From the NCBI GenBank assembly GCA_947172415.1, contig OX359190.1, positions 434,001-498,000 of the forward strand: 64,000 bases of DNA. Reading direction: 5' to 3'. Positions 1-64,000 of this stretch are shown here, one piece after another. Each line of letters starts with the position of its first letter. Position 1 is the first letter of the stretch. The notes under the pieces are model-generated. The model did no database searches, was not told where the DNA came from, and was given only the letters and a program-made list of their open reading frames with translations. This DNA is from Chondrosia reniformis (lineage: Eukaryota > Porifera > Demospongiae > Chondrillida > Chondrillidae). Position numbers and translations under genes: made by a program.

Positions 1-1730
1 TCAAATGCTCGAAACACAAAGAGAATTGCAAACTTTACTGTCACACTTGTGAAGAAATGATTTGTACTGTTTGTCGATCGATCCAGCCTCACCATTCTCA
101 TGAAGTGTCGTACATTGATGATGAGCTGGGAGAGTCGAACAAGACCACTCTGACGCAGTGCCTTTCATCCGTGAGGATTCAAAGGAAGGCAATCAGATCT
201 GCTCTCCAAGAAGTGCAGGACAGCAAAGCTAGTCTCCAACAACAATCTGAGAATGCGTTAGGAGAGATTGGTGGAATGAAGGAGCATCTGTTTGCCATGG
301 TGACAGCCCGCTGTGATGGTCTTGCTGCTAAATTGAAGGAAGCAGAAGACAAGGGAAGAAGAGAACTTGAGAGACGCGAGAGAGAATTGAAGGTCAGTCT
401 GAAGAAGCTTGATGCATTCCATTGCCTGTCAGAAGATATGAGCTTGAATGGAACAACAGAAGAGCAGTTATCAGTGACCAAGAAGATTGTCAGTCGCATG
501 TCATCTCTCAGCAGCAGTATCTCAATGCCAAGAGCCTCCATCCAACCTTCTGTTGGTCTGAAGAGGTATGATCAAGAAGAAGTGGAAAAATACATCTCAT
601 CACTTGGAAGCATCCATCACAGTCCCCATCCACCAAACTGCACTATGGAAGGAGTGGAAGTTAAGGATAACGTCATTACCTGCAGAAGCTTTGCAAAGAA
701 ACCTCTTCACTTGAAGGTGATGACAAGAGACGAGAGAGGCAATGAGTGCAGAGGAGGAGAGAAAGTGTTGGCTGTCCTTCGTCCTGTGACAGCAGGTGTT
801 CCTGTGTTTGGTAAAGTAGCAGACATGAGAGATGGCACATATGAGGTACAGTTTGCGAGTGTTCCATCAGAGAAGTGCCATCTGAGTGTGACTGTTGGAG
901 GACATGATGTAGCAGGCAGTCCAGTAGAGGTGAAGGTAGTTGGTGCTAGCGTAATTACTGTAGTCAAGCAGGAGTTCAAGCATCCATCAGGTTCTCGGTA
1001 TTTGGGTGTTGCAGTAGGTCCGGATGGTTTGCTATACTGTTCAGATGTCAGAGGACAAGTGACTATCCTAAACAGACAAGGTCAAGTTATATATAGAAGC
1101 TTTAAAGTCAAGAGTGGTGGTTGGTTGGATGGAATAGCACTAAGTAGAACAGGGAATGTGATAGTTAGTGACTTTAGTAATGGCTTCATCAGTATCTACA
1201 CAGCAGCTGGTGAATTTGTAAGGCCGTTTGGAGGAAAAGGTAAAGATCAAGTTAGTAAGCCATGTGGTGTGGCAGTTAACAAGGAGGGACATATATTTGT
1301 GGCAGAGTGTTGGGGTAATTGTGTTTCTGTGTTTACAGAAGAAGGTACATTCCTGTACAGGTTTGGTCACAAGGGTAAAGGTGAAGGAGAGTTTAATTGC
1401 CCAAGTTACATTCTCATAACACCTGATGATTTGGTGTATGTCACAGATGGTAATAATGGTCGCATTCAAGTGTTTCAGCAGAATGGTCAGTTTATTAGGC
1501 AGTTTGGTAATGGCATTGTTAAAAATCCACAAGGTATAGCAGTCACAAGTGATGGACATATAGTTGTCGCTTCATATAGTGCTAATAAGCTCAGCATCTT
1601 CACACAAGATGGACAGTGTGTCCATGAAGTGACTGATATTAGATTGAATGGTCCTTGTGGTGTAGCAGTTGGTAGTGATGGACTCATTTATATAGCTGAT
1701 CGTAATAACAGAAGAGTAGTAGTACTTTGA
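1..1730 (+). CDS. TRIM-NHL protein, cassette 1 (5' end outside window)
   Basis: The frame is open from base 3 to the stop at 1730. It enters inside the second B-box (CSKHKENCKLYCHTC), so the RING and first B-box lie upstream. A coiled coil follows, then a filamin-type Ig repeat (about 690-935), then an NHL beta-propeller of about six blades to the C terminus. Family knowledge: TRIM-NHL proteins are cytoplasmic E3 ligases or RNA-binding regulators, and the NHL domain is the target-recognition module. This copy has one extra codon in the second blade (QVIYRSF, where other copies have QVIRSF). Substrate is unknown. The visible part has no intron. Confidence 0.9.
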   Translation, partial: KCSKHKENCKLYCHTCEEMICTVCRSIQPHHSHEVSYIDDELGESNKTTLTQCLSSVRIQRKAIRSALQEVQDSKASLQQQSENALGEIGGMKEHLFAMVTARCDGLAAKLKEAEDKGRRELERRERELKVSLKKLDAFHCLSEDMSLNGTTEEQLSVTKKIVSRMSSLSSSISMPRASIQPSVGLKRYDQEEVEKYISSLGSIHHSPHPPNCTMEGVEVKDNVITCRSFAKKPLHLKVMTRDERGNECRGGEKVLAVLRPVTAGVPVFGKVADMRDGTYEVQFASVPSEKCHLSVTVGGHDVAGSPVEVKVVGASVITVVKQEFKHPSGSRYLGVAVGPDGLLYCSDVRGQVTILNRQGQVIYRSFKVKSGGWLDGIALSRTGNVIVSDFSNGFISIYTAAGEFVRPFGGKGKDQVSKPCGVAVNKEGHIFVAECWGNCVSVFTEEGTFLYRFGHKGKGEGEFNCPSYILITPDDLVYVTDGNNGRIQVFQQNGQFIRQFGNGIVKNPQGIAVTSDGHIVVASYSANKLSIFTQDGQCVHEVTDIRLNGPCGVAVGSDGLIYIADRNNRRVVVL

Positions 1731-2002
1731 GAACTTTTAGATTGAACAAGTTTGTCAACTGTGAACATTTATTCAAATTAAAGAATTTATTTAATAAATT
1801 TATTTAAAAAATTATAATTGAGAAGTAATTACAGTTTATTTCGCTATAAAGTAATAATAAATTCTATCAAATGATGATTTCAAATTTGAAATAGTACATT
1901 AACATATTCAATGTACAGTACAGAGCTGTACTATAGAAATTCCCAAACAAATAACAAATAAATTGAGATACCTGCCATACATACATTTCTACATGAAATA
2001 AA

Positions 2003-3655
2003 ATGGCGGCCATTGGAAGTGGTTCTAATCCAGTGTCAATCCTCAACACCTTCTACCCGAAGCTCCCGTACGTGTTTAGGGATCCGATTGGTCCGCCTCA
2101 CAATCGCGTCTTCTTCTGCTCCGTCACCGTGGAGGAGAGGGTCTACAGCGGTCACGGGTCCAGCAAAAAGGCGGCGAAACAAGCGGCCGCTCAAGAAGCT
2201 TTGAAGGAACTACACAACATGAGACTACGTCTGAGTTACGGATCACAATGTAAGCGCCCCTGGTCCTTCATGTCAAATAGAAGCGTTTATATAGAAATTC
2301 CATTATTTGCCCATTATTTACTGACAAATAAGTAATTGTGCAATTCTCTTCAATCTATGTCTTGTGAATGTTTGGTTTTGCAGTTTCTATAACAACCTAA
2401 TACTCTCATCTCTCATGTCTGTAAGTGCCCCTAGTCCTTCATGTTTAGAAAGCAGCATTTGTAAAGAAATTACACTAAAAGCCTTTGTCCATTTAACAAC
2501 TGCAAAATAGTAATAATTGCTTGTCTCTGTAATAATTGTAATATATTGTTTCACTTTTTGTCAAAAGTCACTCATTTGCTGGTCAATATTGTACTCTTTG
2601 AGAACGTTCTATTCCCTCAGTGAATATGTTGTGAATATTTGGTTGTACCGTTTCCATGACAACCATAAAATCTGTCATCTCTGATGTCTGTAGGTACTGC
2701 TGATGATGTGTTGAGTGAAAATTTTGTGGAGAACGAGACAGAAAGGTCTACTCTAAGAGTGGAGGAAGAGGAGGGAGAGAGAGAGGAGGAGAGAGAGAGG
2801 GAGGAGGAGGGGCAGGAGGAGGAATCTGATGAGTCAGCAGCCAAGAGAGTACGTACTGGACCTCTGCCCACATCGGCCATGCCCACTCATCCAGTGTCCA
2901 TTTTAATGGAGTCCTTTCCCACTACAGAGTTTACAGAAAAGTCCCAAAAAGGTCCTTCTCACAAGCCGACATTTGAGTACAGTGTCAAAGTGCAGGGTTG
3001 GGAGTTCACTGGAAGCGGAGGAAACAAGAAAGATGCCAAATTAAGTGCTGCTCAGAATGCGCTCGAGTTTCTTGCTCGTCAAGGTTACCTCAGACACAAG
3101 CCCCACCTCCTGAGAGCCATTGGAGTGCCTGAGCTCGGTGAGGTTGCCAGGCAACCACTGCAGGATGCTGCTATGAATGACATGACCATTTCCAAGATTA
3201 ATAACTTTATCACAAAGACTGCATTCCGTCTCTCCGAAGAGGTTCAGTGTGGACAACCCAAAGTGACTGCTGCTCTAATTATGCTGCAGACAGAAGTGTC
3301 TCCGGGGCAACCTCTAGTAGCCTCACTCAGCCCCCTGGGGGCGGGAGATCAGATCATTGCCATAGCAACGGGTACAAAGTGCATCAGTGGAATACATCTC
3401 AGCGAGGGAGGTTATGCACTGAATGATTGTCACGCTGAGGTTGTGGTTCGAAGAGCCTTTATGCACTTCATGTATCACCAGTTGGAACTGCACAAGGAGA
3501 ACAAGGGAGGACAGAGCATTCTAGAAAAACTGGAAAATGGCAAATTTAGTGTCCGCAGAGGTATCACCTTTCACCTCTACATCTCCACCTCTCCCTGTGG
3601 GGATGGGAGGGTGTTTTCCCCCAATGAAGAGGTGTGTACATTTTTAACAGCCTAA
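2003..3655 (+). pseudogene. Truncated ADAR, cassette 1 (two dsRBDs, partial deaminase)
   Basis: Exon 1 is 2003-2249 (ATG GCG GCC start, first dsRNA-binding domain) and ends at AT|gtaag. Exon 2 starts at 2694 after ctgtag and joins in frame. It holds an acidic linker, a second dsRBD (about 2885-3080) and the N-terminal half of the adenosine deaminase domain, including the DCHAEVV zinc/catalytic motif and SPCGDGRVFSP. Soon after PCG the sequence leaves ADAR and enters the ACBD5 leader, with a stop at 3655. The third zinc-ligand cysteine (SCSDK in the intact copy) is missing, so it cannot be an active deaminase. Both dsRBDs are open, so an RNA-binding product remains possible. Confidence 0.85.
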
Positions 3656-3659
3656 CAAA

Positions 3660-5091
3660 ATGGCTACCGTACGAGTAGCAGAAACAGGTGCAAATATTAA
3701 AGAAAAATTCAAAAAGGCAGTTTCAGTCATCAAATCTCTTCCTCAAAAAGGTGAGTTATCATTGAGAGGTAACGTGTATGGGACGCATATTGTTACAGAA
3801 GCGCTGTCCTTTCGCAGGTCCGTTTCAGCCGTCCAATGAAGTTAAGCTGAAGGCAAGTCTTGTCAAAGTGTACTTTGAGATAACATGACGTCACTATATC
3901 ACAAACTAACTAATATTCAGTTATTCCAATATTGCAATATTATCACAGTGTATTGGTAGATACTTGTGGAAACTGGAGTCACTAGTCGCTGTAATAACAC
4001 AGTACAGACCAGCTACTGCCGACTTATCGAATGTTTCACGTTTTCTATAGTTTTATGCGTTATACAAACAGGCCACAATGGGTCCCTGTGACACAAGTTG
4101 TCCCTCCATCTTTGACTATGTTGGGAGGGCCAAGTGGCAGGCGTGGAACATGGCAAAGGAGCTGAGCAAGGAGCAGGCGATGCAGCAGTACATTGATGAA
4201 CTGGGGAAGGTCGGACTGGCCCATGTCACATGACAATCACATGACTTTAGCTTGCTACTGTAGATAGTGGAGACAATGCCTCAGTCAAATGAGGTTTTGC
4301 AGTTTCTTCAAATTATTGGACCATTTTATGAAGAAGTCAGTGAAGAGGCGGAGTCTAAGGGCGTGTCCAAAGAGCAGTCTACTACAGAGGAGATCCCTGT
4401 TAATAAAGAAGAGGCAGAGTCTGACACAGGAGAAGATGAAGAAGACTATTACGATTCCTTTGATGTACGTGACTTGGAGACTGAAGTTGAACGTTCTGAA
4501 GTCATTAGACCCAAAATTGCTAAAGTAGGACCAGATATTGAACAACTGCAGAGGACAGTGGATCGACTGCATGGTGACATTCAAGCAATCCTACGTCAAC
4601 TAAACACTTTAGAAGACCAGCCTAAAATGCACTTAACTTCAGTGAGTCTTGCACAGCTAGACCTGTCAATATGGTAACACTAGTGAGTCTTGCACCGCCA
4701 GACCTGTCAATATGGTGTTGTACAGTCACTAGTGAGTGACTATGTACAGTGCAATATCTAAAGCTTTGGATGAGACTTGACCAAGTTCTCCTCTCCCTTC
4801 CCCTGTAGGGTGGGGTTGACATTATTCTCCTCTCCCTTCCCCTGTAGGGTGGGGTTGACATTATTCTCCTCTCCCTTCCCCTGTAGGGTGGGGTTGACAT
4901 TATTCTCCTCTCCCTTCCCCTGTAGGGTGGGGTTGACACTATTCTCCTGTAGGGACAGTGGAGCTGAATGGTGTGTTCCATTCATCAATGTACCTTGGAG
5001 GACATTGCTTATTATGCTTGTTATCCTGTGGCCATTTTTAATTAACTTTATACTCAAACTGCTGGATTATGGAAGAAGGCGGAGTCTATAA
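3660..5091 (+). CDS. ACBD5-like: ACBD4/5-like acyl-CoA-binding protein, cassette 1 (tail frame broken)
   Basis: Five exons are inferred: 3660-3750, 3818-3852, 4051-4209, 4264-4641 and a last exon ending at 5091. Exons 1-3 encode the acyl-CoA-binding domain (KEKFKKAVSVIKSLP; FYALYKQATMGPCD; AKWQAWN). Exon 4 opens with IVETMPQSNEVLQFLQIIGPFYE-like sequence typical of ACBD4/5. It continues with an acidic stretch, a FFAT-like YYDSFD and a short coiled coil. The last exon encodes a hydrophobic segment followed by GRRRSL, the tail-anchor layout of ACBD5, a peroxisomal ER-tether. Intron 2 uses a GC donor (AAG|gcaagt). Here the last acceptor lies 1 nt rather than 9 nt before the conserved GAC, so joining exon 4 to the tail exon shifts frame. 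Tail loss is likely. Confidence 0.75.
4641..4725 (+). repeat. Duplicated 5' splice-site segment (41-bp period), cassette 1
   Basis: The sequence around the exon 4 donor (tcagtgagtcttgcac) is repeated 41 bp downstream, so there are two good GT donors. Use of the second donor, or intron retention, would add VSLAQ.DLSIW and a stop. The same duplication is present in cassettes 2 (three copies), 3 and 4. Confidence 0.8.
4788..4955 (+). repeat. 39-bp splice-acceptor minisatellite, cassette 1
   Basis: Acceptor AGs fall at 4808, 4847, 4886, 4925 and 4952. Each unit is a C/T-rich tract ending in cccctgtag followed by ggtggggttgac, which makes it a full 3' splice site. The last interval is only 27 bp because of deletion, and 8 nt are also missing after the last AG. 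In phase, each upstream acceptor reads GGVDIILLSLPL and then stops at the TAG of the next acceptor. Confidence 0.9.
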
Positions 5092-5411
5092 GCCCTTCCC
5101 AAATTACATATATACAAGTTTATTTTCATAGATGTCTCTCCATTGAAGGTATTATTTAAGGAATTAAGTAGAACATAGAGATAGTTATCAGTATTTTCAT
5201 GTACAAATTTTAATAATTATACAAGTTATATCTTCGAATTCTTTATTTATTTATTTATTCAAATGTGTGTAATAAAATCGATCTATAGATTGCTACATAA
5301 ACCATAAAGTACCAAAGTAGTAACAACTGAACTGATTACTAAAATTAGACAAACAACAGACAGATAGAATAAACATTTACCAAATACAGCAACTATAGGC
5401 GAGGTCTGCAA
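5092..5411. other. Spacer ACBD5 to TRIM, cassette 1/2 (likely TRIM promoter)
   Basis: AT-rich and without an ORF of note. It contains a short (TTTA)n tract near 5241-5260 and a well-conserved last 130 bp (aaccataaagtacc through gcgaggtctgcaa) that precedes every TRIM start codon. Conservation and position suggest the TRIM promoter and 5' leader. No TATA box was assigned. Confidence 0.5.
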
Positions 5412-7595
5412 ATGGCGGAGCTTCCAGCGGTCTCACCCCTTCAGTCCAGCGAGCTTAGTCTCTCTTGTGTCGGTTGCGGAGAGAAAGTAGAAGAGTTGAA
5501 ATGTCTACCGTGTCTCCACTCGTTAGCTTTGTGCGAGAAGGTAGAATGTCGAGAGAAGATTCTCCATCGCAGCGTCTCCTGCAAGATTTGCGAGGAAGTG
5601 TTCTCCTTGTCTCTCAAGGATCTTTCTGACCATCCATTCGCTCTGAGGAAGGCTTTGAACAACCAGTACAGGAAGGAAGGCGTCATCTGTCAGGAGGAAC
5701 ACGAAGAAGAGAGATCGGCCGTAAGTTTCTGCTCGACTTGCGATGTGTTCATTTGCCAGGAATGCGTCGATCATCATAAAACGCGTAAATTCTTAAAGAA
5801 ACACGAAATGAAACCTTTGCAAAAAGTGTTTGAGCAAGGCGTTAGGAAAGAGAATTTGTTCAAATGCTCGAAACACAAAGAGAATTGCAAACTTTACTGT
5901 CACACTTGTGAAGAAATGATTTGTACTGTTTGTCGATCGATCCAGCCTCACCATTCTCATGAAGTGTCGTACATTGACGATGAGCTGGGAAAGTCGAACA
6001 AGACCACTCTGACGCAGTGCCTTTCATCCGTGAGGACTCAAAGGAAGGCAATCAGATCTGCTCTTCAAGAAGTGCAGGGCAGCAAAGCTAGTCTCCAACA
6101 GCAGTCTGAGAATGCGTTAGGAGAGATTGGTGGAATGAAGGAGCATCTGTTTGCCATGGTGACAGCCCTCTGTGATGGTCTTGCTGGTGAAGTGAGGGAA
6201 GCAGAAGACAAGGGAAGAAGAGAACTTGAGAGACGCGAGAGAGAATTGAAGGTCAGTCTGAAGAAGCTTGATGCATTCCATGGCCTGTCAGAAGATATAA
6301 GTTTGAATGGAACAACAGAAGAGCAGTTATCAGTGACAAAGAAGATTGTCAGTCGCATGTCATCTCTCAGCAGCAGTATCTCAATGCCAAGAGCCTCCAT
6401 CCAACCTTCTGTTGGTCTGAAGAGCTGTGAGTGAGAAGAAGTGGAAAAGTACATCTCATCACTTGGAAGCATCCATCACAGTCCCCATCCACCAAACTGC
6501 ACCATGGAAGGAATGGAAATGAAGGATAACGTTATTACCTGCAGAAGCTTTGCCAAGAAACGTCTTTACTTGAAGGTGATGACAAGAGACGAGAGAGGCA
6601 ATGAGTGCAGAGGAGGAGAGAAAGTGTTGGCTGTCCTTCGTCCCGTGACAGCAGGTGTTCCTGTGTTTGGTAAAGTAGCAGACATGAGAGATGGCACATA
6701 TGAGGTGCAGTTTGCGAGTGTTCCATCAGAGAAGTGCCATCTGAGTGTGACTGTTGGAGGACATGATGTAGCAGGCAGTCCAGTAGAGGTGAAGGTAGTT
6801 GGTGGTAGCGTAATTACTGCAGTCAAGCAGGAGTTCAAGCATCCATCAGGTTCTCAGTATTTGGGTGTTGTAGTAGGTCCGGATGGTTTGCTATACTGTT
6901 CAGATAAGAGTGGACAAGTGACTATCCTAAACAGACAAGGTCAAGTTATAAGAAGCTTCAAAGTCAAGGATGGTGGTTCATGTTTGTATGGAATAGCACT
7001 AAGTAGAACAGGGAATGTGATAGTTAGTGACCATTTTAATGGCTACATCAGTATCTACACAGCAGCTGGTGAATTTGTAAGGCAGTTTGGAGGAAAAGGT
7101 AAAGATCAAGGTCAACTTAGTAAGCCATGTGGTTTGACAGTTAACAAGGAGGGACATATATTTATGGCAGAGAGGGGAGGTCACTGTGTTTCTGTGTTTA
7201 CAGAAGAAGGTACATTCCTGTACAGGTTTGGTCACAAGGGTAAAGCTGAAGGAGAGTTTAATCACCCTCGTTACATACTCATAACACCTGATGATTTGGT
7301 GTATGTCATAGATACAGAAAATAATCGTATTCAAGTGTTTCAGCAGAATGGTCAGTTTATTAGGCAGTTTGGTAATGGCATTGTGAATTATCCACGAGGT
7401 ATAGCAGTCACAAGTGATGGACATATAGTGGTAGCTTCATATGGTGCTAATAAGCTCAGCATCTTCACACAAGATGGACAGTGTGTCCATGAAGTGACTG
7501 ATATTGGATTGAATGGTCCTCGTGGTGTAGCAGTTGATAGTGATGGACTCATTTGCATAGCAGATCTCGATAACAGAAGAGTAGTAGTACTTTGA
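5412..7595 (+). pseudogene. TRIM-NHL, cassette 2, with in-frame TGA
   Basis: The frame matches the 726-residue paralogues throughout: RING-like zinc module, two B-boxes, coiled coil, filamin repeat and NHL blades. A single TGA lies at 6432-6434, where the other copies have gatcga or gatcaa; here the bases are gagtga. It falls between the coiled coil and the filamin repeat. The protein would end after about 340 residues, leaving RING/B-box/coiled-coil without NHL. The downstream frame (6441-7595) is otherwise intact, so the stop is recent, or it could be read through, or it yields a NHL-less isoform. Blades 1-2 match cassette 3. Confidence 0.85.
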
Positions 7596-7867
7596 GAACT
7601 TTAGAGAACAAGTTTGTTAACTGTGAACATTTATTAAAGAATTAATTATTTAATTGTGTAATGATTCATTTAAATTACTTCAAAAATTAATAAGATGAGA
7701 AGAAATTACAGTATACATAGAGTTTATTTCACTCTAAAGTAAGTATAAGACTATGAACCTGCATGGTTCTGTATAATGAAGTAACTTATGAATTACAAAT
7801 AGAAAAATATAATGTCAATAATATGATATAGTACATTAACTGACTCAACAGAAATTCTCAAATAAAA

Positions 7868-8733
7868 TAGGCGGCCATTGGAAGTGGTTCTAATTCAGTG
7901 TCAATCCTCAACACCTTCTACCCAAAGCTCCGTACGTGTTTAGGGATCCGATTGGTCCGCCTCACAATCGCGTCTTCTGCTCCGTTACCGTGGAGGAGAG
8001 GGTCTACAGCGGTCACGGGTCCAGCAAAAAGGCGGCGAAACAAGTGGCCGCTCAAGATGCTTTGAAGGAATTACACAACATGAGACTGCGTCTGAGTTAC
8101 GGATCACAATGTAAGCGCCCCTGGTTCTTCGTGTCAGATAGAAGTGGACCTTATTACATTATTACATTATTTGCCACTGTATACAAATGTAGTACAAAAT
8201 GAGTATTGTACAATTCTCTTCAATGCATGCCTTGTGAATGTTTGGTTTTGCAGTTTCCATGACAAGCAAATACTCTCATCTCTCAAGTCTGTAAGCCCCC
8301 TAGTCCTTCATGTTCAGAAAGGAGCATTTGTATAGAAATTACACTAAGAGCCTTTGTCTAGTTAATAACTGTAATTAACTTAAGTAGTAATAATTGTAAT
8401 ATATTGTTTTACTTTTTGTAAAAAAGTCACTCATATATTGTCAATATATTGTACTCTGGTCAATATTGTACTGTTCCAACATTTGCTGGTTAATATTGTA
8501 CTCTTTGAGAACGTTCTCGAATCCCCTCAGTGAATATATATGTTGTTAATGTTTGGTTGTACAGTTTCCATGACAACCATAAAACCTCTCTTAATCTCTC
8601 ATGTGTGCAGGTACTGCTGATGATGTGTTGAGTGAAAATTTTGTGGAGAACGAGACAGAAAGGTCTACTCTAAGAGTGGAGGAAGAGGAGGGAGAGAGGG
8701 AGGAGGAGGGGCAGGGGGAGGACTCTGATGAGT
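7868..8733 (+). pseudogene. ADAR remnant, cassette 2 (start lost, deaminase deleted)
   Basis: The exon 1 homologue (about 7869-8110) has an inserted A in the start codon (aaataggcggcc instead of aaatggcggcc) and a lost C in the first dsRBD (agctccgtacg), so frame is broken twice. The exon 2 homologue begins at 8611 after gtgtgcag and runs only through the acidic linker. It then jumps at about 8733 directly into ACBD5 intron sequence (acacagtacagaccagc). The second dsRBD and the whole deaminase are deleted, together with ACBD5 exons 1 and 2. A clear pseudogene. Confidence 0.9.
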
Positions 8734-9448
8734 ACACAGTACAGACCAGCTACTGCTGACTTATCGAATGTTTCACGTTTTCTGTAGTTTTATATGCGTT
8801 ATACAAACAGGCCACAATGGGTCCCTGTGACACAAGTTGTCCCTCCATCTTTGACTATGTTGGGAGAGCCAAGTGGCAGGCGTGGAACATGGCAAAGGAG
8901 CTGAGCAAGGAGCAGGCGATGCAGCAGTACATTGATGAACTGGGGAAGGTCAGACTGGCCCATGTCACATGACAATCACATGACTTTAGCTTGCTACCGT
9001 AGATAGTAGAGACAATGCCTCAATCAAATGAGGTTTTGCAGTTTCTTCAAATTATTGGACCATTTTATGAAGAAGTCAGTGAAGAGGGGGCAGAGTCTAA
9101 GGGCGTGTCCAAAGAGCAGTCTACTACAGAGGAGATCCCTGTTAATAAAGAGGGGGCGGAGTCTAAGGGCATGTCCAAAGAGCAGTCTACTACAGAGGAG
9201 ATCCCTGTTAATAAAGAGGGGGCGGAGTCTGACACAGGAGAAGATGAAGAAGACTATTATGATTCCCTTGATGTACGTGACTTGGAGACTGAAGTTGAAC
9301 GTTCTGAAGTCATTAGACCCAAAATTGCTAAAGTAGGACCAGATGTTGAACAACTGCAGAGGACAGTGGATCGACTGCATGGTGACATTCAAGCAATCCT
9401 ACGTCAACTAAACACTTTAGAAGACCAGCTTAAAATGCACCTAACATC

Positions 9449-9575
9449 AGTGAGTCTTGCACAGCCAGACCTGTCAATATGGTAACACTAGTGAGTCTTG
9501 CACAGCCAGACCTGTCAATATGGTAACATCAGTGAGTCTTGCACAGCCAGACCTGTCAATATGGTAACACTTGTT
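9449..9575 (+). repeat. Three tandem copies of the exon 4 donor region (41 bp)
   Basis: The string agtgagtcttgcac starts at 9449, 9490 and 9531, an exact 41-bp period. Every copy carries a GTGAGT 5' splice site. Only the first donor keeps the tail exon in frame, because the extension contains tggtaa. Confidence 0.85.
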
Positions 9576-9639
9576 ATAATATAGCTAAAGCTTTGGAGAC
9601 AGAAATAGAGAATACATTCTTTTTTCCACTTGACCAAGT

Positions 9640-10178
9640 GTCTCCCCTCCCTTCCCCTGTAGGGTGGGGTTGACATTATTCTCCTCTCCCTTCCCCTGTA
9701 GGGTGGGGTTGACATTATTCTCCTCTCCCTTCCCCTGTAGGGTGGGGTTGACATTATTCTCCTCTCCCTTCCCCTGTAGGGTGGGGTTGACATTATTCTC
9801 CTCTCCCTTCCCCTGTAGGGTGGGGTTGACATTATTCTCCTCTCCCTTCCCCTGTAGGGTGGGGTTGACATTATTCTCCTCTCCCTTCCCCTGTAGGGTG
9901 GGGTTGACATTATTCTCCTCTCCCTTCCCCTGTAGGGTGGGGTTGACATTATTCTCCTCTCCCTTCCCCTGTAGGGTGGGGTTGACATTATTCTCCTCTC
10001 CCTTCCCCTGTAGGGTGGGGTTGACATTATTCTCCTTTCCCTTCCCCTGTAGGGTGGGGTTGACATTATTCTCCTCTCCCTTCCCCTGTAGGGTGGGGTT
10101 GACATTATTCTCCCCTCCCTTCCCCTGTAGGGTGGGGTTGACATTATTCTCCTCTCCCTTCCCCTGTAGGGTGCGGTT
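9640..10178 (+). repeat. 39-bp splice-acceptor minisatellite, 14 acceptors, cassette 2
   Basis: AG dinucleotides of the acceptors run from 9662 to 10169, exactly 13 periods of 39 bp, giving 14 almost identical 3' splice sites. Only the last opens the true tail exon. It is the longest of the four arrays and the most homogeneous, which points to recent expansion. Confidence 0.95.
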
Positions 10179-10310
10179 GACAGTGGATCTGAATGGTGTG
10201 TTCCATTCATCAAAGTACCTTGGAGGACATTCGTGCTTGTTATACTGTGGCCATTTTTAATTAGCTTTATACTCAAACTGCTGGGTTATGGAAGAAGGCG
10301 GAATCTATAA

Positions 10311-10673
10311 GCCCTTCCCAAATTACATATGTACAAGTTTATTTTCATAGCTATTTCTCCATACTTTATTTAAATTCTTTAATGTATTAAGAAATTAAGT
10401 AGAACAACTATTTTCATGTACAAATTTTAGTTGTAGAAGTTATATCTTTATTTATTTATTTAATAATTCAAATGCGTGTGTATAATAAAATTAGATTTCT
10501 ATATCATGTCCATTTGTTCATATACAAAAGCATACACTACATTCTATTGATTGCTACATAAACCATAAAGTACCAAAATAGTCACAACTGAACTGATTAC
10601 TAAAATTAGACAAACAACAGACAGATAGAATAAACATTTACCAAATAAAGCAACTACTAGGCGAGGTCTGCAA
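10311..10673. other. Spacer ACBD5 to TRIM, cassette 2/3
   Basis: AT-rich. It shares the conserved last 130 bp before the TRIM start with the other cassettes, but carries a different middle part (about 10481-10545, including cattctattgattgc) not seen in them. No gene is visible. Confidence 0.5.
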
Positions 10674-12854
10674 ATGGCGGAGCTTCCAGCGGTTCCACCC
10701 CTTCAGTCCAGCGAGCTTAGTCTCTCTTGTGTCGGTTGCGGAGAGAAAGTAGAAGAGTTGAAATGTCTACCGTGTCTCCACTCGTTAGCTTTGTGCGAGA
10801 AGGTAGAATGTCGAGAGAAGATTCTCCATCGCAGCGTCTCCTGCCAGATTTGCGAGGAAGTGTTCTCCTTGTCTCTCAAGGATCTTTCTGACCATCCGTT
10901 CGCTCTGAGGAAGGCTTTGAGCAACCAGTACCGGAAGGAAGGCGTCATCTGTCAGGAGGAACACGAAGAAGAGAGATCGGCCCTAAGTTTCTGCTCGACT
11001 TGCGATGCGTTTATTTGCCAGGAATGCGTCGATCTTCATAAAATACGAAACTTCTTCAAGAAACACGAAATGAAGCCGTTGCAAGGAGTGTTTGAAGGCG
11101 GTAAGAAAGAGGATTTGTTCAAATGCTCGAAACACAAAGAGAATTGCAAACTTTACTGTCACACTTGTGAAGAAATGATTTGTACTGTTTGTCGATCGAT
11201 ACAGCCTCACCATTCTCATGAAGTGTCGTACATTGATGATGAGCTGGGAGAGTTGAACAAGACCACTCTGACGCAGTGCCTTTCATCCGTGAGGACTCAA
11301 AGGAAGGCAATCAGATCTGCTCTCCAAGAAGTGCAGGACAGCAAAGCTAGTCTCCAACAGCAGTCTGAGAATGCGTTAGGAGAGATTGGTGGAATGAAGG
11401 AACATCTGTTTGCCATGGTGACAGCCCGCTGTGATGGTCTTGCTGCTAAATTGAAGGAAGCAGAAGACAAGGGAAGAAGAGAACTTGAGAGACGCGAGAG
11501 AGAATTGAAGGTCAGTCTGAAGAAGCTTGATGCATTCCATTGCCTGTCAGAAGATATGAGTTTGAATGGAACAACAGAAGAGCAGTTATCAGTGACAAAG
11601 AAGATTGTCAGTCGCATGTCATCTCTCAGCAGTAGTATCTCAATGCCAAGAGCCTCCATCCAACCTTCTGTTAGTCTGAAGAGCTGTGATCGAGAAGAAG
11701 TGGAAAAGTACATCTCATCACTTGGAAGCATCCATCACAGTCCCCATCCACCAAACTGCACTATGGAAGGAGTGGAAGTGAATGATAACGTCATTACCTG
11801 CAGAATGAGACCTTGGATAAAGAAACCTCTTCGCTTGAAGGTGAAGACAAGAGACGAGAGAGGCAATGAGTGCAGAGGAGGAGAGAAAGTGTTGGCCGTC
11901 CTTCGTCCTGTGACAGCAGGTGTTCCTGTGTTTGGTAAAGTAGCAGACATGAGAGATGGCACATATGAGGTGCAGTTTACGAGTGTTCCATCAGAGAAGT
12001 GCCATCTGAGTGTGACTGTTGGAGGACATGATGTAGCAGGCAGTCCAGTAGAGGTGAAGGTAGTTGGTGGTAGCGTAATTACTGCAGTCAAGCAGGAGTT
12101 CAATCATCCATCGGGTTCTTGGTATTTGGATGTTGTAGTAGGTCCGGATGGTTTGCTATACTGTTCAGATAAGAGTGGACAAGTGACTATCCTAAACAGA
12201 CAAGGTCAAGTTATAAGAAGCTTCAAAGTCAAGGATGGTGGTTCATGTTTGTATGGAATAGCACTAAGTAGAACAGGGAATGTGATAGTTAGTGACCATT
12301 TTAATGGCTACATCAGTATCTACACAGCAGCTGGTGAATTTGTAAGGCAGTTTGGAGGAATAGGTAAAGATCAAGGTCAACTTAGTGGACCATGTGGTGT
12401 GGCAGTTAACAAGGAGGGACATATATTTGTGGCAGAGTGTTGGGGTCATTGTGTTTCTGTGTTTACAGAAGAAGGTACATTCCTGTACAGGTTTGGTCAC
12501 GAGGGTAAAGCTGAAGGAGAGTTTAATTACCCAACTTACATTCTCATAACACCTGATGATTTGGTGCATGTCAGAGATAGAAGAAGTGATCGCATTCAAG
12601 TGTTTCAGCAGAATGGTCAGTTTATTAGGCAGTTTGGTAATGGCATTGTGAAGGTTCCACAAGGTATAGCAGTCACAAGTGATGGACATATAGTGGTAGC
12701 TTCAGTTGGTGCTAATAAGCTCAGCATCTTCACACAAGATGGACAGCGTGTCCATGAAGTGACTGATATTGGATTGAATGGTCCTTTTGGTGTAGCAGTT
12801 GATAGTGATGGACTCATTTACATAGCAGATCGTAATAGAGTAGTAGTACTTTGA
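10674..12854 (+). CDS. TRIM-NHL protein, cassette 3 (intact, 726 aa)
   Basis: Intronless and open from ATGGCGGAGC. It has a RING-like zinc module (CVGC, CLPCLHSLALC, CQIC) in which the gap between the fifth and sixth ligands is longer than usual, then B-box 1 and B-box 2, a coiled coil, a filamin-type repeat (about residues 370-462) and NHL blades to the last residue. Family role: probable E3 ligase or RNA-regulatory protein in the cytoplasm. The filamin region has a replaced patch (MRPWIKKPLRLKVK). Its first blades are like cassette 2 (DKSG, DHFNG) and the third like cassette 1 (AECWG), so it looks mosaic. The last blade is one codon pair shorter (ADRNRVVVL). Confidence 0.92.
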   Translation: MAELPAVPPLQSSELSLSCVGCGEKVEELKCLPCLHSLALCEKVECREKILHRSVSCQICEEVFSLSLKDLSDHPFALRKALSNQYRKEGVICQEEHEEERSALSFCSTCDAFICQECVDLHKIRNFFKKHEMKPLQGVFEGGKKEDLFKCSKHKENCKLYCHTCEEMICTVCRSIQPHHSHEVSYIDDELGELNKTTLTQCLSSVRTQRKAIRSALQEVQDSKASLQQQSENALGEIGGMKEHLFAMVTARCDGLAAKLKEAEDKGRRELERRERELKVSLKKLDAFHCLSEDMSLNGTTEEQLSVTKKIVSRMSSLSSSISMPRASIQPSVSLKSCDREEVEKYISSLGSIHHSPHPPNCTMEGVEVNDNVITCRMRPWIKKPLRLKVKTRDERGNECRGGEKVLAVLRPVTAGVPVFGKVADMRDGTYEVQFTSVPSEKCHLSVTVGGHDVAGSPVEVKVVGGSVITAVKQEFNHPSGSWYLDVVVGPDGLLYCSDKSGQVTILNRQGQVIRSFKVKDGGSCLYGIALSRTGNVIVSDHFNGYISIYTAAGEFVRQFGGIGKDQGQLSGPCGVAVNKEGHIFVAECWGHCVSVFTEEGTFLYRFGHEGKAEGEFNYPTYILITPDDLVHVRDRRSDRIQVFQQNGQFIRQFGNGIVKVPQGIAVTSDGHIVVASVGANKLSIFTQDGQRVHEVTDIGLNGPFGVAVDSDGLIYIADRNRVVVL

Positions 12855-13125
12855 GAACTTTTAGAGAACAAGTTTGTTAATTGTGAACATTTTATGAATT
12901 AATTAATTAACTGTGAATATCCTTAAAAAATCATATAAACGTGGTATAAATTTATTTCGCTATAAAGTATATTCAGAATGTCCATGTAACATATGAATTA
13001 CAAATAGAAAAAACTATCAACTGATGATATAAAATTTGAAATAGTACATTAACTGACTCCTCTACAGAAATTCCCAATATATATATATCCCCTGACGTTT
13101 TCCACTTTTTCACTCTGAAATAAAA

Positions 13126-14878
13126 ATGGCGGCCATTGGAAGTGGTTCTAATCCAGTGGCAATCCTCAACACCTTCTACCCGAAGCTCCCGTACGTGTTT
13201 AGGGATCCGATTGGTCCGCCTCACAATCGCGTCTTCTTCTGCTCCGTCACCGTGGAGGAGAGGGTCTACAGCGGTCACGGGTCCAGCAAAAAGGCGGCGA
13301 AACAAGCGGCCGCTCAAGAAGCTTTGAAGGAACTACACAACATGAGACTGCGTCTGAGTTACGGATCACAATGTAAGCGCCCCTGGTCCTTCGTGTCAGA
13401 TAGAAGCGTTTATATAGAAATTACACTATTTGCCCATTATTTACTGACAAATGTAGAAAATGAGTAATCCTCGAGCTCTTCAATATAATATTATGTCTTC
13501 TGAATGTTTGGTTTTGCAGTTTCTATGACAACCAAATAATCTGTCATCTCTCATGTCTGTAAGCACACCTAGGCCTTCATGTATGAAGTATTTGTATAGA
13601 AATTACACTAAAAGCCTTTGTCCAAGTAGTAATATTCATTTGGTCAATATTGTACTGTTCCAACATTTGCTGGTCAATATTGTACTGTTCCAACATTTGC
13701 TGGTCAATATTGTACTGTTCCAACATTTGCTGGTCAATATTGTACTGTTCCAACATTTGCTGGTCAATATTGTACTGTTCCAACATTTGCTGGTCAATAT
13801 TGCACTGTTCCAACATTTGCTGGTCAATATTGCACTGTTCCAACATTTGCTGGTCAATATTGTACTGTTCCAACATTTGCTGGTCAATATTGTACTGTTC
13901 CAACATTTGCTGGTCAATATTGTATCCTTAGAGAACGTTCTTGAATCCCCTCAGTGAATATGTTGTTAATGTTTGGTTGTACAGTTTCCATGACAACCAT
14001 AAAATCTGTCATCTCTCATGTCTGTAGGTACTGCTGATGATGTGTTGAGTGAAAATTTTGTGGAGAACGAGACAGAAAGGTCTACTCTAAGAGTGGAGGA
14101 AGAGGGAGAGAGGGAGGAGGAGGTAGAGAGGGAGGAGGAGGGGCAGGGAGAGGACTCTGATGAGTCAGCAGCCAAGAGAGCACGTACTGGACCCCCGCCC
14201 ACATTGGCCACGCCCACTCATCCAGTGTCCATTTTAATGGAGTCCTTTCCCACTACAGAGTTTACAGAAAAGTCCCAAAAAGGTCCGTCTCACAAGCCGA
14301 CATTTGAGTACAGTGTCAAAGTGCAGGGTTGGGAGTTCACTGGAAGCGGAGGAAACAAGAAAGATGCCAAATTAAGTGCTGCTCAGAATGCGCTGGAGTT
14401 TCTTGCTCGTCAAGGCTACCTCAGACACAAGCCCCACCTCCTGAGAGCCATTGGAGTGCCTGAGCTCGGTGAGGTTGCCAGGCAACCACTGCAGGATGCT
14501 GCTATGAATGACATGACCATTTCCAAGATTAATAACTTTATCACAAAGACTGCATTCCATCTCTCCGAAGAGGTGCAGTGTGGTCAGCCCAAAGTGACTG
14601 CTGCTCTAATTATGCTGCAGACAGAAGTGTCTCCGTGGCAACCTCTAGTAGCCTCACTCAGCCCCCTGGGGGCGGGAGATCAGATCATTGCCATAGCAAC
14701 GGGTACAAAGTGCATCAGTGGAATACATCTCAGTGAGGGAGGTTATGCACTAAATGATTGTCACGCTGAGGTTGTGGTTCGAAGAGCCTTTATGCACTTC
14801 ATGTACCACCAGTTGGAACTGCACAAGGAGGACAAAGTCTTTTGTACTCTCTCTGTACTTTTCTCTTCAGTGTACTAA
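13126..14878 (+). pseudogene. Truncated ADAR, cassette 3
   Basis: Exon 1 is 13126-13372 and exon 2 starts at 14028, with splice phases as in the intact copy. Both dsRBDs and the deaminase start are open, including DCHAEVVVRR. After HKEDK the sequence leaves ADAR and a stop follows at 14878. Decayed pieces of the ADAR sequence (ttctagaaaaactg) reappear near 15000, so the region was deleted and scrambled. The PCG and SCSDK motifs are absent, so no catalysis is possible. An RNA-binding product remains conceivable. Confidence 0.85.
13638..13930 (+). repeat. 30-bp minisatellite in ADAR intron 1, cassette 3
   Basis: About nine units of a 30-bp motif (tggtcaatattgtactgttc plus caacatttgc), with two units carrying a T-to-C change. 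The array lies inside the ADAR intron between exons 1 and 2, about 100 bp before the acceptor. Cassette 5 has about eight units, while cassettes 1, 2 and 4 have one to three partial ones. Confidence 0.95.
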
Positions 14879-15137
14879 AATGTCAAGTTATGAGAGAGCT
14901 TCATAGGCATGGACTGTCTTGGTGTAACAGGCTCTATAGTAGAAGACACAAAGTGCTGATTCAGGAGAAAAAAATCTCCAGCTGTACTGTGGAAGTAATT
15001 CTAGAAAAACTGAAAAATGATAAATTGTGTACATTTCTCTTGGTAGGTACTTGTGGAAACTGAAGTCACTAGTCGCTGTTATAACACAGTACAGACCAGC
15101 TACTGCTGACTTATCGAATGTTTCACGTTTTCTGTAG

Positions 15138-16144
15138 TTTTATGCGTTATACAAACAGGCCACAATGGGTCCCTGTGACACAAGTTGTCCCTCCATCTTT
15201 GACTATGTTGGGAGGGCCAAGTGGCAGGCGTGGAACATGGCAAAGGAGCTGAGCAAGGAGCAGGCGATGCAGCAGTACATTGATGAACTGGGGAAGGTCA
15301 GACTGGCCCATGTCACATGACAATCACATGACTTTAGCTTGCTACTGTAGATAGTGGAGACAATGCCTCAGTCAAATGAGGTTTTGCAGTTTCTTCAAAT
15401 TATTGGACCATTTTATGAAGAAGTCAGTGAAGAGGGGGGCGGAGTCTAAGGGCGTGTCCAAAGAGCAATCTACTACAGAGGAGATCCCTGTTAATAAAGA
15501 AGAGGCGGAGTCTGACACAGGAGAAGATGAAGAAGACTATTATGATTCCTTTGATGTACGTGACTTGGAGACTGAAGTTGAACGTTCTGAAGTCATTAGA
15601 CCTAAAATTGCTAAAGGAGGACCAGATATTGAACAACTGCAGAAGACAGTGGATCGACTGCATGGTGACATTCAAGCAATCCTACGTCAACTAAACACTT
15701 TAGAAGACCAGCTTAAAATGCACTTAACTTCAGTGAGTCTTGCACAGCCAGACCTGTCAATATGGTAACACTAGTGAGTCTTGCACAGCCAGACCTGTCA
15801 ATATAGTAACACTAACTACATTATAATATACTGTTGTACATTCGAGTGAACTAGTTGAGTGACTTTGTACAGTGCAAAATCTAAAGCTTTGGATAGACTA
15901 TAAAGAATATCGACATATATTCTTTTTTCCACTTGACATTATTCTCCTCTCCCTTCCCCTGTAGGGTGGAGTTGACATTATTCTCCTCTCCCTTCCCCTG
16001 TAGGGTGGGGTTGACAGTGGATCTGAATGGTGTGTTCCATTCATCAATGTACCTTGGAGGACATTCGTGCTTGTTATACTGTGGCCATTTTTAATTAGCT
16101 TTATACTCAAACTGCTGGGTTATGGAAGAAGGCGGAATCTATAA
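15138..16144 (+). pseudogene. ACBD5-like: ACBD5-like remnant, cassette 3 (exons 3-5)
   Basis: Exons are 15138-15296, 15351-15732 and 16004-16144. Exon 3 is an intact acyl-CoA-binding core (YKQATMGPCD, AKWQAWN, EQAMQQYIDEL). Exon 4 has one extra G in a run (gaggggggcgg), which shifts frame after about 25 codons. The rest of exon 4 is open in the shifted frame. The tail exon with its hydrophobic anchor is intact. Exons 1 and 2 are missing. A pseudogene unless the G-run is a sequencing error. Confidence 0.8.
15940..16010 (+). repeat. 39-bp splice-acceptor minisatellite, 2 acceptors, cassette 3
   Basis: Acceptor AGs fall at 15964 and 16003, one 39-bp period apart. This is the shortest of the four arrays and close to the presumed ancestral state. 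Confidence 0.85.
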
Positions 16145-16481
16145 GCCCTTCCCAAATTACATGTGTACAAGTTTATTTTCATAGATGTCTCTCCATTAAA
16201 CACTTCTCTCCATTGAATGTATTATTTAAGGAATTAAGTAGAACATAGAGATAGTTATCAGTATTTTCATGTACAAATTTTAGTAATTATACTACAAGTT
16301 AATTCTTTATTTATTTATTTATTTATTTATTCAAATGTGTGTAATAAAATCGATCTATAGATTGCTACATAAACCATAAAGTACCAAAATAGTAACAACT
16401 GAACTGATTACTAAAATTAGACAAACAACAGACAGATAGAATAAACATTTACCGAATACAGCAACTAGGCGAGGTCTACAA
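16145..16481. other. Spacer ACBD5 to TRIM, cassette 3/4
   Basis: AT-rich, no gene. It contains a (TTTA)n microsatellite at about 16307-16333 and the conserved pre-TRIM block with aaacatttaccgaatacag. Confidence 0.5.
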
Positions 16482-18641
16482 ATGGCGGAGCTTCCAGCGG
16501 TCCCACCCCTTCTGCAGTCCAGCGAGCTTAGTCTCTCTTGTGTCGGTTGCGGAGAGAAAGTAGAAGAGTTGAAATGTCTACCGTGTCTCCACTCGTTAGC
16601 TTTGTGCGAGAAGGTAGAATGTCGAGAGAAGATTCTCCATCGCAGCATCTCCTGCAAGATTTGCGAGGAAGTGTTCTCCTTGTCTCTCAAGGATCTTTCT
16701 GACCATCCGTTCGCTCTGAGGAAGGCTTTGAGCAACCAGTACCGGAAGGAAGGCGTCATCTGTCAAGGGGAACACGAAGAAGAGAGATCGGCCGTAAGTT
16801 TCTGCTCGACTTGCGATGCGTTCATTTGCCAGGAATGCGTCGATGAACACAAATCTCACAAGTTCCTTAAAAAACACGAATTAAAGCCGTTGCTAGGAGT
16901 GTTTGAGCAAGGCGGTAAGAAAGAGGATTTGTTCAAATGCTCGAAACACAAAGAGAATTGCAAACTTTACTGTCACACTTGTGAAGAAATGGTTTGTCTC
17001 GTATGTTCCACTGTCGAACCGCATCGTTCCCACAAAGTGTCGTACGTTGACGATAAACTGGGAGATTCCAACAAGACCACTCTGACGCAGTGCCTTTCAT
17101 CCGTGAGGACTCAAAGGAAGGCAATCAGATCTGCTCTCCAAGAAGTGCAGGACAGCAAAGCTAGTCTCCAACAGCAGTCTGAGAATGCGTTAGGAGAGAT
17201 TGGTGGAATGAAGGAGCATCTGTTTGCCATGGTGACAGCCCGCTGTGATGGTCTTGCTGCTAAAGTGAGGGAAGCAGAAGACAAGGGAAGAAGAGAACTT
17301 GAGAGATGCGAGAAAGAATTGAAGGTCAGTCTGAAGAAGCTTGATGCATTCCATTGTCTGTCAGAAGAGATGAGTTTAAATGGAACAACAGAAGAGCAGT
17401 TATCAGTGACAAAGAAGATTGTCAGTCGCATGTCATCTCTCAGCAGCAGTATCTCAATGCCAAGAGCCTTCATCCAACCTTCTGTTGGTCTGAAGAGCTG
17501 TGATCGAGAAGAAGTGGAAAAGTACATCTCATCACTTGGAAGCATCCATCACAGTCCCCATCCACCAAACTGCAACATCATTACCTGCAGAAGCTTTTCC
17601 AAGAAACCTCCTTTGCAGTTGAAGGTGATGACAAGAGATGAGAGAGGCAATGAGTGCAGAGGAGGAGAGAAAGTTTTGGCTGTCCTTCGTCCTGTGACAG
17701 CAGGTGTTCCTGTGTTTGGTAAAGTAGCAGACATGAGAGATGGCACATATGAGGTGCAGTTTGCGAGTGTTCCATCAGAGAAGTGCCATCTGAGTGTGAC
17801 TGTTGGAGGACATGATGTAGCAGGCAGTCCAGTAGAGGTGAAGATAGTTGGTGGTAGCGTAATTACTGCAGTCAAGCAGGAGTTCAAGCATCCATCAGGT
17901 TCTCGGTATTTGGGTGTTGCAGTAGGTCCGGATGGTTTGCTATACTGTTCAGATGTCAGAGGACAAGTGACTATCCTAAACAGACAAGGTCAAGTTATAA
18001 GAAGCTTTAAAGTCAAAAGTGGTGGTTCGTTGGGTGGAATAGCACTAAATAGAACAGGGAATGTGATAGTTAGTGACTTTGATAATGGCTACATCAGTAT
18101 CTACACAGCAGCTGGTGAATTTGTAAGGCAGTTTGGAGGAAAAGGTAAATATCAAGGTCAACTTAGTAATCCATGTGGTTTGGCAGTTAACAAGGAGGGA
18201 CATATATTTGTGGCCGAGTATGGAAGTAATCGTGTTTCTGTGTTTACAGAAGAAGGTACATTCCTGTACAGGTTTGGTCACTTGGGTGAAGTTGAAGGAG
18301 AGTTTTATTACCCTCGTTATATTCTCATAACACCTGATGATTTGGTGTATGTCACAGATGGTAATAATCATTGCATTCAAGTGTTTCAGCAGAATGGTCA
18401 GTTTATTAGGCAGTTTGGTAATGGCATTGTGAAGGATCCACGAGGTATAGCAGTCACAAGTGATGGACATATAGTGGTAGCTTCATATGGTGCTAATAAG
18501 CTCAACATCTTCACACAAGATGGACAGTGTGTCCATGAAGTGACTGATATTGGATTGAATTGTCCTCGTGGTGTAGCAGTTGATAGTGATGGACTCATTT
18601 GCATAGCAGATGGTAATAACTTTAGAGTAGTAGTACTTTGA
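16482..18641 (+). CDS. TRIM-NHL protein, cassette 4 (intact, 719 aa, divergent B-box 2)
   Basis: Intronless and open. Same architecture as the other copies: RING-like, B-box 1, B-box 2, coiled coil, filamin repeat, NHL. Three departures are visible. B-box 1 ends CVDEHKSHKFLKKHELKPL. The second half of B-box 2 (16990-17070) reads MVCLVCSTVEPHRSHKVSYV where the other copies have MICTVCRSIQPHHSHEVSYI. About eleven residues before the filamin repeat are deleted (NCNIITCRSFSKKPP). The zinc ligands are kept in all changed blocks. The sharp edges of the B-box block suggest gene conversion from a paralogue outside this window. Confidence 0.92.
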   Translation: MAELPAVPPLLQSSELSLSCVGCGEKVEELKCLPCLHSLALCEKVECREKILHRSISCKICEEVFSLSLKDLSDHPFALRKALSNQYRKEGVICQGEHEEERSAVSFCSTCDAFICQECVDEHKSHKFLKKHELKPLLGVFEQGGKKEDLFKCSKHKENCKLYCHTCEEMVCLVCSTVEPHRSHKVSYVDDKLGDSNKTTLTQCLSSVRTQRKAIRSALQEVQDSKASLQQQSENALGEIGGMKEHLFAMVTARCDGLAAKVREAEDKGRRELERCEKELKVSLKKLDAFHCLSEEMSLNGTTEEQLSVTKKIVSRMSSLSSSISMPRAFIQPSVGLKSCDREEVEKYISSLGSIHHSPHPPNCNIITCRSFSKKPPLQLKVMTRDERGNECRGGEKVLAVLRPVTAGVPVFGKVADMRDGTYEVQFASVPSEKCHLSVTVGGHDVAGSPVEVKIVGGSVITAVKQEFKHPSGSRYLGVAVGPDGLLYCSDVRGQVTILNRQGQVIRSFKVKSGGSLGGIALNRTGNVIVSDFDNGYISIYTAAGEFVRQFGGKGKYQGQLSNPCGLAVNKEGHIFVAEYGSNRVSVFTEEGTFLYRFGHLGEVEGEFYYPRYILITPDDLVYVTDGNNHCIQVFQQNGQFIRQFGNGIVKDPRGIAVTSDGHIVVASYGANKLNIFTQDGQCVHEVTDIGLNCPRGVAVDSDGLICIADGNNFRVVVL

Positions 18642-18901
18642 GAACTTTTAGATTGAACAAGTTTGTTAACTGTGAACATTTATTCAAATTAAAGAATTTA
18701 TTTAAAAAAATTATAATTGAGAAGTAATTACAGTTTATTTCGCTATAAAGTAATAATAAATTCTATCAAATGATGATTTCAAATTTGAAATAGTACATTA
18801 ACATATTCAATGTACAGTACAGAACTGTACTATAGAAATTCCCAAACAAATAACAAATAAATTGAGATACCTGCCATACATACATTTCTACATGAAATAA
18901 A

Positions 18902-20636
18902 ATGGCGGCCATTGGAAGTGGTTCTAATCCAGTGTCAATCCTCAACACCTTCTACCCGAAGCTCCCGTACGTGTTTAGGGATCCGATTGGTCCGCCTCAC
19001 AATCGCGTCTTCTTCTGCTCCGTTACCGTGGAGGAGAGGGTCTACAGCGGTCACGGGTCCAGCAAAAAGGCGGCGAAACAAGCGGCCGCTCAAGAAGCTT
19101 TGAAGGAACTACACAACATGAGACTGCGTCTGAGTTACGGATCACAATGTAAGCGCCCCTGGTCCTTCATGTCAGATAGAAGCGTTTATATAGAAATTAC
19201 ATTATTTGCCCATTATTTACTGACAAATAAGTAATCATGCAATTCTCTTCAATCTATGTCTTGTGAATGTTTGGTTTTGCAGTTTCTATGACAACCAAAT
19301 ACTCTCATCTCTCATGTCTGTAAGTGCCCCTAGTCCTTCATGTTTAGAAAGAAATTACACTAAAAGCCTTTGTCCATTTAACAACTGCAAAGTAGTAATA
19401 ATTGCTTGTCTCTGTAATAATTGTAATATATTGTTTCACTTTTTGTCAAAAGTCACTCATTTGCTGGTCAATATTGTACTCTTTGAGAACGTTCTATTCC
19501 CTCAGTGAATATGTTGTGAATGTTTGGTTGTACCGTTTCCATGACAACCATAAAATCTGTCATCTCTCATGTCTGTAGGTACTGCTGATGATGTGTTGAG
19601 TGAAAATTTTGTGGAGAACGAGACAGAAAGGTCTACTCTAAGAGTGGAGGAGGAGGGAGAGAGGGAGGAGGAGAGAGAAGGGCAGGAGGAGGAATCTGAT
19701 GAGTCAGCAGCCAAGAGAACATGTACTGGACCTCCGCCCACATTGGCCACGCCCACTCATCCAGTGTCCATTTTAATGGAGTCCTTTCCCACTACAGAGT
19801 TTACAGAAAAGTCCCAAAAGGGCTCACAAGCCGACATTTGAGTCAGTGTCAAAGTGCAGGGTTGGGAGTTCACTGGAAGCGGAGGAAACAAGAAAGATGC
19901 CAAATTAAGTGCTGCTCAGAATGTGCTGGAGTTTCTTGCTCGTCAAGGCTACCTCAGACACAAGCCCCACCTCCTGAGAGCCATTGGAGTGCCTGAGCTC
20001 GGTGAGGTTGCCAGGCAACCACTGCAGGATGCTGCTATGAATGACATGACCATTTCCAAGATTAATAACTTTATCACCAAGACTGCATTCCGTCTCTCCG
20101 AAGAGGTTCAGTGTGGACAACCCAAAGTGACTGCTGCTCTAATTATGCTGCAGACAGAAGTGTCTCCATGGCAACCTCTAGTAGCCTCACTCAGCCCCCT
20201 GGGGGCGGGAGATCAGATCATTGCCATAGCAACGGGTACAAAGTGCATCAGTGGAATACATCTCAATGAGGGAGGTTATGCACTGAATGATTGTCACGCT
20301 GAGGTTGTGGTTCGAAGAGCCTTTATGCACTTCATATACCACCAGTTGGAACTGCACAAGGAACACAAGGGAGGACAGAGCATTCTAGAAAAACTGGAAA
20401 ATGGCAAATTTAGTGTCCGCAGAGGTATCACCTTTCACCTCTACATCTCCACCTCTCCCTGTGGGGATGGGAGGGTGTTTTCCCCCAATGAAGAGGCGGC
20501 CCATGCCCCGGACCAGCACCCCGGGAGGGCCAATGAAGAGATGTGTACATTTCTAACAAAATGGCTACGAGCAGCAGAAACAGGTGCAAATAGTAAAGAA
20601 AAATTCAAAAAGGCAGTTTCAGTCGTCCTCAAAAAG
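18902..20636 (+). pseudogene. Truncated ADAR, cassette 4, fused in frame to ACBD5 exon 1
   Basis: Exon 1 is 18902-19148; exon 2 starts at 19579. Two nearby indels around 19817-19845 leave a short out-of-frame patch with a TGA (KGSQADI stop) inside the second dsRBD, after which the normal frame resumes. The deaminase runs through HAE and PCG to HPGRA, then crosses at about 20522 into ACBD5 leader sequence. The ADAR frame then continues in phase into ACBD5 exon 1 (TGANSKEKFKKAVSVV) up to a donor at 20637. The third zinc ligand is missing. It is the least trimmed ADAR/ACBD5 junction in the array and probably the ancestral one. Confidence 0.8.
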
Positions 20637-21982
20637 GTAAGTTGTCAGTAAGTTGTAAGTGAGTTATCATTGAGAGGTAACGTATATGGAACGCGTATTG
20701 TTACAGAAGTGCTGTCCTTCTGCAGGTCCGTTTCAGCCGTCCAATGAAGTTAAGCTGAAGGCGAGTCTTGTCAAAGTGTACTTTGAGATAACATGACGTC
20801 ACTATATCACAAACTAACTAATATTCAGTTATTCCAATATTGCAATTTTATCACAGTGTATTGTTGGATACTTGTGGAAACTGAGGTCACTAGTTGCTGT
20901 AATAACACAGTACAGACCAGCTACTGCTGACTTATCAAATGTTTCACGTTTTCTGTAGTTTTATGCGTTATACAAACAGTCCACAATGGGTCCCTGTGAC
21001 ACAAGTTGTCCCTCCATCTTTGACTATGTTGGGAGGGCCAAGTGGCAGGCATGGAACATGGCAAAGGAGCTGAGCAAGGAGCAGGCGATGCAGCAGTACA
21101 TTGATGAACTGGGGAAGGTCAGACTGGCCCATGTCACATGACAATCACATGACTTTAGCTTGCTACCATAGATAGTGGAGACAATGCCTCAGTCAAATGA
21201 GGTTTTGCAGTTTCTTCAAATTATTGGACCATTTTATGAAGAAGTCAGTGAAGAGGGGGCGGAGTCTAAGGGCGTATCCAAAGAGCAATCTACTACAGAG
21301 GAGATCCCTGTTAATAAAGAAGAGGTGGAGTCTGACACAGGAGAAGATGAAGAAGACTATTACGATTCCTTTGATGTACGTGACTTGGAGACTGAAGTTG
21401 AACGTTCTGAAGTCATTAGACCCAAAATTGCTAAAGTAGGACCAGATGTTGAACAACTGCAGAGGACAGTGGATCGACTGCATGGTGACATTCAAGCAAT
21501 CCTACGTCAACTAAACACTTTAGAAGACCAGCTTAAAATGCACCTAACTTCAGTGAGTCTTGCACAGCCAGACCTGTCAATATGGTAACACTAGTGAGTC
21601 TTGCACAGCCAGACCTGTCAATATGGTAACACTTGTTATAATATAGCTAAAGCTTTGGAGACAGAAATAGAGAATACATTCTCTTTTCCACATGACCAAG
21701 TGTCTCCTCTCCCTTCCCCTGTAGGGTGGGATTGACATTATTCTCCTCTCCCTTCCCCTGTAGGGTGGGATTGACATTATTCTCCTCTCCCTTCCCCTGT
21801 AGGGTGGGATTGACATTATTCTCCTCTCCCTTCCCCTGTAGGGTGGGGTTGACAGTGGAGCTGAATGGTGTGTTCCATTCATCAATGTACCTTGGAGGAC
21901 ATTCGTGCTTGTTATACTGTGGCCATTTTTAATTAGCTTTATACTCAAACTGCTGGGTTATGGAAGAAGGCGGAATCTATAA
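20561..21982 (+). pseudogene. ACBD5-like: ACBD5-like gene, cassette 4 (exon 1 damaged, exons 2-5 intact)
   Basis: Exons are about 20561-20636, 20726-20760, 20959-21117, 21172-21552 and 21842-21982. In exon 1 the frame from ATGGCTACG hits TAG because bases are missing relative to cassette 1. A further 10-nt loss before the donor changes the exit phase, so exon 1 no longer fits exon 2. Exons 2 to 5 are clean: acyl-CoA-binding core, acidic FFAT-like stretch (EDEEDYYDSFDV), coiled coil and tail anchor (WPFLISFILKLL, then GRRRNL). The donor of exon 2 is again GC (gcgagt). A start in exon 3 would lose half of the binding domain. Confidence 0.75.
21695..21850 (+). repeat. 39-bp splice-acceptor minisatellite, 4 acceptors, cassette 4
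   Basis: Acceptor AGs fall from 21724 to 21841, three periods of 39 bp. Units carry a private change (gtgggattgac) that is shared along the array except in the last unit, which shows local homogenisation. Confidence 0.9.
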
Positions 21983-22144
21983 GCCCTTCCCAAATTACAT
22001 ATGTACAAGTTTATTTTCATAGATGTCTCTCCATTAAACACTTCTCTCCATTGAATGTATTATTTAAGGAATTAAGTAGAACATAGAGATAGTTATCAGT
22101 ATTTTGATGTACAAATTTTAGTAATTATACTACAAGTCAATTCT

Positions 22145-22179
<35 letters not shown>

Positions 22180-22335
22180 TTCAAATGTGTGTAATAAAAT
22201 CGATCTATAGATTTTTTGCTACATAAACCATAAAGTACCAAAATAGTAACAACTGAACTGATTACTAAAATTAGACAAACAACAGACAGATAGAATAAAC
22301 ATTTACCAAATAAAGCAACTAGGCGAGGTCTGCAA
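21983..22335. other. Spacer ACBD5 to TRIM, cassette 4/5
   Basis: AT-rich, no gene. The (TTTA)n microsatellite at about 22146-22182 is the longest of the family. The conserved pre-TRIM block follows. Confidence 0.5.
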
Positions 22336-24516
22336 ATGGCGGAGCTTCCAGCGGTCCCACTCATTCAGTCCAGCGAGCTTAGTCTCTCTTGTGTCGGTTG
22401 CGGAGAGAAAGTAGACGAGTTGAAATGTCTACCGTGTCTCCATTCGTTAGCTTTGTGCGAGAAGGTAGAATGTCGAGAGAAGATTCTCCATCGCAGCGTC
22501 TCCTGCAAGATTTGCGAGGAAGTGTTCTCCTTGTCTCTCAAGGATCTTTCTGATCATCCGTTCGCTCTGAGGAAGGCTTTGAGCAACCAGTACCGGAAGA
22601 AAGGCGTCATCTGTCAGGAGGAACACGAAGAAGAGAGATCGGCCGTAAGTTTCTGCTCGACTTGCGATGCGTTCATTTGCCAGGAATGCGTCGATCTTCA
22701 TAAAATACGAAAATTCTTCAAGAAACACGAAATGAAGCCGTTGCAAGGAGTGTTTGAGCAAGGAGGTAAGAAAGAGGATTTGTTCAAATGCTCGAAACAC
22801 AAAGAGAATTGCAAACTTTACTGTCACACTTGTGAAGAAATGATTTGTACTGTTTGTCGATCGATCCAGCCTCACCATTCTCATGAAGTGTCGTACATTG
22901 ACGATAAGCTGGGAGAGTCCAACAAGACCACTCTGACGCAGTGCCTTTCATCCGTGAGGACTCAAAGGAAGGCAATCAGATCTGCTCTCCAAGAAGTGCA
23001 GGACAGCAAAGCTAGTCTCCAACAACAATCTGAGAATGCGTTAGGAGAGATTGGTGGAATGAAGGAGCATCTGTTTGCCATGGTGACAGCCCGCTGTGAT
23101 GGTCTTGCTGCTGAAGTGAGGGAAGCAGAAGACAAGGGAAGAAGAGAACTTGAGAGACGCGAGAGAGAATTGAAGGTCAGTCTGAAGAAGCTTGATGCAT
23201 TCCATTGCCTGTCAGAAGATATGAGTTTGAATGGAACAACAGAAGAGCAGTTATCAGTGACAAAGAAGATTGTCAGTCGCATGTCATCTCTCAGCAGCAG
23301 TATCTCAATGCCAAGAGCCTCCATCCAACCTTCTGTTGGTCTGAAGAGCTGTGATCAAGAAGAAGTGGAAAAGTACATCTCATCACTTGGAAGCATCCAT
23401 CACAGTCCCCATCCACCAAACTGCACTATGGAAGGAGTGGAAGTTAAGGATATCGTCATTACCTGCAGAAGCTTTGCAAAGAAACCTCTTCACTTGAAGG
23501 TGATGACAAGAGACGAGAGAGGCAATGAGTGCAGAGGAGGAGAGAAAGTGTTGGCTGTCCTTCGTCCTGTGACAGCAGGTGTTCCTGTGTTTGGTAAAGT
23601 AGCAGACATGAGAGATGGCACATATGAGGTGCAGTTTGCGAGTGTTCCATCAGAGAAGTGCCATCTGAGTGTGACTGTTGGAGGACATGATGTAGCAGGC
23701 AGTCCAGTAGAGGTGAAAGTAGTTGGTGTTAGCGTAATTGCTGCAGTCAAGCAGGAGTTCGAGCATCCATCAGGTTCTCAGTATTTGGGTGTTGCAGTAG
23801 GTCCGGATGGTTTGCTATACTGTTCAGATAACAATGGACAAGTGACTATCCTAAACAGACAAGGTCAAGTTATAAGAAGCTTCAAAGTCAAGAATGGTGG
23901 TTCATTGTATGGAATAGCACTAAATAGAACAGGGAATGTGATAGTTAGTGACTATAGTAATGGCTACATCAGTATCTACACAGCAGCCGGTGAATTTGTA
24001 AGGCAGTTTGGAGGAGAAGGTAAAGATCAAGGTCAACTTAGTTATCCATGTGGTTTGGCAGTTAACAAGGAGGGACATATATTTGTGGCAGAGTATGGAA
24101 GTCATTGTGTTTCTGTGTTTACAGAAGAAGGTACATTCCTGTACAGGTTTGGTGACTGGGGTGAAGCTGAAGGAGAGTTTTATTACCCAAATTACATTCT
24201 CATAACACCTGATGATTTGGTGTATGTTACAGATGGTAATAATCATCGCATTCAAGTGTTTCAGCAGAATGGTCAGTTTATTAGGCAGTTTGGTAATGGC
24301 ATTGTGAAGGATCCAGATGGTATAGCAGTCACAAGTGATGGACATATAGTGGTCGCTTCACAGAGTGCTAATAAGCTCAGCATCTTCACACAAGATGGAC
24401 AGTGTGTCCATGAAGTGACTGATATTGGATTGAATCATCCTTGTAGTGTAGCAGTTGATAGTGATGGACTCATTTACATAGCAGATTGTAATAACAGTAG
24501 AGTAGTAGTACTTTGA
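22336..24516 (+). CDS. TRIM-NHL protein, cassette 5 (intact, 726 aa)
   Basis: Intronless. RING-like module with C19, C22, C34, H36, C41, C46, C57, C60 as likely zinc ligands; B-box 1 with C93, H97, C107, C110, C115, C118, H122, H131; B-box 2 with C152, H155, C163, C166, C171, C174, H180, H183. A coiled coil spans about residues 195-330, a filamin-type repeat about 370-462, and NHL blades about 470-726. Family role: TRIM-NHL proteins ubiquitinate targets or bind RNA, with NHL giving specificity. Blade loops are private to this copy (DNNG, DYSNG, YPCG, DWGE, DPDG, SQSAN, NHPCS, DCNNS), while blade cores equal the paralogues. It lies 310 bp upstream of the only complete ADAR. Confidence 0.93.
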   Translation: MAELPAVPLIQSSELSLSCVGCGEKVDELKCLPCLHSLALCEKVECREKILHRSVSCKICEEVFSLSLKDLSDHPFALRKALSNQYRKKGVICQEEHEEERSAVSFCSTCDAFICQECVDLHKIRKFFKKHEMKPLQGVFEQGGKKEDLFKCSKHKENCKLYCHTCEEMICTVCRSIQPHHSHEVSYIDDKLGESNKTTLTQCLSSVRTQRKAIRSALQEVQDSKASLQQQSENALGEIGGMKEHLFAMVTARCDGLAAEVREAEDKGRRELERRERELKVSLKKLDAFHCLSEDMSLNGTTEEQLSVTKKIVSRMSSLSSSISMPRASIQPSVGLKSCDQEEVEKYISSLGSIHHSPHPPNCTMEGVEVKDIVITCRSFAKKPLHLKVMTRDERGNECRGGEKVLAVLRPVTAGVPVFGKVADMRDGTYEVQFASVPSEKCHLSVTVGGHDVAGSPVEVKVVGVSVIAAVKQEFEHPSGSQYLGVAVGPDGLLYCSDNNGQVTILNRQGQVIRSFKVKNGGSLYGIALNRTGNVIVSDYSNGYISIYTAAGEFVRQFGGEGKDQGQLSYPCGLAVNKEGHIFVAEYGSHCVSVFTEEGTFLYRFGDWGEAEGEFYYPNYILITPDDLVYVTDGNNHRIQVFQQNGQFIRQFGNGIVKDPDGIAVTSDGHIVVASQSANKLSIFTQDGQCVHEVTDIGLNHPCSVAVDSDGLIYIADCNNSRVVVL

Positions 24517-24826
24517 GAACTTTTAGAGAACAAGTTTGTCAACTGTGAACATTTTTTTAAATTAAAGAATAAATTAATTGTGTAATGATTCATTTAAATT
24601 AATTTAATATCTTCAAAATTATAAAAATGAGAAGTTTATTTCACTATAAAGTGTCTCCGTGTCTGATTCTGTATAATGAAGTTACATATTACAAATAGAA
24701 AAATCTATCAAATGATGTTATAAAATTTGAAATAGTAAATTAACTGACTCCTTAACAGAAATTCCCAAATAAATGTGGAAATCCTTTGCATATATACATT
24801 TCCACTTTTTTCACTCTGAAATAAAA
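24517..24826. other. Spacer TRIM to ADAR, cassette 5 (likely ADAR promoter)
   Basis: AT-rich and without a gene. The last 25 bp (ccacttttttcactctgaaataaaa) match cassette 3, while cassettes 1 and 4 share a different leader (acatttctacatgaaataaa). So two promoter variants exist in the array. Core promoter elements were not assigned. Confidence 0.45.
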
Positions 24827-27533
24827 ATGGCGGCCATTGGAAGTGGTTCTAATCCAGTGGCAATCCTCAACACCTTCTACCCGAAGCTCCCGTACGTGTT
24901 TAGGGATCCGATTGGTCCGCCTCACAATCGCGTCTTCTTCTGCTCCGTTACCGTGGAGGAGAGGGTCTACAGCGGTCACGGGTCCAGCAAAAAGGCGGCG
25001 AAACAAGCGGCCGCTCAAGAAGCTTTGAAGGAACTACACAACATGAGACTGCGTCTGAGTTACGGATCACAATGTAAGCGCCCCTGGTCCTTCGTGTCAG
25101 ATAGAAGCGTTTATATAGAAATTACATTATTTGCCCATTGTATACTGACAAATGTAGAAAATGAGTAATCCTCTTCAATATAATATTATGTCTTCTGAAT
25201 GTTTGGTTTTGCAGTTTCTATGACAACCAAATAATCTGTCATCTCTCATGTCTGTAAGCACACCTAGGCCTTCATGTATGAAGTATTTGTATAGAAATTA
25301 CACTAAAAGCCTTTGTCCAAGTAGTAATATTCATTTGGTCAATATTGTACTGTTCCAACATTTGCTGGTCAATATTGTACTGTTCCAACATTTGCTGGTC
25401 AATATTGTACTGTTCCAACATTTGGTGGTCAATATTGTACTGTTCCAACATTTGATGGTCAATATTGTACTGTTCCAACATTTGCTGGTCAATATTGTAC
25501 TGTTCCAACATTTGCTGGTCAATATTGCACTGTTCCAACATTTGCTGGTCAATATTGTACTGTTCCAACATTTGCTGGTCAATATTGTATCCTTAGAGAA
25601 CGTTCTTGAATCCCCTCAGTGAATATGTTGTTAATGTTTGGTTGTACAGTTTCCATGACAACCATAAAATCTGTCATCTCTCATGTCTGTAGGTACTGCT
25701 GATGATGTGTTGAGTGAAAATTTTGTGGAGAACGAGACAGAAAGGTCTACTCTAAGAGTGGAGGAAGAGGGAGAGAGGGAGGAGGAGGTAGAGAGGGAGG
25801 AGGAGGGGCAGGGGGAGGGGCAGGGAGAGGACTCTGATGAGTCAGCAGCCAAGAGAGCACGTACTGGACCCCCGCCCACATTGGCCACGCCCACTCATCC
25901 AGTGTCCATTTTAATGGAGTCCTTTCCCACTACAGAGTTTACAGAAAAGTCCCAAAAAGGTCCTTCTCACAAGCCGACATTTGAGTACAGTGTCAAAGTG
26001 CAGGGTTGGGAGTTCACTGGAAGCGGAGGAAACAAGAAAGATGCCAAATTAAGTGCTGCTCAGAATGCGCTCGAGTTTCTTGCTCGTCAAGGTTACCTCA
26101 GACACAAGCCCCACCTCCTGAGAGCCATTGGAGTGCCTGAGCTCGGTGAGGTTGCCAGGCAACCACTGCAGGATGCTGCTATGAATGACATGACCATTTC
26201 CAAGATTAATAACTTTATCACAAAGACTGCATTCCGTCTCTCCGAAGAGGTGCAATGTGGTCAGCCCAAAGTGACTGCTGCTCTAATTATGCTGCAGACA
26301 AAAGTGTCTCCATGGCAACCTCTAGTAGCCTCACTCAGCCCCCTGGGGGCAGGAGATCAGATCATTGCCATAGCAACGGGTACAAAGTGCATCAGTGGAA
26401 TACATCTCAGTGAGGGAGGCTATGCATTGAATGATTGTCATGCTGAGGTTGTGATTCGAAGAGCCTTTATGCACTTCATGTACCACCAGTTGGAACTGCA
26501 CAAGGAGAACAAGGGAGGACAGAGCATTCTAGAAAAACTGGAAAATGGTAAATTTAGTGTCCGCAGAGGTATCACCTTTCACCTCTACATCTCCACATCT
26601 CCCTGTGGGGATGGGAGGGTGTTTTCCCCCAATGAAGAGGCGGCCCATGCCCCGGACCAGCACCCCGGGAGGGCCAACAGGGGACTGTCCCGGGCCAAGA
26701 TTGAGGCTGGCGAGGGTACAGTGCTAGTCCCCCCAAATATTGTACAAACTTGGGACGGCATTCTTCAGAGTGAGCGGCTGTACACAATGTCTTGTAGTGA
26801 TAAGATTAGCCGCTGGAACATCCTGGGCATTCAAGGAGCTCTCCTCTCCCTGTACATGGAGCCAGTGTACCTTGACTCTATCATCGTGGGAAGTCTCTTC
26901 AGCAAGGACCACCTCTCTCGTGCCCTCAATGACCGGATAGCCAGCCTGCAGGGGATTCCCCAACCGTTTGCCCCTCACCTGCCGAACCTGTATGGCAGTT
27001 CTGGAGAGAGCTCCAGAAATCTTCAAAAGACACCAAATATCAGTGCCAACTGGATATTTGGGGTTGGGGATGATGAGGGAGAGGTGATCCACTGTCCAAC
27101 TGGCAAGAAGAGGAGTCTTGCTCCATCCAGGCTCTGCAAGACTTCCTTATTTGAGACCTTCCTCTCTCTCTGGGACCATCTCGCCACTCCCGACTTACAT
27201 CAAGCAGCTGCTGCCAAGATTGCTGAAAAGGAGGCTGTTGCTAAGCAGCAGAAATGCCTATTGTTGCCTGGCAACCTCCTAACTGAGCCCCTTCCCTTTT
27301 CAGATGCAGCCAATGAGGACTCGGAAGGGCATCATTCTAAGGAGAATGACACTCTTCCCACCACTGCCACCATCTCTCGCAATGTTCTCTGTAGTAAACT
27401 CACTTATGGTGAAGTGAAGGAACTCGCGGAAGAATATCAGCTTAGCAAACTCAAGTTTATTGAGCACTTCCGGTCCAACTTTGGCGGCTGGGTGGAGAAA
27501 CCGGACGATCAGGACAGCTTCCGTGTTCCTTAG
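24827..27533 (+). CDS. ADAR: ADAR, adenosine deaminase acting on dsRNA (complete, about 695 aa)
   Basis: Exon 1 is 24827-25073 and exon 2 is 25693-27533; they join as TGT across the intron. Domain order is dsRBD1 (about residues 5-80), an acidic low-complexity linker, dsRBD2 (about 150-215) and an adenosine deaminase domain to the end. Zinc and catalytic residues are present: HAE near 332, PCG near 386, and the cysteine of SCSDK near 449. The C terminus GGWVEKPDDQDSF is typical of ADAR1/ADAR2. No Z-alpha domain is seen, so the layout is ADAR2-like. The enzyme converts adenosine to inosine in dsRNA, usually in the nucleus. It is the only complete copy in the array. Confidence 0.95.
25331..25595 (+). 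repeat. 30-bp minisatellite in ADAR intron 1, cassette 5
   Basis: About eight units of the same 30-bp motif as cassette 3, with unit-specific changes (ttggtggtc, ttgatggtc). It lies in the intron of the intact ADAR, about 100 bp from the acceptor at 25693. Confidence 0.95.
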
Positions 27534-27960
27534 GTTATGACGTCATCGTCTTATTAGGAAAATTTATACAGCAATTGATATAAGAGTTGTGAATTCTATG
27601 AATATTTTAAACATTTAAGTTTACGTGTCACTATTGGTCAGCCCACTTTTGTGTATCGCTTTATTGTTTTAATTCAGTGGATGTGACAGAAATAGGAGAG
27701 AAACGTGTAGTTCTTCTAATCCTGTTAGAGACGTATTCATAATTTTAATTTTTGGAGTTAAAGCTCAAAGGCGTTTTGAAAAGACTTCTAGAGCTTCGTT
27801 TTGAAGGTAAGATATTGTGTGAGACTGGCTTCGACTTGATTGAGTCGCAGTTTAAAGGAGTGGCGACTGCGATCCGATTGCGTCTGACAAATTAATCGAC
27901 ACGGCCGCACCTATTGATCCTTCCCATCTCTGTAGGGCAGTCAGTTCGAGCGAGGAGAAA
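27534..27960. other. Spacer between ADAR and the sorting-nexin gene
   Basis: ADAR 3' UTR and the upstream region of the next gene. No ORF and no array-type repeats are present, and the cassette homology ends here. A GC-richer stretch (27820-27960) just before the start codon is a probable promoter. Confidence 0.4.
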
Positions 27961-30900
27961 ATGGGCAAGGAAGACAAGATAATCGCTAAGCTTAAAGACG
28001 AAAACGATCGCCTCAAAGTTCAAGTGGAGGACTTGAAACAGAACTTGGAGCAGTGTCACAAGGAGAAGGCGATGTTGCAAGCGAGGTGAGTAGCTCGAGC
28101 GTAGCTGTTGAGAGAGGTGTTCTGTAATTAAATTATCTTTGTATCGGGAAACTGAGTCGTACACGAGTTGCGTGTTCATCTCAACTCAACTCTTTTGTAC
28201 TGGTTTGTGTGTTGCTGAGAGAGAGAGAGAAAGAGATTTGATATAATGTCTTAGTCATTTAGCGACCAGAGAAGTTTACGTGTTATTTTTGAGGCCTTTC
28301 ATAATGGGGTCGCTTGTGTGGTGTATCGAATGATAAGGCTCAAGTAGTAGTTGTTCAATAAACTTTAAAAGGCATCTAAATGTGATAATGCTTCATTAGA
28401 CAGTCACTCAATTCACTGCCTAAACTGCTTTTGGTGATTGAGGAAAGTGTAAACTGGTAAGTTTGTAGAGAATGTGTTGTTGAAAGCTCTTGTCAGACTC
28501 TCTGTCTGTGGCAGATATGTTATCAGACAGGGTGTTAATGGAGAAGAGGTGTCACAAAAGGCTCACCTGTTGTATCCAACTTACAGCTGACAGCTGAGAT
28601 AATTATATTCATAGCTTTTGATTTCATTGTTCTGATGAATGATTTTATGAAAATTGTTAACCATCTGTGTGTCTGTTGAAAGTGAAGCACAATTAATAGC
28701 ATCTCATCTCCTGTCACTGACCACTGGACTTGTATAGCAAGTGATGTCACACATGTGATTATGTAACCATTTGTCTGTTGAAACAGTGTTTAGAGGAAAT
28801 ATCAATGCAATTTCTTCCAATTTATCATCATCCAATCTTAGGATTCCTATTTATACTACTCTTCAAGTGATGACTATTAATGCAACCTCCCCATGAATAA
28901 TCTAACACACTCACTTTGTGAACTGACTGTTTCCCCATTTGTCTTAAAATATATTTGGTACTTTCCAAGCAATCTCCACACATCCTGTGTGAGAAGACCC
29001 ATGATATTGGGAAATATGTTGTTGCAAGTACTTTCATTTAGACATAGAACCCACACAAGCTCTAGTTGCCAGGGATGGATTGTCATGTGAGTGGGCGTGT
29101 GGCTAGTGGAGAATCATTGTGGGTGTGGCCCATTGAGATGATAGCTTATGACCAACCCATCTTTTTTAACACATCTGTTTGTTACTGTATAATATCTACA
29201 TATATTTACGATATATTTGAACTGAATTGACTGTGAATCTCATTTGAAAGGTGATTGTCTTTGCCACACTTGTAGCTACTTTACAAGAACTCACTTTAGA
29301 TTGTAGAGTACAGAGAGTGACATTTGTAGTGAAATAGTGTAATTAGTCTCAATATCATTGTGCAATCGTGACAAGTTACAATGTAGAATCTTTAGCTTGT
29401 TCAAGTACATAATAAGCAATATGAGGAGTGGCTTAAGAAAGTTTTCCTGGTTGATCATCCAAGTGATGTTAATGCACTTAATGGGGTTAGAATGGCCATT
29501 TTCCTTTATTATAGAATAGCTCATCGTATATATGTAATGTTGTGAGTTACCGAATACTATTTTTGTGTAATTAAGGAAGTGCAAGTGTGTCAATGTTTTA
29601 GAATGTGTTGTCAAACAGACTCCTTATGGGCCAGTCTGTAGTCAAACAACCCTCCACTCTATGTCAACACATTTCAGACATATTTGTACAGTATTGCAAC
29701 ATTCAATATCCTACCTGTAACCATGTAACACTGTTTTATATACTAACTACTAGTGTGTTAGTTAATTAATACCTTGCACTGTCTGTAATCACTCAATAAC
29801 AACATTGATGTGATATCATTGTCATATTGGGGAATGCTATCTCAAATATTTGCCTTGTTGACTGGTTTATATGTCCAAAGGATTTAGCATCATTAGCTGT
29901 AATAGTAATGAAAATTATTTTTTCACCTCTCTGTCCCTCTCTCTCCCCTTCACTCCCTCCCTCTCTCCCCTTCACTCCCTCCCTCACTCTCCCTCCCTCT
30001 CTTCCCTTCACTCCCTCCCCCACTCTCCCTCCCTCTCCTCTCTCTCCCCTTCACTCCCTCCCTCTCTCCCCTTCACTCCCTCCCTCTCTCCCCTTCACTC
30101 CCTCTCTCCCCTTCACTCCCTCCCTCACTCTCCCTCCCTCTCTTCCCTTCACTCCCTCCCCCACTCTCCCTCCCTCTCCTCTCTCTCCCCTCCCTCCCTC
30201 TCTCCACTCTACTCTCCCCTCCACTCCCTCTATCTCCCTCCCTTTCTCTCCCTCTTTCCCCCCTCTCTCCCTCGCTCCCCTCCCTCTCTCTCACAATGAA
30301 TGTTGATCTTCTCTGTAGCTATGAGGAGGCACTTTCTTCACTCAGTGACAGTGAAGCCAAACAAGAGACTAGTGCAAGGGAGTTGAGATTGGCTCACGAC
30401 CAAATGAATTCTCTGTGGAAGGAGTTGGATCAGCTGCGGAAGCAGATTGATGGCTCCGTTGCTGGTAACAAGATTGAGAGAATGGTAAGTCTATAATATT
30501 AGAACAAAGTGTATATTAATCAGTGATAAACAAAACCACAACTATTTTATCCTTAAATCCTTTGGATCATTAAGAGGAAGACACAGTCAAAAACACTAAC
30601 TGTACATATCAGTTGCCTAGCAACCGAATCCTATATCCTCTCTACGTATATATATGTGGTGCTGACAGGAAACATAGTCACAGAACTGACTATATTCATA
30701 AACCCATCACTTGTGGAAAACCTATAGAGAGGATACAGTTTCATGTGTTCAAACTTTCCTTCCTATTCTCCACTGAACCAGACAGTCTATACTAACTAGT
30801 ATATACACTGACAAGATAATGGCAACTGAGTGTACCCACTTTTTGTTTGTGTAATCACTTTTCAGTTGTTTGGTTCAGCTGTGTTGTGACATAACTACGT

Positions 30901-33900
30901 TGCTATTGACACCAGTGGCCACAATTGATACATCAGATACTACTACTAATAGACCTTTCCACACTCCCCAACACAGCTGCTGTTTATGGTTTGAAATCAT
31001 GTCTCTTCCCACTTCCAATTCATGTCCTTGCTATAGAATGTCTAATGGATATTACGTAAATACTTTATGAGAGACATATACCGTATATGTCTGTATAGAA
31101 GCCGGGCTCGAATAGAGGCCAGGTTAAAACTCCCTAGAAAGAAATAGAGGCCCGGGCCTCTATTCGGACATATATGGTACCTTGAGTCTTCTCTCTCTCG
31201 AATTCCTCACACAGTGATAATCATCATATTACAGATTGTTTCCATAATATATTTACAAATGATAAAAAGTATTTGAATTTCACAAATAGTTTTGTAACTT
31301 ATTACCAGACCTTATAACTATTCTGTTTACATAGAAATTCATTCTCAAAATATTTTTATTGTCTGTCAAATTAATTCCTATTCCCATTCCCATTTCAGCT
31401 TCCATCGGGAGTCAGTACTATACATATAGTAGGTCTGGATGCTGGCGTCCAACCCTCCCCCCCTACCCCACCCACGAGTAGACCTGCCTCAGAAGAATTA
31501 GAACTTCACTGCACACTCTGTAAAGAAAAAATAAAGTAAGTTTATTCTACTCAACCTAAAATGTCCTTTCGAAGCATATATACATATCTTGGCAGCTGCC
31601 TTATAAATTTTAGTATATTATAGTAAAATCTAGTATACCTTGGTACACTCTAGTATACTCTACTCACTTCTTTAGGTCCAATCGGAATACAAAGAATAGT
31701 TCACCTACACGTACTAAAAGCAGATGGAGGTACTAGTTGACAAAATCTCCCCACCCTATGTCCCCTGGGCAACCATTATCACTTATGACTAATTATGGTC
31801 AAAACCTTTAAAATTCAGCTTTGAACTTATAAAAATGGAGTATTGCTATCAGAAGAGATAGCAACTCTTAAAAGTGTGAGATTTTGGGAAACATTTAAAG
31901 TTGTTACACTCTGTCATTTGCTTCATCTCCTTATTTGGAGTGAGATCAAATTTGGTGATATCCTCAGGTGTCACATTTGCAGCTGTTTTTAGGAGAATGT
32001 CCCTAGTAATTAGAGAGTGTCCATATAAGGGCATACTTGGTTGAATAATGTAGTCCAGAAACTGTACTGTAGCTATGTGTGATTTGTGTATAAATAGGCA
32101 AGCCTCTTTAGGTAAGTGGGATGTTGTTTAGTGTAAACTTGAGTCTGTTGTTTGTATGAGACACTAATGTGAAGTATTTGTGAAATGTGGTTACTATGGT
32201 GGGTTGCCATAGTAACGTTTAATCATATATGGTGCCCAGACCATCTGCAAATAAGAGACATGACACTAATTGAGAAATGATGCAAAGTGTGTCTAACACT
32301 TCTTACTTGATTAACCAGCATGCGGTTTATGTGAAAATATTATTAAAATGGGCAATTTTTGAAATGCCAATTCTCAGTATATTGTTAATAAGTTTTCTCA
32401 AATAAAATATTTTTTGTGTAAGAACAGCCATTTCCATTTCAATTTGCCAATATCTTTGTTTGGGTTCCATTGAGAATAGGATTTAGATAACTGAATTGTT
32501 ATGGTAGTTAGTGCATTACCCTTCCTCTCCCATTGAATAGGAATGTAGACAGTTTGTATTCAACAAAAAATTCTAAAAATACTTTCTCAGTGCAATGACT
32601 CAATTAAAATCCTAACATGTCATATGACTGTCATGTGACTGTCAAGTGACCTGCTTCCTCTCTTTTGTAGATTACCAGGTTTGGAATCTCACTCAAAGAC
32701 ATGTGTAGCCAATGATAGCCAAATTAGAAAGGAGAAGGGAAAGTCCCCTTCCCCGCCCACCTCCCAATCTCATTTAGTGGCAAGCCACACCCCCTCAACC
32801 AAGATGCCTCTGCAATTCTTGTCAATCAATGTCACTAGAACTCCTCCTGGTCAGTCTGATCTAGAACCTTTCAAGATTATCACCAAGGTACAGTGAACAG
32901 ATTAAGAGCAAATGGCCAGCCACACCCACTGGACACACCCACTAGCCAATTCCACAACCCACCCTTAACCTTACCTATGATTACACCCACTAGCCACACC
33001 CACTAGCCACACCTTGGTTGTGTCCTTACAAGCTCTTCCTTTTCCGGTAGACAAACCTTCCTCACTTTAAGAGTTTCTCATTTGAGGTGTATCGTAGTCA
33101 GGGAGACTTTCACTGGTTGCACGATGTCATCTGCAGCAGCTGTCCAGAGAGAGTAGTACCTCCTCTGAAACCTCAGATATCCCTCAATGGTAAGGTACCC
33201 ATAGACAGCAATTTGAAGGTGATATAATGTGTGATTTCATTTACTTCTGGTATCTATAATGACACTCCTCACTCTTAATTACTTCCTGTAGCTACAGTGA
33301 CACTCTACTCTTAATTACTTTCTGTAGCTACAATGACACTCCCCACTCTTAATTACTTCCTGTAGCTACAGTGACACTCCCTACTCTTAATTACTTCCTG
33401 TAGCTACAATGACACTCCCCACTCCTAATTACTTCCTGTAGCTACAGTGACACTCTACTCTTAATTACTTTCTGTAGCTACAATGACACTCCCCACTCTT
33501 AATTACTTCCTGTAGCTACAGTGACACTCCCCACTCTTAATTACTTCCTGTAGCTACAGTGACACTCCCCACTCTTAATTACTTCCTGTAGCTACGATGC
33601 TGGAGCTGCAGAGGTTCCTCACTCGTATTAGTGCTCACACTTCCCTGAGAGAGCATCACTTTGTGGTCTCGTTCTTGCAAGACTCCTCTGAAGACCTAAA
33701 GAAGTTGAGGGCAAAGCACAAACCTCCCCGATCCGACCTCTCTCAAGAGGTGGTTTACAAGCCTTCTCAAGGCAGGGACACCAGTAGTGGATCACTTGTA
33801 CAGACAAAGGTCAGTCAGTGAAAGGTCATCAGGTGTATTCACATGACCATATATGGTGTTGCTATAGAGATGAAAATGTTGGTCCTTAAAACTTGGAAAA

Positions 33901-35708
33901 TTAACATTTTTTACACATTTATCCATTTGAATAAGACTAAATTGCCATATCTCAAAAAGTTGGGATACATGGCCATTATTGAACTGGTTTTCCCTCAATT
34001 TTTATATTTGTACTTTGACCCTCTTGTGATATAAGAACAGAATATATATGATAGAATATGATAAGTAAGCTCTATTATTAGGTGATATACCATATTATAT
34101 TATTTCTATGTGATATTATGTAATATAATTTCCATTGTATTATTAGGAGTACCTTGAGAGCTTGGAGAAGCACTTGTTGGGTTTCCTGGCCCTGCTGGAG
34201 GTTGAGGGTAAGGTGTCCGGCAGAGAGACACCATCTCAGTGGTTCCGCAAGCTCTCTAGCACGGAGCCTGCCAACACGTACCTGAAGACGGCTTCACTGG
34301 ATCTGGCAGCCATCACTGAGAGCCTCGAGAAGGGACAGGGAGAGCATGACGAGGGGTTGCTGAAGCAGAATGTGGAGTCAGTCATTGAATACATCAAAGA
34401 GGCAGAGTGTCTGATCAAGAGAATAGAGGATGCAGTAGACAGATATCTGTACTGGGACGAGGAGGTGCGCCTGATTGAAACATGGCTGGTGAGAGTGGTA
34501 GTAGTGAATGTTGTCTATTGTGACTCACCTTTCCCTCTCCATCATCCTCTCACTCTCCATCATTCATCACTTCTACTCCATCTCCTCCCCTCCCCACTAC
34601 CCCCTTCCCACTCCTCTATCTCCTCCCCTTACTTACTCTCCCTCCCCTACCCTCTTTTCTATCTCCTCCCTTTCCCACTCCTCTATCTCCTCCCCTTACC
34701 TCTCACCTACTCTCCCTTCCCTCCCCTCTCCTCTATCTCCTCCCCTCCCCTCCTCTCTCCTCTATCTCCTCTCCCATCCATCCTCCTTCTCCCTCGTGCA
34801 GTCTCAGTCTGAGGAAGATGTGGGTTCCTCTGTTGATGACACTCTGCAGGACACAGCTAATCAGAACGACGACTCTGGAATGTCTGAGACCAGTGGCAGT
34901 ACTAATATGACTCGTGACATTAGCGTGGTAGACTCGGGTCTTGGGACAGTACAGTCACCTTCAGATGTACCACTCGGCCTCAGCCAAAGATGGTCTGAAG
35001 TGAGTTCCCTCTCAACTGTTACAAATAAAGAGATGTAGCTAAACAGGTTGATATCTGTGATAGACCAAGTAGCCACTTAAAGATCAATTCCAGTTTTCTT
35101 TTTAAATTGTAAGTTATTACTTGTTCTGTCTCTCTGTGAAGGCTGCCTCTCACTGCCAAGATGCTAAGGAATATTTGGAGATGATGTGTCAGGACCTCGC
35201 AGCTGAACTATCACTCTTTGATCTTTTGAAGGAAACGGAACTAAAACAGCTCCTAATTGACTATGTTACCAATCAGTATGAGTCTCAGGAAAAGGTGAGC
35301 TCCATTTGGAATAGGAATAGCTTTTGTTTTGTGATTGAATAAAAGAGTTTTTTAGTTGTTTGTAGACATTGATTTCCTCTCGGTTTGATTTTGGTGGTGT
35401 TGGTAACTTTATAACAGTTACAAATGCACTGGCAGTACAACTATGTACTACTACTACTACTACTACTACTACTAATAATAATAATAATAATAATAGCATG
35501 GTGGTACAATTATATGTATATAATATGCAACTGCACATGATGATGCACTTAAATCAATAATAATAATAGTAGTAATGTTGTATTTCTCAATTGTTAGTCC
35601 AAAAGCAAATGGTTTTCCCTCAAGTTTATTCTGGACACACCCATCAAACCAGAGCTGCGTTCCATTCAGTTCAAGACTGTTGAAAAGGAGGAAGATCCTA
35701 CCAGTTAA
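27961..35708 (+). CDS. PX-domain sorting nexin, SNX5/6/32-like, with N-terminal coiled coil and zinc finger
   Basis: Ten exons fit in phase: 27961-28085, 30319-30484, 31399-31535, 32671-32887, 33051-33189, 33592-33809, 34147-34488, 34802-34999, 35142-35294 and 35598-35708, giving about 601 residues. Residues 1-95 are a coiled coil. Residues about 133-155 form a C-x2-C-x11-H-x3-C zinc finger (CTLC ... HSKTC). Residues about 205-310 resemble the SNX5/6 PX domain (TNLPHFKSFSFEVYRSQGDF, then WLHDVI; LQRFLTRISAHTSLREHHF). The rest is helical and could be a divergent BAR region split by an acidic Ser-rich exon. SNX-BAR proteins act in endosome sorting. The zinc finger is not part of the usual SNX5/6 layout, so subfamily naming is tentative. 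Confidence 0.75.
29928..30294 (+). repeat. CT-rich low-complexity tract before exon 2 of the sorting nexin
   Basis: About 365 bp of almost pure pyrimidine on the + strand, with imperfect units such as ctccctccctctctcccctt. It ends 24 bp before the exon 2 acceptor at 30318, so the polypyrimidine tract of this intron is hugely expanded. Confidence 0.9.
31079..31179. mobile_element. Short palindromic MITE in intron 2 of the sorting nexin
   Basis: About 101 bp. The left end taccgtatatgtctg and the reverse complement of the right end (taccatatatgtccg) match, and the arms continue into a GC-rich palindrome around gaggcccgggcctc. It has no coding capacity. TIR plus TA-like flank suggests a non-autonomous DNA transposon. 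Confidence 0.7.
33252..33591 (+). repeat. 36/38-bp splice-acceptor minisatellite before exon 6 of the sorting nexin
   Basis: Acceptor AGs end at 33291, 33327, 33365, 33403, 33441, 33477, 33515, 33553 and 33591. That is nine units of 38 or 36 bp, each ending cttcctgtag (or tttctgtag) followed by ctac. The last opens exon 6. In the exon 5 phase, any earlier acceptor reads ATVTLPTLNYFL and stops at the TAG of the next unit, or earlier in a 36-bp unit. Confidence 0.92.
34520..34801 (+). repeat. CT-rich tract before exon 8 of the sorting nexin
   Basis: About 280 bp of pyrimidine-rich sequence with a recurring ctcctctatctcctcccc motif, running to the acceptor ccctcgtgcag at 34801. A second expanded polypyrimidine tract in the same gene. 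Confidence 0.88.
35447..35495. repeat. Trinucleotide microsatellite (TAC)n(TAA)n
   Basis: Perfect tactactac followed by taataataa in intron 9 of the sorting nexin. Confidence 0.95.
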
Positions 35709-37584
35709 TAAACTGTTTCCAAATAACTTGTCACATTTTTATATCAAATGACAAATTTTCTATTTGTAATTTCATATTTATAATAATTACATTATTTACA
35801 AAAGGTAAATTCCACCGTATTGGCATACATGCATATGTTTTTATAGATATTAAAAAAATTATAAGTAGTATATAACAAGTAACAATTGAAAAGCAATGAC
35901 CAGAGTTAAAATCGGAATGAATTAAATTGAACATATATATACTAATGAATGCGCACATGTTTTGACTATAGCAACACCTGTTATGCAGTGACGGTAATCT
36001 CTTGGAGGAGAAAATCATTTTAATTTGTATATTCTCTCATGACAATGGTTAACTGTTGCTATAATAATAGGGTGATGTTTTCCTCTTAAAGGGTCAAGAT
36101 GGCAATTATATCCATATATAATGGAAGAAATGGAGACAAAGGTCCTGGTGTGAGTTATACTATGGCAACATGTGACTGTCAAGTGATTTTCATGTAATAG
36201 GTGTGATATATCTCGTATTATTATATATAACTAGACTGTTTAGTTATTGTAAAAGAGCATTTAGGCTATTTTTTGTTTACTTTTTGATGTAACCCGTTCA
36301 CATATGTATTTCCATTTACTATTAATTCCTAAATGTAGCTCTGCTTCTATTGTTTGATTCCACTGTTTTTAATATATGCTCAATCTTTTGAGCTGATTTG
36401 GCATCAGTAATTATGCACTAATCATCATAGCCTTTGCAGTCTAAATAAGGCTCTTTACTCCACACAGCTGGTGGTTTACAAAAGATAAAACTAAATTTCC
36501 ACCACATTGGCATACATTTTTTATATACGTATATTTATTTTTATACCGTAGAGCGACGATTGTATACGTGAGAAAATGCATAGGTACGTATAACAAGTAA
36601 ACATTAGGCAAGGTGCGAGGGTTCAGTGAACTATAAGGAAACCTTACTTGTGCAAAGGCTCTGATGATTAGTGAAAGTTTTCAAAGTGCATACTGTATAT
36701 TCGATATGAGAGAGTAAGATTGCAATTACGGGCCATAAGTATGTATATATGGTAAGATTTGTCTAAGAATGTCCTATAAAACTATATTTAGTATGTGCTT
36801 TAGTCTGTTCCTGGAATCTCTACAGTAATATGGTGTGTAGGTTGTCTCAATTATAATAGAAGAGCAGACACTTATTTTTAATTAATGGAGAGACAGCTCT
36901 ACAGGCACAGCAGGCAAAAAATCAGTGATTGCCTTGAGTGCTGGTATGTTGAATGTGAATGATGGATTGTATTATATTATATCTCCCCCTCATCTCCCTC
37001 TCTCCCTCTCCCTTTTCCTCTCCCTCACCTTCTACTCTCCCTCTCCCTCTCCACCTCCTCTCTCTCTACCTCCCACCACTTTTACATGGGCACCGACACG
37101 GTTAATGTGCCAACTGCACCATGAATTTTAGCATATTGAGGGTGTGACAGTTGGTTCCTTGTGTCATGGCTGTAGGGAGCACTACCAGAGGTATGGTAGT
37201 AGACTGGTGCCAAGGGAGTAAAAGAGAACTCAAGCTCAAGGTATATCCATATTGTCAAGTGGTTGTGTAGTTCAGTAAGAGTGGCTGTATGAACAAGGAA
37301 ATTATTAACAGTTTTAACACCTACATTGGACTCTCTCAGTCTTGTCATCGTGGCGTTGAAGAAAGGGTTGCGGCCTTACTAATTCGTAGTAAAAATCATC
37401 AGAAATCTCAAGTTTACCACTGTGCTATAAGGCCTTTTCGGAGAATACCACTCCTCATCAATAGCACTTAGTAGCAATTATTTAGACTATAACCAAGCAA
37501 TTCTTTATCTCTCGACAAAGGATTGGCTGCTATACCCAGTGCTACTGATGAGGAGTGTAGTTCAGTAATAGTGTATGAACTTCA
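35709..37584. other. Intergenic region, no gene seen
   Basis: AT-rich. An AATAAA overlapping the stop codon (35707-35712) may serve the sorting nexin. A diverged direct repeat links about 35800-35900 and 36475-36620 (ccaccrtattggcatacat). A CT-rich stretch lies at 36980-37080. No ORF with recognisable domains was found on either strand. Confidence 0.5.
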
Positions 37585-37740
37585 CAATCACTCTTACTGA
37601 ACTACACAACCACTCTTACTGAACTACACAACCGCTCTTACTGAACTACACAACCGCTCTTACTGAACTACACAACCGCTCTTACTGAACTACACAACCG
37701 CTCTTACTGAACTACACAACCGCTCTTACTGAACTATACA
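37585..37740. repeat. 22-bp tandem repeat
   Basis: About seven units of cacaaccgctcttactgaac plus ta. Degenerate flanking units extend to about 37870. Confidence 0.9.
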
Positions 37741-38572
37741 CGACCACTGTTGCTTAACCATAAAACTAAAAAATCAATCTTACTGAATTACACAACCATG
37801 AACTTTTACTGAACCACATAACACTCTTATTATGTTGCACAATCAAGCTTACACAGCTACTTTCTTACTGAAGGTCTTTGTTAATTTGTCCTTATAATTA
37901 CCCTATTCACACACCAGTTTTATTGCCATAATTTACGAAGTTACACTTTTAATTCCATTCAGTATTTGAATATTTCTGTATTGGAAATTTCCTTAATATA
38001 TAAAGATTGTACCTGAGTTCACCACCTGAAGACTTTCCACTGTATTGTTTGGACTTCATTGTTTGGGACAAAATTGAAGAGACGGATGCCTACGTAGATT
38101 TTGTGGTCCAAGAATTGCCAGATATTGATGAATATAGAGATAGATATTGTACTATATAAATATCACTTCCTATTATTATTTTTGACTGCATAATATGCAG
38201 TTTTTCTCTTACTGTATCACACTAAAATCCTACACAATGATTCCACATTATTTCTAATATTTATATAATGTATTCTATAAAGTTAAAAATATAATTATAT
38301 ACAATATACAATATTTGGAGTAATATAAAATCCTATAATACCATGTTATCTGTTCTTCTTAACATTAAGAATCCACAAAGAATGCTGTAGGACAAATATA
38401 TATCAAAACTGTAAAAGGTGTTCATAAAAATAAGATAATAAGATTTGTGAGGTACACACAATTTGCAGAAATGTGGAAATGTTATCTATAGCATCTTCAC
38501 AATAATTAGAGAGAAGTTTAAATTCCATAATTGTCAAAGTCAAACCACCAAAATTTTTAGCATATATATATA

Positions 38573-38979
38573 TGGTACAAGACAGAAAAAAGTTGACCGT
38601 ATACGTGTGTATTATGTATGTGCCTACGTGTCTTCCTACGGTTTATCTACGGGTGTGGAATAAATTGCTACGCCTCTCTTACGGTTATCGCTACGGGCAT
38701 ACCAAAGTAGTATTAATCAACAAAGTTGAAATAATGAAAGATGTGTTAATGTACTTCTCCTATGTGTGATATTAGTCAGAATTAAGGATGATTCGCTAAA
38801 GCCGATAAATAGTTAGCGCGTACAGCGCTTATTCAATCTGCGGTAAGTGGTTATATTACATACGTATGTATTTACGCCCTATCTATGGGCGTAGATAAAA
38901 ATGTATACGCTTTTGCTATGTATCCTATTACAGGTTTATCTACGGGCGTAATACGTCAACTTTTTTCTGTCTTGTACCA
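38573..38979. mobile_element. 407-bp MITE with 25-bp perfect TIRs and TA target duplication
   Basis: It begins tggtacaagacagaaaaaag and ends with the exact inverted complement (cttttttctgtcttgtacca), with 25 matching bases per end. It is flanked by TA on both sides (38571-38572 and 38980-38981). The interior has short repeats (tctacgggcgta) and no ORF. The unoccupied site is visible in the related segments near 59000 and 60655. TA duplication suggests a Tc1/mariner-type or Harbinger-type transposase source. Confidence 0.92.
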
Positions 38980-39167
38980 TACTGTTCAAGATAAATAGAT
39001 ATTTATGGCAAGTATTTACATCAATCTGTACCTAATCTTTTGAAGGGATCAACTTCCTAATTTTACAGCATACAGTTTTGTGGTCTCTTGAGTGTCAGAT
39101 GTTCTAAAATTTGAAGTATGATCCTTTCGAAAGATTAGTGTTCGATGAATTTAGAAAAGCCCTTATT

Positions 39168-39600
39168 TTAGGATCTGTACCTTTTTGTAATGATACTGGC
39201 AGACAATCTTTCCACAAAACTGCATTTTCTTGATCTGCTATTTTTCTTTCTACTAATTAATTTATTCCTACTTTTCCGGGGTACAAAATCTTTGGTTATG
39301 TTAATCTTGCCATATCCTAATTCGTAGATGCTCTGTTTCAGTTTTTCTATATTAAACTGTAATTTTTCTTTGAAGTCGTTCAAACAGACTGCAAATTATA
39401 GGCTTTCTTTTGCATTTAAATTGTGTTGTTACTGCCCTCATTGCCTGCAGTGCGACAAATATTCATATGAAGATGCAGGAAGAGAGAGAATAGGATGAAG
39501 TGAGTGCTAGCAAAATGTTAGAATGTGCAACACTAACTTCATATTGTTTATTTTCATCAAATAACTTTTGCCTCCAGGCTGCTATTGCCTGGAGTATTTC
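39168..39600 (-). other. Unidentified coding-like module, minus copy
   Basis: On the minus strand an exon-like block (acceptor ctgcag, then CAATGAGGGCAG) encodes residues similar to VCLNDFKEKLQFNIEKLKQS and then FVPRKSRNKLISRKKNSRSR. An upstream exon-like block encodes ILQAIAAWRQKLFDENKQYE. I do not recognise the family. It is basic, Lys-rich and without a visible catalytic motif. Related copies lie near 56800, 58650, 59300, 60200 and 61500. Confidence 0.5.
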
Positions 39601-40379
39601 TGGAATTTTTGTATGGTCATATGTCTATAGGAAGGAAACAAATCAGTAGTATATATTGTGTGTTAAGGTGTATTATCCTCAGGCTATATACTTAGAGGAA
39701 AGTTCCCGTATACACAAGGAACTCTGTACTATCTACCTCTACATAGTTAACCCTTTAACCACAGAGGACCACTTTTGTGGTTGTGCTTACAAACAGTGAC
39801 AGTACAAAGCTCAGGATGGGGAGACTGGAGTAGATAGCATTGAGTTAAAAGAAGTAAAGTGCAGTGAAAAAGCTGAAAAGTACAAAAGCAGGGGCAGTGT
39901 ACGGCATACAGGTAGAGATGGTGAAGGATGGAGGCTATGCAATGGTGTGTAATGGTTGAAGGATATCAGAGAGTACAGTAGTACTCTCTAAATAGGAATG
40001 GCCAGAAAAAAATGGCCACCCTATCCAATCACAAGCCACACCTCATAAATCACCAACAAAGCAATTTTCGGTTATATTCGGTTATTTGCAGCCATTAAAT
40101 TTCAGTATATATGCAACTTCTGTATGATTAGCCTTATCATGTAATCAGTGTCTTGTTTTGATACTCTTTGCAGATGTATTAGTGAACACTGCCATTCCTA
40201 CTTGTAACGTCATTTTTCTAAATGTTTTTTATTTACTTGTTCTCTATATGACTCAGAGATGTGAAAAAGACACCTCAAGAATGGAACGAGGCTGTATTCA
40301 TACCTATTCCTATACAGGGGCTTTAGAGCAGAGTGTGGCAATTACAGAGGAATATGAACTACTAAGTGTGGTGAGTTAG

Positions 40380-41290
40380 GTAATTCTGAAGGATAGGTGC
40401 ATAAATGGAAGATACACATCTAGGATAAGTAACTACAACACTGGATTGTTTAAGAACAAGGAGAGCCAGGTGATTTAGGAGATGGAGCGCTACAGTCTAA
40501 ATGTCCTTGGGCTCATTGAGAGAGGAAACGACATAAGGGTGATCGCGGAACTAAATGTTTATATGCTGGAGTGGTAGAGGGGAGAGCGAGAGGTGGTATA
40601 GGCATAATTGTGCCAGAATGCTGGGCGGATTGACTGAGAAGTTGGAGGTGCATGAGCGAGAGATGTGTTAAGATCAGATTGAAAATCAAGGTTGTATGGA
40701 TAATGATTATCCAGGTGTATGCAATGACTGATAATTAGGATGATTGGACCACAACTAAGAGATGTTGAATGATAACTTGGAGGAATGAGAAATGAAGCCA
40801 ACCTGGGAAAAGACAAGAATCGTGGGGGTTGGAAGGAAGTAGATGGTATTAATGTCACAATGAATAGTGAGATAGTGCAGTGATTGAAGGAGATGAAGTA
40901 CCTTGGAGCAGTGATCAATAATGATTGGGATATGTACAGGGAAGTGGATCATAGAATAAGAATGGTGTCAAAGATGATTGGGGCCATATGAAGTACAGTT
41001 TTGGGAGTTAATGAGAGGAAATTGCCAAAATATATATAATAAAATGATACCCATCTTGACTTGTGTATGCGAAGCTTAGGCTCTGCAGGCACAAAACATA
41101 AGAATAAATGCAGGCTACATAGATAAGGGTGTTAAGATAGACAGAATAAAGAAGGCGGATCTTAGGGGCAGATTGCAGCAGGAGGATGTTTTTGATGTGG
41201 TGAAGAGACTGTGCAAAATGGGAAGCGAAGGAGAGAAGCAGCAGTAGAAAATGTACAATGATGATTTGGCAGGATTGACGAAGATGGCCC
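40380..41290 (+). mobile_element. Decayed LINE reverse-transcriptase C-terminal remnant
   Basis: Broken frames on the + strand give WEKTRIVGVGRK, LKEMKYLGAVINND, VDHRIRMVSKMIGAI and, further on, IDRIKKADLRGRLQQEDVF. This is the pattern of a non-LTR retrotransposon RT thumb and C-terminal domain (KTE ... KYLG.VI). Many stops interrupt it. A minus-strand relative of its 3' part sits at 58040-58320. Confidence 0.7.
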
Positions 41291-41299
41291 AATGACTTT

Positions 41300-42480
41300 G
41301 AAGAACATTACATTGTTAGTTAAGCTAACTATATTTTTGCTTTTAGAAAGTATTGTTGTAAATAGGGTGAACTCTCAAAATATACCCCTCATGACCTTGG
41401 AACATTTAATTGCTACCTCTAAAATGCACTTTGACCGGTTACTGCCGAATCACAAGATACCAAAGAACGTCTGTGAAGACTTTCATATGAAGCTAACTAC
41501 AATTATAGGGAAGACTTACTTCCAAAGTTAAGCTCTAGATGTGATTTTTGCTGCCTTACCTCCTTTTCACTTGGCTCCAAGTTATGCATCTCTAATTCTT
41601 GTATCTGCAAAATTAAAGGAGAATGTAGAATGAAATGAAGGATAAGTGCATAAATAAAAGATATATGTCTAGGATAAGTAACTGGAACATCTGATTGCTT
41701 AGGAACAAGGAGAGCCACGTAATTTCGATGGAATGCTACCATTTAAATGTTCTTTGGGTAAGAGGAAACGGCATAAGGGTAATCTTGTAAATAGCCTCAA
41801 TGGTTACCCATAATGTTATATGTCATTGCAACTCACTCTCTGTTTATGTGAACTCAATTCCTCTCTCAAATGGAGGTTCTCCTCAATTTTATTCTGTTGC
41901 TAGCCTCAAGCTCTTTTATCTTTTCCTCCATATCATCTACATGTTACATGTTACACACACACACGATAGTAACAGCCAGAATATCCTACCAAATCCAACT
42001 AATTGTACATGACCCAGACTATACCGAATTTTTCCCTGTAATGTCTATTTTCTTTCTCACACTTAGCCTATGCAAAAATTTTGTACCTAATCTTTTGAAG
42101 GGATCAACTTCCTAAGTTTCTCTTTCTCTGCCGGAGGCTTGCTACTGCCCTTCTTCACTCGAATATCATGGTGAAATATCGAATAGGGCTGTGAGTAATA
42201 TAACCAAGGTCGTGCAAACTTTAGATTAATAGGAAATGTACACAAACCTGTTTTCCAGTTGCCTACAGAAATTTTGTAATATATATTGTTCATACAAGAA
42301 AGCTAGAATACTTTGTACATATTGTGTATATACTGACCAATGCTTCTTCATTATGTTGAAATTCATATTGATCTAGAAGTCTTTTTAATTTTGCCACTTC
42401 ATTAGATAGTTCACGATTCTAAAATATTTGAAATTAAATTTCACATTTGAAACATATCACACTGAGGTATTATAGAAACA
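41300..42480 (-). pseudogene. Hook-like coiled-coil exons and fragments, minus copy
   Basis: Minus-strand exon-like blocks can be read: NRELSNEVAKLKRLLDQYEF with QHNEEAL (about 42335-42420), a Lys-rich block ending EKEKLRKLIPSKD with a stop (about 42110-42180), ELEASN/EENLHLSEEL-type coil sequence near 41860-41950, and IQELEMHNLEPSEKEVRQQ (about 41560-41620). The same blocks occur in order on the + strand at 62400-63460. They continue the coiled-coil region of the Hook-like gene at 43980-45296, but splice phases do not all connect and LINE remnants intervene. Confidence 0.5.
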
Positions 42481-42700
42481 ATACATAAAAATTGACAGTT
42501 GTCCCAGTAGTTATAGATACAATTGGTATGCAGAACCTTTCAATAAACCTAGCCAGTTTATGGGTCTACATATATAGGGTGTCACAATGTATGTGTGGCC
42601 CTCCCTACAAAATAGGGCATTTTCTCATGGCAGCAATAGGTTCTGCACTATTGTCAGTGTATTGTAAATGGAGTAAAGGCAAATTATTGTCATGCAAAGG

Positions 42701-43390
42701 TTAATTGTCCAAGCACGTGTTCAAGATGTTTGATCTTTTAAATGTTGCCAAGGAGTGCATGAGTCGCACGGATAGAGGGTGAAAGGTAGAACTACAGGGA
42801 CATACCAAGGAAGCTAAGCAGGCTTTGTACGATGATTTGACAGATGGATGGTTTACTAAACTTCTCTTGCCAGTGGAGTAGTTGGGAGATGATGCATTGA
42901 AGAGAGAACTTAGGAGGGAAGGAGCTAAAGACTGGCATTTGAACTTGAGTTCAGCAAGGTGAAGGTTCCTACGAGAGGTTTGAGAAGACAGGCAAAAGTC
43001 TTTCCACAAGGCAGAAGATGAGGAAAGGCAAGGACAGTGCAGGATAATGCCACAACCATAGTTAAACATTGTCTGCAGGCGATTTGAGTTCTGTTTTGTT
43101 ACCCCGAAGTACATCACAATAGTCAACACATGGAAGAATGTATGGGTTTAAAGAAAATGACAAGAAGAAACCAAAATAGCCACCTCAAAAGGTTCACATG
43201 CTGGGACGCTTTTCTGGTGATGTGAGCTATATGGTTTGACCAATACAAGATGTAATTAACGATTCCTCCCAGGAATTTGAAAGAAGGTACTTGCTCGAGC
43301 TGAATGTGACGAGATGGTGGAGAATTTCCTGATCTTAATGAATTGATAAGCATGCACTTGAGGCCACTGTTAGACATCCTAGTGTTTGAC
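42701..43390 (-). mobile_element. LINE (CR1-like) 3' fragment, minus strand
   Basis: Minus-strand frames read FKFLGGIVNYILYWSNHI, then HVNLLRWLFWFL, NRLQTMFNYGCGIILH and SSSALWKDFCLSSQTSRRNL. These align in order with the C-terminal part of the LINE at 51000-54240 (FKYLCVLINDTLTWNDHV, LLNFGCKIVLHRR, AALQELGLTTLTLRRKL). A 5'-truncated, frameshifted insertion, located inside the Hook-like gene. Confidence 0.85.
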
Positions 43391-43416
43391 AGGTCTAAAC
43401 AAGTTTAAAGGCAATC

Positions 43417-43842
43417 ATGTGTACACGCGAAATATTCGTCGTTATTTGGCAAGGGAACCTAACTGTTTTGTCAGCCGAGAAACGAGATGCCAGTGCCAAG
43501 TCGCGTACACGGGGACCCTATGGTCAACTAACTGATAAACAGCTTGCATACGAGGTTCTCCCCCTCTTCCGCATTCCACACACTCTGGTATACGTGATAG
43601 CCTCTGACACTAGAATTGCACAGGTAAGTCGCTGCCATATCATCTCTCTCAGCACGTTTCTTTATAGAATACTCATCTCAGCTCGGAGAGGTCACACTTT
43701 GACCAAAGACTATACTCGGTATCTATTTTTGATATGTAAATCACAAAATATAGAATCCGTGAAAATTTTGCTACAAGGGATTCTACAGGATATCGCGAAA
43801 ATAAAGTGTTGCAAAAATATATACTCCTATGGTATTGGTTGA
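43417..43842 (+). other. Unidentified ORF or exon
   Basis: An open frame of 141 codons. The first 70 residues are compositionally protein-like (GPYGQLTDKQLAYEVLPLFR, then IPHTLVYVIASDTRIAQ) and end at a good donor (cag|gtaagtc at about 43624). I do not recognise the family. It could be a single exon of an unannotated gene or a chance ORF, and no partner exon was found nearby. Confidence 0.3.
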
Positions 43843-43979
43843 AGGTGCTGGGCATGAGTTAGGCAAAGGTCCTTAGGGGGAATGGTAAGAAGGTTATTGC
43901 TAATGTTAGGTGTGTTGCTTAATTCTGTCTACCCTATATAACTGCTCCTCTCCAATTGTTATTGGGGGATTAGGCAGTA

Positions 43980-45296
43980 TATTACTTTGGCTAACCTTCT
44001 GAATGACTGTCTCGATGTACCGTTCAGTCTCTTCTAATCGCATAAAACACTCTTCCTTCTCTGCCTCTGATCTAACTATCCTCCTTCTCATCCTAGTCCT
44101 CTCTATTTCATTGAATAGTTCATTATCGGATGGGCTGCCAAAAGAGTATTGTTAGATTAATGAGAAGGTCTGATATCTCCATCTGACAATTATACTAACC
44201 CAGGTTGAGTAATTTTCAAGGTTCTACATTCTTCTTTTAATTGGCTAATTTCCTCATTTTTCATCAACAACTACACACAATGAAAGTTGAACCAAACAAC
44301 TGATGAGGCAAGCACAAAATACCAAAGAGGATAAGAAAGTGGTAGAAATATATATTATATATACCTCTTGCTCCAGCTCAAACTTGGCCTGGTTAGTGTT
44401 TTCCAAGGCAAGTTTTAATTTTTCTATGTGACTCCATTTGTTGGGTGCCTTTTTCAAGCTATATAATTGACATACACTTACAGGTATACGTCACTTAAAA
44501 TGACAAGCATATACCTCCTGGATGGCTGCCATAATTTTTTCCTGGCAGTTGGCATCTAGTTTTTGAATGGCTTCCACATGTACTATACCAAGAGGAGAGA
44601 TGATATCGTGCATCAGTAATGCATACAAAATGAAGGACACATTGTGAACTTACTTTCTTTTTTATCACTATTGATTGCAACACCCAACAGGAGTTGAAGC
44701 AAACGCATTTCTGCTTCAAATACTCCTTGAGCTGTCAATACAAGGCACAAAATCATGTAAATTGGCTCTATTATACCAACCACATGAAGGCTTACCAACA
44801 TCCCTTGGGTCGGGTATTGGAAATGCTTCGAAATTCAAATGGAGACACTCATGGAAATAGTCAACTATTTTCTCAATTACTTTTTTTAAATTACTTGTCT
44901 TTAAAAACGAAAAGGTCAACCTTAATGTGACATTCAGACAAGTGTACAAGTCTGACTTACCTTCAGTATAAAAAGGTTCTCACATTGACTCAATGTATTT
45001 ATCCACCTTTGTGAGAAATACCATGGGTCTCTAAAAAAGAGCATTATGAAATCTAAGCAGGATAGCCCCAACATGCACCAAATATCTGCATTCAGTAAAT
45101 GTTGACACTCACAATTGATGAAGGCACTGAGCAACAGTGATACCTTCTATCAAAGTTTCCTTCACTTTTATATCAAATATCATCAGCTATGGACCAAGAT
45201 ATGTGATTTAAGTCACGAAAGCAATTACACCTGGATGGATAGACGTACCCATTTTGTAAGGCTGTCGCAAATTTCCTTTGGGCTGAAAGACTCCAT
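43980..45296 (-). CDS. HOOK-like: Hook-family dynein adaptor, N-terminal part (best copy)
   Basis: Minus-strand exons are about 45249-45296 (MESFSPKEICDSLTKW), 45113-45186, 44961-45030, 44796-44898, 44654-44731, 44515-44582, 44365-44458, about 44202-44272 and about 43990-44135. Exons 1-6 join in phase and reproduce the Hook N-terminal calponin-homology-like domain: TLIEGITVAQCLHQL, DPWYFSQRWI, NLKKVIEKIVDYFHE, MRLLQLLLGVAINSDKKE, EKIMAAIQE. Hook proteins link dynein to endosomal cargo, and this domain binds the dynein light intermediate chain. Exons 7-9 are coiled coil, but exon 7 does not join exon 6 in phase, so a microexon was missed or the gene is damaged. A LINE fragment interrupts the downstream part. 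Confidence 0.75.
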
Positions 45297-45339
45297 CTTC
45301 TAAAATGTAAGATTAGTAATTGTGAAGCAAAGTTGGCTT

Positions 45340-45690
45340 TTGTTTGTATATATATACAGCGCAGGTTACAATATGTATCTCAGTAGTGTCAAGTATTTCA
45401 ACCCCCAGGGTCTTGTCAGTCACAAAAGACCCTCAGGGTCAAAACGTCTGTCACTCAAACAGACCTTTACCAACTGCATCCTAGATGTCACTGAAGAAGA
45501 CCCTTGTATGATATATCAAATGATAAGTTTCACTCAGTTGTAGAAAAATCTTTATTCTATTACCCATACAAATTTGGCATATCAACAAGATGAAAAATGT
45601 CACATTTACAAATTTACGTATTCACAGTGGCCAGCTGACATAGGTTATAACACCTTTCGATTTTACCAAGTTTATTGAAGTGATTGATAA
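45340..45690. repeat. Interspersed repeat with a small GAC-CCT hairpin
   Basis: The segment contains aaaagaccctcagggtcaaaacg, a perfect 6-bp stem, followed by gaagaagacccttg. Related sequence occurs at about 50030-50220 and 54240-54500. It flanks the pogo fragments and an RT remnant, so it is probably the end of a mobile element. Confidence 0.5.
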
Positions 45691-45734
45691 GTTCTGAACC
45701 ACTTTGTTGGATACCATTATACTGTACAAGCCTA

Positions 45735-45980
45735 GAATGAGGTTCCTCTGTCACCGTGGCCAACTGCTTCTGGCACTCTGGGTTTGTTCATGACACCACT
45801 GGAGAAGCAGATAACCTGGATGAGGCTATGGATGATCAAGATTATAAAGAGGTTGTGGAGAGGCTGGCTTCGTTGGACAATGTAGAGGACATTTTGGATG
45901 AGTATGTTCCGACCTCTGTAGAATTATATGAAAACGCGATTGTTCATAAAGAAGCTCCCCAAGATATCCATGCAGGATGA
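45735..45980 (+). mobile_element. pogo/Tigger transposase C-terminal fragment
   Basis: The frame reads SVTVANCFWHSGFVHDTTGE and then an acidic tail (LDNVEDILDEYV). The motif T-x-x-N-C-F-x-H-x-G-F is the conserved C-terminal end of pogo/Tigger DDE transposases. The catalytic part is absent. A shorter relative is at 54610-54790. Confidence 0.6.
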
Positions 45981-46259
45981 AGGTGAATACGGCATGGAGA
46001 TTGTAAAGCCTATCTACAGAGAAGTTGCTTAAGCCCTGGGTACCTTCTCTTCATTAGTGATAACCAGCCTTTAATAACAGGGTTGAAAACGTTGAAGATG
46101 CAGCTCAACTCGACTGGTAAAGATGCATAAAGCAGGAAACATTGAATGATATGTTCAGAAAAAACATTTAACTTGATTATCCCAACTTGTTATTACAGGA
46201 GAGTGTTTATTGTATGCATTGTTAATACTGCATTACATATTACCCATTATTACATACCC

Positions 46260-46720
46260 TAAGCCCTGAACACTTATAGGTAACCTTTTATGTATAAATA
46301 ACAAGGACTTGGAATTGTCAATTAGTGACATCCACTCCAAAGAATGTATTCTTAAAAAGACAAATTCCAAGCAGCCCTAGCAAATCCCACTTTCTGGACT
46401 TATATATAATCATCACTAATAACCAACTTATCACTAAAGTATATGATAAGCGAGAGGATTCTAACTTTGATATAATAAATTTCCCCCATTTAGATAGTAA
46501 TATTCTAATACGCCAGTCTATGGTGTCTTCATTTCACAACTAATTAGTTCCAGAATATGTAATGATTTCTCTGGTTTTAAGACTAAAAGTTTGCAGTTAA
46601 TGCAGTAGGCTTATTAAGCAGGGTTACAAATACTTAAAGTTAAAATCAACCTTTAAAACCTTCCTATCCCGGCAACCTCTATTTAGAATCAAGTATAAGC
46701 AAAACGAAGCTAGTATGCTT
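46260..46720 (+). mobile_element. Reverse-transcriptase remnant
   Basis: Frames read FLDLYIIITNNQLITKVYDK and REDSNFDIINFPHLDSNIL, then after a stop RLIKQGYKYLKLKSTFKTFL. The pattern FLDL.I.I.N......YDKR.DF.F.I.NFP..DSNI is familiar from retroelement polyproteins of invertebrates. I cannot fix the class. Degenerate, no intact ORF. Confidence 0.5.
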
Positions 46721-46894
46721 AATGACTGTCTTGTGTTATATATATACCCCATACTGTGTTAGCCCACCTCCAAAGAAACGTTACTACTATAAGAATGTGC
46801 TGAAGTCTCTTTTGCCTGTACAAGCCAGATTACTATTAAATTTAAGTCATAAAATTTAATTCTACTTACATTCCTTTCCTAAAATTAAATTTCA

Positions 46895-47170
46895 TCATGT
46901 GTCTTAGTTAACTCGTAATTCAACTTCTGTCACCAATATAGTGTAAATAACGCCCCTAGATTTAGCATAGAGAGCCAAGGATTCACAGAAGATCAAGATA
47001 AAGAAAATGACAATAGCTCCCAGGATCACCGATGAAGGGTGGTTTTCCCAGAAACAGCTGTCTGACCCAGTGGAGCAGAAGAAAGGAAACACCTGTATCT
47101 TCATCCAAAGCTCTCTCCAGGCTTTTCAAGTAGGCATTAGGCATAGCATGTAGGAAAATGGTGTATTGAT
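46895..47170 (+). repeat. Duplicated segment shared with 55370-55580
   Basis: Both contain gattcacagaagatcaagat, ctgtctgacccagtggag, tgtatcttcatccaaagctc and ggcatagcatgtaggaaaat in the same order and orientation. The 55.3-kb copy reads SSEDEENDRKSEDNMKKEKD in one frame. No function can be assigned. Confidence 0.75.
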
Positions 47171-47333
47171 TATTTAAATGATGTGACCCAATCAAAGTTG
47201 AGAAAGGGTTCCAGGAAGTTCTCAGTGTATTTATAAATGACAAACAACTGTGAAACTTACCAAGGGTGTTTTAATTAATCAAGAATGAAATTTAGTGGTT
47301 CCAAGACAGGAAATGACTTAAAAATCGACCTGG

Positions 47334-48264
47334 ATGTGTGATTCACTGTACCTTACAATTCCATCCAAGATGTCGGCTTCATCAGGTCTCATCTTAGATT
47401 ACAGTATGGTACAGGTCACTGACACTGGCAGCTCAGGAACTATGGAGAAAGAGGGCTTGAGACGATGCCTTAACAAGGTTCTTAATGAATTTAATTTTAA
47501 TGTTGGCACCCTTGCTACTGATAGACACAAACAAATATTCGCCTTTCTAAGAGCAGATTACCCAAATATCAACCATCAATTTGATGTTTGGCATGTTAGC
47601 AAACGTGTCACAAAGAAGTTGACCAAAGAGGGCATTAAAAATGGCCATGGTAGTCTGCTACCTTGGATTCAGTCCATATCAAACCACTTGTGGTGGTCTG
47701 CACAGAGCTGCAACTTAAACCCTGATGTTCTTGTTGCCAAGTGGAGTTCTATTGTGCACCATGTTGTCAATGTTCATATATAGTTGGCAAGATAGACATT
47801 TTCAATCATGCAATCATGGACCTCTTGACGATGCACAGTGCCGGAAAAAATGGCCGAAGCCAAATGGTCGTGCCCATCTTGCTCTTAAAAATGTTGTTCT
47901 TAACAATGCTTTGTTAAGAGATATACCAAAGCTAAGCAGCTTTTGTCATACAGGCATGCTTGAAGTGTTCCATTCCCTGCTGACTAAGTATTGCCCTAAA
48001 CGTCAGCATTTTAGCTTCATGGGAATGTGTGTGCGTACAGAATTAACCACACTTGATCATAATCACAATATCAAAAGGGAGCAGGCAACAACTAGCGAGG
48101 GCATCCTCCAGTACAAACTGGAATTTTCAAAGGCAACAAAGAGATGGGTATTGAAACCAGTTAAGGAAACCAAATCCTATGCTCATTTGCATGATATGCT
48201 AGAGTTATTAGTTGATCTTATATTTCAAGAACAGCAAGATTTAGACATATATATCCGAACTTAA
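47334..48264 (+). pseudogene. Transposase-like protein, frameshifted
   Basis: Two overlapping frames join at about 47775. Frame 1 reads VQVTDTGSSGTMEKEGLRRC, TLATDRHKQIFAFLRADYP and INHQFDVWHVSKRVTKKL. Frame 2 reads SWQDRHFQSCNHGPLDD, HTGMLEVFHSLLTKYCPKRQ and TTLDHNHNIKREQA. This set of motifs recurs in multicopy invertebrate proteins regarded as transposon-derived. The conserved D/H-rich blocks (TDRH, FDVWH) could be catalytic. One base change would restore a single frame, so decay is slight. The N terminus is not defined. Confidence 0.6.
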
Positions 48265-48411
48265 TCTACCTTCAAACATAGCTAAAGTTCCATGGCCTAA
48301 CAAGCAAGATGTAATTAATCAACAAATGACACATTTTGGAAGTTAATTTATTGTAATATTTATTGCATACATCATGCACAAAGTACACACTTGCTTATAA
48401 CTTGTTTATAG

Positions 48412-49115
48412 CTACCATGGATATTCTAGATTGGTTAAATGTTCTCTAAATCCTGCATATACTTCTGATTGCTCTGGAAAGGAATTCCTAATGGCTATTA
48501 CAGCGCAAGATGGTATTACTCTACGGACTCTTCTCCCCAGCTTGGAATGTGTGTACCATGTAAACTGTCTGTATGCTGCAAGGTGGTAGGATCTGAAAGG
48601 CATTGAAGAAACAGCACTTGTGGGTATGGGCATTGAAGAAAATTCAATCAGTTAAACGTCTATACGTAATTACATGAATATTTACCTATTCTGTATAGGA
48701 TCAGGTAATGGGGCAAATCCAACATCCATCATACCCACAAGTGCTGTTTCAAGAACAGCTTGATTCAAAACCATTGCGCTAAAAGCCTCCCAATCCGTAA
48801 TACATCTGTGTGTGGCTTCCACTTTACTCTTGGAATCGCTTGGCAACAAATGTTTTCTATTTGCCATTCCATTCTCGAACATTTGCCGCAAGAACACCAA
48901 GTCGAAACATCATCTTCACTCCCGTTCGGTTCTGTCGATATTTTGTTCCCAGAAGTCGATTCTGAATCTTCTTCGGCCTCACTGCCACTATATATAAGTC
49001 GGCTCGAACTAATATGGCCTAACCACGGCCATATCTCAAGGCTACCAGTGACGTTTTTTGACGAGCAACAGCAAAAAAACATACCTGCCACGATGGGCGA
49101 TTTAAACGCTTCCAT
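48412..49115 (-). CDS. P2X7-type cytoplasmic ballast-domain protein (stand-alone)
   Basis: Minus strand. A start (MEAFKSPIVAG) lies at 49115, with possibly a short intron after it. Then come an acidic Ser-rich stretch, WCSCGKCSRM, ENICC, CITDWEAFSAMVLNQAVL, an intron (48593-48685, phase 2), and YRQFTWYTHSKLGRRVRRVI, PSCAVIAIRNSFPEQSEVYA and a stop at 48412. The WCxCGxC, CC, AYRxF and IPSCxxxxIRxxFP motifs are those of the zinc-binding C-terminal ballast of P2X7. No transmembrane channel part is present. A frameshift near 48840 (ENICCQAIP to KVEATHRCI) suggests a pseudogene or base error. Confidence 0.75.
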
Positions 49116-49239
49116 ATTCTTCTTCCAGGTAAGTAAATTTGTTACTAACATTACTATTCCTTGTTACTAATAAACCCCTGTCGATTTATGCAAAAAAATA
49201 GTAACAAAATTTTGATGTCAGTTCCCCTTTAAGACAAAC

Positions 49240-50030
49240 ATATACCTCCTGAATTGCTGCCATAATTTTCTGCTGGCAGTTAGTATCCATTTTTTGAATG
49301 GCCTAGCTCCACATGAACTATACCAAAAGAAGAGATGATATCAGTAATGCATACGAAATGAAGGACACATTGTCAACTTACTTTGTTTTTTTATCATTCT
49401 TTTTGCCAACACCTAGGATTAGTTGAAGCAAACGCATTTCTGCTTCAATTTCTCCTTGAGCTGTCAATATAATGCACAAAGTCATGTATACTGGCTCTAT
49501 TGTACCAACCACATGCAGGCTTACCAAAATTCATTGGGTCGGGGATTGGAAATGTTGTGAAATGCAAGTGGAGGCACTCATGAATGTAGTCCACAATGTT
49601 TCTCTAACTTCTTTCAAATTATTTGTCTTTTAAATATGCAAAGTTAAAGTTATTGTGACATTCAGAAAAGTGCATAAGTCTGACTCACCTTCACTATAAC
49701 AATGTTCTGACATTGACGTAAACCTTGGCGACAAATACCATGGGTCTCTAAAAATGAAATCTAAGCAGGATAGCCGTAACATGCACCAAATATCTGCATT
49801 CAGTAAATGTTGACACTCACAATTGATGAAGGCACTGAGCAACAGTGATACCTTCTATGAAATTTTTCTATCCGTCCAGGTGTATATATAATTGTTTCCG
49901 TGACTTCAATCACATATATTGGTCCATAGCTAATGACATTTTAAGTAGAAATTAGACATACCCATATTGTAAGGCTGTCTAATATTTCCTTTGGACTGAA
50001 AGACTATAATATGAGATAAGTAATTGTGAA
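49240..50030 (-). pseudogene. HOOK-like: Hook-like N-terminal exons, decayed minus copy
   Basis: Homologues of exons 1-6 of the 45-kb gene appear in the same order and orientation: near 49990 (exon 1, start codon destroyed), 49830, 49740, 49600, 49450 and 49250-49310. Exon 6 carries an insertion (gtggagctaggccattc) that breaks frame, and exon 3 is shortened. A pseudogene fragment. Confidence 0.8.
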
Positions 50031-50231
50031 GCAAAGTTGACTTTTGCTTGTATTTACATTGCAGGTTACAATATGTATTGCAGTAGTGTTAAGCATTTTG
50101 ACCTCCAGGGTCTTTTCAGTCACTAAAGACCCCAGGGTCAAAATGGCTATCACACAAACAGACTGTTACCACTGCATCCTAGATGCAACTGAAGAAGACC
50201 CTTGAAATATGTTTGAAATATCTTAGTTATC

Positions 50232-50930
50232 AAACAAGTACAGTCATGACTCTTTAATCCGGCCTCTGTTGAACCGGTAATCTTGATATCCAGATAATTA
50301 TTAAGTAAAACTGATGTCCTCCGTACATTTTTGAACACGCTAATCCGGACTTCAGTTTCCTGATCCGGCAGCGCCAGTTTTCACACTTTTGTATACATTA
50401 TGCATTTTTGTCTTGTTAATCCGCACCTCGAGTCCGCCACCATAATAAGGTGTTTAATTAAGGCTAAGGTGAAACTACTTAAGTTGTTTAAGCCAAGATG
50501 AACTCTTCATCTAAATGACCAAGGACGGCACTGACATCGACTATTAAGAGAGCACTGTGTTTGTTTAAGAAACAGAATCTGAAGGCTACTTGGAAGTTGA
50601 ACTCACAAAGCCGCTGCAATAGGTTCTCGATTTAATCTGAAGATCAGACGTTCAACTGTTGGAGATATACTGCGGCAAAAGAACCAAGAAATCCTTTGGA
50701 AACAAGGAAGTTGATTCAGTACATGCATTGATAAAGCAAGTAACCAATCTTCAGTGGATGTCCTCCATGCAAGGCAACCTTTTTTCTTATTTTACAAGAA
50801 CTTGATTTTTACCATTTTATTCACATGTACTGTATACACAATAAGTGCAGTTACAGTAATCATACGTACTTATATTATCTTTAAGCATGTGTACACATCT
50901 GTTTATATCATATTATAGATATCGATATCG
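50232..50930. mobile_element. pogo/Tigger-like DNA transposon remnant
   Basis: The left end cagtcatgactctttaatcc followed by ggcctctgttgaacc has the look of pogo/Tigger terminal sequence, with further ccggcag and aatccgcacc motifs. Internal frames such as VDSVHALIKQVTNLQ and NLFSYFTRT are interrupted by stops. No right end was found, and the LINE begins next to it. Confidence 0.45.
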
Positions 50931-50999
50931 ATCAATATGGCAGGTGTTCTATTCTTAATTGCGATTTTTATGGCAAGAAGAGTGATTTTGACAAGAAAG

Positions 51000-53900
51000 G
51001 TTGTCCCGATGTTGATGGTGGTGAGTATCTCCCAACTCCTTTGCGTTCCTCGCTACCATCTGGTTTGGAAGTGTTCTACTTGTGTCGGCCGCTTTCTGCC
51101 ACTTGCTGCACGGGGTATCATTGCCTTGTTCTCGGGTGTTCTCGAGGTTAATATTGCTGTTTCCGCTTCTTGCGGGCGATATAGAGTTGAACCCAGGACC
51201 AGTTTACAAGTATCCCTGTTTGAAATGTGGGAAACTGGTGAAAACCAATCAGAAGGGATTACAATGTGATCTATGTGATCAATGGTGCCATGCAACTTGT
51301 GAACAGGTGTCGGCTGAGGTGTATCAAAGGCTTGCGGGTTCTTCCAATGACTGGTTTTGCTCTCATTGTTGTCTTCCCTCATTTTCTGACAGCTTTGATT
51401 CAGATGTTACATGAGGTACAAACAATGTCAATTTAGAACTTGACTTAGCTGTAGAGGCAACTAATAGTCTACAGGAGGTATTCAAAAGGAATGTGAAAGG
51501 ACTTACTTTTTGCCATCTAAATTTTAGGAGCTTGTGTAGGTGTATGGATGAGCTTCGCCATCAAATTAGTTTGTGTTCTGGTGTAGATAGGCTGTTTCTG
51601 TCTCTGAGCGAGACTTGGTTGGATGAATCTGTCCCAGATATCTACCTTCCCAGTCAATCCATGATGTGTGTAACAGCATTGATAAATGATGATTGCCAAA
51701 AAGAAACTTGTTGCCTGTGGAGATTTCAATGTGGACATGGCGGATCTGAACAAACCTTACTCCAAACTTCCTTCGAATTTCCTGACTTCCCACTCTCTTC
51801 AGCAAACCCATTAGCTCCCCCACTCACTTCTCTTCTACTTCATATTCCATCCTTGACCTCTTCATCGTTACTTCCAATGTTCCCATATCCCAATCTTCTG
51901 TTCTTGACTCAGCTATCTCTGATCATCTGCCTATAATGCTTGACATTGACTTTAGTGTTCCTAAACCTCATCCATGCTTAGTAACTCGTAGGTCATTTAA
52001 GAACTTTTCCAAAGTAAGCTTCGAAGAGGATCTTTCTATTGTACCATGGTCTATAATTGATGTCTTTGATAGCCTTGATAATAAGATCAACATCTTTAAC
52101 TCACTCTTGCTGGATGTTTTGGACCTACATGCCCCACTGAAGACAGTACGTGTCAAGAAGAAGCCTGCCCCTTGGATCACGAAACGTATCAGAGACGAGA
52201 TGGATCATCGGAATAAACTGTTTAGAAAGTTCATGAAAAATCGACTAACGGTATCATGGGAAGCATTCAAGGCACATAGGAATAGAGTAGCGTCACTTCA
52301 ACGAAAGGCAAAGAAACACTATTTCCTTCGCTTAATCAGGAACAAAGCTCATCCTTCTGCTCTATGGAATACTCTTAAGGCAGCTGGTGTTTCTTCCTCT
52401 TCACATGAAAACTGGTCTTGCTTCAACATGAGCTCTTCTTCTGTTGCCATTATTCTTAATAACCACTTTGTTGCTGTTTCTTCTACTGGGTCTGGTACCC
52501 CTCCATCTCCCCCTGCTTTGGCTTCTCCTCCCCAGTCTACTCTCTTACCTCCACTACCCCTGCTTGGTGTGAAGAAACCCTAGCTTCTCTTAAGTCTAGA
52601 TGCTCTCCAGGTCTTGATGGTATCCCTTCCTCTGTTCTTATAGCTGGCCGATCTGTCATCTCTTAACCTCTGTCGTCTATCCTCAATTCCTCCCTTTCTT
52701 CTTCTATCTTTCCTGGATCCTGGAAGTTTGCTTGGGTTAAGCCACTCCACAAAGGCGGTGATCGTGTCTCCCCCACGAATTACCGACCCATCTCTCTGCT
52801 TCCAGTCTGCAGTAAACTTCTAGAAAGGTGTGTCCAGGAGCAGTTTTCTTCTCACCTCATACAAAACGACCTTCTCTTCCTTTATCAATCTGGATTTCGG
52901 CCCAAGCATTCTGCCCAAACACTTCTTCTTCACTGCTTGGATGACTGGTACAAGGCTCTGGACAGAAGACAGTTCATCGGGGTTGTGTTTCTTGATATCT
53001 CCAAAGCTTTTGACACTGTGAACCATGATCTTGATTTGTCTAAGCTTTCCCAACTTGGTCTCTCCTCGTGTACAGTGCTTGGTTTAAGTCTTATCTTTCT
53101 GATTGTTGCCAGGTTACTCGTGTCAGTGATTCATTCTCCTCTCTTGGTTTTCCCACAACTGGTGTTCCCCAAGGCTCTGTGCTTGGTCCTTCTCTCTTCT
53201 CTACCTTTATCAATGACCTGCCTTCAGTCCTGCCTGCTGATTCTGTTGTTCTCTTTGCTGATGACACTGCCATCTACATCATGAGTAGCCATCTTGCTTC
53301 TTTAAACTCTTCACTTCAACAGTGTCTAGATGCAACCAGCCTGTGGATGGCCAGCAATGGACTGCAACTGAATACAAGCAAAACACAATGTATGCTCCTT
53401 CACTCTAGTAGAAGAAAAATTGACAGTGGCTTGGACGTTCTTGTTGATGGTGTAACTGTTGATCAGGTACGAGTGTTCAAGTATCTTTGCGTGCTTATAA
53501 ACGATACCCTAACTTGGAATGACCATGTTGACATGATCTGTAGAAAAGTAAGCTGTTGTCTCAACCTTCTTCGTAGGCTCTCTTGGTTTCTCCCTCGCTC
53601 TCTCCTCACTTATCTTAAATCGTACATCCTTCCCCACTTTGACTATTGTGATGTCGTCTGGTCTGGCTGTACTCAAGATGAATCTCGCCGCTTGGAATCA
53701 CTGCTGAACTTTGGTTGCAAGATTGTGCTTCATAGGCGTCGTGACTCTTCTTCCACTGCTGCTCTTCAAGAACTTGGATTAACGACTCTCACCTTGAGAA
53801 GAAAACTTCACATGGCTCAGTGTATGTTTCGCAGCTTATCCTCCCAGGCTCCACCTTATCTGTCTCGGCTCTTCTCTTATGTTTCTTACCACCATAACAC

Positions 53901-54255
53901 TCGTTCCTCTTTCACTTCCCAACTTAATCTTCCCTTGGTCAGGTCTTTCTTCCGACAGAAGGCATTCAGTTTTGTCGGTGCTTCCCTCTGGCGCAGCCTA
54001 CCTACAGCCATTCGTGCAACACCTAACCTCAGCCTCAACAATTTTACGGAACTATGTAAACGTTTTTATTCTAATGCATGAGCGACAATTTGTATTATGT
54101 AACAATATGCACACAACTGAATTGACAATTCTATTTTATTTATTTATTTATTGTACATATTGTTGTTTTTGTACTGGGTGCCTTTGTAGTAGCCTCAGGC
54201 TATTGGCCTCCCCAGTTTAAATAAGATTTCCTGATATCCTGATATCCTGAAGAAG
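51000..54255 (+). mobile_element. CR1-like LINE with 2A motif and PHD finger, decayed
   Basis: Order on the + strand: a hydrophobic leader, a 2A-like GDIELNPGP (51175-51201), a PHD finger (CLKCGKLV, CDLCDQWCHATC, WFCSHCC; about 51210-51385), an APE-type endonuclease start (LNFRSLCRCMDELRHQ, LSLSETWLD), GDFNVD in another frame, and SDHLPIM. Then comes a reverse transcriptase with YRPISLLPVCSKLLE, SGFRPKHSA, LDISKAFDTVNHD, GVPQGSVLGP and FADDTAIY (about 53254). The C terminus ends at 54081. Several frameshifts and an internal endonuclease deletion near 51660 make it non-autonomous. The 3' end carries tgatatcc repeats. Confidence 0.92.
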
Positions 54256-54604
54256 ACCCTTGAATATGTATGATATTATCTTAGTTATCTATAGGAAGTA
54301 AAAGATTTCGAACCCACGGGGATTCTTCAGTAACCGTCTCTAGATGCTCAAATTAATTGAAAGATGAACCACTCAAATGATAAGTTTCACTCAGTTGTAG
54401 AAAAATCCCTCTTCTATTACACATACAAATTTGGCACATTTACATGATGAAAAATGCCACATTTACAAATTACGTATTCACAGTGGCTAACTGACTGTGG
54501 TTATAACATCTTTCGATTTTACTAAGTTCAATTTTATTGAAGAAATTGATAATTAAGTAGAGTTCTGAACCACTGTGTTGAATACCATTATACTGCTAAG
54601 GCAA

Positions 54605-54795
54605 GCCTATATGGGATGAAGTTGCTTCAGTCACTCTGGGTTTGTTCATGACACCACTGGAGAAGGAGCCAACCTGGATGAGGCTATGGATGATCAAGAG
54701 GTTGTGGAAAGGCTGGACTCATTGCTACTGCAGGACAATGCAGAGGACATTTTGGATGAATATATCTTAGTTGATGAGGATGTTATATAAATCTT
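54605..54795 (+). mobile_element. pogo/Tigger transposase C-terminal fragment, second copy
   Basis: It reads SGFVHDTTGE-type sequence (here LGLFMTPLEK in the shifted frame) followed by LDEAMDDQEVVERL and DNAEDILDEY. It matches 45750-45930 with an internal deletion. A decayed duplicate. Confidence 0.55.
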
Positions 54796-54799
54796 AGTT

Positions 54800-55919
54800 A
54801 TCGTACGATTTTTTAACTTTGCGGGGGTTAAGGGTCTGAAGAATTTTGAGCCAATATAATGGTCATCGGTGCAGGTAAGAGGTTAAACAACTCACTGATC
54901 GATCAATACATGAGGACGTTTCTTCATCGACCTTGTTTCCAAGGTATATATAATTTCTTAAAAAAAAATATTATTAATAACATTTAAAATGTATAAATAC
55001 ATAAATGTTAATATACATAGATGGAAATGTCCAACTGCAAGAACAAAAGATCCATCAGGGAGAGTAGTTTCCTTTCTAAATCCAAACTGTCTTTAGATGC
55101 TGTAAAATTAGAAAAATAATCCTTGCATTATTATAAATATCATAAGTATGTGCTAATATGTGAACACTATTAATGCAGATAATTTTGGAGGTTCAACTTA
55201 TGGTGGAATTTGAGCTTCTCTAATTATAAATAATATTTGCACAATTCACAGCATTACAAGTCTTACTTTTATGAACACTTTCTAACAGTTTTAGGTATAT
55301 TTATCCTACAGCATTCTTTTGACTTCAGAGGACGAAGAAAATGATAGAAAATCGGAAGATAACATGAAGAAGGAGAAGGATTCACAGAAGATCAAGATAA
55401 AGAAAAAGACAGGAACATTGATGAAAGTTGCAATTCCTAAAAATGGCTGTCTGACCCAGTGGAGAAGATAAAAGAAGGGAAAAGAAGGAAGAAAAGAATT
55501 CTGTATCTTCATCCAAAGCTCTCTTCAGGTTTAGTTCCCCTATAGGCTCTTTTACAGAATAGGCATAGCATGTAGGAAAATGGTATCTTAGAGTTTTCAT
55601 GAAATTATACTTATAAATATTGTATTTAAGTTTATAAAAAATATGTAAATCAATTATTGTGTAAGATTTCAAAGTGAAGAATAAGTTGTAAGAAAATATT
55701 CAAGATCAAGGAAATGCATTGTTTTTTGGCGAGATAGTAGTCAACTCAAACAGAACCTTCATTTTCGGAGTTGAGCTCCCATATATGGAGACTGAATCAA
55801 GGGAGCTCACTGGATGATGACATTATAAAATGAGAAGTTAAACAATATAAAAGAAAGTCATAGCAAATTTTGGGGCCGTTCAAAAAATGGATACTAAGTG
55901 CCAGAAGTAAATTATGGCA
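54800..55919. other. Repeat-derived sequence without gene
   Basis: AT-rich. 55060-55330 resembles the distal part of module C (cctacagcattctt). 55370-55580 is the duplicate of 46895-47170. Nothing else is recognisable. Confidence 0.45.
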
Positions 55920-56515
55920 GCCATTCAGTGTCAACATTTACTGAATGCAGGTATTTGGTGCATGTTACGGCTATCCTGATCCTTAGATTTCATTTTTAGA
56001 GACCCATGGTATTTGTCACAAAGGTGGATAAATACATTGAGTCAATGTGAGTAAGTCAGACTTGTACACTTGTCTGAATGTCACATTAAGGCTGACCTTT
56101 TCGTTTTTAAGGACAAGTAATTTAAAAAAGTCACTGAGAAAATAGTTGACTATTTCCATGAGTGCCTCCATTTGAATTTCGAAGCATTTCTGATACCCGA
56201 CCCAAGGGATGTTGGTAAGCCTTCATGTGGTTGGTACAATAGAGCCAATTTACATGATTTTGTGCCTTGTATTGACAGCTCAAGGAGTATTTGAAGCAGA
56301 AATGCGTTTGCTTCAACTCCTGTTGGGTGTTGCAATAAATAGTGATAAAAAAGAAAGTAAGTTGACAATGTGTCCTTCATTTTGCATGCATTACTGATGC
56401 ATGATATCATCTCTCCTCTAGGTATAGTTCATGTGGAGGCCATTCAAAAACTAGATGCCAACTGCCAGGAAAAAATTATGGCAGCCATCCAGGAGGTATA
56501 TGCTTTTTAGATTTT
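55920..56515 (+). pseudogene. HOOK-like: Hook-like N-terminal exons, plus copy
   Basis: Plus-strand homologues of Hook exons 3-6: about 56000-56045 (DPWYL.QRWINTLSQC), 56116-56215 (one base lost near aaaaaagtcactgag), 56280-56356 (AQGVFEAEMRLLQLLLGVAI) and 56425-56496 (VHVEAIQKLDANCQEKIMAA). Exon 3 sequence recurs near 56536. Exons 1 and 2 are absent. This is the plus arm of the inverted duplication. Confidence 0.8.
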
Positions 56516-56569
56516 ATAATGCTCTTTTTTAGAGACCCATGGTACTTCTCACAAAGGTGGATAAATACC

Positions 56570-57800
56570 TTAATCTTTTATAGGCGTTAAACTGTTATCA
56601 CTACCCCTGTTATTGACCAATGATCACAATAGTGGCTAAAGAGTTAAAACTGCCCAGTTCAACCTTTTAAAGGTCTATTTTCACCCTTAATAATTGTAAA
56701 CATTACGATCCTCCAAATAATTTTTGCTGTAGCTATTAAGAGCAAAGAATACCAGTAGTTGTAGCAGTCTGTCTAGATGATTTCAAAGAAAAAATAAAAT
56801 TTAACAGAAAATCTGAGAGTATCTCCCATTTGGGTTACGGCAAAAGCAATGCAACCAATGACTTTGTGCCAATGAGAAGCTGCAATAAAACAATTAATAG
56901 AAAAAAGAACAGCAGATTGCGAAAATGCACTGTGTTCTGTAAAGATGGTCTGCCAGTATCACTACAGAAAGCTACAGATTATGGAATAAGGACTTTTCTG
57001 ACTTCATCGAACACTAATCTTTTCAAAGAGGAGACCTTCTTTTTTGAGATGAGCTCCCATAAATGAAGAATGAACCAAGGGACCTCACGGAATGAGGACA
57101 TTATAAAATCAACCGAAGATAGATAAACAATATAAAAGAAGGTCACAGCAATATGCAGATTTTTATTTATTATTTATTTCATATATAACTTTGTACTCCT
57201 TCAGACGCTTGATTGAAAAATTCGGCTTTAGCAAAATAAATTCTCTAATGAAATGTTGACAAGAAAGTTCAGGCAATATCTTTGGAGAACATTGCAGCAA
57301 AAACCAGCAATAACCCAATAATTAGAAGAAAAACTCATTATTGAAGGAACACTTTACAAGAAATACTAATAATTTAGTCCTAAAAGTCCTCACCAAGGCA
57401 TGCTTGGACAATTAACCTTTGCATGACAATAACAATTTGCTTTTACTCCATTTACAATACACTGACATTTAAAAGCCAGTGGAAAAAATATTGCTGCCAT
57501 GAGAAAATGCCCTATTTTGTATGGATGGCCGCACACATATTGTGACACCCTATGTAGACCCAAAAACTGACTAGTTTATTGAAAGGTTTTATATACTAAC
57601 TGTATCTATAGCTACTGTGACAACTGTCAATTTTTATGTACTGTTTCTATAACACCTCATTGTGACATGTTTCAAATGTGAAATATAATTTCAAATACAG
57701 TACTGTAGAATCGCGTACTGTCTTATGAAGTAGGGACATTGAAAAGACTTTTAGATCAATATGATGCATTTCAACATAATGAAGAAGCATTGGTCAGTAT
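56570..57800 (+). repeat. Module A (plus arm), with diverged coding-like block
   Basis: Matches 61290-62500 closely. At 56780-57060 an open frame reads HLGYGKSNATNDFVPMRSCN and KKNSRLRKCTVFCKDGLPVS, a diverged relative of the module C block. At 57400-57560 lies a stretch also found at 62090-62230 and, inverted, near 42550-42710 (ctcatggcagcaatag). The function is unknown. Confidence 0.75.
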
Positions 57801-58330
57801 ATACCTAATATATACAAAGAATATCCTAGCTAGAGGAGGTAGCTTCCTACCATTTTTTGATAATGTCATGTTTTTTGACATCTTATGATTTGTTGTTACT
57901 GCATGGTCGAGGTGTTCTTAGGAAGTAGCAATTAATTGTTTTAAGGTCTTTAAGGATCTTTTGTGAACCTTCACCTAATTTACAACAACACCTTCTAAAA
58001 GCAAAAATATGATAGGCTGAACTAACAATGTAACACTCCTTTTTCAACTATCTTTTTCAGTGTCTAATCCTGCCACCTCATTATTGTACGTTTTTTACTC
58101 TTTTACTTCTAATTTTGCACAGTCTCTTAACCATATCCAAAACATCCTCCTGCTGCAATCTGCCCCTAGGATCCATTATCCTTATTCCATCTGTTTTAAC
58201 AGCATATGTATGTACTCTTATGTCTTGTGCCTGCAGAGCCTAAGCTTCACATACACAAGTCAATATGGGCATCATCTTCTTCTATATCCTTTGGCAATTT
58301 TTTCTCCTTAAGTTCCAAAACTGGTAGTGG
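57800..58330 (-). mobile_element. LINE remnant, minus strand (58040-58320) and flank
   Basis: 58040-58320 is the inverted counterpart of 41000-41290: the minus strand gives the same RT-tail remnant, with homologous text cagcaggagga and gcttaggctctgcaggcac. 57800-58030 shows no recognisable feature. Confidence 0.65.
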
Positions 58331-59290
58331 TAGACAGTACAGAGTTCCTTGTATATACGGGAACTTTCCTCTAAGTATATAGCCTGAGGATAATACACCT
58401 TAACACACAATATATACTACTGATTTGTTTTCTCCCTATAGACATATGACCATACATCCATTCTTGAAATACTCCAGGCAATAGCAGCCTGGAGGCAAAA
58501 GTTATTTGATGAAAATAAACAATATGAAGTTAGTGTTGCACATTCTAACATTTTGCTAGCACTCACTTCATTCTCTTCTCTCTCTTCCTGCATCTTTATA
58601 TGAACATTTGTCGCACTGCAGGCAATGAGGGCAGTAACAACACAATTTAAATGCGAAGGAAGGCTAGTATTAGCAGTCTGTTTGAACGACTTTAAAGAAA
58701 AATTACAATTTAATATAGAAAAACTGAAACAGAGCATCTACGAATTAGGATATGGCAAGATTAACATAACCAAAGATTTTGTACCCCGGAAAAGTAGTAA
58801 TAAATTAATTAGTAGAAAGAAGAACAGCAGATCAAGAAAATGCACAGTGTTCTGGAAAGATTGTCTGCCAGTATCATTACATCTGACACTCAAGAGACCA
58901 CCAAACTGTATGCTGTAAAATTAGGAAGAAATCTAGCTAATCAAAAGATTAGCTAGGTACAGATTGAAGTAAATACTTGCCATGAATATGTGTTCATCTT
59001 GAACAGTATATATGCTAAATATTTTGGTGGTTTGACTTTGACCCATTATGGAATTTGAACTTCTCTCTAATTATTGTGAAGATGCTATAGATAACATTTC
59101 CACATTTCTGCAAATTGTGCGTACCTCACAAATCTTATTTTTATGAACACCTTTTACAGTTTTGATATATATTTGTCCTACAGCATTCTTTGTGGAAACT
59201 TTATGTGAAGAAGATAACATGGTATTATAGGATTTTATACTACCCTAAATATTGTATATAATTATTTTTTAACTTTATAGAATACATTAT
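58330..59290 (+). repeat. Module C (plus copy 1) with open coding-like exons
   Basis: An exon-like block after ccctatag (58441) encodes ILEILQAIAAWRQKLFDENK and ends at QYE|gttag. A second block after ctgcag (58620) is open for 97 codons: AMRAVTTQFKCEGRLVLAVC, DFKEKLQFNIEKLKQSIYEL, DFVPRKSSNKLISRKKNSRS. The family is not recognised. It carries the empty target site of the 38.6-kb MITE (cttgaacagtatatatgcta, about 59001). Confidence 0.65.
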
Positions 59291-59600
59291 ATGAATATTA
59301 GAGCATCTACCAATTAGGATATGGCAAGAGTAATATAACCAAAGATTTTGTACCCCAGAAAAGCAGTAATAAAATAATTAGTAGAAAGAAGAACAGCAGA
59401 TCAAGAAAATGCACAGTGTTCTGGAAAGATCGTCTGCCAGTATCACTTCAGAAAGGTACAGATCAAAAATAAGGGCTTTTCTGACTTCATCGAACACTAA
59501 TCTTTCTCAAAGAGGAGACCTTCATTTTTTGAGACGAGCTCCCATAAATGAAGAATGAACCAAGGGAGCTCACTGAGTGAGGACATTATATAATGAACAG
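59290..59600 (+). repeat. Partial module C/A hybrid copy
   Basis: Starts at gagcatctaccaattaggat and carries the basic block (DFVPQKSSNKIISRKKNSRS) and then the gaggagaccttcattttttg tail typical of module A. A truncated duplicate. Confidence 0.65.
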
Positions 59601-59602
59601 AA

Positions 59603-59745
59603 GATAAGCATGGATATCCACACACCACCATACCCCCTGCATGGATATCGACACACCACCATACCCCCTGCATGGATATCCACGCACCACCCTACCCCTG
59701 CATGGATACCCACATACCACCCTACCCCCCTATATGGATAACTAC
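59603..59745. repeat. Minisatellite of about 30 bp
   Basis: Four to five imperfect units of catggatatccacacaccac plus cataccccctg. Confidence 0.9.
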
Positions 59746-59939
59746 ACTCCACATCTTCTTAGTCCTGGGCAGATCAAATGGATGGGCTGAACAGCCCTAG
59801 TTCCCTAAAGAAAGACGGCTGCTACTTTGAGAAGGAGAAAAGGAATCTCTCAAAAGTGACCAAGAATGGAAGGTACTCCCTGTCATTTAGGAGCACCAAG
59901 TACTATTGACACATATACCAAGAGGGTATCAGTAACCAT

Positions 59940-61275
59940 GGGGAATATGATAATACACCTTAACACACAATATATACTACTGATTTGTTTTCTTCCTATA
60001 GACATATGACCATACATCCATTCTTGAAATACTCCAGGGAATAACAGCCTGGAGGCAAAAGTTATTTGATGAAAATAAACAATATGAAGTTAGTGTTGCA
60101 CATTCTAACATTTTGCTAGCACTCACTTCATTCTCTTCTCTCTCTTTCTGCATCTTTATATGAATTTTTGTCGCACTGCAGGCAATGAGGGCAGTCACAA
60201 CACAGTTTAAATGTGAAGGAAGGCTAGTATTAGCAGTCTGTTTGAATGACTTTAAAGAAAAAATATAATTTAATATAGAAAACCTGAAAAGGAGCATCTA
60301 CCAATTAGGATATGGCAAGAGTAATATAACCAAAGATTTTGTACCCCAGAAAAGCAGTAATAAAATAATTAGTAGAAAGAAGAACAGCAGATCAAGAAAA
60401 TGCACAGTGTTCTGGAAAGATTGTCTACCAGTATCACTTCAGAAAGGTACAGATCATAAAATAAGGGCTTTTCTGACTTCATCAAACACTAATCTTTCGA
60501 AAGGATCATACTTCAAATTTTAGAACATCTGACACTAGCTCAAGAGACCACCAAACTGTATGCTGTAAAATTAGGAAGAAATCTAGCTAATCAAAAGATT
60601 AGCTAGGTACAGATTGAAGTAAATACTTGCCATGAATATGTGTTTATCTTGAACAGTAGATATGCTAAATATTTTGGTGGTTTGACTTTGACCATTATGG
60701 AATTTGAACTCTCTAGTGAAGATGCTATAGATAACATTTCCATAATTCTGCAAAATGTACGTACCTCACAAATCTTATTTTTATGAACATCTTTTATGCT
60801 TTTGATATATATTTATCCTATAGCATTCTTTGTGGAAACTTTATGTGATATAAGATAACATGGTGTTATAGGATTTTATACTACCCTAAATATTGTATAT
60901 AATTATTTTTTAACTTTATAGAATACTTTATATGAATATTAGAAATAATGTGGAATCATTGTGTAGGATTTCATAAATTTTAGTGTAATACAGTAATAGA
61001 AAAACTGTATATTACCAAATAACAGGAAGCGGTAAATTGTACAATATCTATGTAGGCATCCGTCTCTGCAATTGTCTCCCAAACAATCAAGTCCAAACAA
61101 TCAAGTCCAAACAATGAAGTGGACAGGTAGTGAACTCAGGTATATATTTAGCAATTTTCCAATACAGAATTATTCAAATACATCAAAAGTGTAACTTCAT
61201 AAATTATGGCGATAAAACTGGTGTGTGAATAGGGTAATTATAAGGACAAATTAACAAAGACCTATGCACCTTTCA
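59940..61275 (+). repeat. Module C (plus copy 2)
   Basis: Near-identical to 58380-59290 and, inverted, to 37870-39680. The coding-like block at 60180-60470 has a stop (KEKI stop) that copy 1 lacks. The empty MITE site is near 60650. The distal part (61020-61270) is shared with 37880-38110 of the minus arm and is absent from copy 1. Confidence 0.8.
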
Positions 61276-61289
61276 ATAATAAAGTAGCT

Positions 61290-62395
61290 TAATAACAATG
61301 TTATCACTAGCCCTGTTATTGACCGATGATCACAGTAGTGGCTCAAGAGTTAAAAAACTGCCCAGTCCAACCTTTTAAAGGTCTATTTTCACCCTTAATA
61401 ATTGTAAACATTACAATCCTCCAAACAATTTTTGCTGTAGTTATTAAGAGCAACAAATACCTGTAGTTGTAGCAGTCTATCTAGATGTTTTCAAAGAAAA
61501 AATAAAATTTAACAGAAAATCTGAGAGTATCTCCCTTTTGGGTTACGGCAAAAGTAATATAACCAAAGACTTTGTGCCAATGAGAAGCTACAATAAAACA
61601 ATTAATAGAAAAAAGAACAGCAGATTGAGAAAATGCACTGTGTTCTGAAAAGATCGTCTGCCAGTCACTACAGCAAGCTACAGATTATGGAATAAAGACT
61701 TTTCTGACTTCATCCAACACTAATCTTTCTCAAAGAGGAGACCTTCATTTTTTGAGATGAGCTCCCATAAATGAAGAATGAACCAAGGGAGCTCACTGAA
61801 TGAGGACATTATATAATGAACAGAAGATAAACAATTTTAAGAAAGTCACAGCAATATGCAGATTTTTATTATTTATTTAATATATAACTCTGTGCTCCCT
61901 CAGACGCTTAATTGAAAAATTCGGCTTTAGCAAAATAAATTCTCTAATGAAATGTTTACAAGAAGGTTCAGGCAATATCTTTGGAGAACATTGCAGCAAA
62001 CCAGCAATAACTCAATAATTTGAAGAAAAACTCATTATTGAAGGAACACTTTACTAGAAATACTAAAAATTTAGAAGTCCTCACCAAGACATGCTTGGAC
62101 AATTAACCTTTGCATGACAATAACAATTTGCTTTTACTCCATTTACAATACACTGACATTTAAAAGCCAGTGCAGAACCTATTGCTGCCATGAGAAAATG
62201 CCTTATTTGTTATGGATGGCCGCACATATATTGTGACACCCTATGTAGACCCATAAACTGACTAGTTTATTGAAAGGTTTTGTATACTAACTGTATCTAT
62301 AACTACTGTGACAACTGTCAATTTTTATGTACTGTTTCTATAACACCTCATTGTGACATGTTTCAAATGTGAAATATAATTTCAAATATTGTAGA
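61290..62395 (+). repeat. Module A (second plus copy)
   Basis: Matches 56570-57790 with small indels. The coding-like block at 61480-61710 is interrupted by stops (tgttctgaaaag). Another exon-like string near 61905-61990 reads EKFGFSKINSLMKCLQEGSG. Unknown family. Confidence 0.75.
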
Positions 62396-63470
62396 ATCAT
62401 GAATTGTCTTGTGAAGTGGCGACACTGAAAAGACTTTTAGATCAATATGATGAATTTCAACATAATGAAGAAGCATTGGTCAGTATATACATAACATATA
62501 GAAAGAATATCCAAACTTTCTTGTATATATGAACAATATATATTACAAAATTTCTGGTGTTGGCAGTTGTGTGTAAGCTGAAGGCAACTGGAAAACAGGT
62601 TTGTGTACATTTCCTATTAATCTAAAGTTTGCACGACCTTGGTTATATTATTCACAGCCCTATCCGATATTTCACCGTGATATTCGAGTCAAACTTGGAA
62701 ATCTAAAGAGACTATCATCATCATCCGAGAGTGAACTATTTAAAGAAATTGAGAGGACAACCGTGATATTCGAGTGAAGAAGGGCAGTAGCAAGCCTCCG
62801 GCAGAGAAAGAGAAACTTAGGAAGTTGATCCCTTCAAAAGATTAGGTACAAAATTTTTGCATAGGCTAAGTGTGAGAAAGAGAACAGACGTTACAGGGAA
62901 AAATTCGGTATAGTCTGGGTCATGTACAATTAGTAGGATTTGGTGGGATATTCTGGCTGTTACTATCGTGTGTGTGTGTAACATGTAGATGATATGGAGG
63001 AAAAGATAAAAGAGCTCGAGGCTAGCAATAGAATAAAATTTGAGGAGAACCTCCATTTAAGTGAGGAATTGAGTTTACATAAACAGAGAGTGTTGCGATG
63101 ACGTTTTGGGTTACCATTGAAGCTACAAGATCACCATTATGCCATTTCCTTTCACTTTCCTCTCACTGACTCAATGGGCATTTCGACCATGGTGTTCTAT
63201 CCAAATTACTTGGCTCCTTTTTCTAAGGAATCAAATCTTCCAGTTACCTATTGTAGATATACCTTTTATTTATGCACTTATTCTTCATTCATCCTACATT
63301 CTCCTTTAATTTTGCAGATCCAAGAATTAGAGAGGCATAACATGGAGCCAAGTCAAGATGAGTTAAGTCAGCAAAACATCATATCTAGAGCTTTACCCTT
63401 AACCAGTCGTATTACGATTTTTCACAATAATGTTTCTGGTTGTGAGCCATTTCAGTGACTCAACATTAAA
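62396..63470 (+). pseudogene. Hook-like coiled-coil exons, plus copy
   Basis: Plus-strand blocks: SCEVATLKRLLDQYDEFQHN (about 62400-62480), KLGNLKRLSSSSESELFKEI (about 62690-62750), KKGSSKPPAEKEKLRKLIPS with a stop (about 62777-62845), MEEKIKELEASNRIKFEENL (about 62995-63055) and IQELERHNMEPSQDELSQQ (about 63319-63380). They parallel 41300-42480 in inverted order. They look like coiled-coil exons, but frames are not all connected. Confidence 0.5.
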
Positions 63471-64000
63471 ATTGCTATATTTGAAATAAAAACTATGAAT
63501 TTAGTAGGGAAGGCTAGACATGTTTACACTTCATTTCTACAGTTAGTCAATTTTATCTCAAACTTTAACAAAAATTCAAGTTAAATGTTAACGTAAAGAT
63601 GTTGCCATTTTATTAGTCACGTTATGGAAACAATTTGGTAGTACTATACGTATAACTCTCCCATTTCTAGGACTAATTAAATATTCAAAAAGCCTATACA
63701 TATATCCCTGAATATTGCTGTGAAATTTAAAAATCGATTTTTTGTTAAATATTAAACGATAATCCTAAAAACGACTGGAAAAAACACTTTTCCTCTATAC
63801 AACCGGTAGCCTATAGAGCAACTAAAGTGGTCCGCGATCAGGAAAGGGTTAACCTGGAAAATAATTCCCTCCTATATTTTTTATTTAGCTTCATATGAAA
63901 GTCTTCACATACATTTGTTGGCGTCTACCAATTAAGGTGCATTTTAGAAATAGTAATTGTTTCAAGGTCACGGAGGATATCTTGTGACAGTTTAAAACAT
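63471..64000. other. Window end, no gene seen
   Basis: AT-rich. 63885-63960 matches, inverted, about 41400-41520 (cttcatatgaaagtcttcac), so the plus arm of the inverted duplication continues beyond the window. Confidence 0.45.

Follow-up and report, generated by a model that had tools for sequence, protein, structure and literature searches.

A tandem TRIM-NHL gene family in the sponge Chondrosia reniformis with hypervariable residues on one predicted face of the propeller

Introduction

The closest described systems are an RNA-binding propeller and two diversified receptor families. In the excerpts available from the study of LIN41 (PMC5908797), the residues of the NHL domain that contact RNA are mostly identical between species and one kind of stem-loop is bound. 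In the available sections of a study of teleosts (PMC2657112), the finTRIMs are a large duplicated TRIM family in which selected sites cluster in the loops of the C-terminal ligand domain (here B30.2) and in which recombination takes place. Finally, the available text on the Podospora NWD/HNWD genes (PMC4986451) describes a hypervariable beta-propeller on an NLR-type protein, in which each repeat has four selected positions on the face used for interaction and in which paralogs exchange sequence; the near-identical WD repeats shuffle and vary in number. Among the matches listed, and in the portions of the open-licence literature that they gave, we found no report of hypervariable NHL faces or of a TRIM-NHL expansion in sponges. 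In sponges, the receptors of immunity and allorecognition are little characterized.

Here we describe a TRIM-NHL family in the demosponge Chondrosia reniformis. It shares with the finTRIMs the duplicated TRIM genes, the clustering of selected sites in the loops of a C-terminal ligand domain, and recombination, but the finTRIMs are vertebrate proteins and, as far as the available sections go, do not have a register of four sites per blade (PMC2657112). It shares with the Podospora genes the hypervariable propeller, the four positions per repeat, and the exchange between paralogs (PMC4986451, available text), but it has six distinct blades on a TRIM protein. And relative to the NHL domains of LIN41/TRIM71 and Brat, the equivalent slots are diversified among the sponge paralogs and conserved in LIN41 (PMC5908797, as excerpted).

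Materials and Methods

The window is the whole stretch of 64,000 nucleotides that was analyzed, from chromosome 2 (C2). The sample is one haplotype of one species (the alternate haplotype is GCA_947172445.1). We took in 43 of 62 related loci, whole or in part, and left out the other 19. From 46 extracted segments, 37 close copies were aligned; six paralogs with under 80% identity, C14_2161705 (50%), and the pieces C14_1117860 and C5_5116154 were set aside. The partial copy C2_2335143 is included in the 37-copy counts (pN/pS, third-position, and transition/transversion) and omitted from the 36-gene tests. Because recombination can mislead tree-based estimates of omega, we used tree-free counts over pairs of genes. 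The site model is our own implementation rather than PAML or HyPhy, with 17 omega classes fitted by EM, a fixed kappa, and rescaled GTR+G branch lengths.

Results

The TRIM-NHL cluster on chromosome 2 contains at least 34 genes (there are at least 62 related loci genome-wide), and the five genes of the window form one end of it. All five are on the forward strand. Copy 1 (1..1730; NHL 930-1727) begins outside the window at C2:433553, 448 bases before it. Copy 2 (5412..7595; NHL 6795-7592) is interrupted by an in-frame TGA (6432-6434) and may thus be a pseudogene. The other three have intact frames: copy 3 (10674..12854; 726 amino acids; NHL 12054-12851), which is our reference for numbering; copy 4 (16482..18641; 719 amino acids; NHL 17841-18638); and copy 5 (22336..24516; 726 amino acids; NHL 23716-24513), whose AlphaFold2 model has a mean pLDDT of 91.3.

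The proteins of the family are nearly identical and have a conserved scaffold, which consists of two B-boxes, a filamin domain, and a C-terminal six-bladed NHL propeller. Two stretches match zf-B_box above the Pfam cut-off in copies 3, 4, and 5 and also upstream of the stop in copy 2 (the scan of copy 1 covered it from the window edge onward). A RING match (zf-C3HC4_3, E = 0.007-0.009) scored 16 bits, which is below the Pfam cut-off of 27. C19, C22, C34, H36, C41, and C46 near the N terminus do not vary in any of the 32-33 sequences with coverage there, and C57 and C60 are present in four of the window copies. The structure model of the N terminus is poor (pLDDT 46.7). With Pfam at E ≤ 0.001, the window copies have filamin and NHL but neither B30.2/SPRY, which is the ligand domain of the finTRIMs, nor NACHT or NB-ARC.

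A preliminary description of the window had listed seven series of short motifs that change from copy to copy, and the alignment of the five NHL domains contains all of them in the order given. It had also reported identical DNA flanks of 20-60 nt, which agrees with the 11 invariant runs of 20-56 nt that we find in these domains. The changes were said to be almost all nonsynonymous. This holds as a tendency: among the five copies, the encoded amino acid differs at 59 of the 266 NHL codons, and another 14 vary only silently. As described, codons are often hit at two or three bases (28 of the 59 amino-acid-variable codons). Also, 21 of the 22 codons that are hypervariable (HV) across the family vary among these five copies.

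Across 36 aligned copies, variability is concentrated in four slots of each blade, with mean entropies of 2.30 bits at offset 0, 2.06 at +2, 2.04 at +17, and 1.94 at +18; at the remaining printed offsets the mean is at most 0.69 bits. Three slots are below 1.5 bits (blade 1 +2, blade 3 +18, and blade 4 +17), and two variable sites (610 and 639) fall outside the four slots. The 36 genes have 35 distinct HV strings, which are enriched in N, Y, G, R, S, C, F, and W and have a mean net charge of +1.4 (range −2 to +4). In one pair of genes, the last 406 codons contain 5 differences: four are nonsynonymous changes at HV sites and the other is a silent change that adjoins one of them. A second subfamily (C9) is diversified at the same slots as the main family: among its five copies, 12 of 14 covered HV columns are variable, versus 36 of 155 other columns.

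In the AlphaFold model of copy 5, about 22-24 diversified residues, or about four per blade, are predicted to sit on one face of the propeller, in its loops. Entropy exceeds 1.5 bits at 23 codons (which span 23779..24492, forward strand; model residues 22 to 259): 18 are in the d-a and b-c (top) loops, and the other 5 occupy the second position of strand a. Strands b, c, and d contain no such site, and neither do the 53 residues of the bottom loops, on the opposite face. If sites are instead chosen by omega > 5, then 2 of 27 are in strand c and, again, none are in the bottom loops. So, in this model, the variable residues gather in the loops of one face rather than being scattered through the propeller core. 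The NHL model scored highest against the folds of Thin, TRIM2, and TRIM3, and the entries listed for these are without RNA.

The variable turns had been expected to line a ligand- or RNA-binding face, and 13 of the 14 published LIN41 RNA contacts (PMC5908797, as excerpted) map to the four slots, in a register that we set from the alignment. The family does not keep the conserved LIN41-type contact residues: these slots are its most variable. The same genome has a separate TRIM71-like gene (L007; TRIM71 match, 1.7e-97) that retains 11 of the 14 contact residues (alignment, by eye).

The HV residues evolve under diversifying selection. Their pN was 0.432-0.433 and the pS of the framework was 0.053, for a ratio of 8.2 (gene bootstrap, 6.4-10.6); in the 24 closest pairs the ratio of HV pN to framework pS was 13.4. 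In 10,000 random draws of 22 codons from the NHL domain, the highest pN was 0.188, versus the observed 0.432 (37-copy counts). As the 22 HV sites had been selected by their variability, we repeated the randomization with 24 slots that were set by the published RNA contacts of LIN41, and obtained a pN of 0.418, a random maximum of 0.203, and 0.037 for the remaining NHL codons. The HV codons also have a raised pS (0.19, 37 copies), perhaps in part from averaging over multi-step paths.

The site mixture rejects omega ≤ 1 with the NHL tree (2dlnL = 728; 658-784 for kappa of 1 to 3), with a framework-only tree (2dlnL = 927; 848-992), and with three block trees (2dlnL = 225, 176, and 162). With the framework-only tree and likewise with the three block trees, the posterior exceeds 0.95 at all 22 HV codons. 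The N-terminal 460 codons reject omega ≤ 1 as well, but more weakly (2dlnL = 132-148; 17 sites); perhaps recombination misleads the model there. Thus, the pair counts and the site models both find nonsynonymous change at HV sites far above the silent rate, as the preliminary description had anticipated for a site-by-site comparison.

Recombination among the paralogs has occurred (PHI test: 0 of 500 permutations both with w = 3 and with w = 10, and P = 0.014 with w = 30). Among 28 genes of the main cluster, genomic distance was not correlated with HV difference (rho = 0.05) or with framework difference (rho = 0.07). The association of loops with each other across genes is weak (mean z of 0.07-0.91, by loop distance).

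Discussion

On the best reading, selection and gene conversion have shaped the family into a germline repertoire of TRIM receptors, in which a single face is diversified for ligands. The HV face would act as a paratope, and its many different ligands would be foreign RNA or proteins; binding by an oligomeric TRIM would then set off ubiquitination via a divergent RING-like N terminus, and the family would work as a germline-encoded intracellular repertoire for non-self recognition. Taken jointly (a one-face-diversified scaffold under selection and recombination, with a paratope, ubiquitination, and a role in non-self recognition that we infer), we consider this fairly probable. The immune role, the ligand, and the ligase activity are the putative parts of it. 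The rate tests and the predicted location on a single face support the earlier suggestion of diversifying selection on a recognition-like surface, and comparison with an immune receptor family seems a fair analogy: we find tandem paralogs with positively selected residues that lie together on a putative binding face, as in diversified receptors.

One alternative is that the HV slots drift freely, as surface positions often do. Neutral drift leads to an omega near 1, but HV pN is 8 times the framework pS and omega ≤ 1 is rejected, so relaxed constraint is refuted unless conversion homogenized the silent sites of the framework far more than it did the HV codons; we give it the lowest probability of all. 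Hardly more credible is a DGR-like or editing-based process that would target the HV codons for hypermutation, with no selection acting on the protein. In its favor, changes are limited to single codons between identical flanks, codon positions 1 and 2 are the most variable, and ADAR-like genes adjoin the TRIM copies of the window. However, silent third-position changes are rare at HV sites, which argues against local hypermutation: in NNY codons, T/C differences at the third position amount to 4.3%, versus diversity of 45% and 48% at positions 1 and 2. The 4.3% is near background, at about twice the value in the NHL framework. Third positions of HV codons change mostly by transversions (transition/transversion ratio of 0.36, versus 1.10 in the framework), and in two-fold codons these replace the amino acid. 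On this third-position evidence, we rejected local hypermutation and DGR-like targeting. As for the ADAR-like neighbors, a genome search with PF02137 (adenosine deaminase; 19 rows, with 34 of 34 candidates scored) gave five matches that adjoin TRIM genes, all of them at C2:431-461 kb, at the end of the main cluster (one covers 294 of 329 profile positions). We found no match beside other TRIM genes, although short fragments may have been missed, so these genes look like passengers of local duplications and not like a component of the system. The window also contains a reverse transcriptase fragment, but this and the last TRIM copy are about 28 kb apart, a distance that does not favor a DGR-like mechanism.

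The remaining alternatives accept selection and differ in what is recognized. The copies could act in RNA-guided silencing, each binding a different transposon or viral RNA via a LIN41/Brat-type upper face in an arms race with mobile elements. KRAB zinc-finger genes, which owe their diversity to such an arms race, are the analogy. We think that this is unlikely, though less so than the other alternatives: the HV face is only weakly basic, which argues against a LIN41-like grip on the RNA backbone, the best-matching folds are of RNA-free entries, and fungal WD propellers use the equivalent faces to bind proteins (PMC4986451, available text). Allorecognition, in which copies and alleles would discriminate between self and other individuals when sponges fuse, as with fungal het genes that have hypervariable WD propellers, is in our view improbable. 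The tandem clustering and recombination would fit, as would the four selected positions per repeat, which resemble those of the Podospora WD repeats (PMC4986451, as far as available), but a presumably cytosolic TRIM would be an improbable partner in recognition at the cell surface.

Returning to the germline repertoire of TRIM receptors, we tentatively suggest a more specific form, which we hold as possible and not as probable: an antibody-like repertoire on the NHL propeller, comprising dozens of receptors in the cytosol, each for an RNA or protein of its own, with six fixed blades that have about four free residues each, at the LIN41 contact slots, and diversified by selection and short-tract gene conversion. 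If so, then the family would be a convergent counterpart, in an early-branching animal, of the fungal receptors with WD propellers; with RNA as the ligands, it would also be an RNA-reading analogue of KRAB zinc-finger arrays. In this family an NHL face has been diversified naturally at the slots where LIN41 touches RNA, so the copies may be a ready library of NHL specificities. For sponges, it is a concrete candidate for diversified intracellular recognition.

A clustered TRIM-NHL family

By their domain matches, the window genes belong to a family of TRIM-NHL proteins with a putative divergent RING. The window copies contain two B-boxes, a filamin domain, and NHL repeats; their divergent RING-like N-terminus scores below the Pfam cut-off, and the possible zinc ligands in it are invariant. 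A protein search of the genome (117,379,552 bases in 15 contigs) with copy 3 found at least 62 related loci, in 63 rows (62 of 249 candidates were scored). The region C2:180,057-458,510 contains 34 of these, and its right-hand end is formed by the five window genes (window, C2:434001-498000). An open frame of at least 720 codons without an internal stop covers the match in 58 of the 62 loci. Among 46 extracted segments, two are each interrupted by a single internal stop, and a locus on contig C14 is split across two frames.

In the window, the TRIM copies are interleaved with ADAR-like genes. One of these, at 25683-27533, combines a dsRNA-binding motif with the larger part of the adenosine deaminase domain, and three (2684-3655, 14018-14878, and 19854-20651) match only the first 49 to 110 positions of that domain. 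A 39-bp minisatellite of 2.2 to 13.9 units lies upstream of TRIM copies 2-5 (4786-4948, 9641-10182, 15933-16016, and 21703-21854), and a 30-bp tandem repeat lies upstream of two ADAR-like copies (13641-13924 and 25336-25589; 9.5 and 8.5 units). A reverse transcriptase domain fragment at 53068-54081 (Pfam RVT_1, E = 1.1e-15) is probably from a non-LTR element.

Hypervariable codons and selection

In an alignment of 37 copies, mean entropy was 0.40 bits in the NHL part and 0.23 bits in residues 1-460, and a limited set of NHL positions exceeded 1.5-2 bits. Counting from x1, the residue preceding the proline that is common to four of the six blades, the entropy averaged over six blades was 2.30 at offset 0, 2.06 at +2, 2.04 at +17, and 1.94 at +18, and at most 0.69 at all other tabulated offsets. 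(Three of these slots were below 1.5 bits, namely +2 in blade 1, +18 in blade 3, and +17 in blade 4, and variable sites 610 and 639 fall outside the four slots.)

The preliminary description had attributed the NHL loop variability of the five window copies to diversifying selection, and the excess of nonsynonymous change bears this out. Across 630 pairs of 36 genes, pN was 0.433 at the 22 hypervariable NHL codons, while the remaining (framework) codons had pS of 0.0526 and pN of 0.0388. The ratio of hypervariable pN to framework pS was 8.2 (6.4-10.6 by bootstrap over genes) and reached 13.4 among the 24 closest pairs. The excess does not stem from how the sites were chosen, as pN was also high (0.418, vs. 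0.037 in the rest) at 24 slots that were fixed by the RNA contacts of LIN41. With our own codon mixture model, omega ≤ 1 was rejected for NHL (2dlnL = 728; 658 to 784 for kappa of 1 to 3), with a tree built without the hypervariable codons (927; 848 to 992), and in three blocks that each had their own tree (225, 176, and 162). All 22 hypervariable codons passed 0.95 with the framework tree and in the block trees; in the main cluster alone (28 genes; 2dlnL = 614), 21 of 22 did. With the framework tree, 16 other sites also passed, 10 of them within three codons of a hypervariable one. The N-terminal part likewise rejected omega ≤ 1, more weakly (2dlnL of 132 and 148 in two runs; 17 sites), which is possibly due to recombination.

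If these codons were simply fast-mutating, then silent third-position T/C changes should be common. Among NNY pairs, such differences occurred in 4.3% at hypervariable codons; the NHL framework had 1.9%, and residues 1-460 had 5.1%. Codon positions 1 and 2 of the hypervariable codons, by contrast, differed in 45% and 48% of pairs. Third-position changes there were mostly transversions (ts/tv of 0.36, vs. 1.10 in the framework), and the ratio of nonsynonymous to synonymous among distinct one-step codon pairs was 191:15, vs. 240:107. For example, the last 406 codons of copies C2_360509 and C2_310614 differ only at 541, which is silent, and at 542, 543, 637, and 661, which are hypervariable. On the third-position evidence, we reject mutation alone as the source of this diversity. 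The NG86 estimate of pS at hypervariable codons (0.19) exceeds that of the framework and is evidence to the contrary, but it may arise mostly from multi-step codon paths.

Position on the propeller

In an AlphaFold2 model of copy 5, made with the four other window copies (pLDDT 91.3), the 23 sites with entropy above 1.5 lie in b-c loops (11), in d-a loops (7), and at the second residue of strand a (5). None are among the 53 residues of the a-b and c-d (bottom) loops or in strands b, c, or d (enrichment in top loops, P = 1.1e-7, Fisher exact test). The 27 sites with omega above 5 are in b-c loops (11), d-a loops (7), strand a (7), and strand c (2), with none in bottom loops. The d-a and b-c loops of a beta-propeller are on the same face. 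The model agrees with the earlier proposal that the variable residues lie on one face.

Exchange among paralogs

The PHI test found exchange among paralogs. Also, copies C2_404210 and C2_315488 are identical at all eight hypervariable residues from 661 onward and differ at 6 of the 14 earlier ones. The most economical account of a homogeneous framework with diverse hypervariable residues is conversion plus selection: gene conversion would homogenize the framework while selection maintains the diversity. New hypervariable residues could come from point mutation or from the conversion of very short tracts.

Residues 100-198 and 364-396 form blocks of high silent divergence (pS of 0.14-0.28 per 33 codons in the family alignment; 0.03-0.09 in other N-terminal blocks), and in them the copies carry a few alternative sequence types. 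Together, these features suggest that modules have been swapped in the B-box and filamin parts.

A second NHL subfamily and the likely role

Five regions of another NHL cluster, on contig C9 (L055-L059, C9:7172504-7275298), which are 84-88% identical to each other and cover about four blades, vary at the same slots as the main family. Of the 14 covered hypervariable columns, 12 varied, compared to 36 of the 155 remaining columns (P = 5e-6); three or more residues occurred in 6 and 10 columns, respectively (P = 5e-4). So, slot variability is not confined to one recent array.

In its mode of action, the family would resemble the B30.2 loops of finTRIMs and the WD propellers of fungi, in which four positions of each repeat are under selection. 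In those parts of the open-licence literature that we searched, we found no report of hypervariable NHL faces or of a sponge TRIM-NHL expansion. The variability pattern is real, selection on one propeller face is strongly supported, and the TRIM-NHL family probably consists of receptors.
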